Assembly: GCA_028692395.1 (NCBI GenBank)
Contig: JAQUXP010000004.1
Span: forward strand, 1-64,000
From: Lachnospiraceae bacterium
GTDB taxonomy: Bacteria > Bacillota > Clostridia > Lachnospirales > Lachnospiraceae
Direction: 5' to 3'
Length of the DNA stretch: 64,000 bases
Shown here in pieces: positions 1-64,000 of this stretch (position 1 is its first letter; the number at the start of each line of letters is the position of its first letter). The translations under genes and the position numbers were made by a program. The notes beneath the pieces were generated by a model. It had not been told where the DNA came from, searched no databases, and worked only from the letters and a program-made list of their open reading frames with translations.

Positions 1-20
1 ATATTCTCATCCCCTATCAC

Positions 21-78
21 GTTTTTGTTTTCTGATAAATGTTCCAGATTTTTGAAGCATTTATCAGGAAACAAAAAG
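21..78. terminator. Long hairpin, possible bidirectional terminator
   Basis: GTTTTTGTTTTCTGATAAATG...CATTTATCAGGAAACAAAAAG inverted repeat (about 19 of 21 positions pair). Confidence 0.5.
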
Positions 79-104
79 TTTCCCTTTATACATTTCTTAT
101 AAAA

Positions 105-137
105 TAAGCTGTCCAAATCTCTTTAGACAGCTTATTT
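105..137. terminator. Terminator 3' of the giant surface protein gene
   Basis: AAAATAAGCTGTC-loop-GACAGCTTATTTT just after the minus-strand stop at 149. Confidence 0.75.
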
Positions 138-148
138 TGCGGCATCTC

Positions 149-3100
149 TTAATCTTCCTGCTGTTTTCTTCTCTTTAAGAAGATAAGCAGGGCAACTAAT
201 CCAGCCAGAACAATCACTCCACCGATACTTCCATAGAACAATGGTTTGTTCATATAATACTGTACGATTACATTGGATGTAACCAGCACGCTTAAGCTGA
301 TTTTATTCGCTTTTTTCTCTGACACGCCATTCTTGGTATTCACAGTACCTAAATCATTGCCGGCAGCATCTTTTGCTGTAATTTCAATATTCTGCCAACT
401 GTTGGCCTGATTTACATCTGTAGTAATAACTCCGTCCGTCATCTTCAGCTGTTCTGCATCATAAGACTTACGCTTACCGTCTATCGTAACCTCTACCTCT
501 GCAAGTAACAGATTATCCTTTGCATCTACCGTCATAACTCTCTTCGCTGTACGATACTGACTACGATCCTCTACTCCTGACACTACAACCGTAGGAGCTG
601 TCTTATCTACTGCAAACTGAAGCGGAAGTTCCTTATCCGCATGTTTTACACTAAGATTGTTGGTAGTATTCGCTGCTTCATCCTGTGAATATAAGGTCAG
701 TGTATAATTACCCTCTTCTGCGAAGTTCTCTGCAGAAATCTGATATTGATACTCTTTCCATTCATTTTCACCACCGGATTCTTTTACCGTATAATCTGTA
801 TTCTTTGCCAGGTTTGTCAAATCGCCGTCACGGTTTGAAGTGATTTTACTCTCCTGAACCGTATCCACGTTATATTCAACAATTCCGATAGGCTGTTCTT
901 TATTAATATACGTATATGCATCTGCTGTGGTACTCAGCCATTTTTTTGTTGCATCATCTAATACATAAACAGAGCCATAACGGTTTACAGAAAATCTTAC
1001 ACTTTTTTCCGTTACATTACCGGCTTTGTCTTCCACATGCGCCTGATAGATATACAAATCATCCATATCTTCTGTATGCGGGAAGTCTTCCATCTTGATG
1101 CTCTGCCCATTCTCAATTGCCGACTGGGTCTGTCCTAACTTTGTTTCTCCTCTGTTTGCACCTGTCAATGTTACAGTTGCTTTCTTATCATCAAAATTCA
1201 CATCCGTATAGGTAATACCAGGAGCTACCACATCATTATTCGCTGACTGATCCACAATATCCACGATATTTACTTCCGGTACCGTCTTATCAATAGTAAA
1301 TGATTCCTGCGAATAATCTGCCGCTGCATTACCTGCAAGATCTGTGTATGTCACATCAAAGGTGTAGTCACCGTCTGCCTCATAAGCAACCGTTGCCGTA
1401 TGTGTATCGCCTCCATTGGAGAAGCCTGTCACAGACGGAGCTGAGATTCCCTGTCCCTGAAGACTTGCTGTGATATCTGCCTGCACCTCAGCTGCATTAA
1501 AGTTATGTTCCTTGATGTTGATCGTTGCAACACGCTCTTCCTTGTAAAAATAACTATTCTTTGCGTTATTATTATCATAAGACACCGTTATCTCCGGAAT
1601 CGTCTTATCAATCGTGAAGCTGTCCGTCTGACCATACTCGCAACTGTTTCCAGCCAGATCTGTACACCCAAGTGTAAAGGTGTAATCGCCATCAGCCGGG
1701 AATGCTACCTGACAGGTTGCTGTTGCACCATCAGATACTCCCATATTACCGCTGGTTCCCCAACCGCCGATCTGAGCAGAGGTTCCGTCTGTGTTGGTAA
1801 TATTAAATCTTACACTGTTCGCATCAAAGTTACGATCAATCACTGTAACTGTTGCTGTTCTGGTATCTTTGTAATATTTTTCATTCAACGGGTTATTCAG
1901 ATCCCATGCAACAGAGATCGTAGGGTTCGTCACATCGATCTTCAATGGAGTTACTTCACTCTGACCCTGATTGCCGATAAAATCAAGGGCATATGCCTGA
2001 ACTTTAACGTCATTGCTGTTATATACATTTGCCGGAATGATAACATCTGCATCAAAGATCTGATGACTCTGCACTTTATCATTGCCATTGTTCATCAGTT
2101 CCAGCTCACCACTTGCAACATTTACATTGCCGGTGGCTGTAATTGTATACCATACTCGTTCCAATCCTGAGTAGGTATCCCCAACAATCGGATCTTCTGC
2201 ATGAATATGTAAGGATACATTTTCATTAAAAATACCATTTTGTGACTGGCTATTATTTGTAATAGTTACAGTTGGTGTCGGCTGTACTGTATCAAGTACA
2301 ACACCTTCAACACTTCCGTAATATGCCACATTTCCGGCACGATCTTCATATCTGGAATACGTCACAAATTGTTGATTTGGCGCTTTGGAATAACTGCCTG
2401 ATGCACTTAGATTATTTCCCAGCCCTGTATTCGGAATCTGTGACCAGTCCCTGGCACCAATCACTGCACTTGCATTCTGTGGATCATGTTTCGACATATA
2501 ATCAAATCCATCTATGGGAGATAACACATCTTCTGTTGCAAATTTCACAGTAACCGGAGCCTTGAAGAATCTTCTAAAGCCTCCAAATGTCAGGACATTT
2601 ATCAGCTTGCCAATTGTAACCTCATTCACTGTAATAGCTCCGCTTGGAGCAGTACGGTCAATGGTAAAATAATTTGCCACATGATTGATCTTATTTCCCT
2701 GAGTGTCTACTGCTTCATTTCCTGCAAGATCATAATATTGGAAGGACTGTGTATAATTTCCCTCCTGATCATTAAATACCTTCTGGAAGCAGTACTTATG
2801 ATCCCTTCCCAGGGAATTCCATTCATTCCTATCATTGATTGTCTGGTTCACTGTGGACTTGGCATCTGTATAGACACTGCTTGTCGTAGTTGGAATAAAG
2901 CTGTCCTCCAGAGTCGCATCACCTGAATAGGTGGTTACAAAATTTCGCTCTGTTACAATCATGCTATAAGTAACTGCATTACTTCCGGCATTTGTATAAA
3001 CTTCTTTTGCATTGCGGTCACTTAGGGGAGCGTTCAGCTTCACCCCATTAATGGTATAGGAAGTTTCAAAAACCGGAGCAGTTTTATCAATTGTAAAATC

Positions 3101-6100
3101 ACCAGATGCAGCGTTTGCATTGCGGTTTGCCTTATCCGTACAGTCAACGGTAAAACTATAATCTCCATCTTCCACACATGGAATGACAGCTTGATATACA
3201 TTTTTTTCATTCGTTGATTCAAAGGTAACGGTTTTAGTCACTTTCTTTAAATCTTCCTTATCCAGCTGTTCTGTTATCACAGCTTCTGCCTTTTCATTGT
3301 CAAAATTGCGCTCTGTAATTTTAACGGTTGCTGTACGATCTGCCTTGTAGTACTTTCCATTGTTTGCTATGTTATTATCATAGTTCACCGAAATAATTGG
3401 ATCTGTTAAGTCAATCGTAAAATTCCCGGAATCATGTTTTTCCTGCAGTTTTCTTTCTGCCTTATCTTTACAATCAATAGTAAAATGATAATCTCCATCT
3501 GTTGCAAATTGAATAGTAGCTACGTGTACATTTTTTGTGCCTTCTTTGTCTTTAAATTTACTTAATACAGGCTTGTCTTTGAGGTCTTCTCCATCCAACT
3601 TCGCCTGAATCTCCGCTTCTACTTTTGCCTCATCAAAATTACGTTCCGTAATTTCAATCGTGGCTGTTCTTATATCCTGATAATAATCTACTGACTCTTT
3701 CTCGGGTGTTCCATCCGTATCTGTGGGGTGAATTATGTCAGGATCATAGGTCACAGATATAGTGGGATCTGTTAAGTCAATCGTAAAATTATCAGAATCA
3801 TGTTTTGCACTGTTACCCGCTTTATCTTTGCACTTAATGGTATAATAATATTCTCCACCTTCTGGAAAATTAATCTCTGCCCAGTGAACATTTGGATCAG
3901 ATTCATCAGTTTTAAAAACACCTAATTGGGGTATCCAATCAAACTTTTCTTTCTCTGGTTCAGCATGCATGTTCAGCTCTACTTTTTCCTCATCAAAATT
4001 CTGCTCTTCTATTCTGACAGTTGCTGTTCTTCCGGTATTGTAATAATCAACAGGCTTTCCATCTTCTATATAAGTGCTTATTTTTTCTGCTTTGTTATCA
4101 TAAGTTACAGATATCTTCGGAGGAGTCATATCAATGTTAATCTCATCTTCTAATGTTACCTCATTACCAGCAAAATCTTGTGCCCAAAACCTTAACTTTA
4201 TTCCATTTCCAGTGTATTTACGAGATGAAATAGTAATTATATCTACATAACTCTCCTGTTGCGGCTCGTCATAGGTTTTACTAACTATCTCTTCCGGTGC
4301 TTTGTCTGGTTCAGGAGAAGTGATTGTATATCCAATTTTTTTCAATCCTGAAACTGAATCCCCTTTTTTTGAATCCTCCACTGTAAGTTTTATATTTGCA
4401 TCTTTTGGAAAATAATTAGCTGTTCCTGCATCTTCATAAGAAATTGCAATTTCCGGAGATAGATTATCGAGGATTAATCCTTTTCTATTGGCATAATACG
4501 CAACATTACCAGACCTGTCCGTAATCCTGAGATATGTCATAAGTTTCTGATCCGGACTTCTTGTAATTTCACCCTCTGCCTGCTTACTATCCTTACTATT
4601 AATATTCATTCCATCTGTTTTCCAGTCTTCAGATGAAATCTGTTTCAGCGCTTCTAAAGATAATGCCTCCGTACTTGTGTAATATCTAAAATCATCAATT
4701 GGTGAATACTCGTCGGATCCCTTAAATTCTATCGTTGTTTGTTGTTTGTTGAAGATTCCAAAAGTAATTGTATCCCATAAAGTCATTGCCTCAGATGTAT
4801 CGTTTCCAATTTTAATGGATCCCACAGGCACGGTTTTATCTATTGTAAATATATGGGACTGAGATTCGATACTCTCACCTTTACTATTCACAGCTTCATT
4901 ACCCGCTAAATCCGTGTAGCTAAAACTCTGCTCATAGTTTCCTTCTTGACTGAGCATAGCTTCATAATAATGTTCTAATTTATTCTCACCTGATTGCCAA
5001 TTGCTCAAATCAGTAAAATCTGGTATTGTGTCCTTGGAAACATTACTCTCAATTTTTCCTTCCACCGTACCCTTATCTGTTGCACCTTCTGAGAAATTCC
5101 GTTCCTTGATGGTTGTTTTTAAGGTAACATTGTGCTGTGTGAAAAACTCCCCATTAAAGGGTGCACTACCTACATTGGCATCGGCATCCGTATATGTTGT
5201 AGTTAAAACAGGAGCAGTTTTATCAATTGTAAAATCACCAGATGCAGCGTTTGCATTGCGGTTTGCCTTATCCGTACAGTCAACGGTAAAACTATAATCT
5301 CCATCCTCCTTACATGGAATGACAGCTTGATATACATTTTTTTCATTCGTTGCTTCAAAGGTAACGGTTTTAGTCACTTTCTTTAAATCTTCCTTATCCA
5401 GCTGTTCCGTTATCACTGCTGCTGCCTTTTCTTTATCAAAATTACGCTCTGTAATTTTTACTGTTGCTGTACGAGCTTCCTTGTAGTACTTTTCATTGCT
5501 TGCACTATTATTATCAAAGTCCACAGAAATACTTGGGTCTGTTAAGTCAATCGTAAAATCACCAGAATTGTATGGGTCTGCAGCGTGACCTGCTTTATCT
5601 TCACAATTAATGGTGAAACAATAATCTCCACCTTCTGGAAAATTAATCTCTGCCCAGTGAACATTGGGATCAGATTCATCAGATTCAAATGTACCTAATT
5701 GGGGAATCAAATCAAACTTTTCTTTCTCTGGTTCGGCATGCATGCCCAGCGTCACTTTTGTCTCATCAAAATTCTGATCCTCTATTCTGACTTTTGCCTT
5801 TCTTTCGGTATTGTAATAATCAACAGGCTTTCCATCTTCTACATAAGTGTTTATTTTTTCTGGATTATTAATATAAGACACAGATATCTTCGGGGAATCT
5901 GTATCAATGTTAACCGGTATATCCTCCGTCGCACTGTTTCCCGCATAGTCCTCGGCATGTATGGTAAGAATTATGTGCTTCCCGCGATAAGTATCCTTCG
6001 GTATCGTTATTTTCCCATTTGCATATTTTGCTTCACCGCTTGTGGAATATTCAACACATGTCTGTCTTTCTTCCTCTGTATTCGACGCAGCTTCCTTAAT

Positions 6101-8092
6101 TGTATAATATACCGTTTTTATACCGGAAAGGGTTGCTACATCGCCATTACCTGCTTTTAAATCTTCCACTGTAAAATGAATAGTTGGAGCATCAGGAGCA
6201 TCACCATCATAGACTCCATCATTCTTGGAAATAGCATTCGTTTTTGTCACCGTAATAGTTGGTGCTTCATTATCAAGTAAAACTCCCTGTTTGCTTCCCA
6301 GATAAGTCTCATTCCCTGCTGCATCCTTAAGATACAGATAGACAACCATCTGCTGATTTGGCTCAGATGTAAAGCTTGCTGTTTTAGTTAATTCTGCTTT
6401 ATCCGAATTCGATAATGCTACCGATGTCCAAGTGCTCAAATCCCCTTTAGTAATAGTATCTTCACTCTGCTCCTGTCCGTAGGTAATATACTTCATTTCT
6501 ACAATTGGAGAAAGTGTATCTGTTCCGGTAAGTTCTGTCTTAACTGAATCGTTAGATATTATATCGAAGCTAATTCCCTTTAACAGCTTCGTAACTGCAT
6601 CCTTCTTATATGTAATGCTACCTTTAGGCGCAATATTATCAATTGTAAGCTCTTTTGTAGCAGATGATATCTCTTTTCCTTCCTCATTGACAAATTTTGC
6701 CTCATTGCCCGCCAAATCCGTCACTTTAAGACTGTGAGTGTAGGTACCGAGCTTACTAAATCCGATAACATATTTCCATAAATTAGTACCCTGATCCTGT
6801 GACCATTTACCAATATCATTCATTTCCCCGGCCAACATTTGTTCTTCTTTGGGGTCAGCAGAGACAAACTTGGTTTTAGATTCTATTACTTGATATGTGT
6901 TTCCCTGTTTGTCGGTGTCCTTCATATTATCATCTTTAATCGTAGCAGTATACTGAACAGAATTTTTTGTATATACATGTGTTCCGTTTGTCATGTCTAA
7001 GATCTTATTGTTAGTACCGTCTTCTTCAATAAAGCTTTGCACTATTTCCGGGCATGTTTTATCAATGACAAATTCAGCTATCTGGTCTGAAGTCGTATCT
7101 GTTCCGGCTGCATCTGTAGCATTAATATTAAAGCTATATGTACCATCTTTCGTAAAAGAAAGAGTAGCTTTCCATTCATCGCCATTATTCGTAAAAGAAC
7201 TTAATGCAGGAATTGTATTATCCGCTTTATCTGCCAGATTTGCTGTTACGTTTGCCTTGATATTCTCTGCAGTAATATTCCGATCCTGAATTGTAATTGT
7301 TGCATTACGATCCTGATTATAATATTTTTCATTTTTCGGCTTTGTTTGATCAAATTCTATTTTAATAACCGGTGCTGTCTTATCAATCACAAATGTCCGG
7401 TTCATTTCTATTTTATGATCAGCCTTATCTTTTACTGTAATTTTAAACGTATATGTTGCCTCTTCTGAAAACGTGATGCTGCTTTCATAAGAATTATCTC
7501 CCTTGGAAACAAAATCACTTCTTGTGGGTATATTAGTGATGCTCTCATTATCCAGTATTGCTGTAGTCTCAATCGCCACACCAGTATTAGGATCAAGATC
7601 TCCATCTGGATCACTTACCGTAATAGTTGCTGTTACATCCTGGCTATAAACACTCTCTTCACCCGGATTCCAGCTAATTTCCACATTTGGTATTGTTCCA
7701 TCAGATGGGTTCGGATCTGGTATCTCTGCCGGATCTGTTGGACCTGCCGGATCTGTTGGACCTGCCGGATCCGTTGGACCTGCTGGATCCGTTGGAGCTG
7801 CCGGATCTATCGGATCTGCCGGATCCGTTGGGGCTGCCGGTTCTATCGGATCTGCTGGATCTGTTGGGGCTGCTGGTTCTGTTGGGGCTGCCGGTTCTGT
7901 TGGTTCTGCTGGTTCTACCGGATCTGTTGCAGGATCTTCTGTTTGGATTTCTGACTGTGGCTGCGTTACTTTCAAAACATCATCCATGCTCTCTGCACGA
8001 ATCTGTACCGGAGCAACTATCATTCCGGCAACCATAACTACAGACAATAGAAGTGCCAGTAACCTTTCTCTCAAACTTTTTCTCTTTTTCAT
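149..8092 (-). CDS. Giant secreted/membrane-anchored surface protein with many Ig-like repeats
   Basis: 2647 aa ORF; N-terminal signal peptide (MKKRKSLRERLLALLLSVVMVAGMIVAP), Pro-rich repeat, repeated FTIDKTAP...ITERNF...DYTF.C.DKAGN modules, C-terminal TM plus KRRKQQED. Confidence 0.93.
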   Translation of the reverse strand: MKKRKSLRERLLALLLSVVMVAGMIVAPVQIRAESMDDVLKVTQPQSEIQTEDPATDPVEPAEPTEPAAPTEPAAPTDPADPIEPAAPTDPADPIDPAAPTDPAGPTDPAGPTDPAGPTDPAEIPDPNPSDGTIPNVEISWNPGEESVYSQDVTATITVSDPDGDLDPNTGVAIETTAILDNESITNIPTRSDFVSKGDNSYESSITFSEEATYTFKITVKDKADHKIEMNRTFVIDKTAPVIKIEFDQTKPKNEKYYNQDRNATITIQDRNITAENIKANVTANLADKADNTIPALSSFTNNGDEWKATLSFTKDGTYSFNINATDAAGTDTTSDQIAEFVIDKTCPEIVQSFIEEDGTNNKILDMTNGTHVYTKNSVQYTATIKDDNMKDTDKQGNTYQVIESKTKFVSADPKEEQMLAGEMNDIGKWSQDQGTNLWKYVIGFSKLGTYTHSLKVTDLAGNEAKFVNEEGKEISSATKELTIDNIAPKGSITYKKDAVTKLLKGISFDIISNDSVKTELTGTDTLSPIVEMKYITYGQEQSEDTITKGDLSTWTSVALSNSDKAELTKTASFTSEPNQQMVVYLYLKDAAGNETYLGSKQGVLLDNEAPTITVTKTNAISKNDGVYDGDAPDAPTIHFTVEDLKAGNGDVATLSGIKTVYYTIKEAASNTEEERQTCVEYSTSGEAKYANGKITIPKDTYRGKHIILTIHAEDYAGNSATEDIPVNIDTDSPKISVSYINNPEKINTYVEDGKPVDYYNTERKAKVRIEDQNFDETKVTLGMHAEPEKEKFDLIPQLGTFESDESDPNVHWAEINFPEGGDYCFTINCEDKAGHAADPYNSGDFTIDLTDPSISVDFDNNSASNEKYYKEARTATVKITERNFDKEKAAAVITEQLDKEDLKKVTKTVTFEATNEKNVYQAVIPCKEDGDYSFTVDCTDKANRNANAASGDFTIDKTAPVLTTTYTDADANVGSAPFNGEFFTQHNVTLKTTIKERNFSEGATDKGTVEGKIESNVSKDTIPDFTDLSNWQSGENKLEHYYEAMLSQEGNYEQSFSYTDLAGNEAVNSKGESIESQSHIFTIDKTVPVGSIKIGNDTSEAMTLWDTITFGIFNKQQTTIEFKGSDEYSPIDDFRYYTSTEALSLEALKQISSEDWKTDGMNINSKDSKQAEGEITRSPDQKLMTYLRITDRSGNVAYYANRKGLILDNLSPEIAISYEDAGTANYFPKDANIKLTVEDSKKGDSVSGLKKIGYTITSPEPDKAPEEIVSKTYDEPQQESYVDIITISSRKYTGNGIKLRFWAQDFAGNEVTLEDEINIDMTPPKISVTYDNKAEKISTYIEDGKPVDYYNTGRTATVRIEEQNFDEEKVELNMHAEPEKEKFDWIPQLGVFKTDESDPNVHWAEINFPEGGEYYYTIKCKDKAGNSAKHDSDNFTIDLTDPTISVTYDPDIIHPTDTDGTPEKESVDYYQDIRTATIEITERNFDEAKVEAEIQAKLDGEDLKDKPVLSKFKDKEGTKNVHVATIQFATDGDYHFTIDCKDKAERKLQEKHDSGNFTIDLTDPIISVNYDNNIANNGKYYKADRTATVKITERNFDNEKAEAVITEQLDKEDLKKVTKTVTFESTNEKNVYQAVIPCVEDGDYSFTVDCTDKANRNANAASGDFTIDKTAPVFETSYTINGVKLNAPLSDRNAKEVYTNAGSNAVTYSMIVTERNFVTTYSGDATLEDSFIPTTTSSVYTDAKSTVNQTINDRNEWNSLGRDHKYCFQKVFNDQEGNYTQSFQYYDLAGNEAVDTQGNKINHVANYFTIDRTAPSGAITVNEVTIGKLINVLTFGGFRRFFKAPVTVKFATEDVLSPIDGFDYMSKHDPQNASAVIGARDWSQIPNTGLGNNLSASGSYSKAPNQQFVTYSRYEDRAGNVAYYGSVEGVVLDTVQPTPTVTITNNSQSQNGIFNENVSLHIHAEDPIVGDTYSGLERVWYTITATGNVNVASGELELMNNGNDKVQSHQIFDADVIIPANVYNSNDVKVQAYALDFIGNQGQSEVTPLKIDVTNPTISVAWDLNNPLNEKYYKDTRTATVTVIDRNFDANSVRFNITNTDGTSAQIGGWGTSGNMGVSDGATATCQVAFPADGDYTFTLGCTDLAGNSCEYGQTDSFTIDKTIPEITVSYDNNNAKNSYFYKEERVATINIKEHNFNAAEVQADITASLQGQGISAPSVTGFSNGGDTHTATVAYEADGDYTFDVTYTDLAGNAAADYSQESFTIDKTVPEVNIVDIVDQSANNDVVAPGITYTDVNFDDKKATVTLTGANRGETKLGQTQSAIENGQSIKMEDFPHTEDMDDLYIYQAHVEDKAGNVTEKSVRFSVNRYGSVYVLDDATKKWLSTTADAYTYINKEQPIGIVEYNVDTVQESKITSNRDGDLTNLAKNTDYTVKESGGENEWKEYQYQISAENFAEEGNYTLTLYSQDEAANTTNNLSVKHADKELPLQFAVDKTAPTVVVSGVEDRSQYRTAKRVMTVDAKDNLLLAEVEVTIDGKRKSYDAEQLKMTDGVITTDVNQANSWQNIEITAKDAAGNDLGTVNTKNGVSEKKANKISLSVLVTSNVIVQYYMNKPLFYGSIGGVIVLAGLVALLIFLKRRKQQED
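7715..7925 (-). repeat. In-frame tandem repeat encoding (E/D)P(A/T)(A/G)PTDPA-type Pro-rich stalk
   Basis: Repeated GGATCTGTTGGACCTGCC / GGATCCGTTGGAGCTGCC units; protein EPTEPAAPTEPAAPTDPADPIEPAAPTDPADPIDPAAPTDPAGPTDPAGPTDPAGPTDPA. Confidence 0.9.
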
Positions 8093-8547
8093 ACTTCCTT
8101 ACTCCTCTCATTTTCCATGATATATGCAAATAATTTACCATTTACCAGACAATGCAGATAAATTGAGGTAATTAATAAAAATAAGGATATGAGTTCTATC
8201 ACCGTACTTGATCTCGTTACAATTCTGCTGAAAATAATACCTGCCAGTCCAATAACCAGACATACATCAATGATGACTGCTGTCCGATTACTGAAGAACC
8301 GTAATATAGCTGGTATTCTCTGTCTCTCTTTTGACAATTCTTTTTTGTATTTTCTACAGAGCACTATATAACTTATGCTTCCACCCAGAAGGCCTGTCCA
8401 GAATATGACACCAGAGATATACCCTGCTGCTGTCAGGCTTCCATCTGTAGGATTCGTGGAAAACGGTAATAACAGCACCGTCACAGACATAAGAAAAAAC
8501 AATCCTATAGTTCTATATAAACCGATTTTAGCTTTTCTCTTTCTCAT
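8089..8547 (-). CDS. Small multi-TM membrane protein
   Basis: 152 aa, several hydrophobic segments; stop/start overlap with the giant gene. Confidence 0.75.
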   Translation of the reverse strand: MRKRKAKIGLYRTIGLFFLMSVTVLLLPFSTNPTDGSLTAAGYISGVIFWTGLLGGSISYIVLCRKYKKELSKERQRIPAILRFFSNRTAVIIDVCLVIGLAGIIFSRIVTRSSTVIELISLFLLITSIYLHCLVNGKLFAYIMENERSKEV

Positions 8548-8555
8548 GATTTTTC

Positions 8556-9134
8556 TTAAACCACTTCATCTGTGTGAATCAACATCACAGACCTTTCTAT
8601 TATGAATTTTCCAAAGCTTTGATCCGTATTCTGATTCCAGGAGGCTCTGCCGCCTTTATCTGTTTCGACGGATCTATCTGCACTAACAGCAGGCTGTGAA
8701 TCCGTTAACACACTGGTACCTTCGCTTCCATCGTGAATCTCCTGCAATACTGTAGTATTCTCCGTCCCCTCTTCCTGCTGTACAATCACCGCATTATGAT
8801 CCACGGACTCGGAGGGCGATGCAGTGACCGGCCTGCTCAAATCTCTGGAGGTATGATTCTTTTTGATTTTTCCGGATTTTCTTAATTTCTCCGATGTGAT
8901 ATCTCCGCTTAAGCCACTTGGTTGTGTGCGAAGAAGTCGTCCTGTCTTTGCATTCTCTTCTTCCATCTGCTGAATTGCTTTACGAACAGAGCGTCCTGTC
9001 TTAACCCCAAATATTTTTCGAATATCCAGGAAGAAAAACAGTGCGATGGTTGTCAGCATTCCGATTATAAAGATTACCAGACATACCGTAAAGAGTGTAT
9101 GGAGCAGATTAATCTGCTGTTGTGCTTGTGCCAT
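8556..9134 (-). CDS. Membrane protein with long cytosolic-type tail containing ENTTVL
   Basis: 192 aa; one TM near N-terminus (LFTVCLVIFIIGMLTTIALFFFL), polar tail; co-oriented with kinase cluster. Confidence 0.75.
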   Translation of the reverse strand: MAQAQQQINLLHTLFTVCLVIFIIGMLTTIALFFFLDIRKIFGVKTGRSVRKAIQQMEEENAKTGRLLRTQPSGLSGDITSEKLRKSGKIKKNHTSRDLSRPVTASPSESVDHNAVIVQQEEGTENTTVLQEIHDGSEGTSVLTDSQPAVSADRSVETDKGGRASWNQNTDQSFGKFIIERSVMLIHTDEVV

Positions 9135-10854
9135 TACTGTCCACCTCCACTTCTGCAGTCTGCGCTCCGCTTACATCAAATGCAGCAGTAACAGAATCAC
9201 TGGCATTTTCAATATTATTTTGAATTTTCTCTATCAGCTCTGTTTCATATGCTTCATTTCCCGCATCTAACTTTACAGTGCTCAGAATCCTTCTGGCTTT
9301 ATCCAGCTGCTCCTGAATTTTATCCCGTGTGACTCCTGCTGTTTTAAAATCAACTGCATGGTTGTAAATCTGCACGGTTAATTCCTTGTAGGTAATCAGT
9401 TCTGTCACCGTGTTGTCCGCCTCACCGTCTGTCAGTCCCACCATATCCGTCCAGAAATCCAGATATGATTCCGCTGTATCGCCGGTCTTTTTCGTTACAC
9501 CCAGACTGTCATAATAGCCTGCAATTTTATAAAGTTTTTTTGCTCTTTCAATCTCTTTACTGCTCAACTCACCGGATGGTGTTGCCTCCGATGCGATAGA
9601 GAGCCATCTTGTGGAAGCTGACTTATTGCCCTTCTCTTCATAAAAATAGAAATAAGCCATACCCATCTCGTATGCAAATTTGTTATAATCATCCGTATTT
9701 CGGCTCAGATATTCGAGGTTCGTACGATTGGTATCTCCAGTATAGTTAATGATTTCCCGCATAGTAGTCTCTTCCTCTGATGAAAAATCCCCGTCATTTC
9801 CATACATGGCATCCAGCATGGCCAGATAAGCGGTTCCATCGCTGGGATTCAGCTTAATCGCATTTTCATAATCCTTCAGTATCGTCTGTTCATCCGTGAT
9901 TCCTTCTGCATCGGCAAGATAGGCTTCATAAGTGGATGCCGTCACCTTGTTCTCTGCCATATGGAATCCGAAAGCACCAATACCCGCCATGCCAGTAACA
10001 ATTGCTGATACCAAAAATGTTCTCCATTTCCGATTTTGCCTGTTTTTGTATACCGAATCAAGTTCATCGTAATGCTCCAGTGCATAGATCAGCTCTGCGC
10101 AGTTCTGATAGCGATATTCCGGTCTGTTTTTCGTGCATTTCAGAATAATCTCTTCCAGCCCGGAGGACAGAGAGGAATTCCAGTGCCGAATAGGATACAT
10201 CTCATAGGGATATTCCGCCGGGCTGTGTCCGGTTACCAGATGATACATGGTAGCTCCCAGTGCATAGATATCTGTTCTTGGATCTGTCTGACCCATATTT
10301 CCGTATTGTTCCGGCGCAGCATAACCTCTTGTTCCAAGTACAGAGGTATCAGCGACATTTCCTTCCTTGTATTCCCTTGCAATACCAAAATCGATGACCG
10401 TAACTGTCCCATCCGGCTTTAACATAATATTAGACGGTTTCATATCTCGATAAATAATGGCCGGCTTTCTGGAATGCAGATAACTCAGTACCTCACAGAG
10501 CTGCTTAGACCATTCGATTACATCTTCCTGTGCCAGTGGTCCATTTTTTACATAATCGCTTAACGGTGACCCTTCGATATAGTCCATTACAATCAAAAAG
10601 CTGCCATCTCCATCAATGACATCAACAATACTAGGCAGGTTCGGATGATGCAGCTTTTTTAACAGATCAGTTTCCACAACCAATCCCTGCTTTACTACTT
10701 CAAAATCCTGCTTCCCGTCTTTACGGACTTCTTTAATTGCCCAGGTTTTGTTGGCACGTTCGTTCAGTGCAAGATAGACTACACTCATGCCGCCTTTTCC
10801 TATGACACTAAGTATTTTATATTTTCCATCAACTATGGATCCTATTTCCAGCAT
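9109..10854 (-). CDS. Transmembrane Ser/Thr protein kinase (Hanks-type), no PASTA repeats
   Basis: GKGGMSVVYLA, IIYRDMKPSNIMLK, VIDFGIAR, GTRGYAAPEQ; TM followed by helical/TPR-like C-terminal region. Confidence 0.93.
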   Translation of the reverse strand: MLEIGSIVDGKYKILSVIGKGGMSVVYLALNERANKTWAIKEVRKDGKQDFEVVKQGLVVETDLLKKLHHPNLPSIVDVIDGDGSFLIVMDYIEGSPLSDYVKNGPLAQEDVIEWSKQLCEVLSYLHSRKPAIIYRDMKPSNIMLKPDGTVTVIDFGIAREYKEGNVADTSVLGTRGYAAPEQYGNMGQTDPRTDIYALGATMYHLVTGHSPAEYPYEMYPIRHWNSSLSSGLEEIILKCTKNRPEYRYQNCAELIYALEHYDELDSVYKNRQNRKWRTFLVSAIVTGMAGIGAFGFHMAENKVTASTYEAYLADAEGITDEQTILKDYENAIKLNPSDGTAYLAMLDAMYGNDGDFSSEEETTMREIINYTGDTNRTNLEYLSRNTDDYNKFAYEMGMAYFYFYEEKGNKSASTRWLSIASEATPSGELSSKEIERAKKLYKIAGYYDSLGVTKKTGDTAESYLDFWTDMVGLTDGEADNTVTELITYKELTVQIYNHAVDFKTAGVTRDKIQEQLDKARRILSTVKLDAGNEAYETELIEKIQNNIENASDSVTAAFDVSGAQTAEVEVDSNGTSTTAD

Positions 10855-10864
10855 AAGTTTCCCC

Positions 10865-11632
10865 TCAGAATGTCCGAATCAAAGCCACGGATATATTATC
10901 CACTTCTCTTCGTTGTTTGTTTAATTCGGTCAAATATACCGCTGCATTTTTCATATCGTCTTCTGTCTGTAACACATCAGGATTCAAAAACTGATAAAAT
11001 TCCTGTGGTGTAATAATATGGCGGAAGCCATCTGAACACAGCATAAATACTGACTCACCGTCTATGTCTCCGATGTAAAAATCCGGTTCGATGATATTAC
11101 TTGCTCCTACGCATTGAAGAAGCATATTCCGCTGCGGATGTACGCTTGCTTCTTCCTGCGTCATTCTTCCCATATCCATCTCCCTTTGCACATAAGTCTG
11201 GTCTCTGGTCAGTAATCGAAGTTCCTTTCCCACCTGATAAACTCTGGAATCTCCTACGTTTATAATATAGTAACAAGTCCCGACTATCAAAAGGGCTACC
11301 ACTGTGGTACCCAAATCCACATGAAGGTCAAAACCATAGTTTGCAATTTTAACATTTGTATCAAGTATTAATTGCGTCCAGCTTTGGCGCAATTTTCCAG
11401 CATCCATCCCCTGATATAAGATTTGGGGAAACTCATAATGAAACCAGTCCTGAAAAGCTTTTATCAGGATGGCACTGGCGACCTCGCCTTTTGCGAGGCC
11501 TCCCATACCATCACAGATCACGCCCAATAAAACCGGGCCTTGATCTGTATCTGCTGTTTCCACTAAGAGGGAATCCTGATTTGTTTTTTTCTTAATGCCC
11601 ACATCGGTATATGCGGCGATCAGATAATTCAT
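10865..11632 (-). CDS. PP2C-family protein phosphatase
   Basis: GVICDGMGGLAKGE, LGTTVVALL, VGDSRVYQ, LCSDGF motifs. Confidence 0.92.
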   Translation of the reverse strand: MNYLIAAYTDVGIKKKTNQDSLLVETADTDQGPVLLGVICDGMGGLAKGEVASAILIKAFQDWFHYEFPQILYQGMDAGKLRQSWTQLILDTNVKIANYGFDLHVDLGTTVVALLIVGTCYYIINVGDSRVYQVGKELRLLTRDQTYVQREMDMGRMTQEEASVHPQRNMLLQCVGASNIIEPDFYIGDIDGESVFMLCSDGFRHIITPQEFYQFLNPDVLQTEDDMKNAAVYLTELNKQRREVDNISVALIRTF

Positions 11633-11654
11633 ATGGACTCCTTAATTTCTTCAA

Positions 11655-13307
11655 TTACTGAAGAATAAATTCAAATTCCTCATCGGCTAAACGAATCTTT
11701 GTATGATTTGTTAAAGCAACTTCCTGATTTGGAGCAGCTTTTACTTCATTGACAAAAGTAAAGTTTGTGGAATTCATATCAGTTATGTAGTAACTGTTTC
11801 CTCTTCTTACAATCTGTGCATGGCATCTGCTGACTGCTGTATTGTCGGAGATGCAGTAGCTTACCCTTCTTCTTTCTTTACCAATTGTAAATACACCGCC
11901 CTGCAGTGGAATACGTTCATTGTTTTTTGCACGTACTAAATATGCACCTGCCTGTTGTCTGCCAAGTACGGTGGTATTTTCGCCTCCGGCATCTAATATC
12001 CCGGTTTCGCCTTCCCCATTCTGACCAAAAGTTGGCTGAGGTGGTGTCATGCCCTGTCCACCGATAAAACCATTACCAGTATCTCCACCAACTTCCATTC
12101 CTCTGGTGTATTTTTTTTTGCTTCTTCCATTTACCAGAATAATAATAATGATAACGATGATAACTACAATAACAGCAGCTGCGATGGCAAGAATCATCCA
12201 AAGCGGCATACCCGTGGGTGCTTCTTCCAGCGTATCAACTGCAGTATTTAATGCAGCTTTTGCAGAATCTACTTCTTCCTGTGTTGCATCTGCATTATCA
12301 ACAACATCCTTTGCATCTGCTAACTTACTTTCTACTAATCCATAACTTTCCTTGGTGTATAAATTGCTGTCAAGAGCCTTTGCACTTGTTATGGCTGCGT
12401 TCAGATCAGTCTTGTCTACTGATGCTGCTGGTGCTTCTGTTGGAACCGGCGTTACTTCCGTTCCTGCTGCTGCCGGATCAGATGCCGGTGTTTCCTGTGT
12501 TGTCTGTGCGGCTGATGTGCCAGTTCCTGAGGTAGTCTCAAATGGTACATTTAATTTTTTCAGGAGATCCATAATCTCGCCATCAGATATTGCGTAGAAA
12601 TAATCGGTTGTGCCCATGGTATTCATACCAACTACAGCACCTTCTGTATTCACCAGTGGTCCACCGGAATTTCCTTCTGTGATTTTGGCACTGTGCTGTA
12701 TGATCTTAACTCCTGAAGTGGAGGCAAGTTTTGATACGATACCATCTGTTACCGTAACATCAGCACTGGTATAATAATTCACGTCCTGGGCAATCTGAGC
12801 TGCCTCTGGGAAACCAAGTGCATAGATCTTTTGTGCTTCCTCTGCTGGACTTTCTGATCCGCCATCCACGAATTTAAGAATTTCCCTGTCACCGATTTCA
12901 GAGCTCAGATCCACAACAGCTATGTCCATTTCCTCTGATTTTGCTCGAACAGATGCATCAATAAGCACATCTCGGGTAACTACGATTTTTACGCTCTCTG
13001 TCAGTCTTTCTACGTCTATACCTTCTCCTGACAAAACAGTTTTTGCTGTTTCCTTTGTATCGGATGCCATATTTACCACATGATTATTAGTAATCAGCAC
13101 CTGACTTCCTACTAAGAATCCACTTCCACCCTGTACAGCATAGAAGTTCGCATCCTTATCTGTATAACCAGTTAAAACCTGTACCACTCCATTTCGAGCC
13201 TTATTCACTGCATCCGTCTCCGAATCAGCCCATGTTGGTATTGCCATGGTAACTAACAGACAGATTGTAATGAATATGCTCAATAATCCTTTCTTCTTTT
13301 CTCTCAT
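11655..13307 (-). CDS. Secreted trypsin-like Ser protease domain - FIVAR-like linker - TM - C-terminal FHA domain
   Basis: Signal peptide; ITNNHVV and EGNSGGPLV catalytic motifs; TM (LWMILAIAAAVIVVIIVIIIIILV); FHA-like GKERRRVSYCISDN..VSRCHAQI..NSTNFTFVN. Confidence 0.9.
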   Translation of the reverse strand: MREKKKGLLSIFITICLLVTMAIPTWADSETDAVNKARNGVVQVLTGYTDKDANFYAVQGGSGFLVGSQVLITNNHVVNMASDTKETAKTVLSGEGIDVERLTESVKIVVTRDVLIDASVRAKSEEMDIAVVDLSSEIGDREILKFVDGGSESPAEEAQKIYALGFPEAAQIAQDVNYYTSADVTVTDGIVSKLASTSGVKIIQHSAKITEGNSGGPLVNTEGAVVGMNTMGTTDYFYAISDGEIMDLLKKLNVPFETTSGTGTSAAQTTQETPASDPAAAGTEVTPVPTEAPAASVDKTDLNAAITSAKALDSNLYTKESYGLVESKLADAKDVVDNADATQEEVDSAKAALNTAVDTLEEAPTGMPLWMILAIAAAVIVVIIVIIIIILVNGRSKKKYTRGMEVGGDTGNGFIGGQGMTPPQPTFGQNGEGETGILDAGGENTTVLGRQQAGAYLVRAKNNERIPLQGGVFTIGKERRRVSYCISDNTAVSRCHAQIVRRGNSYYITDMNSTNFTFVNEVKAAPNQEVALTNHTKIRLADEEFEFILQ

Positions 13308-13564
13308 GTTCCTTACCCTCCTGTGTTTTGCTCAATGCTGTGCATTGGCTTATTCTTGTGTTGATTATAATACCTTTTACCATTTTCCCTTATTTTTAAG
13401 ATGAATAACCACTTTTTCAGGATGAATAGCATAGACAGTATTATAGGTAAGGGTATAATAACCCCATATTCCATACCGTTCATTATAGCAATGTCCATGT
13501 TTCTTATACAATGTGTGCCTAGTGCAGTGCCTAACATTTTTTCGACCAGTTTCCCATAATAAAA

Positions 13565-13611
13565 GAGTGATGGACTGCCTGCTTGAGGCAAATCCATCAC
13601 TCTTTCGAATT
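13565..13611 (-). terminator. Terminator of the pyr operon
   Basis: AAAGAGTGATGGA-loop-TCCATCACTCTTT followed by T-rich sequence on the minus strand. Confidence 0.8.
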
Positions 13612-13617
13612 TATCTA

Positions 13618-14523
13618 TTATTTCACTGCGCCGATCAGTTCCCGGATATCGTTTACCTGATGTCGCTTCATATAAGCTTCGATGCCCTCCGCAACCTCTG
13701 TGGTAGTATAGGGGTTGAAGAAATTTGCGGTTCCCACCGATACTGCTGTGGCACCTGCCAGGATGAACTCCATGGCATCCTCTGCATTTGCGATTCCCCC
13801 CATCCCGATAATCGGGATACTGACAGCATTGGCAACCTGGTATACCATACGTACTGCCACCGGTTTTACCGCCGGGCCGGACATGCCACCGGTTTTATTT
13901 GCGATGGCAAAGGTCTGACGTTCAATATCGATCTTCATACCCGTCAGTGTATTGATCAGAGAAAGAACATCTGCTCCCCCCGCCTCTGCGGCTTTTGCCA
14001 TTACCGTAATATCAGTAACATTGGGAGAAAGCTTCATAATAACCGACTGCTTTGCGTACTTCTTTACTTCCTTTGTAATCGCTTCTACTGCCTTTGGATC
14101 CTGGCCAAAAGCGATCCCCCCCTCCTTGACATTGGGGCAGGAGATATTGATCTCCAGAAGATCTACCGGTTCATCTGCTAATCTTTCCACAACCTCGCAG
14201 TAATCCTCGGTGGATTTTCCACATACATTTACGATAATCTTTGTATCATACTGCTTCAGGTAGGGGATATCACGTTCACAGAACACATCGATGCCGGGAT
14301 TCTGTAATCCGATGGCATTGAGCATACCGCCATACACTTCTGCGATACGAGGTGTGGGATTTCCCGGCCAGGGTATATTGGCAACCCCCTTGGTTACCAC
14401 AGCCCCCAGCCTGTTCAGGTCCACGAACTCACTATACTCTGCTCCGGATCCAAAGGTTCCGGAAGCTGTCATAACCGGATTTTTCAGTTCTACTCCGGCA
14501 AGATTTACAGACATATTCATCAC
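13618..14523 (-). CDS. pyrD: Dihydroorotate dehydrogenase, catalytic subunit
   Basis: ELKNPVMTASGTFG, NISCPN, GMGGI motifs; adjacent pyrK. Confidence 0.95.
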   Translation of the reverse strand: MMNMSVNLAGVELKNPVMTASGTFGSGAEYSEFVDLNRLGAVVTKGVANIPWPGNPTPRIAEVYGGMLNAIGLQNPGIDVFCERDIPYLKQYDTKIIVNVCGKSTEDYCEVVERLADEPVDLLEINISCPNVKEGGIAFGQDPKAVEAITKEVKKYAKQSVIMKLSPNVTDITVMAKAAEAGGADVLSLINTLTGMKIDIERQTFAIANKTGGMSGPAVKPVAVRMVYQVANAVSIPIIGMGGIANAEDAMEFILAGATAVSVGTANFFNPYTTTEVAEGIEAYMKRHQVNDIRELIGAVK

Positions 14524-15293
14524 AGTTCCACCTCCGAAGCTTCGAATACCGGACCATCCTTACAGATCCGCTTATTGTGTACATGAGAATGATCATCTAC
14601 CTCTTTGGACTGGCAGACGCAGGCAAGGCACGCACCTACACCACAGGCCATACGTTCCTCCATGGAGATATAACACTCCATCCCTGTCTCCTGGGCAAAA
14701 TTCTTAATTGCACGGAGCATCGGTGTTGGTCCACAGGCGAAGATGATATCGCCCTTTAAGCCCTGTTCCCGGATGGCATCCAGAACATTGCCTTTCGTTC
14801 CCACACTTCCGTCCTCGGATGCAAGGTACAGCTCCCCTGCTGCCTTCAGCTCATGCTCCAAAAAGAGATTGCTGTCTCTGTAGCCTGCAATAATCATTTT
14901 CCTGGCATCAATCTGCTTTGCTGTCTCAAGCATCGGAGGAATGCCGATTCCACCGCCCATCAAAAAGATCGTCTTTCCACTGGCCTTCTCCAGGGGGAAG
15001 CCATTCCCCAAAGGTCCCAGGACCGAGATCTGATCTCCCCTCCGGTACTTTGAGAATTCTTCCGTACCCTTTCCTGCAACACGATATACGATACGAAGTC
15101 TTCCCTGCCTGCGATCAATCTCGCACAGACTGATGGGTCTTGGAAGCAGTCTGGAGCCCTCATTACAATACAGAGAGATAAATTGTCCCGGAACTGCCTC
15201 ATGGGCAATTGTCTCCGTCTGCAGCCACATGCTGTAGATGCCCGCAGACAGCTCCGTCTGTTCTAAGACAGTACACCATTCCTTTTTCTTCAT
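14520..15293 (-). CDS. pyrK: Dihydroorotate dehydrogenase electron transfer subunit
   Basis: FAD/NAD binding; GVGACLACVCQ 2Fe-2S motif; overlaps pyrD. Confidence 0.95.
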   Translation of the reverse strand: MKKKEWCTVLEQTELSAGIYSMWLQTETIAHEAVPGQFISLYCNEGSRLLPRPISLCEIDRRQGRLRIVYRVAGKGTEEFSKYRRGDQISVLGPLGNGFPLEKASGKTIFLMGGGIGIPPMLETAKQIDARKMIIAGYRDSNLFLEHELKAAGELYLASEDGSVGTKGNVLDAIREQGLKGDIIFACGPTPMLRAIKNFAQETGMECYISMEERMACGVGACLACVCQSKEVDDHSHVHNKRICKDGPVFEASEVEL

Positions 15294-16222
15294 TTTGCTG
15301 CCTCCAGTGCGCCCTGAATATCCGCTGTCATCGCTTCTACAGCTGCTCTGGAAGCGTCAGCGAAGTGCTCAGCACCAAACCTTGCATAAGCCTCCTGGCG
15401 ATAGGCTGCGATAATGCCTCTGGAAGAATTGACAATAGCACCCAGTCCGTCCTCATTAAAGAAGTGCACAAGATCCTTGCCCTGTCCACCCTGTGCGCCG
15501 TATCCTGGAACCAGAATCATGGCATGGGGCATAATCTTGCGAAGAGCCTTCCCCTGCTCCGGATAGGTAGCTCCCACAACAGCTCCTACATAGCTGTAAG
15601 AATCCCCCATGAAAGAATCACCCCACTGGGCAACCTTTTCTCCCACCAGCTCATACAGTGGACGTCCGTCCACCAGCCGATCCTGGAAATCTCCGCTGGA
15701 TGGATTCGAGGTTTTCACCAGCACAAACAATCCCTTTTTCTCTTCCTTGCAGACCTTGATGAAAGGATTGACTGCATCAGAGCCCATATAAGGATTGATG
15801 GTTGCAAAATCCTCATGGAATCCTGCATAAGACTTACTTCCCACCTGTACGTGACCAAGATGACCGATCGCATACGCCTCAGAAGTAGAACCGATATCTC
15901 CTCTTTTAATATCTCCTACCACAACAAGCCCCTTCTGCTGGCAATAAGATACGGTCTTTTCATAGGCTGCCAGTCCTGGTACACCAAACTGCTCGTACAT
16001 GGCAATCTGCGGTTTTACCGCCGGAATCAGATCATAGGTTGCATCCACAATTGCCTTATTAAACTGCCAGATTGCCTCCGCTGCACCTTCCAGTGTTTCA
16101 CCAAACTCCTGAAATGCTGCTTTCTGCACCTGCTCCGGCACATAAGAAAGCATCGGATCCAGTCCTACAACGATAGGTGCTTTTGTTCTCTTTATGTTCT
16201 CAATCAATTGGTTAATCATCAT
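15290..16222 (-). CDS. pyrF: Orotidine-5'-phosphate decarboxylase
   Basis: IVVGLDPML, VVGDIKRGDIGSTSEAYA motifs. Confidence 0.95.
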   Translation of the reverse strand: MMINQLIENIKRTKAPIVVGLDPMLSYVPEQVQKAAFQEFGETLEGAAEAIWQFNKAIVDATYDLIPAVKPQIAMYEQFGVPGLAAYEKTVSYCQQKGLVVVGDIKRGDIGSTSEAYAIGHLGHVQVGSKSYAGFHEDFATINPYMGSDAVNPFIKVCKEEKKGLFVLVKTSNPSSGDFQDRLVDGRPLYELVGEKVAQWGDSFMGDSYSYVGAVVGATYPEQGKALRKIMPHAMILVPGYGAQGGQGKDLVHFFNEDGLGAIVNSSRGIIAAYRQEAYARFGAEHFADASRAAVEAMTADIQGALEAAK

Positions 16223-16255
16223 TTTTTCCTTTCATGTACGGTATTGTTACGTAGT

Positions 16256-17536
16256 CTAGACAAACTGGTATACAACTCTGCCGCCGCAGATGGTATACTG
16301 CACTCTTCCTGTCACTTTTTTTCCTCCAAATGGAGTATTACGGCCCTTGGAAACAAAGGTTTTCGGATCAATCTCATAGGAAGCTGCGGGATCAATCAAT
16401 ACCAGATCTGCATCCTTTCCCGGTGCCAGAGATCCCTTCGTATCCTGATGAATAATCTTCGCCGGATTGCCACTCATCTTCTCGGCCATCTGCATCAGAG
16501 TAATCACCCCCGGCTTTACAAGCTCGGTCATGGTAAGCGCCACACTTGTCTCCAATCCTACAATTCCAAATGGAGCATGCTTCATATCTGTATTCTTTTC
16601 CGCTTCACTGTGAGGTGCATGATCGGTACTGATTACCTCAAACACATCCTCCTTCAGACCAAGACGCAGATATTCCAGATCTTCTTTTGTTCGAAGAGGT
16701 GGATTCATCTTATAGTTGGTGTCCCCTTTTACCATATCATCACTGGTCAGGGTGAAATGATGAGGACACACTTCTGCCGTCACCTGAATTCCAGCCTCTT
16801 TTGCCGCCTTTACCATCGTATAGCAGCTCTTGGTAGAACAATGGCACAGGTGAAGCGGTACCCCTACTTCATGGGCCAGCATAATATCTCTGGCAACAAT
16901 CACGTCCTCCACTGCATTGGTGATTCCCGGAAGCTGCCACTCCTTTGACATGTTGTCTTCATTCATGCAGCCACCCTGCACAAGATTAATATCCTCACAG
17001 TGTGCAAGCACGGGAATATTGCATTTTTTTGCAAGCTTCATGGCATCACGATACACTCCCGTATTCATCACGGATTTTCCATCCTCCGTGATTGCAGGAA
17101 TTCCCTCTTTTGCCATACCCTCGATATCGGAAACAGTCTCCCCTTTCATGCCCATGGTTACACTTCCGGTCTGAAGAACATGAATTGCTGAAAAGTGCTG
17201 TGCCTTCACATGCACGTAGCTTACCTTGTCCGGCGTATCGATCGGTGGTTTTGTATTTGGCATAGCAACGATTGTCGTAAATCCACCCTTCGCCGCCGCC
17301 GCAGAACCACTGGCAATATCTTCCTTGTAAGTAAGTCCCGGGTCTCTCAGATGAACATGCAGATCAATCAGTCCCGGCATTACAATCAGCCCTTTCGCAT
17401 CAATCACTGCATCTGCCCTGACCTTCAGATTTTTTCCAACCTCTTTAATCTTGTCTTCTTCTATAAAAATATCACTCACTTCATCCAGCTTTGTATCCGG
17501 ATCCACCACATGCCCCTGTTTGATCAAAATGCTCAT
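16256..17536 (-). CDS. pyrC: Dihydroorotase
   Basis: DLHVHLRDPGLTYKEDI, STDHAPH; start placed at MSILIKQG behind GAAAGGAG rather than at the ORF-track start 17620. Confidence 0.93.
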   Translation of the reverse strand: MSILIKQGHVVDPDTKLDEVSDIFIEEDKIKEVGKNLKVRADAVIDAKGLIVMPGLIDLHVHLRDPGLTYKEDIASGSAAAAKGGFTTIVAMPNTKPPIDTPDKVSYVHVKAQHFSAIHVLQTGSVTMGMKGETVSDIEGMAKEGIPAITEDGKSVMNTGVYRDAMKLAKKCNIPVLAHCEDINLVQGGCMNEDNMSKEWQLPGITNAVEDVIVARDIMLAHEVGVPLHLCHCSTKSCYTMVKAAKEAGIQVTAEVCPHHFTLTSDDMVKGDTNYKMNPPLRTKEDLEYLRLGLKEDVFEVISTDHAPHSEAEKNTDMKHAPFGIVGLETSVALTMTELVKPGVITLMQMAEKMSGNPAKIIHQDTKGSLAPGKDADLVLIDPAASYEIDPKTFVSKGRNTPFGGKKVTGRVQYTICGGRVVYQFV

Positions 17537-17569
17537 ATCCGCAAGGCTCCTTTCTGTCACTCTTCCTTG

Positions 17570-17598
17570 AGTATACAAGAAATGATGGCATATTTCAA
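17570..17598 (-). promoter_or_regulatory. Sigma-A-type promoter of pyr operon
   Basis: TTGAAA-N17-TATACT on minus strand. Confidence 0.6.
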
Positions 17599-17707
17599 GC
17601 ATGCCTGCAAAACGATACAAAACACTGGGGTCAGTTGGGGTTTACCTGCCCATAATTCGAAAATAGTCCCCTTCTCTGTTTTTTTCTGAAAAGAATGCGA
17701 AATATCC

Positions 17708-17736
17708 TTGACTTTTCGGACTACTACGTCTATAAT
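17708..17736 (+). promoter_or_regulatory. Sigma-A-type promoter of csp
   Basis: TTGACT-N17-TATAAT. Confidence 0.75.
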
Positions 17737-17770
17737 CAATCTTGCAAGCGGGTTGTGGATTCATATTATT

Positions 17771-17854
17771 ATCACTAGTTATTAGAGATTATATTAGAAC
17801 TTCACCGAATATAATCTGTAATAGCTAGTGATTTTTTATATTCTAAAAATCACT
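17771..17854 (+). promoter_or_regulatory. csp 5' leader with terminator-like hairpin and overlapping alternative hairpin
   Basis: ATCACTAGTTATTAGAGATTATATT...AATATAATCTGTAATAGCTAGTGAT + T6; alternative AGTGATTTTT-atattct-AAAAATCACT shares the 3' arm. Confidence 0.7.
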
Positions 17855-17898
17855 TGCAGTACAACTTATTATTTTTAATTGTTATGGAGGTAACACAC

Positions 17899-18096
17899 AT
17901 GAACGGAACAGTAAAATGGTTCAACGCAGAAAAAGGTTATGGTTTCATCACTGGAGAAGACGGAGCTGATGTATTTGTACATTTCTCAGCAATCCAGGGA
18001 GACGGATTTAAATCCCTTGAAGAAGGCCAGGCTGTAACTTACGATTTAATCGAAGGCAACCGTGGTATGCAGGCAGCTAACGTTGTTAAATGCTAA
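17899..18096 (+). CDS. CspA-family cold shock protein
   Basis: [33 protein letters not shown]; start placed at ATG behind GGAGG. Confidence 0.95.
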
Positions 18097-18112
18097 TTAA
18101 CCAGAGATTGAA

Positions 18113-18150
18113 ACCCTTGCAGGGCATGTCCTTGCAGGGTTTTTTCTTTT
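18113..18150 (+). terminator. Terminator after csp
   Basis: AACCCTTGCAGGGCATGTCCTTGCAGGGTTTTTTC. Confidence 0.8.
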
Positions 18151-18268
18151 TTTGGGAATAACAGGAACAGGATACCATGAAAATTGGTAGAAAGAAGCTA
18201 CTTCCTTTTTTACAGCAGATGATGTATAATTACCATATGTTTATTAAAAGTTGAAGGAGATTTAAAAC

Positions 18269-18511
18269 ATGAGCCAGGAAAAAGTTGACAGATATAAAAA
18301 AGATAAAGCAAACCGCCAGAAGATCATGCGCCGTGAAAAGTGGATACGCCGTCTGGAATATGGTGGATCTGCAGTGGTACTGGTAGCCCTGATTGGCTGG
18401 TTCAGTTTTGCTGTTTATCAGAATGTAGAGAATAACAAAACAGTAGAAGCAACCACCTATGAGATGAATGTGGATGCTATCCAGTCTTATCTCTCCACAA
18501 TTCAGTCTTGA
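18269..18511 (+). CDS. Small single-TM hypothetical protein
   Basis: 80 aa, RBS AAGGAG, one TM (YGGSAVVLVALIGWFSFAVY). Confidence 0.75.
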   Translation: MSQEKVDRYKKDKANRQKIMRREKWIRRLEYGGSAVVLVALIGWFSFAVYQNVENNKTVEATTYEMNVDAIQSYLSTIQS

Positions 18512-18531
18512 TAATTTTTGCTCATTTGATT

Positions 18532-18572
18532 AAAAAAGCTCCCGGGCAGCAGATGCTCCGGGAGTTTTTTAT
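18532..18572. terminator. Bidirectional terminator
   Basis: AAAAAAGCTCCCGGGCAGCAGATGCTCCGGGAGTTTTTT between convergent genes. Confidence 0.8.
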
Positions 18573-19771
18573 TATCTTTTGAACCACGCTTTCATCGTAT
18601 CCAGTACCTGCAAAAGCTCGCCCTCCTCGATAATATAAGGAACACAGGCATACAGATATTTTAAAAATGGCCTTGCAAATACTCCTCTTTTTCTTGCAAA
18701 CTCCTGATATCCCTCCAGAGTTTTTGCATCCTTTACTTCAATGCATACGCAGCCGCCCATCATTCTCACCTCGGAAATTGCAGGATCAGAAAAGTCTTTC
18801 ATCTCCCGCCTGGTAATCGCTGCGATCTTTTGTATCTTATCTATGTAGTTTTCCTTCTCGAAAAGCTCTATGGCCGCCAGCGATACACTGCATGCCAGGG
18901 CATTTCCCATAAAAGTAGGTCCGTGCATCAGAGCATGGGACGGATCATCACTGTAAAAACCTTCATATACCTTTCGGTTCGCCACGGTAACAGCATGTCC
19001 GATATAACCTCCCGTAAGTGCCTTGCCCAGAATCAGTATATCCGGGCAAACCTGATCTGCCACAAAGCGATATCCGGTACGTCCAAAGCCTGTAGCAACC
19101 TCATCAAAGATCAAAAGCACATCATACGCATCACAGAGTTCTCTGGCACGTACCAGAAAGTCCAGCTCATACATACGCATTCCCCCTGCTCCCTGCAGCA
19201 AAGGCTCCAGGATAAAGCAGGTCAGTTCCTCTCCGTATTTTTGAAATGCTTCCTCCAGGGCTTCCTTCTGTGTCGGAATATGGATAACATCCTTCTTCTC
19301 GCCAAATGCGAAATGATAATCCTCATCATCTCCCACCTCCATGGCTTTAAAAGTATCACCGTGATAGGCATGCTCCAGGGCAAGCGTTTTACGCCTGCTG
19401 CTTCCCCTGTTCGTATTAAACTGCAAAGCCATCTTCAGCGCAACCTCCACCGCAACACTCCCGGAGTCCGAAAAAAAGCAGTAATCCAGATCCTTTGGCA
19501 GCCACTCCTTCAGCTTCTTCGCCAGCCTCTGCACTGGCTCATGGGTCAGCCCTCCCAGCATCACATGGGCAAACTGATCCACCTGATTCTTAATCGCCTC
19601 ATCCAGCACCGGATTGTGATAGCCAAAGATCACACTCCACCAGGAAGACACAGAATCAATCAGCTTTCCCTCCTCAGTATATAAATAAACTCCCTGAGCA
19701 TGCTCAACCAAAAGTGGCTTCTTCATTCCCTTCATCTGTTCATACGGATACCATATCATACTCTCACTCAT
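18572..19771 (-). CDS. bioA: Adenosylmethionine-8-amino-7-oxononanoate aminotransferase
   Basis: WYPYEQMKG...SWWSVIFGYHNP, LIFDEVATGFGRTG, LGKALTGGYIG; in bio operon. Confidence 0.93.
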   Translation of the reverse strand: MSESMIWYPYEQMKGMKKPLLVEHAQGVYLYTEEGKLIDSVSSWWSVIFGYHNPVLDEAIKNQVDQFAHVMLGGLTHEPVQRLAKKLKEWLPKDLDYCFFSDSGSVAVEVALKMALQFNTNRGSSRRKTLALEHAYHGDTFKAMEVGDDEDYHFAFGEKKDVIHIPTQKEALEEAFQKYGEELTCFILEPLLQGAGGMRMYELDFLVRARELCDAYDVLLIFDEVATGFGRTGYRFVADQVCPDILILGKALTGGYIGHAVTVANRKVYEGFYSDDPSHALMHGPTFMGNALACSVSLAAIELFEKENYIDKIQKIAAITRREMKDFSDPAISEVRMMGGCVCIEVKDAKTLEGYQEFARKRGVFARPFLKYLYACVPYIIEEGELLQVLDTMKAWFKR

Positions 19772-20447
19772 AAAGCGCCAATACCTCCTCACTTGTCAGT
19801 CTCAGTGACCGATCCTGCTCCCCCAGCTGTGCGATCACCTTGATCCCGGTACGCTCCTCACACATCCTGCGGTTGTCCTCCTCCAGAATATTCCCCGGAT
19901 GACAGCGGTTAAAAACAATACCCTTTACTTTGATCCCGCGGCTTCTCATATATTCCACAGTAAGCACCACATGATTAATCGTTCCAAGTCCGGCATCTGC
20001 CACAACAAGACAGGACAGCCCAAGCTTTTTTATCACATCCTCCAGCCAGAGCTTTTCTCTTCCGTATTCCAGCGGGCACAGAATCCCTCCGCTCCCCTCC
20101 ATCGTCACATACTCATGTTTTTCACATACGTTATGAAAACCTGCTTCCACTACTTCCATGGTGACAGGATTGCCCTCCAGTCTGGATGCCAGATGGGGCG
20201 AATAAGCATGCTCATAAACATAGGGGCACATCTCCTCCAGCGGCTGACTGATCCCGGAAGTCTCCTTTACATAATATGCATCCCCCGGAATCAGGCTTTG
20301 ATCTGCCCTCCGGTCATTTCCGCTCATGGCCGCCTTATAATAAGCCGCATCCCGGCCTAACTCATGCAGTGCTTTCGCCAGCAATGCACTGACAAAGGTC
20401 TTTCCAATATCTGTTCCTGTCCCTGTAATAAACAAATTCTTACTCAT
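19764..20447 (-). CDS. bioD: Dethiobiotin synthetase
   Basis: LFITGTGTDIGKTFVSALLA; MEGSGGILCPL. Confidence 0.93.
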   Translation of the reverse strand: MSKNLFITGTGTDIGKTFVSALLAKALHELGRDAAYYKAAMSGNDRRADQSLIPGDAYYVKETSGISQPLEEMCPYVYEHAYSPHLASRLEGNPVTMEVVEAGFHNVCEKHEYVTMEGSGGILCPLEYGREKLWLEDVIKKLGLSCLVVADAGLGTINHVVLTVEYMRSRGIKVKGIVFNRCHPGNILEEDNRRMCEERTGIKVIAQLGEQDRSLRLTSEEVLALYE

Positions 20448-21441
20448 TCCACAATTCCACCTTATATCCAAGTTTTTTTAGCAATTCCTGATCTGTTTTG
20501 GTACTAATGCCCGCCGTTGTAAGCATATCCCCGGTAATTGCAGCATTTGCGCCACCCAGAAAACAGCCCTCTCCCTTATCCGGCATCAGTCCTCTTCCTC
20601 CCGCAAGCCTGATAGAAGCATCCGGAAGGATCATACGGTACACTGCAATCACCCGCTTTTTCTCCTCCTCTGACAGCAGCGCATTCTGGGCAAATGGCGT
20701 TCCTGCAATCGGATTTAGAAAGTTAACCGGAACAGACCTCACATGGAGCTCTTTCAGGGTAAATGCCATGTCAATTCTGTCTGCGGGACTCTCTCCAAGC
20801 CCCATGATGCCACCGCTGCAGATACTAAGTCCTGCCTTCCTTGCGGCCTGTAAGGTGCGAATCTTGTCATCGAAGGTGTGTGTGGTGCAAACCGAGGGAA
20901 AGTAAGCTCTTGAGGTTTCCAGATTACAGTGCACCCTGCCAGCCCCTGCCTCCTTTATCTTTCGAAACTGACTTTCATTAAGCAGGCCAAAAGACACACA
21001 AACCTTCAGATCAGCCTGGCTGCGGATAGCACGGATCCGTTCACATACCTGTTCAACCTCCTCATCACATAAGGCTTTTCCCGAGGTAACGATAGAAAAC
21101 CGCAGCACCCCGTCTGCCGCATTTTTCCTGGCAGCAGACACCATCTCCTCCTCGTTCAGCAGCCCATAGCTTTCCACACTGGTATGATAGAAGACAGACT
21201 GTGCACAATACCTGCAGTTCTCGGAACATTTACCACTCTTGCCATTGATAATCGTGCAGAGATCAAATCCATCTCCACAAAAATGTTTTCGCACCTTGTC
21301 TGCGGCATCTAAAAGCTCCTCCAGGGGGGCCTCCTCATACAGCTTCAGTGCTTCTTCCTGTGTCAGACTCTCACCCTGGAGCACCTTTTCTTTATAATTC
21401 TGTACCAGCCCTGAATCTCTCTCACTGTTTTTATCACTCAT
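20440..21441 (-). CDS. bioB: Biotin synthase
   Basis: NGKSGKCSENCRYCAQS radical-SAM motif; CSGGIMGLGES. Confidence 0.95.
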   Translation of the reverse strand: MSDKNSERDSGLVQNYKEKVLQGESLTQEEALKLYEEAPLEELLDAADKVRKHFCGDGFDLCTIINGKSGKCSENCRYCAQSVFYHTSVESYGLLNEEEMVSAARKNAADGVLRFSIVTSGKALCDEEVEQVCERIRAIRSQADLKVCVSFGLLNESQFRKIKEAGAGRVHCNLETSRAYFPSVCTTHTFDDKIRTLQAARKAGLSICSGGIMGLGESPADRIDMAFTLKELHVRSVPVNFLNPIAGTPFAQNALLSEEEKKRVIAVYRMILPDASIRLAGGRGLMPDKGEGCFLGGANAAITGDMLTTAGISTKTDQELLKKLGYKVELWNE

Positions 21442-21443
21442 TT

Positions 21444-22016
21444 TTATGCTCCTTTTCTCAATTCAATTGATGAAATATCAGTGGAAAGAACAGGAATCAG
21501 ACGCTTTCCAAGGAATGCTGCCAGAAAACACAGTGCAACATCTCCGGGAACTGCCAGCACAAAGCAATACAGAAACAATGTCCCGATTCCGATTCCACTT
21601 CCCACGTAGAAAGTAACAATTGCCCAGTAATACAGCATACCGCAGGCATAGACCACCAGCAGTCCCGCAAAATCAGCAGCCAGGAGCCGCCACAGGGACG
21701 GGGATTTTACCCCTCTCGCAATCCTTCCAGTCACATACGCTCCCAGCACAAAGCCGATCAGATAGCCAAAGGTAGGATTTAAAACATACGCAATTCCACC
21801 TCCCTGGGCGAAGATCGGCAGTCCCAAAAGGCCCAGGATCAGATAGCAGAGCACACTGAACGCACCACGTTTGGCCCCCAGCAGTATCCCAGCCAGCATG
21901 GTAAACAGATACTGCAGTGTAAATGGTACCACCGGTATGGGGATTTTTATAAATGCTCCTGCCGTAATCAGCGCAGTAAAAAGTGCCATATAGGACAGAT
22001 CCCTTGTCTTATTCAT
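21444..22016 (-). CDS. bioY: Biotin ECF transporter S component
   Basis: BioY-family multi-TM; PVVPFTLQYLFTMLAG; first gene of bio operon. Confidence 0.92.
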   Translation of the reverse strand: MNKTRDLSYMALFTALITAGAFIKIPIPVVPFTLQYLFTMLAGILLGAKRGAFSVLCYLILGLLGLPIFAQGGGIAYVLNPTFGYLIGFVLGAYVTGRIARGVKSPSLWRLLAADFAGLLVVYACGMLYYWAIVTFYVGSGIGIGTLFLYCFVLAVPGDVALCFLAAFLGKRLIPVLSTDISSIELRKGA

Positions 22017-22069
22017 TGTAATCCTCTTTTCATTATAGGTTTACAATTATGGTAACACAGCTTTTTTCT

Positions 22070-22102
22070 ATTGTCAATCGTTCACGATTTCGTATTTACA
22101 AT
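22070..22102. promoter_or_regulatory. Candidate BirA operator overlapping bioY -35
   Basis: ATTGTCAAT-N15-ATTTACAAT inverted repeat (one mismatch between arms) upstream of bioY; includes TTGACA on minus strand. Confidence 0.5.
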
Positions 22103-22108
22103 CAGTCA

Positions 22109-22352
22109 GGATTGTCGTACGATGCCGCTCCAGGACGGGAGACTGCTGCCAGACCCATTTGCAGGAGTCCTAAGCATACGAAAAGAATAGAATTTGCGTT
22201 GTAAGTATGGAGCACACTGTTTGAGTGAAACGAGTTTGTGCTGCATACTTACGTTTTTAGCAAAATCTATTGTTTTTTTACATGCTCTTGGACTCCGAAA
22301 CAGGGGATGGCAGCAGTCTTCCGTCCTGGAGCGGCAGTAGTACGACAGCCCC
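22109..22352. repeat. Giant-hairpin element copy 1 (GH-245 family, my label)
   Basis: Nested inverted repeat ~244 nt with conserved blocks TTGCAGGAGTCCTAAG / TTTGCGTTGTAAG / TTGAGTGAAACGAGTTT / TTACGTTTTTAGCAAA / CTCTTGGACTCCGAAAC. Confidence 0.9.
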
Positions 22353-22430
22353 TTCTCCCGTCAATTTCATTTACATTTTTCCCGGGCTGTGATACACTGA
22401 ATTTCAATACAAAATCATTGAGGTGAATCT

Positions 22431-23402
22431 ATGACAAAGGACGCTGTCATTGCAATATTAAAAAAAGAAACCGGATATATTTCCGGGGAAAAGATCGGGC
22501 AGGCACTGGGCATCAGCCGGGCGGCTGTGAATACGGCGGTTCGCACACTGCGCAGGGAAGGCTACGAGATTCAGTCCTCCACTAATAAAGGGTACCGGCT
22601 GACGACAGCCCTGGATACCCTGCATACCGGTGACCTGATGGCACTTCTTTCTCCCGAGCGCATGACATCCATCGAGTGCCTGGACTGTGTGGAATCCACG
22701 AACCGAAGCTTGCAGCTGCGGGCTCTGGAAGGTGCACCGGAGGGACAGATTGTCCTTGCCGGAGAGCAGATTGATGGCCGGGGACGACGGGGGCGAAGAT
22801 TTTATTCTCCCCCCAAAAAAGGTATCTATCTTTCCTATCTCTTAAGACCCCAGGAGCTTCCCTCTGACGTGACAACCATCACTGCCTGGACAGCAGTTGC
22901 CATCTCCCGTGCCATCGGGCAGGTCTGTGGTATTACCCCTCAAATCAAGTGGGTCAATGATCTGTATCTGCACAATAAAAAAATTGCTGGTATTTTGACA
23001 GAAATGTCAATAGAAAGTGAAAGCGGACACATCCAGTACGTCATTATCGGCATCGGGCTGAATGTCTCACAAAAAGCTGATGATTTTCCAGAGGAACTTC
23101 TGTCCTCTGCCGGATCTCTATTTTCCGAGACCGGAACACGTTACCCCAGAGCTGCCCTTGCAGCTGCAATAATTGGAGAACTGGACCAGCTGAGAGCTGA
23201 CTGGCCGCAAAAAAAAGCTGCTTACCTCGATGCCTATCGAAGCAGCAGCATTATGATGCAAAAAGAAATCGTAATCTTAAATCAAAAGGACTCCAAAAGT
23301 GCTGTTGTCACTGGAATCAGTGACGACTTCGGACTCTGTGTCACCTATCCTGACGGCAGCAGTGAAGTACTCCAGGGCGGTGAAGTGTCCATCCGGTTTT
23401 AG
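22431..23402 (+). CDS. birA: Biotin operon repressor / biotin-[acetyl-CoA-carboxylase] ligase
   Basis: N-terminal HTH (SGEKIGQALGISRAAVNTAVRTLR), QIDGRGRRGRRFYSP, KWVNDLYLHNKKIAGILTE. Confidence 0.93.
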   Translation: MTKDAVIAILKKETGYISGEKIGQALGISRAAVNTAVRTLRREGYEIQSSTNKGYRLTTALDTLHTGDLMALLSPERMTSIECLDCVESTNRSLQLRALEGAPEGQIVLAGEQIDGRGRRGRRFYSPPKKGIYLSYLLRPQELPSDVTTITAWTAVAISRAIGQVCGITPQIKWVNDLYLHNKKIAGILTEMSIESESGHIQYVIIGIGLNVSQKADDFPEELLSSAGSLFSETGTRYPRAALAAAIIGELDQLRADWPQKKAAYLDAYRSSSIMMQKEIVILNQKDSKSAVVTGISDDFGLCVTYPDGSSEVLQGGEVSIRF

Positions 23403-23409
23403 GTGTGGG

Positions 23410-23660
23410 AAAAGGGGCTGTCGCACTTCAGTGAGCGGGAGCCCCTTATGAGGGCTGAACACGGTTTCGAAGGCCAAGAGTATGCACAAAACAACCGATT
23501 CTGCTAAAAACATAAGAAATCAGCATAAACTCGCTGCACTCAGACAGTACGCTGATTTCTTATAACGCAAAATCGGTTGTTTTGGTATACTTAGGACTTC
23601 TGCAAATATATTCATCCCTCATAAGGCGCTCCCACTCACCGAAGTGCGACAACCCCTTTT
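23410..23660. repeat. Giant-hairpin element copy 2 (GH-245 family), reverse orientation of copy 1
   Basis: AAAAGGGG..CTGTCGCACTTC ... GAAGTGCGACAACCCCTTTT outer stem with the same conserved internal blocks as reverse complement; begins 7 nt after birA stop. Confidence 0.9.
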
Positions 23661-23667
23661 CGAATGT

Positions 23668-23694
23668 GTAACTGGTCAGGTACTGAGCAGTTAC
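23668..23694. repeat. 27-nt palindromic repeat copy A
   Basis: GTAACTGGTCAGGTACTGAGCAGTTAC. Confidence 0.7.
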
Positions 23695-24545
23695 AGAACC
23701 ACGATAATTCCACCGTCATTGGCATACATGGAGCTGACACCCGCCGTATCCAGGACAATAGAATCCTTCACTGCTATCTTACTTTGAATTGCCTCCAGCA
23801 CCATCTGTGCACGTTCCGGACAATTGCAATGTGAGATGGCCAGTGTACGATTTTCGCCTTTTACCGTATTGGAAGCGATGTAGTCTACCATCTTGACCAG
23901 TGCCTTGTTGATGCCCCGTGCCTGATCCAGCTGAGCAATCTCGCCTTCCGGCGTAGCCCCACAGATCGGTTTAATCTTCAGTGCCGTAGCAAAAAATGCT
24001 TTAAAACGGCTGAGTCTTCCATTCTTGCGCAGTGTTTCCAGATTTTCCAGAACAAAATATGTATTCTGGCTTGCAATATACGCTTCTACAGCCTCTACCA
24101 GCTTTTCAAACTCCATGCCCTCTGCTTCCAATTCCATGATCTTTTTTGTGATCAATGTTTCGCCAACAGAAGCACTGCGGGAATTAAACACATGAATTTT
24201 CTTCTCTGAATCATTTTCCAGCGCCATGGAACGTCCCAGCATCGCACTGTTATAGGAACCGCTCAGCTCTGCTGATAAGGTAACAGCGTACATATGATCA
24301 GCTTCTCCCTGGAAAATATCCAGATACCGCTCCGGTGAAGGGCAGGATGACTTTGGGCAGGAAGGATATGCCGCAATCTTCTCTAAGAAAACTTTCTGTT
24401 CAAAGGTTGTATCATCTATAAAAATATCTTCGCCAACTTCCAATGTAAGCGGTGCTGATACAATACGCTCGTCCCGCTTCATCTCTTCTGTTAACTCTCC
24501 ACAACTGTCCATTACGATTTTATAACTCATGAGCAATGCCTCCAT
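23691..24545 (-). CDS. DegV family (fatty-acid binding) protein
   Basis: YKIVMDSCGELTEEM, TSCPSPERYLDIF-like, SGSYNSA, ENLETLRKNGRLSR. Confidence 0.9.
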   Translation of the reverse strand: MEALLMSYKIVMDSCGELTEEMKRDERIVSAPLTLEVGEDIFIDDTTFEQKVFLEKIAAYPSCPKSSCPSPERYLDIFQGEADHMYAVTLSAELSGSYNSAMLGRSMALENDSEKKIHVFNSRSASVGETLITKKIMELEAEGMEFEKLVEAVEAYIASQNTYFVLENLETLRKNGRLSRFKAFFATALKIKPICGATPEGEIAQLDQARGINKALVKMVDYIASNTVKGENRTLAISHCNCPERAQMVLEAIQSKIAVKDSIVLDTAGVSSMYANDGGIIVVL

Positions 24546-24687
24546 CTATCTCACCACGTAGTTTTCATAACCACATTATATGATACATCATACCATACTG
24601 ATCGATACATTGCAAAGTATTTTTTCTTTTTTCTTGCACCCTACCACAAAAGACGATATAGTAAACGAAGAAAGGCGGATACACATT

Positions 24688-25179
24688 ATGATCGCAATTA
24701 CAATTAAAAGTGTAAAAACATTTATGAACAAAATGCTGCTGACGGACACCTTCGATAACTACTATGTTTCCGAGGTATCCATCACAACCTTTGCAACATT
24801 TTCCATCGACGGAAAGCTTCACCATGATTTTTATGATCCAGGTCGGGCTGAGGAGCTGAGAAGTTCCGGACAGGAACAGATTCTCTGGAAAGACATCAAA
24901 GCCTTCTGCTTCTCTGTCATTAAGGGAAAACACGCCCCTCTTGCCTTTAAGTTTGTCCTGCAGCTCCCCCCGCAGGAGGTGGCGCTTCTGATCGCCAGAA
25001 GCAGCCTGTCTCTGATTCCGGAAGACGTCTTCGGTCTCTTCCTCAACTGTCAGTTCACCGGAGAAACCCTGACCATCACCACCGGTTCCTCTCTGCGCAT
25101 CTTCACCCTGGACAAATCCCTGGACCACGCCTGGGACACCATGCTTCAAACCTTCCTGACTCAGCAGGAAATAGAGTAA
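24688..25179 (+). CDS. Conserved hypothetical (DUF5721-like)
   Basis: 163 aa from MIAITIKSVKTFMNKML; the ORF-track start 24580 is upstream of the likely start. Confidence 0.7.
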   Translation: MIAITIKSVKTFMNKMLLTDTFDNYYVSEVSITTFATFSIDGKLHHDFYDPGRAEELRSSGQEQILWKDIKAFCFSVIKGKHAPLAFKFVLQLPPQEVALLIARSSLSLIPEDVFGLFLNCQFTGETLTITTGSSLRIFTLDKSLDHAWDTMLQTFLTQQEIE

Positions 25180-25193
25180 CCTCTCTTCAACCC

Positions 25194-27293
25194 TTATTTT
25201 GTCAGCATTACCATGATGTCATTACTTCTGCTGATGAATTTCGTCATCTGCTCTGGTGACAGCTGTTTATTGCCCAGACATGCCAGATCGTAAAGCTGCT
25301 CGCAGATCGTCTGCACCTGTGAATCATCGCTCTTCTCGAAGAGGAATTTCACAAGCGGGTGGTTTACATTCAATACCAGGGTCTCCGGTCCTCCCATCAT
25401 AGCCGGGTCCATGCCGCCCATGCCATACATCTTCATCATATCCTGCATACGACGGCTCTCCTCAGAGACTGTAATCATTGCAGAAACATTGGCATTCTTC
25501 AGGTTTTCTACCTTCACTTCCAGATTCTCTTTTCCAAGTGCTTTCTGGAACAATTCACTTAAAGTCTTTGTCTCCTCTGTCAGGTCAGCAGAATCATCCT
25601 TCATATCCTCTGTCAGATCAGCATCGATACGCTGGAATTTCACAGTTTCCTCGGTGCGCTCCACATGAGAGATAAATGCAGAATCAATGTTATGTTTCAG
25701 CAGTACTGCATCCTTGCCCTGCTCACGGAACAGATTGATGTACTGGCTTTGCTGTACTTCGTCAGTAACATAGAAAATACTTGTTTTCTCCGGTTCCTTC
25801 TTGGCATCTGTATTTTCTTCTGCTTCCGCTGTTTTCTCTTCTTCTGCTGTTTTCTCTTCTTCCGCTGCTTTTTCTTCTGTCTCAGAAGCTTCTGCTTCGC
25901 TCTGGGGGTTCTTGTTCTCTTCCAGGCAGTCAGCCAGTGTCAGATATTTACCATCGATGCTCTTATAAAGGATATACTCCATCATTTTCTTGGAGAATTT
26001 TTCATCCTTAATACACCCGTATTTGATAAATGGGCTGATGTCATCCCAGTATTTCTCATAATTTTCACGATCTGTCTTACACATACCGGACAGCTTGTCT
26101 GCAACCTTCTTGGAGATATAATCTGATATTTTCTTTACAAATCCATCATTTTGCAGCGCACTTCTGGATACATTCAGCGGCAGATCCGGACAGTCAATAA
26201 CACCCTTTAAGAGCATCAGATACTCCGGAATAACCTCTTTGATATTATCAGCGATAAATACCTGATTATTATACAGCTTGATGGTTCCCTCGATGGAATC
26301 ATACTCTGTATTGATTCTCGGAAAATACAGAATACCCTTCAGATTAAAAGGATAATCCATATTCAGATGAATCCAGAACAGAGGCTCGCGGTAATCATTG
26401 AAGACTTTGCGGTAGAATTCCTTGTATTCCTCATCCGTACATTCATTTGGATGCTTCATCCAGAGTGGATTCGTATCGCTTAAGGAAACCGGACGTTTGT
26501 TAATCTTAACCTTATCCTTTGCAGGACTTACTTCAACAGTCTCTTTTTCGCCCTTTTCATTTTCCTTTTCCTCTGTCTTTGCCTCCTCGTGAATATGTTC
26601 TACCACAACGTCGTCATCCTTCAGATCGGCCTCGTCGATAGTCTCATATTCCTGCGCAGCACCTTCCTGAGACAGATAGATTTCAACTGGCATAAAGGAA
26701 CAATACTTGGAAATGACTTCCCGTACACGGTATTCATTGGCAAACTCCAGACTCTCCTCATTCAGGAACAGGGTAATCTCCGTTCCCGGGGTTATCTTAT
26801 TACCATCCTTCATATCGTATTCGGTACTTCCGTCACACTCCCAGTGTACCGGAGTCGCACCTTCCTGACAGGACAGCGTATCAATATGAACATGCTCTGC
26901 TACCATGAATGCAGAATAAAAGCCCAGACCAAAATGTCCGATAATCTGATCCTGATCTGTCTTATCCTTATATTTTTCCAGGAACTGTGTTGCACCTGAG
27001 AATGCGATCTGAGTAATATACTCCTCCACTTCCTCTGCCGTCATACCGATACCATTATCGATAAACTTCAACGTTTTCTGCTCCGGGTTTACAATCACTT
27101 CGATCTTAGACTTGTAGCCTTCCGGGAACTGGTAATCACCAACTACTTCCAGCTTTCTAAGCTTTGTGATGGCATCACAGCCATTGGAAATCAGCTCACG
27201 AATAAAAATATCGTGATCGGAATACATCCATTTTTTAATAATTGGAAAAATGTTGTCGCTATTAATTGAAAGATTGCCATGTTTTTCTGCCAT
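25194..27293 (-). CDS. htpG: Molecular chaperone HtpG (Hsp90 family) with acidic insertions
   Basis: SDIFIRELISNGCDAITK-type, DNGIGM, GHFGLGFYSAFMVA, NPLWMKHP, LPLNVSRSALQND. Confidence 0.95.
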   Translation of the reverse strand: MAEKHGNLSINSDNIFPIIKKWMYSDHDIFIRELISNGCDAITKLRKLEVVGDYQFPEGYKSKIEVIVNPEQKTLKFIDNGIGMTAEEVEEYITQIAFSGATQFLEKYKDKTDQDQIIGHFGLGFYSAFMVAEHVHIDTLSCQEGATPVHWECDGSTEYDMKDGNKITPGTEITLFLNEESLEFANEYRVREVISKYCSFMPVEIYLSQEGAAQEYETIDEADLKDDDVVVEHIHEEAKTEEKENEKGEKETVEVSPAKDKVKINKRPVSLSDTNPLWMKHPNECTDEEYKEFYRKVFNDYREPLFWIHLNMDYPFNLKGILYFPRINTEYDSIEGTIKLYNNQVFIADNIKEVIPEYLMLLKGVIDCPDLPLNVSRSALQNDGFVKKISDYISKKVADKLSGMCKTDRENYEKYWDDISPFIKYGCIKDEKFSKKMMEYILYKSIDGKYLTLADCLEENKNPQSEAEASETEEKAAEEEKTAEEEKTAEAEENTDAKKEPEKTSIFYVTDEVQQSQYINLFREQGKDAVLLKHNIDSAFISHVERTEETVKFQRIDADLTEDMKDDSADLTEETKTLSELFQKALGKENLEVKVENLKNANVSAMITVSEESRRMQDMMKMYGMGGMDPAMMGGPETLVLNVNHPLVKFLFEKSDDSQVQTICEQLYDLACLGNKQLSPEQMTKFISRSNDIMVMLTK

Positions 27294-27333
27294 GAGAAAC
27301 TCACACTCCTTTTGTTTTTACTTGTTATTTAGT

Positions 27334-27362
27334 ATCTTAGTACCAACCTTCAAAAAAGTCAA
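27334..27362 (-). promoter_or_regulatory. Sigma-A-type promoter of htpG
   Basis: Minus strand TTGACT-N17-TAAGAT between CIRCE and htpG. Confidence 0.65.
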
Positions 27363-27369
27363 TAAAAAA

Positions 27370-27396
27370 TTAGCACTCATTTTAAACGAGTGCTAA
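27370..27396. promoter_or_regulatory. CIRCE operator (HrcA binding site)
   Basis: TTAGCACTC-N9-GAGTGCTAA exact match to CIRCE. Confidence 0.95.
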
Positions 27397-27473
27397 TAAT
27401 TCTTCGTTTTTTGCGATATTCTCGGGAAAAACGGCATTTATAAACTTTTTATGAACTCTTTCTCCTGCCGGAT

Positions 27474-27737
27474 TTACCCCTCCACAATCAGGTATTGGCC
27501 GTTTGGAAGTACAAACACCTCACTTGCCTCCTCCAGCTCGACATCCGTCATGCCATCTACATCCATACCACTCTCATCCATATATTGACGCACCTCTGAG
27601 ATCGTATCTGCAACAACTGCCATACAATCCTCCAAAAATGCCTCTGCCTCATCATAAGTTTCTGCAACGGGCTCATCAAACAGCTGTCCCTGATTTTTTA
27701 AAAATGTGTAAATGCACTCCTCACTGTACTCATTCAT
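27474..27737 (-). CDS. Small acidic hypothetical protein
   Basis: 87 aa, overlaps start region of co-oriented HAD gene. Confidence 0.7.
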   Translation of the reverse strand: MNEYSEECIYTFLKNQGQLFDEPVAETYDEAEAFLEDCMAVVADTISEVRQYMDESGMDVDGMTDVELEEASEVFVLPNGQYLIVEG

Positions 27738-28413
27738 AACAAAATCCTCCCTTTTTCTGTTCTTCCAGAAGTTCCAGTATCTGCAGTGGATGTTCTGCTA
27801 ATGCCATCGCATGATTCTCTTCCAGTTCTTTTCTGGGGCGAAATCCCCAGGTCACTCCTACCGTGTACATGCCTGCTGCCAGTCCGGTCTTCATGTCTGT
27901 GTCCGTATCCCCCAGATACATGATCTCCTCCGGAGATAATGCAAAGTGCTCTGCTATGGCAAAAGCCCCTGTGGGATCCGGTTTTTTCGGCACCTGCTCA
28001 TTTTGACCCTGAATCCAGTCAAACGTATCCCTGCCAAATAAGGTCTGAACAACTTCAATTGCATCTTCATGAGGTTTATTGGAGAAAACCGCAATCCGGA
28101 TTCCCTGCTCCTTTAGTTTCTGCAGGAGGCACGTCATCTCGGGATAAGGCCTGACATGATACATATTGTCAGCTCCAAAAAACTTTCTGGTGAGAATGAT
28201 TCCCTTTTCTATAACATCCTCTCTGGTTTCCCCATCTGCACGCAGGGCCCGTATCAAAGACATGTTAATTCCATCTCCGGCATAATAGTTAAACTCATCA
28301 ACTGCACGGGGCTCATAGCCCATCTCTTCTAATGCCAGATTAACACCCTTTGCGATAGATTCAACCGTGTCTGCCAAAGTTCCATCCAGATCAAAAATAC
28401 ATGCTTTTATCAT
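27730..28413 (-). CDS. HAD-superfamily hydrolase (phosphoglycolate phosphatase-like)
   Basis: CIFDLDGTLADT, VFSNKPH, YLGDTDTDMKTG. Confidence 0.93.
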   Translation of the reverse strand: MIKACIFDLDGTLADTVESIAKGVNLALEEMGYEPRAVDEFNYYAGDGINMSLIRALRADGETREDVIEKGIILTRKFFGADNMYHVRPYPEMTCLLQKLKEQGIRIAVFSNKPHEDAIEVVQTLFGRDTFDWIQGQNEQVPKKPDPTGAFAIAEHFALSPEEIMYLGDTDTDMKTGLAAGMYTVGVTWGFRPRKELEENHAMALAEHPLQILELLEEQKKGGFCYE

Positions 28414-28551
28414 CCTTCATCCCTCATTTCTTTCGATATCACTATATCATCTCACCTGTTGACATGCAATACTTTTTCTGGCACCACATAAAAATATTTT
28501 TTCACCTCCGTGACATCATTATTTCCTGCCCTATTATGAATTTTTCGTTGA

Positions 28552-28580
28552 CATTATGGAACACTGTCGGTATGCTAGAT
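28552..28580 (+). promoter_or_regulatory. Sigma-A-type promoter of purF-like gene
   Basis: TTGACA-N17-TATGCT. Confidence 0.65.
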
Positions 28581-28616
28581 AGGTAAAAGAACGTAACTAT
28601 ACAGGAGGATTCTATT

Positions 28617-30020
28617 ATGGGCGGATTTTTCGCAGTATCTTCAAAAGAAGACTGTGTCTTTGATTTATTCTTTGGAACAGATTATCATTCACATCTCGGC
28701 ACAAGACGAGGTGGACTGGCAGTGTATGGAAAAGACGGTTTCAACCGTTCCATACATAATATTGAAAATTCCCCTTTTCGTACAAAATTCGAAAAGGATA
28801 TCAACGAAATGACCGGAACCATGGGGCTGGGCTGTATCTCTGATTACGAACCACAGCCGCTTCTCGTGCGGTCACACCACGGCACTTATGCCATAGCCAC
28901 TGTTGGAAAAATCAACAATATGGACGAAATTGTCAAAAAAATATTTAAGGCAGGCAACACTCACTTTTTGGAAATGAGCGGTGGGGATATCAATGCTACG
29001 GAGCTGGTGGCAGCCATCATTAATCAGAAAGAAAATCTGGTGGAGGGTCTGCAGTTTGCCCAGGAGCTGATTGAAGGTTCTATGACCATGCTCTGCATGA
29101 CACCAAAGGGAATCTTTATCGCCAGAGATCGTCTCGGACGTACTCCGGTTATTCTGGGCAAAAAGGACGGCGCCTACTGTGCAAGCTTTGAAAGCTTTGC
29201 TTATCTGAATCTGGGATACCAGGACTATCGGGAACTGGGACCTGGTGAAATTGTTGTTATGACACCGGAAGCTGTCACTACTTTAGTCAACCCGGGATCA
29301 GACATAAAAATCTGTACCTTCCTGTGGGTTTACTATGGCTATCCTTCTTCTTCCTACGAAGGTGTCAGCGTAGAACAGATGCGCTACAAGTGCGGAGAGC
29401 TTCTGGCCGGACGGGATGATGCCCAGCCTGATACAGTAGCCGGTGTTCCGGATTCTGGTATTGCACATGCGATCGGATATGCCAATGCATCCGGTATTCC
29501 ATTTTCCAGACCATTTATCAAATATACACCGACCTGGCCCCGCTCCTTCATGCCTACGATTCAAAGCCAGCGTAATCTGATTGCCAAGATGAAACTGATT
29601 CCCATTCACGAGCTGATCAAAAAGAAAAAGCTTCTGCTGATCGATGATTCCATCGTGCGTGGTACACAGCTTCGGGAAACAACAGAATTCCTGTATCAGA
29701 GTGGTGCCCGTGAGGTTCATATCCGTACAGCCTGCCCACCTATCATCTATGGCTGCAAATATCTGAACTTCTCCCGTTCCACCTCGGAGATGGATCTGAT
29801 TGCACGCCGTGTCATCAAACGTCTGGAGGGAAATGACTCTGAAAAATATCTGGCGGAATACACGGATCCCCAGACTGATCGTTACCAGGAGATGACAAAA
29901 ACCATCGGAAGAGAACTGAACTTCTCCTCTCTTTTATATCACCGTCTGGATGATATGATTGAATCCGTAGGTATCGATCCCTGCAAGCTCTGCACCTACT
30001 GCTGGAATGGAAAAGAATAG
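28617..30020 (+). CDS. Amidophosphoribosyltransferase-like protein lacking Cys1 nucleophile
   Basis: PurF-like GTRRGG, VPDSG, LLLIDDSIVRGTQLRE PRPP motif, C-terminal CKLCTYC; N-terminus MGGFFAV instead of (M)CGVFGI. Confidence 0.9.
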   Translation: MGGFFAVSSKEDCVFDLFFGTDYHSHLGTRRGGLAVYGKDGFNRSIHNIENSPFRTKFEKDINEMTGTMGLGCISDYEPQPLLVRSHHGTYAIATVGKINNMDEIVKKIFKAGNTHFLEMSGGDINATELVAAIINQKENLVEGLQFAQELIEGSMTMLCMTPKGIFIARDRLGRTPVILGKKDGAYCASFESFAYLNLGYQDYRELGPGEIVVMTPEAVTTLVNPGSDIKICTFLWVYYGYPSSSYEGVSVEQMRYKCGELLAGRDDAQPDTVAGVPDSGIAHAIGYANASGIPFSRPFIKYTPTWPRSFMPTIQSQRNLIAKMKLIPIHELIKKKKLLLIDDSIVRGTQLRETTEFLYQSGAREVHIRTACPPIIYGCKYLNFSRSTSEMDLIARRVIKRLEGNDSEKYLAEYTDPQTDRYQEMTKTIGRELNFSSLLYHRLDDMIESVGIDPCKLCTYCWNGKE

Positions 30021-30152
30021 GCGTTCCACCACAAATTTGTAATTTTTGCAGTTTTTGCTTTCTTTTTTGCAAAAACGGTGTATACTATTCACATGAGTTT
30101 TTGGAAAGAATAAGCGATAGAAATGCCGCTTTTCACAAAAAGGAGATATGAT

Positions 30153-30515
30153 ATGTCTAATAAAGCAGGAAAAATTATCCTTGGGCTTGCCTGTGCAGGT
30201 GCAGCTGCAGGTGCCATGTTTGCTTACTTTAAGCATGAAAATGGATGTAAAAAAGATTTGGATGATGATTTTGAGGATTTTTCAGATGAATTTGAAGAAA
30301 GTGAACGCAATTATACGACACTTCCAAAAGAAGCCGCTGAAAAAGCAGAACAGCTGAAGAATGCAGCCCGGGATGCCGTCAGCGATGCCGCTGATGCTGC
30401 TTCCGATCTGGCAGATCATGCTGCGGATACAGCAAAGGAAGCTGTCGATGCAGTAGAAGAATCAGTGACGGAAGCTGCTGAACAAGTGAAGAATGCAGCA
30501 CAGGATGCTCAGTAA
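30153..30515 (+). CDS. Small YtxH-like / Ala-rich amphipathic-helix protein
   Basis: RBS AAGGAG then MSNKAGKIILGLACAGAAAGAMFAYF; Ala-rich DAxxAAxDxxDxA tail. Confidence 0.75.
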   Translation: MSNKAGKIILGLACAGAAAGAMFAYFKHENGCKKDLDDDFEDFSDEFEESERNYTTLPKEAAEKAEQLKNAARDAVSDAADAASDLADHAADTAKEAVDAVEESVTEAAEQVKNAAQDAQ

Positions 30516-30544
30516 TACCTGACATGGAATCTGATGGAACTGTC

Positions 30545-30617
30545 AAGGAGCTGTCGCACTTTGCCGCCGCAAGATAGGAAACCCCTTTCCTGCGGCAGCA
30601 AAGTGCGACAGCTCCTT
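30545..30617. terminator. Strong palindromic hairpin; mini relative of the GH-245 outer stem
   Basis: AAGGAGCTGTCGCACTTTGC...GCAAAGTGCGACAGCTCCTT, perfect outer stem, 3 nt from the MocR stop. Confidence 0.85.
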
Positions 30618-30620
30618 TTG

Positions 30621-32021
30621 TTAAGTTCTCCAGGCATCTGCCAAACTGGTTACGGCAGCCTGAATACTGTCTTCCGGTATAGTGGCATACCCCAGCAGAA
30701 CAGCCTGCCCCTGGATGGCAGAAACTGCTTCTGTATAAGCATGCAACGGATAAACCCGGATCCCGGCCTCCTGTGCCAGCATAACAGCTCTTTCCTCTGT
30801 CATCCCTTTCTTCAGCCAGACCAGCATATGAACCCCGGCGTGTTCCCCGGAAACCTCACAGAGCTCTGACATCTGCCTTAGATAACGCAGCATTTTATCA
30901 TGCTTGCTCTTATAAAGTGCACGCATCTTGTTCAGGTGACGTTCAAAGTACCCATCCCGCAGGAAGATCTCTATAATCCTCTGATCCATCCTGGAAACAG
31001 TTGCTGAGAAATTATGCGCATACCTGTCATAAGCTGCCAGAAGAGATTTTGGCAGCACCATGTAACTGATTCGAATCGCCGGAGCAATCGCCTTGGAAAA
31101 GGTTCCAAGATAGATCACAGAATCCTGCTGATCATACCCCTGCAGTGCTGGAATCGGCTTGCCTTTATAGCGAAATTCCGAGTCGTAATCATCTTCTATG
31201 ATATAACGTCCCTCCCCTGCTTTCGCCCAGGCAAGAAGCTGCAGCCTCCTTTTCATCGGCATCACCATGCCCATGGGAAACTGGTGGGCAGGCATGACAT
31301 AGGCCACATCCGCCCCGCTGCTCTCCAGCTGCATCGGGCACATGCCAGACTCATCCATGGGAACAGCCAGACACTCATGCCCCAAATTAACAAAACACTG
31401 CCAGGCACTGCGATACGTGGGATTCTCCATGGCAATCCTTGTGTTTTTCCCTAATATAACAGACAGAAGCATCAGAAGATAGTCATTTCCTGCGCCGACG
31501 ATAATCTGTTCTGCAGTAGTATGCATGCCTCTGGCATAATGCAGATAATCTGCAATCCCCCGGCGAAGTCCCTCTTCCCCTCTGGAATCCCCAAGCTGGA
31601 AAAGCTCCTTTTTTCCCTCCTGCAATACCTGCTTTGAGATTTTTCTCCAGGCATTCTGCGGAAACCCATCCGGGTCAATCCCGTTTACAGCAAAATCAAA
31701 GCGAAATCTTTGTTCTGTTCTCTGATCTTTCACCGGCTGCTCCTGCTTGTCCAGCTTCAGCTGGTAGAGCTCTTCCATCTCGCAGACATAATACCCCTTA
31801 CAGGGTATGCTCTCAATATACCCCTCGGACACCAGCTGTTCATAGGCCAGATCCACGGTACTGCGGCTTACTAAAAGCTGCTTTGACAAAGCACGCGAGG
31901 AAGGTAAGCCCTCCCCCGCGTCTATCTTTTTCTCACGTATCTCCTGCCTGATATATGCATAGATCTGCTCATAGAGCGGCATCTTATCATGGCTGTTTAA
32001 CACAATCAAAAGTTCTTTCAT
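30621..32021 (-). CDS. MocR/PdxR-type GntR family regulator with aminotransferase domain
   Basis: N-terminal wHTH LPSSRALSKQLLVSRSTVDLAYEQL; aminotransferase-I-like IIEDDYDSEFRY, YLGTFSKAIAPAIRISY. Confidence 0.92.
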   Translation of the reverse strand: MKELLIVLNSHDKMPLYEQIYAYIRQEIREKKIDAGEGLPSSRALSKQLLVSRSTVDLAYEQLVSEGYIESIPCKGYYVCEMEELYQLKLDKQEQPVKDQRTEQRFRFDFAVNGIDPDGFPQNAWRKISKQVLQEGKKELFQLGDSRGEEGLRRGIADYLHYARGMHTTAEQIIVGAGNDYLLMLLSVILGKNTRIAMENPTYRSAWQCFVNLGHECLAVPMDESGMCPMQLESSGADVAYVMPAHQFPMGMVMPMKRRLQLLAWAKAGEGRYIIEDDYDSEFRYKGKPIPALQGYDQQDSVIYLGTFSKAIAPAIRISYMVLPKSLLAAYDRYAHNFSATVSRMDQRIIEIFLRDGYFERHLNKMRALYKSKHDKMLRYLRQMSELCEVSGEHAGVHMLVWLKKGMTEERAVMLAQEAGIRVYPLHAYTEAVSAIQGQAVLLGYATIPEDSIQAAVTSLADAWRT

Positions 32022-32024
32022 AAT

Positions 32025-33692
32025 TTATTTTACAGGCAGCTTAAAGGAGCTCTTCAGTGACACAATCCGATTAAACACCAGTGCATCCTCTTTCGAATCA
32101 TGGGAATCCACACAGAAAAATCCATTTCTTACAAACTGGAAGCTGTCATAAGCCTTCACTCCTGCGAAATTAGACTCAAGCTTGCAGTTCTCCACAACTG
32201 TCAGGGAATTCGGATTCAGATTCAGAGATCCATCCTCGTTATAAACGCCCTTTTCCTCATCAATAATATTCTCATAGAGACGGCACTGTGCATTCAGAGC
32301 ATGGGAAGCTTCCACCCAGTGAATTGTGCCCTTCACCTTACGTCCGTCCGGTGCATTTCCACCCTTGGTCGCAGGATCATAGGTACAATGTACCACTGTG
32401 ATGCTGCCGTCGTCATCTTTTTCAAAACCGGTGCAGGTCACAAAGTAGGCATTCATCAGGCGGACCTCATTGCCCGGAAACAGTCGGAAGTACTTTCTTG
32501 GCGGCTCCTCCATAAAATCATCCTGCTCAATATACAGCTCTTTACCAAATGGTACTTTTCTGCTTCCAAGCTCTGGATTTTCCAGATTGTTCAAAGCCTC
32601 CAGCTCCTCCGTCTGACCCTCTGGATAATTGTCAATGACCAGCTTCAGAGGTTTTAAGACTGCCATCATCCGGGGTGCCTTTAGCTTCAGATCCTCACGA
32701 ATACAGTATTCCAGCATTGCATAATCCACGGAGCTGTGAGCCTTTGATACCCCACAGAGTTCGACAAACTTCTGGATGGACTGGGGTGTGAAGCCTCTTC
32801 TTCGAAGGGCAGCTATGGACACAAGGCGGGGATCATCCCATCCGTCTACAATTCCGTCTTCCACCAGCTTCTTGATATAACGTTTTCCCGTAACAACATT
32901 CGTCAGATAGAGCTTGGCAAACTCAATCTGGCGGGGAGGCATCGGATATTCCAGCTCACGTACCACCCAGTCATACAGCGGTCTGTGATCCTCGAATTCC
33001 AATGTACAGATAGAGTGGGTAACACCTTCGATGGCATCCTCGATAGGATGTGCAAAGTCATACATCGGGTAGATACACCACTGATCGCCCGTGTTCTGAT
33101 GATGCATATGTGCCACACGGTAAATAATCGGATCTCTCATATTGATATTTGGTGAAGCCATATCAATTTTCGCACGGAGCACCTTGCTTCCGTCCGGGAA
33201 TTCTCCCTGCTTCATCCGCTCAAACAAATCAAGGTTTTCTTCCACACTTCTGTCTCTGTACGGACTGTTCTTTCCCGGCTCCTTTAAGGTGCCTCTGTAC
33301 TTGCGCATCTCCTCGGCTGTAAGATCACAGACAAAAGCCTTTCCTTTTTTGATCAGCTTCACTGCTGCCTCATACATCTTTGGAAAATAATTGGATGCAA
33401 AGTACAGATGCTCTCCCCAGTCAGCGCCCAGCCACTTGATATCCTTCTGAATGGATTCTACAAACTCGGAACGCTCCTTTGTGGGATTTGTATCGTCAAA
33501 ACGCATATTGAACTGCCCCTGGTATTCCTTCGCCAGTCCATAGTTTAACAGAATAGACTTTGCATGTCCTATATGAAGATAGCCATTTGGTTCCGGGGGA
33601 AAGCGTGTACATACATGATCATATACCCCTTCTGCCAGATCTTTTTCGATTGCCTGCTCAATAAAATTCTTGGAAGCTGCTTCCATTTCCAT
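32025..33692 (-). CDS. glnS: Glutaminyl-tRNA synthetase
   Basis: [39 protein letters not shown]. Confidence 0.95.
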
Positions 33693-33839
33693 CGAATTTT
33701 CCTCCTACCCATTTTCTATTTAATGAAATAAATGATACCACAATAAAAACTGTTATACAAGTTTCTTCTTTTTATTTTTATTTTTTGTGAAATATAATGC
33801 TGTCTTTTTCTATTTATCTGTGCTATACTATTGTAATCT

Positions 33840-33889
33840 GCCTTATGGAGGAACTGTCTGGCTCCATAAGGCCTTTTTGAGGCCAGACA
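33840..33889 (+). promoter_or_regulatory. Leader with terminator and mutually exclusive antiterminator hairpin
   Basis: GCCTTATGGAG-loop-CTCCATAAGGC-CTTTTT; alternative TGTCTGGCTC...GAGGCCAGACA. Confidence 0.8.
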
Positions 33890-33917
33890 TATATATTATA
33901 GAAAGAAAAGGTAAAAC

Positions 33918-35462
33918 ATGAATTTTAATGAATTAAATCTCCGTCAGGAAATCCTTCGCGCCGTATCAGAAATGGGTTACGAAGAAGCAACCGATATTCA
34001 GGCTGGTTCCATCCCTTCAATCCTGGAGGGTCAGGACGTCACAGGACGTTCCAGTACAGGAACCGGAAAGACAGCAGCATTTGCCCTTCCTCTGGTAGAG
34101 CGTACTGCCGACAACGCGGACCGGTCCAGCGTTCTGATCCTTGCTCCTACCCGTGAACTTGCGCTTCAGATTACTGATGAGATTCGCAAATATGCAAAAT
34201 ATCTTCCAGACATCAGCATCACCAGTGTTTACGGTGGACAGCCGATGGACGGACAGATTCGTGCCCTGAAGAAAGCCCGTATTGTAGTTGGAACTCCGGG
34301 ACGTATCATGGATCATATGCGCCGCAAGACTCTGAAGCTGGACAATCTGAAAACTATCGTTTTGGACGAGGCAGACGAGATGCTGAACATGGGCTTCATC
34401 GATGATATCCGTACAATCCTGGAAAGTGCACCGGAAGGACGACAGACCATCCTCTTCAGCGCAACCCTTTCCCCGCAGATTGTAAAGATCACAGATGAAT
34501 TTCAGACGGAAACTGTATTTGTAAAAGCCGATAAGGGTGCTAAAACTGCAGCCAAGATCCACCAGAGCTTCTACTATGTACCAAAGCCACAGAAAAATGA
34601 TGCTTTGAAGCTTCTGATGGAATATGCAAGACCAAAGAAAAGCCTGATCTTCTGTAACACGAAGCGTATGGTAGATGATCTTTCCGATCAGCTCTCCGAG
34701 GCAGGCTATAAAGCTATCGGTCTTCACGGCGACCTGAAGCAGAATCAGCGAAATGCAGTAATGCGTGAATTTAAGTCCGGACGTGCAAAGATCCTGATTG
34801 CTACCGATGTTGCAGCAAGAGGTATCGACGTGGATGACGTTGAGGCGGTATTTAACTACGATATTCCTCAGGAGAGAGAATATTACGTTCATCGAATCGG
34901 AAGAACCGGACGTGCCGGCAGAGAGGGCGCAAGCTATACCCTGGTATCCGGACGTGGACAGCTCCAGGAGATTCGTGAGATCGAACGCTACATCGGTATT
35001 CCTATTGAAGAGAAAAAAGTTCCTACGAAACAGGAAATTCTTTCTTCTCAGACTTCTTTTTTTGAAGATACTATCTGGGAACTTTTGAATAAAGGTGTAA
35101 ATCCTGTATGGAAAGAATTTGTGAAAAAACTTACTGATCAGGGTGCTTCTGCGGAAGATATCGCTGCTGTTCTCTGTGAAAAAGCGCAGAAGAAGAGCAA
35201 ACGCTTAAGTGAGATTTCCGACATTGACAATCGTCCGGCTCCAAAGGGAGACCGTAAGACCACCGATCGCAAACGCAGCCAGAATTTCCGTTCCGACAGA
35301 TCCTACCAGGGAAAAAGCGGTACAAAGAAGAGCTATGGCGGTAAAAGCTATGGTGACAAGAGCAGATCCGGTAAAAGCTACGGTGAAAAAAACTTCACCC
35401 GCAAAGACAGCACAAAGACAGTAGCCTTTAAAAAACATACTCCGAAAAAAGCAGAAATCTAA
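33918..35462 (+). CDS. DEAD-box RNA helicase (CshA/DeaD-like) with basic low-complexity tail
   Basis: STGTGKTAAFALP, VLDEADEML, FSATL, HGDLKQNQR, HRIGRTGRAG; C-terminal SYGGKSYGDKS repeats. Confidence 0.95.
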   Translation: MNFNELNLRQEILRAVSEMGYEEATDIQAGSIPSILEGQDVTGRSSTGTGKTAAFALPLVERTADNADRSSVLILAPTRELALQITDEIRKYAKYLPDISITSVYGGQPMDGQIRALKKARIVVGTPGRIMDHMRRKTLKLDNLKTIVLDEADEMLNMGFIDDIRTILESAPEGRQTILFSATLSPQIVKITDEFQTETVFVKADKGAKTAAKIHQSFYYVPKPQKNDALKLLMEYARPKKSLIFCNTKRMVDDLSDQLSEAGYKAIGLHGDLKQNQRNAVMREFKSGRAKILIATDVAARGIDVDDVEAVFNYDIPQEREYYVHRIGRTGRAGREGASYTLVSGRGQLQEIREIERYIGIPIEEKKVPTKQEILSSQTSFFEDTIWELLNKGVNPVWKEFVKKLTDQGASAEDIAAVLCEKAQKKSKRLSEISDIDNRPAPKGDRKTTDRKRSQNFRSDRSYQGKSGTKKSYGGKSYGDKSRSGKSYGEKNFTRKDSTKTVAFKKHTPKKAEI

Positions 35463-35476
35463 ATAACGATAAGAAT

Positions 35477-35525
35477 AAGAGGATATCAGGCGATGTGTAT
35501 CAACCGCCTGATATCCTCTTTTTAC
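35477..35525. terminator. Bidirectional terminator
   Basis: AAGAGGATATCAGGCG-loop-CGCCTGATATCCTCTT between convergent genes. Confidence 0.9.
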
Positions 35526-36130
35526 TTCTGTGCATACATCTCGCTATAGGCCTCGAAGGAATCCTCAATTCCATGCAGTACTTCCGAATACTGGCAAAAT
35601 GCCTTCTTTAATTCTGTTGGGTTATCCCTGGTCTTTTTGTAGCATATTCTATGCTCCATACTGGCCCAAAAATCCATAGACATCGTACGAAGCTGGACTT
35701 CTACCGGATAATATTCCTTTTTCTTCATATAATACACCGGCACACCAAATACCACATGATAGCTGCGATAACCGTTGGGCTTCGGCGTTGTAATATAATC
35801 CTTTTCTTTGATCAGGACCAGATCGCTCTGCTTTTTCAGTGCTGACACAAGATTATGAATATCGCTTACAAAATAACAGATAATCCGTATTCCTGCAATA
35901 TCCGCCAGCATTGCCCTTGCATCTTCCACTCCGCCCTTGGAATTCAGCCTTTTCAGTTTATCCTCTATACTCTTCTTTTCTTTAATCCGATCCTGAATCA
36001 TATGAATCGGATCTGCTTCCTGATTGTAAAGATTGTGATTCAGCATTTCCAGTCTGGTCATAAGAATCTGATTCGCATCCTTATATGGCTGAATCAATGA
36101 ATAATACTGCTCATTTGTCAAATTATACAC
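35522..36130 (-). CDS. Small alarmone synthetase (RelA/SpoT synthetase domain)
   Basis: DIAGIRIICYFVSDI, KPNGYRSYHVVFGVPV, VEVQLRTMSMDFWASMEH. Confidence 0.9.
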   Translation of the reverse strand: MYNLTNEQYYSLIQPYKDANQILMTRLEMLNHNLYNQEADPIHMIQDRIKEKKSIEDKLKRLNSKGGVEDARAMLADIAGIRIICYFVSDIHNLVSALKKQSDLVLIKEKDYITTPKPNGYRSYHVVFGVPVYYMKKKEYYPVEVQLRTMSMDFWASMEHRICYKKTRDNPTELKKAFCQYSEVLHGIEDSFEAYSEMYAQK

Positions 36131-36285
36131 TCCCCTTATAGCACTTATCCGAAACTATAACGGTTCATGCAATAAATGCATGGACCTGCTGAATAGTTTC
36201 CTATGATTTCCAGTCAAGTATCAGTATATAAATAAAATGTGTATATTCTGTGAGGATTTTTCTAAGGATTACTTAAGATGATACA

Positions 36286-36530
36286 TGGGGCTGTTGCACG
36301 AAAGCTGCCCCAGGATGGGAGACTGCTGCCAGACACATTTGCAGGAGTCCTAAGCATACACAAGAATAGAATTTGCGTTGTAAGTATGAAGCACACTGTT
36401 TGAGTGAAACGAGTTTGTGCTGCATACTTACGTTTTTAGCAAAATCTATTCTTTTTTTGTGCTCTTGGACTCTGAAACAGTGTCTGGCAGCAGTCTCCTG
36501 TCCTGGGGCAGCTTTCGTGCAACAGCCCCA
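36286..36530. repeat. Giant-hairpin element copy 3 (GH-245 family)
   Basis: Outer arms match at about 48 of 50 positions (TGGGGCTGTTGCACGAAAGCTGCCCCAGGA...); conserved internal blocks; 6 nt past the DUF4317 stop. Confidence 0.93.
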
Positions 36531-36536
36531 TAGTTC

Positions 36537-37706
36537 CTACAGTTCTTCTTTTGTGGCTACGAACTCGGCAGTACCGTCTTTTCCCACTGCACGCACGGTG
36601 ATTCCGTTGACCTCCATATAATCGTCTACCGGAATCAGCAGATACTGTCTTCCATCGATCATGCGGGTCTCCAGAAGCTGAGCACGCTCCGCTTCCACTT
36701 TTACCACCACATCCGGAGTCTCTATGCTCACCTTTTTTGTATCTACAATATTGGATGCCAGAAGAGAGGCTTGTTCTCCTGCTGCGGCATCATAAAGCAA
36801 ATCAAAATCTTCCATATTTTCCTGTGGGACACCGCTTTTTTCCAGCACCTTCTTCACATCGGTTCTGGAGAGCTGCAAAGGCTCCGGTTCCTCCTTATGT
36901 TCTTCCATCAGCTCTGCGATATTCTCGTGAATATTACACACAATTTCATAATCACTCTCATCTCCAAGCGTTTCTGTCAGAATTGACTGAAATGTTTCTT
37001 TCTGCGTCTTTGCCGTCATGGGCTGTACCGCTCCCAGCACATTTTCAATCAGCTCGCTTTGGAGATCCTCTGCTTTCTTTGTGTAATATAATGCCCCGTG
37101 AATATCTGCATTTCTGTCTGTAAATGCTGGAAAGAGAATTCCCTTGTCCGGTTCACCTACCAGCCAGTCCCGCACACGCTCCTCTATGGCGTTGGTAGAA
37201 ACATTGTAGTACAGACCGCCTTTGGATAATGCCACCGGGCAGATACTGCACATGAGATACTCATAGACACTGTCAGAAGCATCAAACATCTCTATATCAT
37301 CAGATGCCTTGCCCGGAACATCATACATGGCATGAATCAGTATAATATAATAATTTTCACCAAAATCATAATTTTCGATAATCCGGTCATAGAATTCTTC
37401 CAGCAGATCGTCATCCTGAAGCTTTGACTTGCGAAGCTTCATAAAAAAGTTCTGGGTGCCACCCTCTGCTTCCTGCTCCAGTGGAAATTCCAGATTAAGC
37501 ATATTCTTCCCCATGGAGCCGGAAAGGGTTTTCTTGAAAATATCAAAATATTTGAAGGATTCCTCTTCTGACAGGGATAAAAATGCATTCCTTGCTTCCA
37601 TCTTCTTGTTTTTCTCATGGTCCACATAACAGCCACAGATACTGGAGATCGTGCAGTTTGCCGGTGTGAATTGTTTTCTAATCTCTAATGTTTCTTTCTT
37701 ATTCAA
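36537..37706 (-). CDS. DUF4317 family protein
   Basis: MNKKETLEIRKQFTPANCTISSICGCYVD; Firmicutes conserved family. Confidence 0.85.
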   Translation of the reverse strand: MNKKETLEIRKQFTPANCTISSICGCYVDHEKNKKMEARNAFLSLSEEESFKYFDIFKKTLSGSMGKNMLNLEFPLEQEAEGGTQNFFMKLRKSKLQDDDLLEEFYDRIIENYDFGENYYIILIHAMYDVPGKASDDIEMFDASDSVYEYLMCSICPVALSKGGLYYNVSTNAIEERVRDWLVGEPDKGILFPAFTDRNADIHGALYYTKKAEDLQSELIENVLGAVQPMTAKTQKETFQSILTETLGDESDYEIVCNIHENIAELMEEHKEEPEPLQLSRTDVKKVLEKSGVPQENMEDFDLLYDAAAGEQASLLASNIVDTKKVSIETPDVVVKVEAERAQLLETRMIDGRQYLLIPVDDYMEVNGITVRAVGKDGTAEFVATKEEL

Positions 37707-37747
37707 TATAAGTTCCTCTGTCTTTCCTTTTTTATGTAATAGGATTT

Positions 37748-37774
37748 GTAACTGGCCAGATACGGAACAGTTAC
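37748..37774. repeat. 27-nt palindromic repeat copy B
   Basis: GTAACTGGCCAGATACGGAACAGTTAC. Confidence 0.7.
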
Positions 37775-37993
37775 TCGGATTTCATGAATCTCAGTTTACA
37801 ATAAAACCCGGCAAAACACAAGTTTTTGTTCCTCAAATACGACTGACCCAGAGTGAAATTTGCTCAAATTTTACAACATTTTTATGTTTCTTTTAATGAA
37901 TGAGTATTTACTCAAGAAATTTCCCTAATTGTGTCGACAAGAGCAAAAAAGAGGTGTATAATTAAAAAAACTAAATAAAGGGGGATACTTTTC

Positions 37994-38686
37994 ATGAAAA
38001 AGTACATTGCCGAATTCATCGGCACATTTGTCCTGACACTCTTTGGCTGTGGTTCTGCTGCACTTACTGGTGGAATTGACGGAACACTTGGTATTCTTGG
38101 TATCGCTATGGCTTTTGGTCTTTCCATCGTAGCTATGGCTTATGCCATCGGTGATATCTCCGGTTGTCATATCAACCCGGCTGTTTCACTGGCTATGCTG
38201 ATTGCAAAGCGTATGGACGTCAAAGATTTTGTATGCTATGTGATCGCTCAGTGTCTTGGTGCTATCGCAGCTGCAGGTGTTCTGAAGTTCATCGTCAGCT
38301 CATCATCTAATCTTGATATCGCTACCTCAGGGCTTGGTCAGAACGGCTTTGGTGCCAATTCTTATGTTGGTCTTTCCATGGGCGGTGCTATCGTAGTTGA
38401 GATTATTCTTACTTTTGTCTTTGTTATGACAATTCTTGGTGTAACAGCAAAAGCAAAGACAGCTCAGGTAGCCGGTATTGTCATCGGTCTTTGCCTTGCA
38501 TTCGTACATATCCTTGGTATCGCATTAACCGGTACTTCCGTAAACCCTGCAAGAAGCCTTGGACCAGCACTTTTTGTAGGTGGTGAAGCGCTTTCACAGG
38601 TTTGGGTATTTATCGTTGCACCTCTTGTAGGCGCAGCAATTGCAGCTGTTGTTTATGGCGCAGTCTGCAAAACAGAGGAAGCATAA
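37994..38686 (+). CDS. MIP-family aquaporin
   Basis: SGCHINPAVSL and SVNPARSLGPAL dual NPA motifs. Confidence 0.95.
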   Translation: MKKYIAEFIGTFVLTLFGCGSAALTGGIDGTLGILGIAMAFGLSIVAMAYAIGDISGCHINPAVSLAMLIAKRMDVKDFVCYVIAQCLGAIAAAGVLKFIVSSSSNLDIATSGLGQNGFGANSYVGLSMGGAIVVEIILTFVFVMTILGVTAKAKTAQVAGIVIGLCLAFVHILGIALTGTSVNPARSLGPALFVGGEALSQVWVFIVAPLVGAAIAAVVYGAVCKTEEA

Positions 38687-38730
38687 CTTCTTTTAAAACA
38701 ATTTCACACAAAGAAACAGGAATAAAAATC

Positions 38731-38766
38731 ACCGACAGCTTTGCAAACCTGTCGGTGATTTTTTAT
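38731..38766 (+). terminator. Terminator after aquaporin gene
   Basis: ACCGACAG-loop-CTGTCGGTGATTTTTTATT. Confidence 0.9.
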
Positions 38767-38783
38767 TGGACTTATTTTCGCAT

Positions 38784-38806
38784 AAAAAAAGAGCTGTTCT
38801 CAGCTC
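38784..38806 (-). terminator. Intrinsic terminator of the riboswitch RNA
   Basis: Minus strand GAGCTGAGAACAGCTCTTTTTTT. Confidence 0.9.
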
Positions 38807-39050
38807 ATGCTTTTATATAGGGAATATCGCTTCGGCAACAGATACCATAGTCTAGCGGAATCTGTAATACCTGAATTTGCGGAGGACAGGTACTACATAA
38901 ATACCATGCTCTCTGTTTACCGAAGCCTCTCCCTGCCGTTTAATGCTATGCATAAATCCCGCCATAAGGTTCTGGTAAACTACATCGCTCATCAGACATT
39001 CCACATCAAATACTGTTATGGATGGAAAGCTTTCTACGGAAGCCTCAACC
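38807..39050 (-). ncRNA. ORF-poor structured RNA downstream of the cobalamin riboswitch (possible 46-aa ORF 38852..38992)
   Basis: Between aptamer and terminator; long-range helix GCUUCGGUAAACAG/CUGUUGCCGAAGC, hairpin UACCUG/CAGGUA; no ORF of 60 aa or more on this strand. Confidence 0.6.
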
Positions 39051-39054
39051 TTTT

Positions 39055-39245
39055 ACTCCACAAAGCAGGTTTCCTGACTTACAGATCATCGCTTGACACA
39101 CCTTCTCATATACCCTCTGGCATACAATGGTCTCTATGTGTCTCACTCCCTGTTTACAGTGACCGGATCGCTCAGGACTCTCACCTGATTCCCTTTTCAC
39201 CCAAATCTCTTTCACTGACGATGTGATTGAAACCTGGATGCACTT
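39055..39245 (-). promoter_or_regulatory. Cobalamin riboswitch aptamer
   Basis: Minus strand GGGAATCAGGTGAGAGTCCTGAGCGATCCGGTCACTGTAAACAGGGAGTGAG...AAGTCAGGAAACCTGCTT (B12 box). Confidence 0.92.
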
Positions 39246-39277
39246 TGCAAGCTGATATGGAATTTATACATGTATTT

Positions 39278-39306
39278 ATCATAGCATAGTTGCACATATA
39301 TGTCAA
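39278..39306 (-). promoter_or_regulatory. Sigma-A promoter for the riboswitch RNA, overlapping the cbiO stop codon
   Basis: Minus strand TTGACA-N17-TATGAT. Confidence 0.85.
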
Positions 39307-40046
39307 CAGGTCTGTTTTCCCTGCATACAGTAAGGCAGTTCCAAACCATTTTCTTCCAAAAGCGCACGGTTCTCCAGTATCTCCCTTGTAGCTCCATCTG
39401 CGATAATTTTCCCATCTGCCATAAGTATGGTACGATTGCAGGTATCCAGGATAAAATCAAGATCATGGGAAGCGATAATCTTCAGGTGTTCAAACTCATT
39501 TAGAATATGAATCAGATTTCTGCGGTTTCTGGGATCCAGCGCAACAGAGGGTTCATCCATCAGGATAATATCCGGAATCATGGACAGGATCGTTGCAATC
39601 GATACCAGCTTCTTCTCCCCTCCTGACATTTTATAGATCTGCTTGTCCCGGAGATGTTCTATATGAACCATCTCCAGTGCATGCTGTACTCTACTGTCCA
39701 CCTCGGCCTGGGAAAGTCCATAATTTCTGGGCGCAAAGGCAATATCTTCATAGGCTGTTGTCATAAAAAGCTGACTGTCCGAGTCCTGGAAGACATACCC
39801 AACTTTCTCCCGTACCCGGGGCAGAGTCGCCTTCTCAACTGGAATTTCTTCCACACGGATGCTGCCCTCGTATTCTGTATTCAATCCCACCAGTAATTTC
39901 AGCAGCGTGGATTTTCCTACGCCATTGGCACCAATCAGCCCGATCGCATCATGCTCCCTGGCTGTAAATGTAATGTCTTCCAGAATCTTCTCCCCATGCT
40001 CATAGGAAAAGCTTACCTGATCCACATTAATATGTATATGACTCAT
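39303..40046 (-). CDS. cbiO: ECF cobalt transporter ATPase
   Basis: GLIGANGVGKSTLLKLL, KMSGGEKKLVSIATILSM, ILMDEPSVALDP. Confidence 0.93.
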   Translation of the reverse strand: MSHIHINVDQVSFSYEHGEKILEDITFTAREHDAIGLIGANGVGKSTLLKLLVGLNTEYEGSIRVEEIPVEKATLPRVREKVGYVFQDSDSQLFMTTAYEDIAFAPRNYGLSQAEVDSRVQHALEMVHIEHLRDKQIYKMSGGEKKLVSIATILSMIPDIILMDEPSVALDPRNRRNLIHILNEFEHLKIIASHDLDFILDTCNRTILMADGKIIADGATREILENRALLEENGLELPYCMQGKQTC

Positions 40047-40108
40047 CTTTTTCTCTCTCCTTAACTCTTAGCCTACCTCGTGTACTGCTGCTGTGATAAA
40101 ATATAGCC

Positions 40109-40912
40109 TCAGGCAACAAAGAGACCTCCAATCAGATTCAGTACCGGTAACAGGCGAAATAATGCAAAGATACAACACCAGAACAGAAGATACAGATAAT
40201 CCTTTCCTCTGGCATGGATAGCATCTCCGAAGTGGTATTCTCCGGTATATCCTCTCAGACACATACTCTCATACACCTCTCCTGCCCGGTCCATACTGCG
40301 AAGCAGCAGCTGCCCTGTCAGAGAGCCCCACACCTTAAAGTGTACCCCCTTCTGGTTGGGTGCACGAAGAGAATATGCCTGCATAATACGGTTTGCTTCT
40401 GCCAGGAGTACCGACACGTAACGGTAGGTCAGCATCAGCTGTGTCACAAAAAAAGCGGGGACATGAAGAAGCCGCAGCGCATAACACAGTTTTTCTATGG
40501 TAGTCGTTGCAATTAGAATATAAGATGCCAAAACTGTAAGAATTCCCTTGAGCATCAGCGTCACCATAGAAATCATCCCTGCTGTAATGGTAAAACTTCC
40601 AAGCGTTCCCACAGGAACCCGGTCAAAGAAGGGATTAAACAGTCCCACAAAGCAGACCAGTGGCAATACGATACGAAGCCGATAGATACTGTCCAAAAAG
40701 GAAAGATCACCGATGATAAAGACCACAAGGGGATATACCATCATCCCCGCCAATCCTGCCATATCATACTTTGGAAAAGATACTACCGTACCAATATAAA
40801 AAACCGTAAGAACAAACTTAACCAGTGGATGAATTCTGTTCATCCACTGGTTCTGATTGGCAAGTGTATCCATATGATGAATCTCATAGATTGCTTTGCT
40901 TAATTTACTCAT
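40109..40912 (-). CDS. cbiQ: ECF cobalt transporter transmembrane protein
   Basis: CbiQ-like multi-TM with RAGEVYESMCLRGYTGEY; between cbiO and cbiM. Confidence 0.9.
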   Translation of the reverse strand: MSKLSKAIYEIHHMDTLANQNQWMNRIHPLVKFVLTVFYIGTVVSFPKYDMAGLAGMMVYPLVVFIIGDLSFLDSIYRLRIVLPLVCFVGLFNPFFDRVPVGTLGSFTITAGMISMVTLMLKGILTVLASYILIATTTIEKLCYALRLLHVPAFFVTQLMLTYRYVSVLLAEANRIMQAYSLRAPNQKGVHFKVWGSLTGQLLLRSMDRAGEVYESMCLRGYTGEYHFGDAIHARGKDYLYLLFWCCIFALFRLLPVLNLIGGLFVA

Positions 40913-41907
40913 GCTGTCTTTTTCTTTCTAAAAAATTTGAATGCATAGCAGGAGCCCACACATACCGCCACTACCACAAGACCTCCTACAATTCCTGAAA
41001 ACGAAGTTCCCAGTACAGAATCGGAGCCCTTAAAGCTGTAATCAGGCAGGACTGCTGTTGTTTCCTGAACCTTTGCTGCATCATCATATACGGTGCCCTC
41101 AGATTCTAGTTCTGTGGATCCTGTAATCTTCTGCATAGACCACTCCAGTCCATCCGGGTTTGCGGAAGCTACCAGAGACAATCCACCGCCGATTAGTACT
41201 GCCACAACTGCCAGAATCGCCATGGTTGTTTTGAAGGAAAAACGTCCTTCTTTCTTCTTCGTATCCTGAATTCCCCAGAGCAGCTCCGGTCTTGCCTCAT
41301 GGACAAAGCATAAAACTGCTGCAGTAATCAGACCCTCTACCAGTCCGATTGCCAGATGGATCGGCTGCATGGTAGAAACAAAGGTGATAAACGGCAGATC
41401 CGTCACACCGGAAGCCAGCGTTTCCAATGATACGGAAAATGCACCCAGCTGTAAGGTTAACACACAGCCAAGAATCGATGCTGCTATGATTTTACCTTTG
41501 GTCGCGCCTTTTTTCATCATAGGCTTCCAGATTAGCAGGGCACCCACAAAGCATCCGTAAAACGCCATATTCCATATATTACATCCAAGCGCCAGAATTC
41601 CACCGTCTGCAAACAGAAGACACTGAATCAGAAGCACTCCGATCATTGTTAAGAATCCCGCATAAGGTCCCAGCAGCGCTGAGAGCAACATACCTCCGCA
41701 GAGATGTCCGGAAGATCCGGTACCCGGAATTGAAAAATTGATCATCTGTGTCGCAAAGACGAAAGCACCCATAATTCCCATTACCGGAATTTTCTTGGGA
41801 TCACTTTCCAGCCTTACCTTTTTAACCGAAAAACCACCTGCCACTGCGGAACAGGCATACATGGTTGCCGCAACCGCCGGAACCACTAAAGCATCTGCCA
41901 TATGCAT
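40909..41907 (-). CDS. cbiM: CbiM with fused C-terminal PDGLE (CbiN-like) domain
   Basis: MHMADALVVPAV N-terminus; NPDGLEWSM C-terminal module; start at MHMADAL (GGAGG upstream). Confidence 0.9.
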   Translation of the reverse strand: MHMADALVVPAVAATMYACSAVAGGFSVKKVRLESDPKKIPVMGIMGAFVFATQMINFSIPGTGSSGHLCGGMLLSALLGPYAGFLTMIGVLLIQCLLFADGGILALGCNIWNMAFYGCFVGALLIWKPMMKKGATKGKIIAASILGCVLTLQLGAFSVSLETLASGVTDLPFITFVSTMQPIHLAIGLVEGLITAAVLCFVHEARPELLWGIQDTKKKEGRFSFKTTMAILAVVAVLIGGGLSLVASANPDGLEWSMQKITGSTELESEGTVYDDAAKVQETTAVLPDYSFKGSDSVLGTSFSGIVGGLVVVAVCVGSCYAFKFFRKKKTA

Positions 41908-42025
41908 AACCATATCCTCCATCATTTTTTTTACTTGCTTTAGTATAGCAGAGAATCCCCCCAGGCGTAAGCCACCTGGGGGGATATTTTTTGCTCAAAA
42001 AAGATGGAAATTTTGCACCTCTGCA

Positions 42026-42961
42026 TCATTTTTCCCAGAGATTTTTTGGATAGATGCCCCGGTCTTTCATGTCCTGGATGGCGGCAGTCACTACGGCTTT
42101 ATCTTCCTTGTAGGTAACGCCATACCACTTATCCTCTGATTTCAGGACTTCTACAGTAGCCTTCTTCTCCTCCAAAAGCTCCTGTACCACGGAGGGCAGG
42201 AAATATTCTCCTTTCAGTGGATTGGTCTGAAGGCTGCTGTTCAAAAATGCCGCAAAACGGTTATTCAGTTCCGGTAAAATGCTGGCACCAAAGCCCCACA
42301 TGTTCATAGATACCACACTGTTTATGTCGATCTCCTGCCAGGTTGCACCCTCATCCTCCGTGTAGGCAGCACCCTCTTTTTCTCTCTCGATATGTGTCCG
42401 CTCACAGATACTTGTCAGATGGTTATCGCTGTCTGTGCTGCACACCCCACGGGCTACGTGGCCATTATCTGTCAGTGTATTGCCAAGGATGTATCCCACC
42501 ATACAGTAACGGTACATGCCATCATCCTCATGGGTAGCAAGATACTGATAGATCTCATGGAAAGCATGTGCTCCATAATAATCATCTGCATTGATAACTG
42601 CGAAAGGTCCGTCAATTTCTTCCAGACAGCAGAGAATCGCATGTCCGGTTCCATAAGGCTTTACTCTTCCCTCCGGAACGGAAAATCCTTCCGGAAGCTT
42701 ATCTAACTCCTGATAAACATAGGCCACTTCCATCTGCTCACTAATTCGATTTCCCACATGTTCCTTAAAGTCTTTCTCAATTGCTTTTTTAATAATAAAA
42801 ACAACCTTCTCAAATCCTGCCTTTTTCGCATCGTAGATAGAGAAATCCATGATGATATCCCCCTCTGCATCCACAGGATCAATCTGTTTTAAGCCGCCAT
42901 AACGACTTCCCATCCCTGCCGCCATAATTACCAGTACTGGTTTTTTCTTTGCATTGTTCAT
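42026..42961 (-). CDS. Sugar-1-phosphate nucleotidyltransferase-like protein
   Basis: VLVIMAAGMGSRYGGLKQID, FAVINADDYYG. Confidence 0.88.
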   Translation of the reverse strand: MNNAKKKPVLVIMAAGMGSRYGGLKQIDPVDAEGDIIMDFSIYDAKKAGFEKVVFIIKKAIEKDFKEHVGNRISEQMEVAYVYQELDKLPEGFSVPEGRVKPYGTGHAILCCLEEIDGPFAVINADDYYGAHAFHEIYQYLATHEDDGMYRYCMVGYILGNTLTDNGHVARGVCSTDSDNHLTSICERTHIEREKEGAAYTEDEGATWQEIDINSVVSMNMWGFGASILPELNNRFAAFLNSSLQTNPLKGEYFLPSVVQELLEEKKATVEVLKSEDKWYGVTYKEDKAVVTAAIQDMKDRGIYPKNLWEK

Positions 42962-43317
42962 TTTTCACATTTCCTTTCTCTTTCTAATCCACATATTTTT
43001 CAGTCATTTCGCCGAAAATAATCCACTTTTGAATTATTTTCAAGTTTCCTCTTTACTCCTGTCCATTTTTCAGTTACTATGGACTTATTCTTTATCTATA
43101 ATTACTATATATCCACTTACAATATCTGTCTTTGCATTATTATATCACAACTTTGTACAAATGTGTTTTTATTTTTTTTGTAAATTTCTACCATTTATAC
43201 CATTTTTGTGACCAAAACGACATACGATAATAACAACTAGCTTTTTTATCTGATTTTTTTTTATCATACCTATCATTTACAGACAATAACAGTACTACTT
43301 AAATAAGGAGGTGTACC

Positions 43318-44208
43318 ATGGAATATCTTGAAACAGTATTAAAGAAAGAACTTTCTATAGAGAGTATCGTCTCTGTCCATTATTTTGAATACCAAAGTGA
43401 CTTTCATTTTCCCGGAGAGTCTCACGACTTCTGGGAATTCTGCTGTGTGGACAAAGGGGAAATAACAATTACAGCAGATAAAACCACACGCACACTGCAT
43501 CGGGGCGAAATCATATTCCATCAGCCTGGAGAATTTCATGCCCTGGCTGCCAATGGAAAAACAGCGCCAAATCTGGTCGTAATGTCTTTTAAAACTTCTT
43601 CTCCCATGATGGATTCTTTCCGTAATCGTATTCTTACTGTAGACGAACGGGAACGCAATCTTCTGGCACAGATCATCATTGAATCGAGGAGATGCTTCTC
43701 TACACCCCTTGATAACCCATTCCTGCAGCAGCTGGAGATTCGAGATGACGCATTTTTCGGTTCTGAACAGTTGATTGCCCTGTATCTGGAACAGCTGCTG
43801 GTGCTAATGCTCCGCAGATTTCTAAACAGTGAACCTGCCATTCCACCGGCCAGAACCATCAAAAATACCAGCGATGACCAGCTCTATGCGCAGGTAGTTG
43901 CCTATCTCCAGGATCATATCCAGGAGCGGGTGGACATCGAGCAGATTTGCCGCTATAATCTGGTGGGACGCTCACAGCTGCAGCGGCTTTTTCAGAAGCG
44001 AAATGCCTGTGGTGTAATCAATTATTTTAATCACCTGAAAATCGAAGCCGGAAAGCAGCTGATACGGGAAAACAAGTATAATTTCACCCAGATATCGGAA
44101 TACCTGGGTTACACTTCCATCCATTATTTTTCCCGTCAGTTTAAGGTTTACACGGGCATGAGTCCTTCTGAATATGCAAACTCGATCAAAGTGCTCTCGG
44201 AAAAATAG
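43318..44208 (+). CDS. AraC family transcriptional regulator
   Basis: N-terminal cupin-like sensor; C-terminal GRSQLQRLFQKR...YTSIHYFSRQFKVYTGMSPSEY. Confidence 0.92.
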   Translation: MEYLETVLKKELSIESIVSVHYFEYQSDFHFPGESHDFWEFCCVDKGEITITADKTTRTLHRGEIIFHQPGEFHALAANGKTAPNLVVMSFKTSSPMMDSFRNRILTVDERERNLLAQIIIESRRCFSTPLDNPFLQQLEIRDDAFFGSEQLIALYLEQLLVLMLRRFLNSEPAIPPARTIKNTSDDQLYAQVVAYLQDHIQERVDIEQICRYNLVGRSQLQRLFQKRNACGVINYFNHLKIEAGKQLIRENKYNFTQISEYLGYTSIHYFSRQFKVYTGMSPSEYANSIKVLSEK

Positions 44209-44346
44209 CTCCTGGAGTATTCACCTGTCTTTGCACCCTACAGCAGCTGAACTGCAAGCTTTACAGAAAACCGGCCTGCCCGGGACATCTGTCTGCACTT
44301 CAGCCTGCTGTACCCACATCAGAAGGAAATACGCTTTTCTTCCTTC

Positions 44347-44781
44347 TCAGATAAAATACTCATCTGCCTTGTTCGTCTGCCAGTTCACAAGATCCTCTAA
44401 GGTCACATGATCCACCACACCGTTAATGGCATCATTTAACTGTTTCCACAGGGTAACGGTAACGCAGCCTTCTCTTCTGGAACAGCTGTCATTTTCATTT
44501 TCCACACACTCCACCGGAGCCAGACTGCCCTCTGTCAGCCGCAGAATCATACCTACGGTATATTCCTCCGGCTCCCTCTTTAACAAATATCCGCCCTGAG
44601 GTCCACGGATGCTTTTTACATATCCTGCCTTATTTAGTATGGAAATGATCTGCTCCAGATATTTTTCTGATATTTCCTGCCTCTTCGCCACATCTTTCAG
44701 GCGTATCGGTTCTCCTGTATGGTTTGTAGCCAGATCAAGCATAAGGCGGAGCGCATATCTTCCTTTGGTCGAAATTCTCAT
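44347..44781 (-). CDS. Rrf2 family transcriptional regulator
   Basis: MRISTKGRYALRLMLDLA...SIRGPQGGYLLKR. Confidence 0.93.
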   Translation of the reverse strand: MRISTKGRYALRLMLDLATNHTGEPIRLKDVAKRQEISEKYLEQIISILNKAGYVKSIRGPQGGYLLKREPEEYTVGMILRLTEGSLAPVECVENENDSCSRREGCVTVTLWKQLNDAINGVVDHVTLEDLVNWQTNKADEYFI

Positions 44782-44876
44782 ATTGCTCCCTCCACTTCTT
44801 TTTCCTTTAGTATAACCTATTATCTCTATAGTTTCAATAGGTTTTCACTAAGTCCCCCTGAAAGCCGCCAGATAAA

Positions 44877-45127
44877 GAATAGGACTGTTGCGCTTCGGTG
44901 GCTTGGAGTCCCTCATAAGGGCGGAACACATTTGCAGAAGTCCTAAGTATACCAAAACAACCGGTTTTGCGTTATAGGAAATCAGCATACTGTCTGAGCA
45001 CAGCGAGTTTATGCTGATTTCTTATGATTTTAGCAAAATCGGTTGTTTTTTGTATACTCTTGGACTTCGAAACCCTGTTCCGCCCTTATGAGGGACTCCC
45101 GGCCACCGAAGCGCAACAGCCCTATTC
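44877..45127. repeat. Giant-hairpin element copy 4 (GH-245 family)
   Basis: GAATAGGACTGTTGCGCTTCGGTGGC...GCCACCGAAGCGCAACAGCCCTATTC with conserved internal blocks; 33 nt past the cupin stop. Confidence 0.92.
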
Positions 45128-45159
45128 TTATGATTGATCCTGTAGATGATTCTGAATAT

Positions 45160-45492
45160 TTAGTCTGCGATAATTAAAGCCATAAAGACAATTGGCTGAT
45201 TACCCAGTGGTCTGAGGGCATGTCCACAGCCATCCGGTGTGAAGGTGACATCTCCCGCTTTTACGGTTCTTTTCGTTCCGTTATCGTCGTACTCTCCTTC
45301 ACCAGAGAGGATATAATAGGTTTCGCTTTCTCCATGATGCTCGTGATATCCCAGGGAAGAACCTGGCTCAATTGTTACCTGTGCGTATAAGTGGCAGTTA
45401 CCATGCATCTGGGCATCTCCAAGGATGTGTGTGATGGTCAGCTCTCCATCACCGCCTGCCATATTTTTTATTACCTCTGTCTTTGTCTCCAT
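45160..45492 (-). CDS. Cupin domain protein
   Basis: YHEHHGESETYYILSGEGEYDDNG. Confidence 0.92.
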   Translation of the reverse strand: METKTEVIKNMAGGDGELTITHILGDAQMHGNCHLYAQVTIEPGSSLGYHEHHGESETYYILSGEGEYDDNGTKRTVKAGDVTFTPDGCGHALRPLGNQPIVFMALIIAD

Positions 45493-45646
45493 ATGATTTT
45501 CTTCCTTTCTGTGTCTGCTCTGTTATTGTCCTGCAAAGCAAATCTGCCGGTTACCATCTTGTATGTTTGAAAACATGCGTCTTTGTCTGACGCATCCTTT
45601 TGTTATTATAAGCTTTGTCTGGAAAAATGTCCAGGATTTACCGGAA

Positions 45647-46459
45647 TTACTCCAGGATGGACAGTACCTCCAGATCATCCGGCACATAGAGATTTCCCTT
45701 GTAGACTGCCTGTCCCTCCTCCAGATAAAGACGCTTTCTATCAGCAATATTTTTATCCTCGGTATGATAAAGGATCAGGTTTTCCACATGTAACTCCCCT
45801 GCCAGCCGGCAGGCATCCTTCACGGTGGAGTGATGCTTCTCATAGGGAGAAAAGAGATCCGCCTGGGAAAAAAGGCAGAATGCCTCATGCAGCAGCCACT
45901 TACTGTTTCGGGCATACTTTTCTTCCAGCTTGTTATAGGGTTCATCTCCACAGCAGGTGAGTTTTTCTCCATGATCCAGTTCCATAGAGAATCCAAACTG
46001 CTTTGCCTTCGTGGAATGAATATCAAAAAACGTTACCGTTCTGTCCATGATTTTCCTGGTTTCTCCATCCTCAACAGTAATCAGATGGAGTCTGTCATCG
46101 ATCATTCGCACCTGCTTCTCCTGCAGCAATTTCCCTGCGATATCACGAAGCAGCTCAATAACCTCCGCATGCCCGTAGATATTGGCCTCTCCCTGATATT
46201 TCCCCTGATTCATATTCTGACAGATGATACGCATCATCCAAATTACACCCATCAGATGATCCACATGCCTGTGGGTCACAAAGATCTCTCTCATATCCTT
46301 CCAGTCCAGTCCGGCGTGCTTCAGCTGATGGAGAACCGTATTGCCGCCTCCTGCATCCACCATAAAGTGCCGATTGCCCTCACTTAATACAAAACAGGTA
46401 TTATAACATTCTGTTACCATGGCATTGCCGGTACCCAGCATTGTAAGCTTCATACTCAT
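45647..46459 (-). CDS. MBL-fold hydrolase (RNase Z-like)
   Basis: VTHRHVDHLMGVIW; start at MSMKLTMLGTG behind GAGGAG. Confidence 0.9.
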   Translation of the reverse strand: MSMKLTMLGTGNAMVTECYNTCFVLSEGNRHFMVDAGGGNTVLHQLKHAGLDWKDMREIFVTHRHVDHLMGVIWMMRIICQNMNQGKYQGEANIYGHAEVIELLRDIAGKLLQEKQVRMIDDRLHLITVEDGETRKIMDRTVTFFDIHSTKAKQFGFSMELDHGEKLTCCGDEPYNKLEEKYARNSKWLLHEAFCLFSQADLFSPYEKHHSTVKDACRLAGELHVENLILYHTEDKNIADRKRLYLEEGQAVYKGNLYVPDDLEVLSILE

Positions 46460-46539
46460 GTCTTTTGTCTCCTCTGACATTTTTCTTACTGCAAGTTTAC
46501 AAAACTTTTCCGTCTTTGTAAAGGAAAAGAAGCTTATCC

Positions 46540-47562
46540 TTAATAAACAGCAACTGCATCTCCCGACTTCTTCTTGGCAGACTTTTTGGCTTTTACAATC
46601 TTTTTTGCCAGTTTTTCCATATCGTGATAAGATTTCTCACGATTAGTCACTACTGCGATAGAAAGAGAGGCAATAGGGAATTTTTCCGTAAAACCATTAC
46701 GGTTTTTTGATATAATATAGCCACGCTCCCAGTCTTCGGTATTATAAAGCTCACTTAGGTACTCTTTGAATTTCTCGATAATGGCAAGTCCCAGCTTCTC
46801 CACGTCTTTTTTTCTGGTGATAATCACAAAATCATCCCCGCCGATATGTCCCAGAAAATCCGTTCGGCCACAGACAGCCTCCATACTGCAGGCTACTGCC
46901 TTAATCATCCGATCCCCACTGTTAAATCCGTAGGCATCATTATAGGCCTTAAAGTTATCCAGATCCAGGTACATAATTCCAAATGGCTTTTCCTCACCAA
47001 TCAGACTCTTAATCTGCTCTTCAATCGAAATATTACCCGGAAGGCCAGTCAGTGGATTCGCTTCCGTGGCACGCTTGACCTGTATAGTAACCGCCGTGGA
47101 AAGCAGATCCTTGATCGTCACAACGCCGTAATACAGACCATCCTTTAATACTACCACTGCCTGATAAAGCTCTGATGGGACACGGTCCATGGCCATCTTT
47201 GAAACATTTTCGATGGAAAATCCGGAATCCACCACAAGAGGATTTTTTTTCATCAATTCGTGTACCATACGCTTCTGATGCAGCGGATAACCATAAAGCC
47301 CGCCAAAGTAATGAAAGATCTCATTTCTGGTCAATATACCCCGGAAGAAGCCAAGACTGTCTACCACACAGATTTCTGAAAGATTAGAATCTCTTTCAAA
47401 ATATTGATAGGCTGTGACTGCCTGCTCCTCCGGCAGCATCGTAATCACATGCCTGCATATCGTTTCCACAGTTCCGAAAAAGGATGCCACATATCCAAGC
47501 TCCGGCTGCACTGACTGGTTTTGCAGTATTTCCTGCTCTATGTTCTTCTCTGTTTTACTCAC
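46540..47562 (-). CDS. CBS-pair plus GGDEF diguanylate cyclase-like protein
   Basis: MYLDLDNFKAYNDAYGFNSGD, GHIGGDDFVII. Confidence 0.9.
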   Translation of the reverse strand: MSKTEKNIEQEILQNQSVQPELGYVASFFGTVETICRHVITMLPEEQAVTAYQYFERDSNLSEICVVDSLGFFRGILTRNEIFHYFGGLYGYPLHQKRMVHELMKKNPLVVDSGFSIENVSKMAMDRVPSELYQAVVVLKDGLYYGVVTIKDLLSTAVTIQVKRATEANPLTGLPGNISIEEQIKSLIGEEKPFGIMYLDLDNFKAYNDAYGFNSGDRMIKAVACSMEAVCGRTDFLGHIGGDDFVIITRKKDVEKLGLAIIEKFKEYLSELYNTEDWERGYIISKNRNGFTEKFPIASLSIAVVTNREKSYHDMEKLAKKIVKAKKSAKKKSGDAVAVY

Positions 47563-47583
47563 AATGTTTTTCTACCTTCACAG

Positions 47584-48498
47584 TTATAGCATCTTCTTTT
47601 TCTTAAACCACATCACACACACAACCACAACTACAAGGCTGAGCATAATGACCCCTGGGTATCCCCGCTGAAGCTCCGGCATATTGTTAAAGTTCATGCC
47701 ATACCAGCCTGTTATCAGCGTCAATGGGAAGAATATGGTTGAAATCACTGTCAGAAACTGCATATTCTTGTTCTGCTCTGCATCTACCTGGGTCTGATAA
47801 GCCTCTCGTACCTGCTGTGCATATTCCAGTAAATGTGCCGTTCTTCCCATCAGTCTGTCTGCACGATCCGCAATTGTTCCGAAATACTTAATCTGCTTTT
47901 TGGAAAAGAAGCCATTTTCATTCTCCTCCAGCTCTTTTCCCATATCCATCACTTCATCATAATACCCCCGCAGGGTCAGAAGCTCCTTGCGGATGGGGGT
48001 AATCTCACTTTGAAAGCCTTCTGTTTTTCCATTCATCACCCGTTCTTCCAGCTCCATGATTCTGCGCTCATAACGGGCCAGCATCTCCAGATCCCGGCTC
48101 ATAAACTGTGTAATAAAATTATAAAGAAAACGTTCCTTCGTGACTCCCTGCTTCAGTTTGCTGCGCTGAATTCTCACAATCAGTCTTCTGGAAAAACTGC
48201 TGTCATCAAGAATGACGATATTACGCCGGTTAATAAAAATCAGGATTCTGTTGCGGCTGCCCAAAACATCCAAAAGGCGTGGAATAGAGAGAGACCCGGC
48301 CAGGCACTCCTGCTGAGTCTCTATCTTTGAAAACACCACATCAGAAAGGCTGATCTCCCCATCGTAAACCATACCGGCTGCTCTCATGGCATCTCTGGCA
48401 TGAGCTACATCCGTAAGGAACACCAGGGACCGTGCTTCTTCCTCCAGCTGCGACTCCTCGACCTCCTCGAGCATACTGCCAAGGGCGAAAACAGTCAC
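47584..48498 (-). CDS. CorA-like divalent cation (Mg2+) transporter
   Basis: C-terminal two TM with YGMNFNNMPEL. Confidence 0.9.
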   Translation of the reverse strand: MTVFALGSMLEEVEESQLEEEARSLVFLTDVAHARDAMRAAGMVYDGEISLSDVVFSKIETQQECLAGSLSIPRLLDVLGSRNRILIFINRRNIVILDDSSFSRRLIVRIQRSKLKQGVTKERFLYNFITQFMSRDLEMLARYERRIMELEERVMNGKTEGFQSEITPIRKELLTLRGYYDEVMDMGKELEENENGFFSKKQIKYFGTIADRADRLMGRTAHLLEYAQQVREAYQTQVDAEQNKNMQFLTVISTIFFPLTLITGWYGMNFNNMPELQRGYPGVIMLSLVVVVVCVMWFKKKKML

Positions 48499-50549
48499 TG
48501 TCTTCTCTCCTCTTCATAAGCCTGCTCATAGAAGTAATCCTGGGAATTGAGAGGTGCATCTATGGACTCTTCTCTCCTGTAATTGCCATCTGCCAGCAGT
48601 TTTCTTGCCTGCTGATTGTCATGGAGCATAACCTGGAACATCTGAAGTACTTTTTCCCGTAATGCCTCATCATAGATCGGTACAGCAACCTCTACACGGC
48701 GAAGCGTGTTTCTGGTCATAAAATCTGCGGATGCAATATATACCTTTAACCGGTCTGCATCTCCGAAGATATAGATTCTGGAATGCTCCAGGAAACGACC
48801 TACAATACTGATCACCCGGATATTCTCAGTCTGACCTGTCACTCCCGGAATCAGACAGCAGATACCGCGGACGATAAGGTCAATCTTTACACCTGCCTGG
48901 GATGCCTCAATCAGGCGGTCTATAATCTTCTTATCTGTCAGTGAATTAATCTTCACGCCCACATAGGCAGTCTCTCCTTTTTTGGCATGCTCAATCTCTT
49001 CGTCAATCATATTCAGAATCTTATTCTGCAGACATTTTGGAGCAACCAGCAGATGTGTGGTTTCCTCGACAGTCTCTCCCATGGCAAGTGCCTGGAACAC
49101 AGCTGCCGCTTCCTGTCCAATACTGGGATCAGCAGTCATCAGAGACAGATCTGTATAAATTCTGGAGGTTTTCTCATTATAATTACCGGTTCCAATCTGC
49201 GTATAATACTCCAGCTGTCCTTCGGATTTTCTGGTAATCAGACACAGCTTGGAATGTACTTTATAGCCATCCAGACCATAGATTACATTACAGCCTGCTT
49301 CCTCCAGTCTCCGGGACCATTCGATATTATTCTCCTCATCAAAGCGAGCCTTCAGTTCCACAAGAACCAGAACCTCTTTTCCATTTTCTGCCGCTTCAAT
49401 CAGGGCTTCCACGACCTTACTCTGCTTTGCCACACGGTACAGGGTCATCTTCATAGAAACAACAGAGTCATCATTTGCCGCCTCCGTAAGCATCTCCAGG
49501 AACGGACGCATGCTGTTATATGGATAGGACAAAAGCTTATCTCCCTCTTTAATCTGATCCAGCAGCGGACGTCCATTCTCAAACTGCGGGGATCTTCTGG
49601 GAGAACGTTTTTCGTAAAACAGCTCTGGTTTTTGACGGAGGGTATCCTCAAGCTGGAACAAGAAGGACAAGTCAAGCGGTGTACGGTTCTGGAACACATG
49701 AGAACGTTTTACATCCAGATACTCGCAGATAGTATCCACGATATCTCCATCCAGTTCCCGTGAAAGCTCAAGACGAACCGGAGCAAGACGTTTTCTCTTC
49801 TTAATCAGTTCTACCATGAATTCACGATAGTCAAGATCCTCGTCGTAAAGAGCATCTGCATCGATATCTGCATTTCTGGTTACACGAATCAGAGATTTTG
49901 CTTTTACAAAGTAATCTTTAAATACTTTTGGCATAAAATGCAGAATCAGCTCCTCTGCCAGCATATAGCATCCAGGTTTTGCAGGCATCTCAATCAGGCG
50001 TGGGAACACACCGGAGCTGCAGGGGATAATTCCAAGCTTTTCTTTACCGTTTTTGCGCTCCAGTACAACAACTGCATAGATTTCTTTATTCTTGATAAAT
50101 GGAAATGGCTGTCTTTTACCTACGATGGTAGGTGAGATCAGCGGTGCAATCTCGGAATCAAAGTAACGCTCCAGATATTCACCGTCATTTTTTCCTATTT
50201 TACGGAAATCAACAATATGGATCTGCTGCTCATCCAGCCGGCTCATCAGATTTTCATAGATCACATCCTTACGGCTGTTCAGCTTTGCAGCATTTTGCAG
50301 AATTGCACTTACCTGTTCCTTGGCTGTCATCTGGGTTTTATTATCACGGATATCCTTTGACAGCAGCATCTGGTCAACCAGAGACCCTACACGGACCATG
50401 AAGAATTCATCCAGATTACTCTGATAAATCGAGAGAAATGATAAACGCTCACAGAGAGGATTTTTTTCATTTTCTGCTTCCTCCAGCACACGTTCGTTGA
50501 ATTTGAGCCAGGATAATTCTCTGTTCATAAATACCATACTGTTTTCCAT
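48495..50549 (-). CDS. ppk1: Polyphosphate kinase 1
   Basis: FMNRELSWLKFNERVLEEA, RFDEENNIEWSRRLEEAGCNVIYG, HSKLCLI, GTGNYNEKTSRIYTDL. Confidence 0.95.
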   Translation of the reverse strand: MENSMVFMNRELSWLKFNERVLEEAENEKNPLCERLSFLSIYQSNLDEFFMVRVGSLVDQMLLSKDIRDNKTQMTAKEQVSAILQNAAKLNSRKDVIYENLMSRLDEQQIHIVDFRKIGKNDGEYLERYFDSEIAPLISPTIVGKRQPFPFIKNKEIYAVVVLERKNGKEKLGIIPCSSGVFPRLIEMPAKPGCYMLAEELILHFMPKVFKDYFVKAKSLIRVTRNADIDADALYDEDLDYREFMVELIKKRKRLAPVRLELSRELDGDIVDTICEYLDVKRSHVFQNRTPLDLSFLFQLEDTLRQKPELFYEKRSPRRSPQFENGRPLLDQIKEGDKLLSYPYNSMRPFLEMLTEAANDDSVVSMKMTLYRVAKQSKVVEALIEAAENGKEVLVLVELKARFDEENNIEWSRRLEEAGCNVIYGLDGYKVHSKLCLITRKSEGQLEYYTQIGTGNYNEKTSRIYTDLSLMTADPSIGQEAAAVFQALAMGETVEETTHLLVAPKCLQNKILNMIDEEIEHAKKGETAYVGVKINSLTDKKIIDRLIEASQAGVKIDLIVRGICCLIPGVTGQTENIRVISIVGRFLEHSRIYIFGDADRLKVYIASADFMTRNTLRRVEVAVPIYDEALREKVLQMFQVMLHDNQQARKLLADGNYRREESIDAPLNSQDYFYEQAYEEERRQ

Positions 50550-50625
50550 TTTTTTATACGCTCCTTTTTCTGTTGTTCCTTATGATTGAATCTTTGTTTA
50601 TTTGCCCGAAAAATCCGGCTGGTAA

Positions 50626-52317
50626 CTATTCTTCAGCATAATCGCTAAAATAATTAAAATCTACTTTTCCGCCTGCGGCATCTGCGATATCTGCACAGGA
50701 GTCGCTCATACGCTCCACCACGTGAATCAGTTTGTTAAAGGGTGCCGTAAGCTTTGCATCACACTTTCCTTTTCCCACACGGTTCATATGTTTCTTTCTC
50801 AGATCCAGATTCAGGGAAAGCACCTTTTCCTTCTTGGTGGAAACCTCCTCGGCCTCCTTATTCTCGCCGGAGGTTATCATATGCATCGCCTGCTCATACA
50901 TGTCTTCGATAATATGAAGACTCTTTCCAAGATCCTTCATGGCATCTTTGGAATAGTTGTATTTTTTGTCATACTTATCCTGCAGGGATCCTCCCACGCT
51001 CTTACACAGTGTGCCCATACGATCAATGTCTGCCATGACATACATGACTGCTGCTGTCTGGGTTGCCTGCTCCTCTGTCAATACACCGCCTGAGAACAGG
51101 TCGGCCAGGTATTCTGTAATCCTGTTATGCAGGCTATGGGCAATATCTACCTTGACCATAACCTCATTCAAAAGCTTTTTATCTTCCTTTTCTGTCATCT
51201 GTGCAAGAGACTTCAGTGCCTCCGCTACGACATCTGCACAGTGTACAACCTCTTTTACTACCAGATGCATGGCTGCAATCGGCTGGCGAACCAGCTTATC
51301 ATCAAGAAATGCAGGTGCTGCCGGATCCAGCACAGCCTCCTTTCCATCAGGAATAATACGCATAACAATCTTCACCATCAGCCAGATCAGCGGAATCCAA
51401 ATCAGTGTCATCGTTATATTAAAGATCGTATGTGCATTTGCAATCTGTCTGGAAATGACATCAATCTCTGCACCCTTTGGTGAAATCCACTGAATCAGTG
51501 CCGCAAAGGGCTTGATCAGCCAGATAAAGATCAGACATCCGGAAATGTTGAAGATACAGTGTGCCACAGCGGTACGCTTTGCATCCCGGGACTGCCCGAT
51601 GGCAGCCAGCAGTGCAGTAATGGTGGTTCCAATGTTGTCACCCAGAAGAATCGGAATTGCTCCTGTAAGCCCCAGCATGCTGGTTACACCATCCGGTCCT
51701 GCCTGGGAGGCAAAGTTCTGCAGTACCGCAATCGTTGCACTGCTGCTCTGCACTACCAGGGTCATCAGGGTACCTACCGCAACACCGAGAACCGGAATAT
51801 GTGCAACCTGTTCGATCATGTTTGTGAAAACTGCACTGGAAGCAAGTGGTTTCATCACACTGCCCATCGTTTCAATCCCCAGAAACAGAAGTCCGAATGC
51901 AAAGATGGTCTGACCAATATTTTTTGTTCTTTCTGACTTTGCAAGGAAATAGATGATAAATCCAAAGAAAATGATAATCTGAATATAATCACTGAGTTTA
52001 AATGCAATCAGCTGAGCCGTCATGGTGGTTCCGATATTGGCACCGATGATGATGGAGATCGCCTGGGGCAGATTCATAAGACCTGCACTTACAAAACCGA
52101 TTGCCATAACCGTAGTGGCACTGCTGCTTTGCAGCACTGCTGTTGTAAGAGCACCTGCCAGAACACCCAGAACCGGATTCTTTGTCAGCAGTGCCAGTAT
52201 CTTTTTCATCTTTTCTCCGGCTGCCTTCTGCAGACAGTCGCTCATCATATTCATTCCAAAAAGAAAAACTGCAAGTCCCCCTAAAAGGCCAAATATTACA
52301 TCCAATGTGCTTTTCAT
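50626..52317 (-). CDS. Na/Pi cotransporter family protein with PhoU-like C-terminus
   Basis: GLAVFLFGMNMMSDCLQKAAG, TAVLQSSSATTVMAIGF repeated QSSSAT. Confidence 0.93.
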   Translation of the reverse strand: MKSTLDVIFGLLGGLAVFLFGMNMMSDCLQKAAGEKMKKILALLTKNPVLGVLAGALTTAVLQSSSATTVMAIGFVSAGLMNLPQAISIIIGANIGTTMTAQLIAFKLSDYIQIIIFFGFIIYFLAKSERTKNIGQTIFAFGLLFLGIETMGSVMKPLASSAVFTNMIEQVAHIPVLGVAVGTLMTLVVQSSSATIAVLQNFASQAGPDGVTSMLGLTGAIPILLGDNIGTTITALLAAIGQSRDAKRTAVAHCIFNISGCLIFIWLIKPFAALIQWISPKGAEIDVISRQIANAHTIFNITMTLIWIPLIWLMVKIVMRIIPDGKEAVLDPAAPAFLDDKLVRQPIAAMHLVVKEVVHCADVVAEALKSLAQMTEKEDKKLLNEVMVKVDIAHSLHNRITEYLADLFSGGVLTEEQATQTAAVMYVMADIDRMGTLCKSVGGSLQDKYDKKYNYSKDAMKDLGKSLHIIEDMYEQAMHMITSGENKEAEEVSTKKEKVLSLNLDLRKKHMNRVGKGKCDAKLTAPFNKLIHVVERMSDSCADIADAAGGKVDFNYFSDYAEE

Positions 52318-52354
52318 ACGTTCTCCCTTAATTTTTTCTTCTGTATTTTATTAC

Positions 52355-53248
52355 TTATACTGCCAAATTTTTCCCTGAGATTTCCGGCGCATCCCAGGCT
52401 GTAAGCTTCCCTGTATATATTTTTTCCAAAACAGTGAGTTCTATATTCTCAAGAGGATTTCCGGCCGCAACAATTACAGCAATATTATCCTCTGCAATTT
52501 TTTCGTAATTCAGCAGCTCTTTTTCATAATCCTTCAGATCTCTGGACGCCATACCAAGATCACAGCTTCCTGCCATGGCAGCATTTAATCCAGCGGTACT
52601 GTCCGATACCGTAATCTGAATGTCTGCATTGGTATTCAATGCCATATAAGCATCTGCCAGCTCCTGCATCAGAGGTTCTACTGAGGTAGATCCTTGAATC
52701 GTAACCGTTCCAACCGACTGGTCTGACAGAAAACTGCTGCTTTTTGCCACCGCTGTATAGGAGCTGTCTACAATCTTCTGTCCCTCCGTATGCACATAGG
52801 AAAGAAAATCCTGAGCCGTGGCACTTAGCGTACCACTATATGCCAGATAAAAGGACCTGGTCAGAGGATATTTTCCTCCGGCTTCCTCCGGGGAAACTCC
52901 ATTTATAAAAAGTTTCTTCACCTGTCCGTCCACCGTCAAAAGGCCCTCCGATACATAGCCTATTGCGGATGGGTTCCCGGCAACTGCCTGAATCATGGAG
53001 TCAGAATCCTCTGTAACTTTTGCGTCTGTCGTTGTTAAATCCTTTGTTCCTTCTTCCAATCCCACCAGCTGCGCAAAAGCACCCCGTGTTCCGGAACCTT
53101 CCTCCCTCGCTATCACCTGCACATTACCAAGCTTATCCAACCCCTCAACCACTGTTTTTGCTTCCGGGTTCTGACTGTTACCACATCCAGTCGAGCCTAG
53201 CACGATACAAAAAGCGAGCAGACATCCTAATCTGCCATACCTCTTCAT
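52355..53248 (-). CDS. PstS-like phosphate-binding lipoprotein with permuted half order
   Basis: Lipobox GSTGCGNS; REEGSGTRGAF half precedes VTIQGSTSVEPLMQELADAY half; start at MKRYGRLGC. Confidence 0.85.
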   Translation of the reverse strand: MKRYGRLGCLLAFCIVLGSTGCGNSQNPEAKTVVEGLDKLGNVQVIAREEGSGTRGAFAQLVGLEEGTKDLTTTDAKVTEDSDSMIQAVAGNPSAIGYVSEGLLTVDGQVKKLFINGVSPEEAGGKYPLTRSFYLAYSGTLSATAQDFLSYVHTEGQKIVDSSYTAVAKSSSFLSDQSVGTVTIQGSTSVEPLMQELADAYMALNTNADIQITVSDSTAGLNAAMAGSCDLGMASRDLKDYEKELLNYEKIAEDNIAVIVAAGNPLENIELTVLEKIYTGKLTAWDAPEISGKNLAV

Positions 53249-53373
53249 TCTTTTTCCCGCCTTTTTGATTGTATATTTCTGTAGTATTCTCTTTTTTCTA
53301 CCATACTCTACCAAATGTTCATTAGAGATGCATTAGACCCATGTTAAATCTTTGTAAAATCGAAATTTTACAT

Positions 53374-53416
53374 AAAAAAACCCGGCTGCAGTACTTTACT
53401 TTCGTACTGTAGCCGG
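53374..53416 (-). terminator. Terminator after flavodoxin gene
   Basis: Minus strand CCGGCTACAGTAC-loop-GTACTGCAGCCGGGTTTTTTT. Confidence 0.85.
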
Positions 53417-53454
53417 ATATCTATCCGAATCTGTTAGCCAATATTCATGTTTTG

Positions 53455-53877
53455 CTATGCCAGTGCCTTCCCAAGTTCACGGCACTCTGCCAGAGAATCC
53501 TCCTCCGGTGTCTCCTGGCAGATAACACTGTCGCAGACAAGTACTGCTCCATCTTCTCTACAGCGATCTTCCCAGTCTCTCATCCATTCTCCGTCGCCCC
53601 ATCCATAAGAACCGAACAGTCCAAGCTTCTTGCCGGAAAGCTTTTCTTCGCAGGCGGTAAACATCGGATCGAATTCATCCTCCTCCAGCACCTCTGCTCC
53701 CATGGCAGGGCATCCAAAAGCGATAGCGTCATAGGTCTCTGCCTCCTCCGCTGAAAATGCAGAGGCTTCTATGAGATTTACCTCACTGCCAGCATTCTTT
53801 ACTCCTTCTGCGACTGCCTGTGCCATTGCCTCTGTATTTCCTGTACTGCTCCAATATACAACTGCTATTTTGCTCAT
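53455..53877 (-). CDS. Flavodoxin
   Basis: VVYWSSTGNTEAMAQAV, FGSYGWGDGEWM. Confidence 0.95.
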   Translation of the reverse strand: MSKIAVVYWSSTGNTEAMAQAVAEGVKNAGSEVNLIEASAFSAEEAETYDAIAFGCPAMGAEVLEEDEFDPMFTACEEKLSGKKLGLFGSYGWGDGEWMRDWEDRCREDGAVLVCDSVICQETPEEDSLAECRELGKALA

Positions 53878-53993
53878 GTTTTAATTCCTTTCTCTGACCT
53901 TAAAATAAGGTTTCATTTGACTTTTTTGTAATTTTTTGTGGTATGACTGTGAGTTTTCGTAAGAAAGTGAAACAACTTTTATGCTGCGAACGG

Positions 53994-54557
53994 TTACGCT
54001 GCTGTCACGGTAAGCTTGGTAATCTCTCTTCCCGCTGCAAATACCCGCTGATAAACAGTGGTGCATTTTCTAAACTTCTGAAAGATTCTTTTGGCTTCCT
54101 GTTCATTGCAATACACGCTCCAGACTCCACAGCACTTACAGTTTTTCCCTTTTTGTCTGATGAATTCCATAACATCCGATACAGGATAGCTTAAAAACAA
54201 GCCTATTTCATGGGGAAAACATGGTTCCTCCTGTACCCGCTGGCAAAGCCTTCCCAGACAGACCTCCAGATCCCCTGCCGGATACTCAAAGGTTTTCAAA
54301 ATCTCCCTCACCTCCGGCTTCATAAGATCCAGCTCCAGCAGGTTTCTTCGATATACATACAGTAACGAATGCGTCTCGCTCATCCTTAGTATTTTCACAA
54401 AAACACCCTTTCGATTCAGCTTCTCATTAACTTTGGAAATCTCTTCCTTCAAACTATCCAAATCACGAAAACGATAATTAAAAAGATTCGCCGCCTTCAT
54501 CCCCGCCAGGGTAGGTGCACAATGCTCAATCAACTTATTCTCCAGCATAACAGTCAA
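53994..54557 (-). CDS. DUF3793 family protein
   Basis: LIEHCAPTLAGMKAANLFNY; adjacent flavodoxin. Confidence 0.85.
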   Translation of the reverse strand: MTVMLENKLIEHCAPTLAGMKAANLFNYRFRDLDSLKEEISKVNEKLNRKGVFVKILRMSETHSLLYVYRRNLLELDLMKPEVREILKTFEYPAGDLEVCLGRLCQRVQEEPCFPHEIGLFLSYPVSDVMEFIRQKGKNCKCCGVWSVYCNEQEAKRIFQKFRKCTTVYQRVFAAGREITKLTVTAA

Positions 54558-54628
54558 TTCTCCTGTTCTCCTTCTGATATTCTATATAATTCTTTTTTCT
54601 GTTTTGAATTAGTTTTGTTCACTTTATA

Positions 54629-54715
54629 TTAGTTATTACTAACTATCGTGTCAAAGTAAAGACATGTCTCCATGTCATTGTAAATGTTATTTTTATCGAT
54701 TAGTTTCTTCTAACT
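54629..54715. promoter_or_regulatory. Candidate operators upstream of DUF3793-flavodoxin genes
   Basis: TTAGTTATTACTAACTA and TTAGTTTCTTCTAACT palindrome-like sites. Confidence 0.4.
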
Positions 54716-54798
54716 TTAATTAGAATATCATGTTCTCTACTCTCTGTCAACATCTTTTTTCTGTTTTTGTTTTTTCTAAATTCCCCCACCCCCAAAAT

Positions 54799-55042
54799 GG
54801 TTGCAGCCCCATCTGCGAACCCCCAGGGAAAGGGCGTCGGCAGACACCTTTGCAGGAGTCTTAAGTATGAGGGAACTCACAGATTTTGCGTTGTAAGAAG
54901 TCAGCATACTGTTCGAGTAAAACGAGTTTATGCTGACTTCTTACGCCCTTAGCAAAATCTGTGAATCCCATCATACTCTTAGACTCCGAAACCGTGTCCG
55001 CCGACGCCCATTCCCTGGGGGCTCGCAGATGGGGCTGCAACC
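54799..55042. repeat. Giant-hairpin element copy 5 (GH-245 family, divergent stems)
   Basis: GGTTGCAGCCCCATCTGCGA...TCGCAGATGGGGCTGCAACC with the same internal blocks; 24 nt past the stop of the REC/GGDEF/EAL gene. Confidence 0.92.
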
Positions 55043-55065
55043 TGCCACTACCACCACCACTTCTC

Positions 55066-58000
55066 TCAATCAGAAGCCACCACGCAGCTTCTCCCGGACT
55101 CTTTTGCCCGATACAGTCTTTCATCCGCCTTTGCGATCAATGCATCTGCGTCACATCCCGGTACCTCCACCAGTCCCACGCAGCCTGCACTAAAACCGAT
55201 CCGCATCTTCTCTTCCCCTGGAAAAGTTTCCCTACTGATCAAGTCAATTACAGATCGAATTCTCTTCTCAAAAACCTTCATCTCTATATTACGGCACACA
55301 ACCAGGAATTCATCTCCGCCAAAGCGTGCAACAAAATCTCCTTTACTTGCGGCAAAGTTCGTCTTTAAAATATGAGCTACCTTCTTGATTGCGACATCTC
55401 CAGTCAGATGTCCATAGGTATCATTAATTTTTTTCAACCCATCCAGATCAATCATGGCAAGTCCCAGCTGTCTGTCATACTTACGGGCATGCTTGATATA
55501 GGTATTCAAGTACAGGTTGATATGCCTGCGGTTATAAACACCTGTCAGTTCATCGGATTCCAGCCTGTGGTTCAGTTCATCCAGCTTCATAAACAGGAGA
55601 TCCCGTTCAAAGACATTATCCACATAGGTGTCATCCAGTTTTGTAACCATCTCGATCACTGCATCCTGTTCATCAATCCGGATATACTGGGAAATGACAA
55701 AAAACAAGCCTTTTTCCGAATATTCCAGTTTATTATAACGGGTCTGGTCCTGTACCGCCCGAAGGGATATGCAGTTGTTACAGCGTTTTTCCTTGCCCCA
55801 GACAGAGTAACAGCCGTGAATATCACACTTATGAGCATGTGCATCCGGATAGACACTGGTACGTCTTGGATCCACCAGTCTCACAATATCAAAATACCGG
55901 CGGAGATTTTCCAGCTCTGCCTGAATATCAACTGGCTGATTCGACGGAAGAACTGCTGTTTCCTGACCGTCCATCTGGCTGATTCGCTCAAGAAGAAAGG
56001 CTTCTTCCTGAAGCTGCTGCAGATAGTAATTAGCCATTACATTCTTAACACGGTGTCTGACTACCTCCAGATTATACGGCTTGGAGATAAAATCATCTGC
56101 CTTCATGGCAAAAGAACGTGCCTCCCCATCTTTGTCGCCCTGTGAAGTAATGATCACCGGAAGCTGTCTGGTTCGTTCGTCAGAACGAATATGTTTCAAA
56201 AGCTGAAATCCATCCATAACCGGCATAAGAAGATCCAGCAATACAATATCGACCACCTCAAAGTTCTTTTGCAGATACTCCCAGGCCTGCTGACCATTTT
56301 CAGCTTCCTGAATCTGATATTCTTCATAAAATGCCCCGGCCAGCGTTACACGATTTACTTCGATATCATCCACGATCAGCATAACCCGGCCCTGATGTGC
56401 CCTCCTCGAAGCAGTTTCATCTGATTCCTTCTCCTGCCTTACAGAACTTTTACAGTGCATCTCAGAAAGCTGGGACTCATCAATCAGCTTGACAAAATCC
56501 CCTTTTGTCATGGGGCGTGCAAAATAATACCCCTGCACATAATTACAATCCATGGTTCTAAGGGAGGCAATCTGCTCCTCCGTCTCAACACCTTCAGCCA
56601 CAACAGCCAGATTCAGCCATTTTGCAAGGCTGATGATAAAACTTAAGATTCCCTTGCCTGAGGAGCTATTGGATTCATTTTTGATAAAACGCATATCCAG
56701 CTTCAAGATATCAATTGGAACCTCTGCAAGCATGTTCAAAGAAGAATAGCCGCTTCCAAAATCATCCATCTCTATGATAAATCCAAGCTTTCTCAGCTTT
56801 TCGATGACGAGAAAGATCTGTTGGGGATTGTCTGTATATGCTGTCTCCGTAATTTCAAGATGCAGATACTGAATCGGTATCTGATATTTTTCCACAAGAT
56901 TATAAAGGATCTCCACAAGCTCCAGATTATAGATATCATTCCTCGATACATTTACCGATATGGCAATCAGCTTCTTTCCTGCGTCAATCCGCTCACGGAT
57001 GTCCTTGCAGGCTGTCTCCCAGACAAATCGGTCCAGCTGTGTAATAAAACCATTTTTCTCAAACAGTGGGATAAAGGATCCCGGCTGCATCAGCCCCAAA
57101 GTGGGATGAAGCCAGCGTACCAGCGCCTCTGCCCCGGCAATGGTTTCCCCGGTCAGCTCGTACTTTGGCTGGTAATACACTTGAAACTGTCCGCTTTCCA
57201 AAGCTTCCTTCATACAGTCGGTGATAAACCGCTCGTTCAGCAGTTTCTGCCGGATACTGTCATCATAATAGGCCACCAGCTGATCATACTGTCCTTTGAT
57301 TCGGTCCACTGCAAGCTGTGCCCGGTCACACATGGCACTGATAGGAACTGTAATATCGTGAATATGATAAACACCATAATGAACCTTGATCTGAATCTGA
57401 ATAGGAAACGCATTAATCTTTTCTGCCAGATCCAGATAAGTTTCCTCTGTAAATGCTGCGTCCTGTGGCTGCAGCAAAAAGAAGACATCTGCGCCAAAAT
57501 GACTGCAGATCGTCCTGTCGCCTCCTGCGTTTATCAAAAGTCCGGCGATGTGATAAAGAAGCTGATCGCCAGTGGAAAGTCCAAAGGTATCATTAATCAG
57601 TTTGAATCGTTCAATATCAAGACAAATCAGATCATATCTGCCTGTTTCGTCCGTCCGGAGTTTTTCTTCTACTTTTCGAAAAAAGAACTGTTTGTTATAC
57701 AAACCTGTCAGTTCATCCTTCTCCACCAGATTAACCAGTGCCGCTGTCTCCCGCAGCTTGATGGTATTGGCAAGTCTGTGACGAATAATATCCGGTTTGT
57801 ACGGCTTTGAGATAAAGTCCTGTGCACCAAGCTCCAGGGCCCTGATCTCAAATTCATCCTTACTCATCTGGGATGATACAATAATAGGAATTTTGGACAA
57901 TTCCGCATCAGACTGTACTTCACGCAAAACCTCATAACCATCCTTTTCAGGCATGACGATATCTAGCAGCACCGCTGAAATCTCTCCGACATGTTCCCTA

Positions 58001-58125
58001 AGAAGATCCATGCATTCCTGCCCATCACATGCATAAAGTATGTCATAAGTATCTGACAGTATCCTGCCAAGAATCTTACGATTAATATTTTCATCCTCCG
58101 CAATCAAGATGGTTGCTTTACCCAT
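55066..58125 (-). CDS. REC-GGDEF(degenerate)-EAL-REC-(Cys-rich/PAS-like)-GGDEF protein
   Basis: ILIAEDENINRK; SHFGADVFFLL; AEALVRW; LIVDDIEVNR; HKCDIHGCYSVWGKEKRCNNC; FGGDEFLVV; start at MGKATIL. Confidence 0.92.
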   Translation of the reverse strand: MGKATILIAEDENINRKILGRILSDTYDILYACDGQECMDLLREHVGEISAVLLDIVMPEKDGYEVLREVQSDAELSKIPIIVSSQMSKDEFEIRALELGAQDFISKPYKPDIIRHRLANTIKLRETAALVNLVEKDELTGLYNKQFFFRKVEEKLRTDETGRYDLICLDIERFKLINDTFGLSTGDQLLYHIAGLLINAGGDRTICSHFGADVFFLLQPQDAAFTEETYLDLAEKINAFPIQIQIKVHYGVYHIHDITVPISAMCDRAQLAVDRIKGQYDQLVAYYDDSIRQKLLNERFITDCMKEALESGQFQVYYQPKYELTGETIAGAEALVRWLHPTLGLMQPGSFIPLFEKNGFITQLDRFVWETACKDIRERIDAGKKLIAISVNVSRNDIYNLELVEILYNLVEKYQIPIQYLHLEITETAYTDNPQQIFLVIEKLRKLGFIIEMDDFGSGYSSLNMLAEVPIDILKLDMRFIKNESNSSSGKGILSFIISLAKWLNLAVVAEGVETEEQIASLRTMDCNYVQGYYFARPMTKGDFVKLIDESQLSEMHCKSSVRQEKESDETASRRAHQGRVMLIVDDIEVNRVTLAGAFYEEYQIQEAENGQQAWEYLQKNFEVVDIVLLDLLMPVMDGFQLLKHIRSDERTRQLPVIITSQGDKDGEARSFAMKADDFISKPYNLEVVRHRVKNVMANYYLQQLQEEAFLLERISQMDGQETAVLPSNQPVDIQAELENLRRYFDIVRLVDPRRTSVYPDAHAHKCDIHGCYSVWGKEKRCNNCISLRAVQDQTRYNKLEYSEKGLFFVISQYIRIDEQDAVIEMVTKLDDTYVDNVFERDLLFMKLDELNHRLESDELTGVYNRRHINLYLNTYIKHARKYDRQLGLAMIDLDGLKKINDTYGHLTGDVAIKKVAHILKTNFAASKGDFVARFGGDEFLVVCRNIEMKVFEKRIRSVIDLISRETFPGEEKMRIGFSAGCVGLVEVPGCDADALIAKADERLYRAKESGRSCVVASD

Positions 58126-58142
58126 AGTTTTTCTCCTTTGGA

Positions 58143-60881
58143 TTACCTTGTAATACTGATCCACGCAATCTCTATTCCGGCTTTCACACTCTCCAGACGA
58201 AGCTGATAATCTCCTGCTGCCAGATCTATATTTTCAAGCTTTACAATTACCCACTTACCATCTGTACCATTGGTCTGGATGGTGGCAACTGCCTTGTCAT
58301 TCAGCATTAGATTGCTGGCTGACTGTGCCTGGGTGGAAAGCCTGGAGCTTACCTTTATGATAAACTTATAACGTCCATCATGCTCCAGATGAACAGCAAA
58401 GCTCTCTGCCTGTGTGAAATCGAATTTGATCGGATCAAATACAAAGGAATCCTTCTCTGACATCAATTCCTGCAGGGGCTTCCAGGGCCTTTGCGCCGCC
58501 AGAGACTGACATGCAAAGCGGCAGATGTTCACAGCGCATCGCTGCAGCTCTCCCACGGTAAGATTACCTGTGGTTAAGGCTTCCAGGGTATTATCCTCAT
58601 ATGCGTTTTCCTGAGAACCGCCATTTGTCACAACCATATAAAGATCGTTCTGTGCCCGCACCATAGCGGCTGTATTTTTCATGTCTGCCGCACCTGCGGT
58701 AACCGGATCATTCATCTTTGCCCACCAGTCTGTCATCACGATGCCGTCGAATCCCCATTCTTCACGAAGAATGGTGGTACAAAGATCATAGTTTGATGCA
58801 GCCCAGTGTCCATTGAGTGGATTATACGATGTCATAACAGATTTTGCTCCGGCCTTTACTGCTATCTCAAAACCTTTCAGATAGATCTCCCGGACTGCAC
58901 GCTCTGACACAATTGAGTCCGCATTGGACCGCTCCACCTCCTGGTTGTTGCAGGCAAAATGCTTGATGGTTGCCTGGGAACCATTTTTTGCAATACCACG
59001 TACTGCTGCTGCAGCCTGGACTCCCGTCAGAAGCGGATCCTCTGAAAAATACTCGAAGTTTCGTCCATTCAGCGGATTGCGGTGAATATTCATACCAGGT
59101 CCCAGCAGCGTATCGATCTCATTTCGCTGCAGCTCCAGACCCTCCCATACATAGAGCTCCTCTGTCATCTTCGGATCCCATGCAGCGGCCAGCAGAGTGC
59201 CAATTGGCATCTGTGTTGCTTTTAATCCGCTGTCCATACGGATACCGGAAGGACCATCGGAGCAGCACAATGCCGGAATCCCATAGTGGTAAAGATCGGA
59301 TGCAGTTCCGCCAAATGCGGATGCAGTTCCCGGTGTTACCATAGGATTGCACATTCCTTCTCCCCTGACAATCGCAGCCAGCTCCTGCTCAGAAAACTGT
59401 GCCACAAACTCCTCAGGAGAATTGCGCTGTTCCTTCACATCTGACAGGCGAATCCCTTTATCCCCTGTAATGTTCAGGGCTTTGGGGAGTCTTTGCGTGA
59501 TCCGGTCTTTTAAGGAAATGTCCTGGGTGGGAACAGCTTCTCTCTCCAGCTGATAGATTCCTTTCTCGTCTCTTTTTCCCGGACGTATACGGGTGTAGAC
59601 TTCTGTCGGTGCCAGCGCCTGCTCCAGCTCTTCTGTCACCAGGTCAGTCTCTATCGTAAGCTTCTCAGGCAGTGCCGCAGCACTTCTTGCGTCAGTTCCT
59701 ACATAGAAGCAATAGCTTCCCTCCTCCAGTACATAACAGGACTTATGACCGGTAATTCCACTGTCATCATAAGAAGCAAGGGATGCAGCTGAAATCCTGA
59801 TCTCTGCTTTTTCACTCTCTCCCGGTTTTAACAGTCCGGTTTTTGCAAATCCCGCAAGCACACGAGCCGGTTTTCCAAGTTTTCCCTGGGGTGCCTCCAC
59901 ATAGACCTGCACTACTTCTTTTCCTGCGTAATACTTTCCACTGTTTTTTACGGTTACAGTGATACCCACAGATGCCTCTGCATTCTGTCCCGTAATCTTC
60001 ATGTCAGTTGCTTCCAGTGAAAAGGTTGTATAAGACAGACCAAATCCAAAAGGATACAACACGGCATCCGGTGCAAAGGTCTCAAAATAACGGTAGCCCA
60101 CATAAATATCCTCTGCATAGATATTGGCCTTTTTGTCACCAAAATTTTCACTGGAGGGGTAATCACTGATGCTCTTTGCTATGGTATCGGGCAGTTTTCC
60201 GGAAGGAGTTACAGCTCCGCAAAGCACATCTGCACTGGCTGTTCCAGACGCAATTCCTCCCTGCCAGGTGTACAAAACTGCCTTTATCCGTTCCGGTAAG
60301 GTGACGGTTTTCATCCAGCTCATGTCAATAATGTTGGAAACATTCAGAACAACTGCCGTCTCCTCAAAGTACTTTGTCACCACCTCCAGAAGATTTTTTT
60401 CATCCTCTGTCAGCAGGTAGCTTCCTCCAACTGCCGCATTGTCCTGATCCTCACCAGCAGTACGTCCGATTACAACAATAGCCTTGTTGGAGGTAAATCG
60501 TGCCCCTTTAACCAGTTCGTCTGTAACAGGCATTTCCTGCTGGAACCAGGGTTCCCCTGCCCATACACCGCCTCCGTTATCAAAGGGATGTTCCCCAATC
60601 CAGGCCTGATAAACCTGCAGCAGTTCTTCATTCATACGAATATTCTTGTGTTCCCGGAAGCCGTCAATCAGATTGGTGGTATAGGCTACATTAACGGCTC
60701 CTCCTGAACCGGTTCCGCTTCTATAATAATCAATCTGACATCTGCCAAAGACTGCGATACAGTCCTTCTCTGTAACAGGGAGCATCTCCCCTTCGTTTTT
60801 CAGTAATACCATACCTTCACAGGCTGCACGGCGCACTGCCGCATCAAAGCCTTCTAAAGGGATTCCGATTTTCTTCTCCAT
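58143..60881 (-). CDS. Glycoside hydrolase family 3 beta-glucosidase-like, reversed domain order
   Basis: GH3_C-like VLLKNEG...GGSYLLTEDEKNLL, FN3-like, then catalytic SDGPSGIR...KHFACNNQE...GIVMTDWW. Confidence 0.92.
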   Translation of the reverse strand: MEKKIGIPLEGFDAAVRRAACEGMVLLKNEGEMLPVTEKDCIAVFGRCQIDYYRSGTGSGGAVNVAYTTNLIDGFREHKNIRMNEELLQVYQAWIGEHPFDNGGGVWAGEPWFQQEMPVTDELVKGARFTSNKAIVVIGRTAGEDQDNAAVGGSYLLTEDEKNLLEVVTKYFEETAVVLNVSNIIDMSWMKTVTLPERIKAVLYTWQGGIASGTASADVLCGAVTPSGKLPDTIAKSISDYPSSENFGDKKANIYAEDIYVGYRYFETFAPDAVLYPFGFGLSYTTFSLEATDMKITGQNAEASVGITVTVKNSGKYYAGKEVVQVYVEAPQGKLGKPARVLAGFAKTGLLKPGESEKAEIRISAASLASYDDSGITGHKSCYVLEEGSYCFYVGTDARSAAALPEKLTIETDLVTEELEQALAPTEVYTRIRPGKRDEKGIYQLEREAVPTQDISLKDRITQRLPKALNITGDKGIRLSDVKEQRNSPEEFVAQFSEQELAAIVRGEGMCNPMVTPGTASAFGGTASDLYHYGIPALCCSDGPSGIRMDSGLKATQMPIGTLLAAAWDPKMTEELYVWEGLELQRNEIDTLLGPGMNIHRNPLNGRNFEYFSEDPLLTGVQAAAAVRGIAKNGSQATIKHFACNNQEVERSNADSIVSERAVREIYLKGFEIAVKAGAKSVMTSYNPLNGHWAASNYDLCTTILREEWGFDGIVMTDWWAKMNDPVTAGAADMKNTAAMVRAQNDLYMVVTNGGSQENAYEDNTLEALTTGNLTVGELQRCAVNICRFACQSLAAQRPWKPLQELMSEKDSFVFDPIKFDFTQAESFAVHLEHDGRYKFIIKVSSRLSTQAQSASNLMLNDKAVATIQTNGTDGKWVIVKLENIDLAAGDYQLRLESVKAGIEIAWISITR

Positions 60882-60978
60882 CGCTGTAATCCTCTTTCTT
60901 TTTTATGTATTCCATTATCTCTTCTTAAAAAAATTGTAACATATCCTGTGCTATTTTTCCACTTCATTTACAAGAGTC

Positions 60979-61977
60979 CTATTCCTGTCTGTTCTCTGTG
61001 GAGTCTTCCTCTTTCATCTGCTTTTTATCTGTTCTTTTATTCACGGGCTTCCTGTCTTTTTTGACTTTTCTTTTGCGAAGAATCACACGTACAAGCCAGA
61101 TGATAAGGGCTGCAAACGCAGCAAGCAGCAGGAGCACCGGAAGACTTCCCAGAAACCATACTGTGAAATTCACAGCTCCGTCCCGGATACTGTAGATGCT
61201 GTTCAGGAATCGCTCTTTTAGACGGGCACCAAAGGAGGTATCATCTGCCTGACTGATTCTTTCCACCTCTGTCACATCCAGATTCACTGTGCTGTAATCA
61301 ATCTGATTGTCATAGGTGCGCAGCTGGGATTCATAGGATTCCAACTGATAACGCACATCCGTCAGTCTGGACTGAATCGCAATAATATCATCGATGGTCT
61401 CTGCTTTTTCCATCATGGAAAGCAGTGACTCCTGCTCGGTCTTAAGTGCTGTGATATGGCTTTGTACATCTACATAGCTTAATGTAACATCATCCACATT
61501 CTCACTTTTTGAGGTGACTGTAGCATGGTCCTCCACCTGCACGACAAACTCATCCAGCTTGTCCTGGGGAATCCGTATAGTATAGGACGCATAGCGATTG
61601 GAAACTGCATTTATCGCATTCCCACTGATGTCTGAGTGCTCAACATAACCGCCAAGCTCTGTCACCTTCTGTGTAATCGTTTTCAAAAATTCATCAAACT
61701 GTTTCGTCTGCACACTGAGGTACTCTGTTTTGATTAATTTTCGATTGTTCTCTTGTACGTTAACGGAAGTCTCCGCCTGTTCCATGGAAACCTCCGAAGT
61801 CTGTCCGGAAGCTTCCCCACCGGAAGCATCATATACTGCGTTGCTCTCCACCGTATCCTCTGTGGCAGCAGACTGTGTGCTCTTTGCGCCGCAGCCTGTC
61901 AACAGCAATGGCATCACCCAGAGTATAGCGGCAATCAGAATATTCTTAAGCCTCTTTTGGTTTGAAAACGTTTTCAT
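60979..61977 (-). CDS. DUF4349 family lipoprotein
   Basis: Lipobox LLLTGCGAKS; GGYVEHSDISG; coiled coil; C-terminal TM. Confidence 0.85.
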   Translation of the reverse strand: MKTFSNQKRLKNILIAAILWVMPLLLTGCGAKSTQSAATEDTVESNAVYDASGGEASGQTSEVSMEQAETSVNVQENNRKLIKTEYLSVQTKQFDEFLKTITQKVTELGGYVEHSDISGNAINAVSNRYASYTIRIPQDKLDEFVVQVEDHATVTSKSENVDDVTLSYVDVQSHITALKTEQESLLSMMEKAETIDDIIAIQSRLTDVRYQLESYESQLRTYDNQIDYSTVNLDVTEVERISQADDTSFGARLKERFLNSIYSIRDGAVNFTVWFLGSLPVLLLLAAFAALIIWLVRVILRKRKVKKDRKPVNKRTDKKQMKEEDSTENRQE

Positions 61978-62070
61978 ATGACTGTACTCCCTCCTCTTGT
62001 AAATCACAAGCGTGAAGAAGCCTCGGACTTATCAATCCGAAGCTTCCTGTCTGCATGCATCCTGAGTTCG

Positions 62071-62241
62071 TTACACCGTCGTTCCTTCTTTTATTACATA
62101 TTTACACTTTGAACATTCGGAATCTGCTACTGCTTTTCCGTCCTTCGTAAATACCTCGATCACCTCACCACAAACCGGGCAGGGGATCTCCTGCAGCATG
62201 GGGGTGTGTTTTCCTTCCTGGCAGCCATCTAATATAGACAT
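62071..62241 (-). CDS. Small zinc-ribbon-like protein
   Basis: CPVCGEVIEVF...CSKCKY; start at MSILDGC behind AAAGGAG. Confidence 0.75.
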   Translation of the reverse strand: MSILDGCQEGKHTPMLQEIPCPVCGEVIEVFTKDGKAVADSECSKCKYVIKEGTTV

Positions 62242-62289
62242 ATGCTTCTCCTTTCCAAAATCAACAGAATATTTGATTTTAACCATCCG

Positions 62290-62316
62290 GTAACTGTTCC
62301 GTACCTAACCAGTTAC
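62290..62316. repeat. 27-nt palindromic repeat copy C
   Basis: Reverse complement GTAACTGGTTAGGTACGGAACAGTTAC. Confidence 0.7.
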
Positions 62317-62423
62317 ATTTCCCGGACAATCATCTTCTATTACCCTTAATTTTGCCGCATTTTATCTGAAAGGTCAAGCTTTTTTTGAAAACAGCTGCTT
62401 TTTTCTTTATTATATAACAAATT

Positions 62424-63746
62424 TCAGTGATACATCTCCATATAAGTTCCATGGGCTGCAATCATCTCATCTACCATTGCTTTTATGTCATCGATCGACA
62501 GCTCTGCTGCGGTATGTGGTTCCAGCATAACAGCACGGTATATGTCCTGGATCTTTCTTGTTCTTGCGGCTTCGATGGTCATCAGCTGCGCATTAATATT
62601 AGTCATGTTCATGCCGGCCAGCTGAATCGGGAGTTTTCCCACGTGACAGGGATGAATTCCCTGACCATCCACCAGACAGGGCACTTCTACGCAGGCATCT
62701 GATACGAGGTTGTCTATCAGACCATGATTGATGACATTTCCTCCAATTTTATAGGGAGTATCCGTCACAATAGCCTCCATAATATAGGATGCATATTCTT
62801 TGCTCCGCTCATGGGTGATCTTGCCATCAGCAAGAATCTCATCCCGCTCCTTCTCCCAGCCTTCGATCTGCTCAATGCAGCGTCTTGGATATTCGTCCAG
62901 GGGAATGTTGTATCTCTCGATCAGCTGAGGATACTTTGCTTTAATATAGAAGGGATTATATTCTGCATTGTGTTCACTGGACTCGGTGCAGTAATATCCC
63001 AGATTTTTAATGTACTCGAAACGCACCATGTCTTTATGTTTTCCCGCTGCATTTTTCTCAGCTGCTCTCTTTTTGATCTCTGGATAAAGATCCCTGCCGT
63101 CACGGTTTTTGATCTCAAGCAGCCATCCCATATGGTTAATACCCGCAATCAATTCTTTTCTTCCTTCCAGCTCCCCGGACATATCCAGGCTTTCCAGCAG
63201 ACCCTTGGAGCAGGCCTGTACACTGTGGCAAAGACCGATGGTTTTCACCTTTGTGTAGCGCTGCATATATCCGGTCAGCATCGCCATGGGATTGGTGTAA
63301 TTCAAAAACCATGCCTCCGGACAAACCTCCTCCATATCCGCTGCGAACTCCTGCAGTACCGGTATGGTACGAAGGGCCCGCATGATGCCGCCAATTCCCA
63401 TGGTGTCGGCAATCGTCTGTCTCAGGCCGTATTTCTTCGGAATCTCAAAATCCGTGATTGTACACGGATCATAACCGCCAACCTGAATTGCATTTACAAC
63501 AAAATTTGCATCCCGCAGTGCTTTTTTACGGTTTTCTACTCCCAGATAGGTATGAATGGATGCTCTTCCCTCATTTACATTTTTATTGATTGCCTCCAGG
63601 ATAATCCGGGATTCCTCCAGTCTTGTTTCATTCACATCATACAGCGCAAGCTCTGCGTCCTGCAGTGCCGGTGTACACATACAATCTCCCAGAACATTTC
63701 TGGAAAAAACGGTGCTTCCCGCTCCCATAAACGTAATTTTAATCAT
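62424..63746 (-). CDS. Glycoside hydrolase family 4 (alpha-galactosidase-like)
   Basis: ITFMGAGSTVFSRNVLGD, NYTNPMAMLT, GLCHSVQ. Confidence 0.92.
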   Translation of the reverse strand: MIKITFMGAGSTVFSRNVLGDCMCTPALQDAELALYDVNETRLEESRIILEAINKNVNEGRASIHTYLGVENRKKALRDANFVVNAIQVGGYDPCTITDFEIPKKYGLRQTIADTMGIGGIMRALRTIPVLQEFAADMEEVCPEAWFLNYTNPMAMLTGYMQRYTKVKTIGLCHSVQACSKGLLESLDMSGELEGRKELIAGINHMGWLLEIKNRDGRDLYPEIKKRAAEKNAAGKHKDMVRFEYIKNLGYYCTESSEHNAEYNPFYIKAKYPQLIERYNIPLDEYPRRCIEQIEGWEKERDEILADGKITHERSKEYASYIMEAIVTDTPYKIGGNVINHGLIDNLVSDACVEVPCLVDGQGIHPCHVGKLPIQLAGMNMTNINAQLMTIEAARTRKIQDIYRAVMLEPHTAAELSIDDIKAMVDEMIAAHGTYMEMYH

Positions 63747-63805
63747 CGCAATTCTCTCCTTTACATACTGAATAGTTACCTGACATCTTCATTATATCCG
63801 GGCAG

Positions 63806-63841
63806 AAAAAGAAGCAACAGAGCATTCTGTTGCTTCTTTCA
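63806..63841 (-). terminator. Terminator of the partial upstream gene
   Basis: AAGAAGCAACAGA-loop-TCTGTTGCTTCTT with T-rich tail on minus strand. Confidence 0.8.
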
Positions 63842-63893
63842 GTCATTTTGTTAGTCCTGTTCCAAACCGTTCAGATTCCTTATACTGGCAGGA

Positions 63894-64000
63894 TTACCGG
63901 CGGGACAGTACCTTCATATGGAACTGCTCAAAGGAGGCTGCTCCATGTTCTGCAAACATAGCAAGATACGTTCCGGTAAATGTCATGGACCGGGTACCTT
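63894..64000 (-). CDS. C-terminal fragment of a protein truncated by the window edge
   Basis: Open minus frame ending ...TFTGTYLAMFAEHGAASFEQFHMKVLSRR*. Confidence 0.6.
   Translation of the reverse strand, partial: GTRSMTFTGTYLAMFAEHGAASFEQFHMKVLSRR

Follow-up and report, generated by a model that had tools for sequence, protein, structure and literature searches.

Giant hairpin repeats with a shared apex and variable paired stems in a Lachnospiraceae genome and in other phyla

REP, BIME and REPIN repeats, which are associated with RAYT (TnpA-REP) enzymes, are high-copy intergenic hairpins; the REP unit spans 20-65 nt, carries a GTAG/GTGG or CGTC foot, and flanks its cognate RAYT gene. MITEs are non-autonomous elements with terminal inverted repeats and many copies. 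Integron attC sites are recognized as a folded single strand, in which paired stems vary and unpaired bases are conserved. Intrinsic terminators place a GC stem and then a T-tract just 3' of genes. Finally, the TM-ECO intrastrand triplex motifs are widespread structured bacterial DNA repeats with no linked mobility gene (PMC4666352).

The elements described here, about 240 bp long, resemble each of these in part. Like REPs they are intergenic, hairpin-forming and numerous, and in Ralstonia they form inverted pairs. However, they are far longer than a REP unit, lack a linked RAYT, and have a multi-loop core with one apex common to many phyla; size and the missing RAYT set them apart from REPs, and the first-pass annotation had not recognized them as such. 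No REP foot was noticed in an unsystematic reading, and the ends of 50 copies share only an A-tract, with no common tetranucleotide. The proposed recognition as a folded single strand, with stems that vary yet pair and unpaired bases that are conserved, recalls attC, but the attC apex is variable whereas this one is conserved, the element is larger, and no cassettes or integrase were noticed recurring beside it. Likeness to TM-ECO lies in wide spread without a linked mobility gene; sequence and fold differ. Intrinsic terminators share the GC stem, T-tract and position, but are far smaller, lack a conserved core, and are not repeated genome-wide in this way.

Five full copies and one derivative lie in the window (the whole 64,000-nt stretch analyzed). 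Copy 1 (22109-22352, plus strand; core 22158-22301) and copy 3 (36286-36530, plus; core 36338-36478) belong to subfamily A; copy 2 (23410-23660, minus; core 23464-23606) and copy 4 (44877-45127, plus; core 44931-45073) to subfamily B; and copy 5 (54799-55042, plus; core 54849-54992) has its own distinct outer stem. Copy 1 sits between divergent bioY-like (minus) and birA-like (plus) genes. Copy 2 starts 7 bp past the stop of the birA-like gene at 22431-23402, in a convergent arrangement with a DegV-family gene. The others adjoin the 3' ends of minus-strand genes: copy 3 at 7 bp from a DUF4317 gene (36537-37706), copy 4 at 33 bp from a cupin gene (45160-45492), and copy 5 at 24 bp from a response-regulator/EAL/GGDEF gene (55066-58164). 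The sixth, core-less hairpin (30545-30617, no strand assigned), missed in the first reading, has an outer stem containing AAGGAGCTGTCGCACTTTGCCGCC, with its arms 5 nt apart, and is separated by 3 bp from the 3' terminus of a minus-strand gene (30621-32021).

Trained on 23 copies, a covariance model picks out the five full copies and no others in the window, at 147-162 bits; its remaining matches are opposite-strand echoes of 32-50 bits. The five giant hairpins of the first-pass annotation lie where it had placed them, and its statement that they encode no protein also holds. The shared blocks that it reported in fixed order are so arranged in four copies; because copy 2 runs in the opposite orientation, only its reverse complement fits.

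Each element is a giant imperfect hairpin whose apex and asymmetric internal loops are conserved and whose stems vary but remain paired. In the four copies besides inverted copy 2, the outer arms are 34-60 nt long and 91-94% complementary. The 143-bp core is 92% identical between loci. When two copies were folded as RNA, the energies were -149 and -174 kcal/mol (z -16.1 and -22.4), against about -67 for shuffled sequences, and none of 200 shuffles did as well. Covariation was scored on the 73 distinct rows of a 79-row alignment. Paired cells amount to 96.7% (85.5 +- 0.3 when shuffled, 34-47% when slid); double changes occur at 38 of 49 pairs (17.6 +- 2.0 when shuffled); and the covariation score is 0.348, compared with 0.139 for shuffled and at most 0.079 for slid alignments. 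The structure is thus maintained through compensatory change, far beyond controls, as had been proposed from the five copies. Some of this covariation may reflect DNA template-switch correction of palindromes, instead of selection on each pair. In the same rows, however, loops are better conserved than stems (mean entropy 0.40 versus 0.54, with many invariant loop columns), so arm correction by itself is not the whole story.

The 20-base apex reaches well beyond this genome. The sequence TGTYTGAGYGNARCGAGTTT is found at the tip of long hairpins in several groups, among them Firmicutes, Bacteroidota and Proteobacteria, with a median of 35 enclosing pairs (9 at random positions). At least five of six closing pairs form in 127 of 152 apex stems, where shuffling gives 5.4 and at most 11, with 91 distinct stem sequences. 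The apex center, GYGNARC, itself covaries (C-G 207, T-A 29, T-G 8, C-A 3), and its N may be any base (A 114, C 86, T 37, G 10). In extra-stable DNA mini-hairpins a GNA loop, in which N is any base, closes a stem that needs at least two G-C pairs (PMC4686876). By its letters the apex matches such a mini-hairpin, as in copy 1 (TGTTTGAGTGAAACGAGTTT, 22218-22237, plus), which contains GTGAAAC; the T-A variants of this genome deviate from the two-pair requirement. In Proteobacteria and Bacteroidota, many copies have a second, AT-rich and triplex-like hairpin after them.

Comparison with Rfam, at gathering and permissive thresholds, returned no class; only generic eukaryotic hairpin models, mainly miRNA, appeared, far below threshold. 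This agrees with the initial failure to recognize a named RNA. The literature was searched by the letters of the apex and second hairpin, by the spurious peptides of the second hairpin, and through surveys of hairpin repeats; no description was found, although one may exist given limited coverage of subscription journals.

The covariance search finds 73 copies in the genome at a threshold of at least 122 bits, and 79 at 84 bits or more. The elements are therefore dispersed repeats that have multiplied (approximately 75-80 copies), and the earlier contention that they reflect "not mere copying" needs to be qualified accordingly. Distribution is patchy between related species: G002 and G003, both complete and from this genus, have zero copies. 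An empty site could not be read within the genus because gene identity is only about 68%, and in Variovorax the orthologous intergenic region was wholly different, leaving the junction unreadable. Ralstonia genomes carry dozens of copies. At one orthologous site, Ralstonia ASV6 and another genome of that genus have an element, and a third genome shows about 15 unrelated bases instead. One Ralstonia contig (C3 of G452) holds eleven plus/minus pairs within 1 kb, and zero minus/plus pairs, among the matches listed; such inverted doublets were observed in Ralstonia only and were not seen as a rule in the Lachnospiraceae genome. Plasmids gave no match for one Ralstonia copy, and in the viral collection there were only 8 stretches. 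Copy number, patchiness and the one polymorphic site lead us to infer mobility. Nested copies (L024, L270) and host palindromes (L040, L276) are suggestive of insertion into hairpin tips.

Overall, the evidence suggests a model, to which we assign a probability of roughly 0.55, in which these are non-autonomous, dispersed intergenic mobile elements, REP-like but some 240 bp long, that are recognized as a single DNA strand in its folded form. A trans-acting enzyme would recognize the GNA-loop apex and the internal loops on exposed single-stranded DNA, and would deposit copies next to the 3' ends of genes. The stem sequence could then drift, since the arms would be kept matched by DNA template switching and by having to fold whenever the element is copied. 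Once inserted, the outer GC stem and its T-tract would probably terminate transcription of the adjoining gene.

A structured RNA, serving as a 3'-UTR or terminator element with loops for binding a protein or ligand, would be an unlikely alternative. Copies lie just 3' of genes in one preferred orientation, which would also fit an RNA role: for 58 of 68 copies, the gene to the right has its 3' end toward the element, and codirectional arrangements outnumber their opposites 26 to 6, with only 4 divergent. A T-tract follows the stem (A at left-side position -2 in 38 of 50 copies), giving the layout of an intrinsic terminator, and the copies probably serve as such. (A replication-strand bias, for which 27 of 73 copies had positive GC skew at p 0.03, was dropped as confounded with gene orientation.) The RNA folding scores also favor this reading. 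In other phyla, however, the orientation bias is weak (33 codirectional to 24), no Rfam class matches, and the patchy high-copy spread and insertion polymorphism resemble a repeat, not a gene-tied regulator. Nor do the stems show a G.U preference. Outer-arm mismatches are G.T 74 and A.C 103 in 3248 cells, whereas eight tRNAs from the same loci gave G.U 22 and A.C 0; core helices lean slightly to G.T (69 versus 46, p 0.04). This test draws on decayed copies, and an RNA role of the loops alone could escape it. The first reading had left the folded molecule undecided; the mismatch spectrum and GNA apex make DNA more likely than RNA. Ordinary terminators that template switching lengthened into palindromes, with no mobility, are the least probable source. 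Placement at gene 3' ends fits, the palindrome extends by a mean of 2.94 bp beyond the element into unique flanks (0.74 when shuffled), and template switching is known to homogenize inverted-repeat arms (PMC8604942, PMC7202029). This process may act on the stems only; it cannot produce a 143-bp core 92% identical between loci, yield the same apex in many phyla, or keep asymmetric loops unpaired, and so is insufficient alone.

Two transposase-based readings are each improbable. If a DDE transposase recognized the terminal repeat GGGGCTGTCGCAC, a classical MITE would account for non-autonomous high-copy elements with the termini GGGGCTGTCGCAC/GTGCGACAGCCCC conserved in about 50 copies. Only 3 core-less hairpins have exact termini, so the termini are the element's own and not those of a host terminator family. 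However, no target-site duplication of 3-9 bp exceeded shuffled pairings at any offset; the termini change between lineages while apex and loops persist; the stems inside them are unrelated from copy to copy; and no autonomous element was seen. Alternatively, the element could be a giant REP of one of the orphan TnpA-Y1 subclasses, 2.1 and 2.3, for which no REPs are reported (PMC6006769). The Ralstonia inverted pairs do resemble REPINs, and both copy-rich Ralstonia genomes hold one Y1 gene. Against this, the single IS200-type tnpA of the Lachnospiraceae genome has no hairpin nearby, the motif lies near none of 20 Y1_Tnp loci, and no linked Y1 transposase or RAYT was found. A Y1 match is absent from 4 of 14 Clostridia genomes and 7 of 24 other genomes with elements, and Y1 genes are about equally common in genomes without the motif. 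More generally, no gene recurs meaningfully beside the hairpins; the largest clusters are spurious open reading frames over the hairpin itself.

It is possible, and we put it tentatively, that the folded-strand elements form a new class of mobile element in many phyla, propagating as a structure-recognized single-stranded DNA hairpin with a GNA apex and essentially free stem sequence. That unrelated phyla have the same 20-base tip above stems of freely varying sequence implies that some widespread factor can read DNA in folded form, and identifying this factor would account for a large class of intergenic repeats. The stems also provide a natural record of long-palindrome evolution. Moreover, they counsel caution in RNA-discovery pipelines: strong covariation can reflect DNA structure, and counts of G.U versus A.C mismatches help to separate the two.

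The five copies at 22109-22352, 23410-23660, 36286-36530, 44877-45127 and 54799-55042 are real, as judged by a covariance model and direct inspection of the window. Four lie on the + strand; that at 23410-23660 is reversed. Every copy is one giant imperfect hairpin with three parts: termini GGGGCTGTCGCAC/GTGCGACAGCCCC (diverged at 54799-55042); a stem of 30-40 bp, whose sequence varies from copy to copy while pairing is kept; and a 143-bp core, with a conserved apex and conserved asymmetric internal loops (TTTGCA opposite GAAAC; TAAG opposite CTCTT; GTTGTAAG opposite CTTACGTTTTTA). The proposal that paired changes maintain this fold was borne out decisively by a structure test on 73 distinct rows. 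A core-less derivative occupies 30545-30617, 3 bp off the 3' end of the gene at 30621-32021; only three short hairpins with exact element termini occur in the source genome. The element matches no Rfam class. The sole Rfam hit in the window is a Cobalamin riboswitch (RF00174; 39047-39238, - strand; 88.3 bits), and the hairpin AAAAATCACCGACAG..CTGTCGGTGATTTTT at 38724-38763 is an ordinary intrinsic terminator unrelated to the family.

A model built from 23 copies finds 73 copies in the source genome at 122 bits or more and 79 at 84 bits or more, possibly lower bounds, as 150 of 1451 candidates were scored. Among 61 related genomes, matches otherwise occur only in G004, G015, G020 and G056. G004, of the same genus, carries 14 copies of a different subfamily; the complete congeneric genomes G002 and G003 carry none. 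Within the class, 391 genomes were scanned for the apex pattern TGTYTGAGYGNARCGAGTTT; 24 have it, the richest with 47 matches, whereas the reversed control pattern matched once.

Compensatory stem changes had been taken as a sign of selection, not copying. For the loops this stands. Unpaired positions are better conserved than stems (mean entropy 0.40 versus 0.54), and 19 of 45 scored unpaired columns have at most one differing row of 73; arm correction alone would have erased asymmetric loops. Selection therefore acts on the loops, and the simplest role for them is in recognition. The claim need not hold for each matched stem change, because template switching during DNA synthesis homogenises long imperfect palindromes (PMC7202029, PMC8604942). 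At an orthologous Ralstonia site, two genomes show paired stem differences (GAATTT/AAATTC versus GGATTT/AAATCC) and also differ in the apical stem; conversion between copies could be an alternative source.

Three facts favour DNA over RNA as the folded molecule. Selection on RNA should spare G.U, yet outer-stem mismatches in 68 copies show no excess of G.T (74, versus 103 A.C); eight tRNAs of the same loci gave 22 G.U and 0 A.C. The apex centre GYGNARC covaries (C-G 207 and T-A 29 versus T-G 8 and C-A 3, with N free) and by its sequence reads as a GNA-loop mini-hairpin, which as DNA is extra-stable and nuclease-resistant (PMC4686876). Folding programs do not draw it, presumably for want of energy terms. 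The patchy, high-copy spread, in turn, fits a mobile repeat. Against DNA count the slight lean of core mismatches to G.T (69 versus 46) and a non-random orientation to genes.

In the source genome, the right-hand neighbour turns its 3' end to the element in 58 of 68 copies, mostly within 50 bp (codirectional, 26 versus 6; convergent, 32; divergent, 4). On the left the element is bordered by an A-tract (A at -2 in 38 of 50 copies), and thus by a T-tract past the stem when read from the right-hand gene. This 3' preference is weak in other phyla. The palindrome extends into unique flanks by 2.94 bp (0.74 shuffled); at loci L040 (GCAAAAGAAGAA / TTCTTCTTTTGC) and L276 (GCAGTCCATG / CATGGACTGC) such flanks prolong it perfectly. 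Copies at L024 and L270 are nested near the dyad axis of another same-family hairpin's remnant, as if hairpin tips were targets.

Among matches listed from the named genome collection, apex loci fall in Firmicutes, Bacteroidota, Proteobacteria, Fusobacteria, Candidatus Gastranaerophilales, Nitrospirales, candidate phyla and one archaeal bin, although assignments from metagenome bins may be wrong. Viral contigs nearly lack the apex (8 stretches). In the majority of cross-phylum loci the apex crowns a long hairpin, the median number of enclosing pairs being 35, against 9 in the control. Of 152 distinct loci, 127 have at least five of the six closing pairs complementary, and their stems comprise 91 different sequences. 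Inner-loop parts recur upstream (GCGTTAA, 17 loci versus 1.2 shuffled) and downstream (TTTAGC, 30 versus 2.9). A second, AT-rich, triplex-like hairpin of the TTTGCTTACTTTCTTTGG..CCAAAGAAAGTGAG type follows the giant one in Proteobacteria and Bacteroidota, GC-rich genomes included (L107, L112, L113, L117, L214 and others).

Ralstonia elements are about 235 bp long and number several dozen per genome (77 matches in G452 and 59 in G451, counts that include a few non-elements). Among the matches listed on contig C3 of G452, pairs lying within 1 kb are +/- in eleven cases and -/+ in none, the geometry of REPINs (inverted REP doublets). At the orthologous site occupied in two Ralstonia genomes, the third shows about 15 bp of unrelated sequence instead. 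Copies in the source genome show no target-site duplication, and the element is on that ground not classed as a MITE. Comparison of neighbours across loci revealed no recurring gene family, and no mobilising enzyme emerged from neighbour genes or Y1 transposases. The latter are missing from several element-bearing genomes, genomes that lack the motif have them about as often, and no motif flanks the Y1 loci examined. A Y1 link is unlikely, kept alive by subclasses 2.1 and 2.3 of the superfamily, which lack known REPs (PMC6006769).

The element works like a REP or REPIN, but its size and the lack of a linked RAYT transposase exclude membership. The family is rated a kind of extragenic palindromic mobile DNA; the chance that it forms a class of its own is put at about one in three, and it may have been described elsewhere in the literature. 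In spurious ORFs across the hairpins, the apex translates as LSERSEF or KLASLKQ (many loci, including L145 and L110), and such ORFs have probably given rise to false entries for hypothetical proteins.
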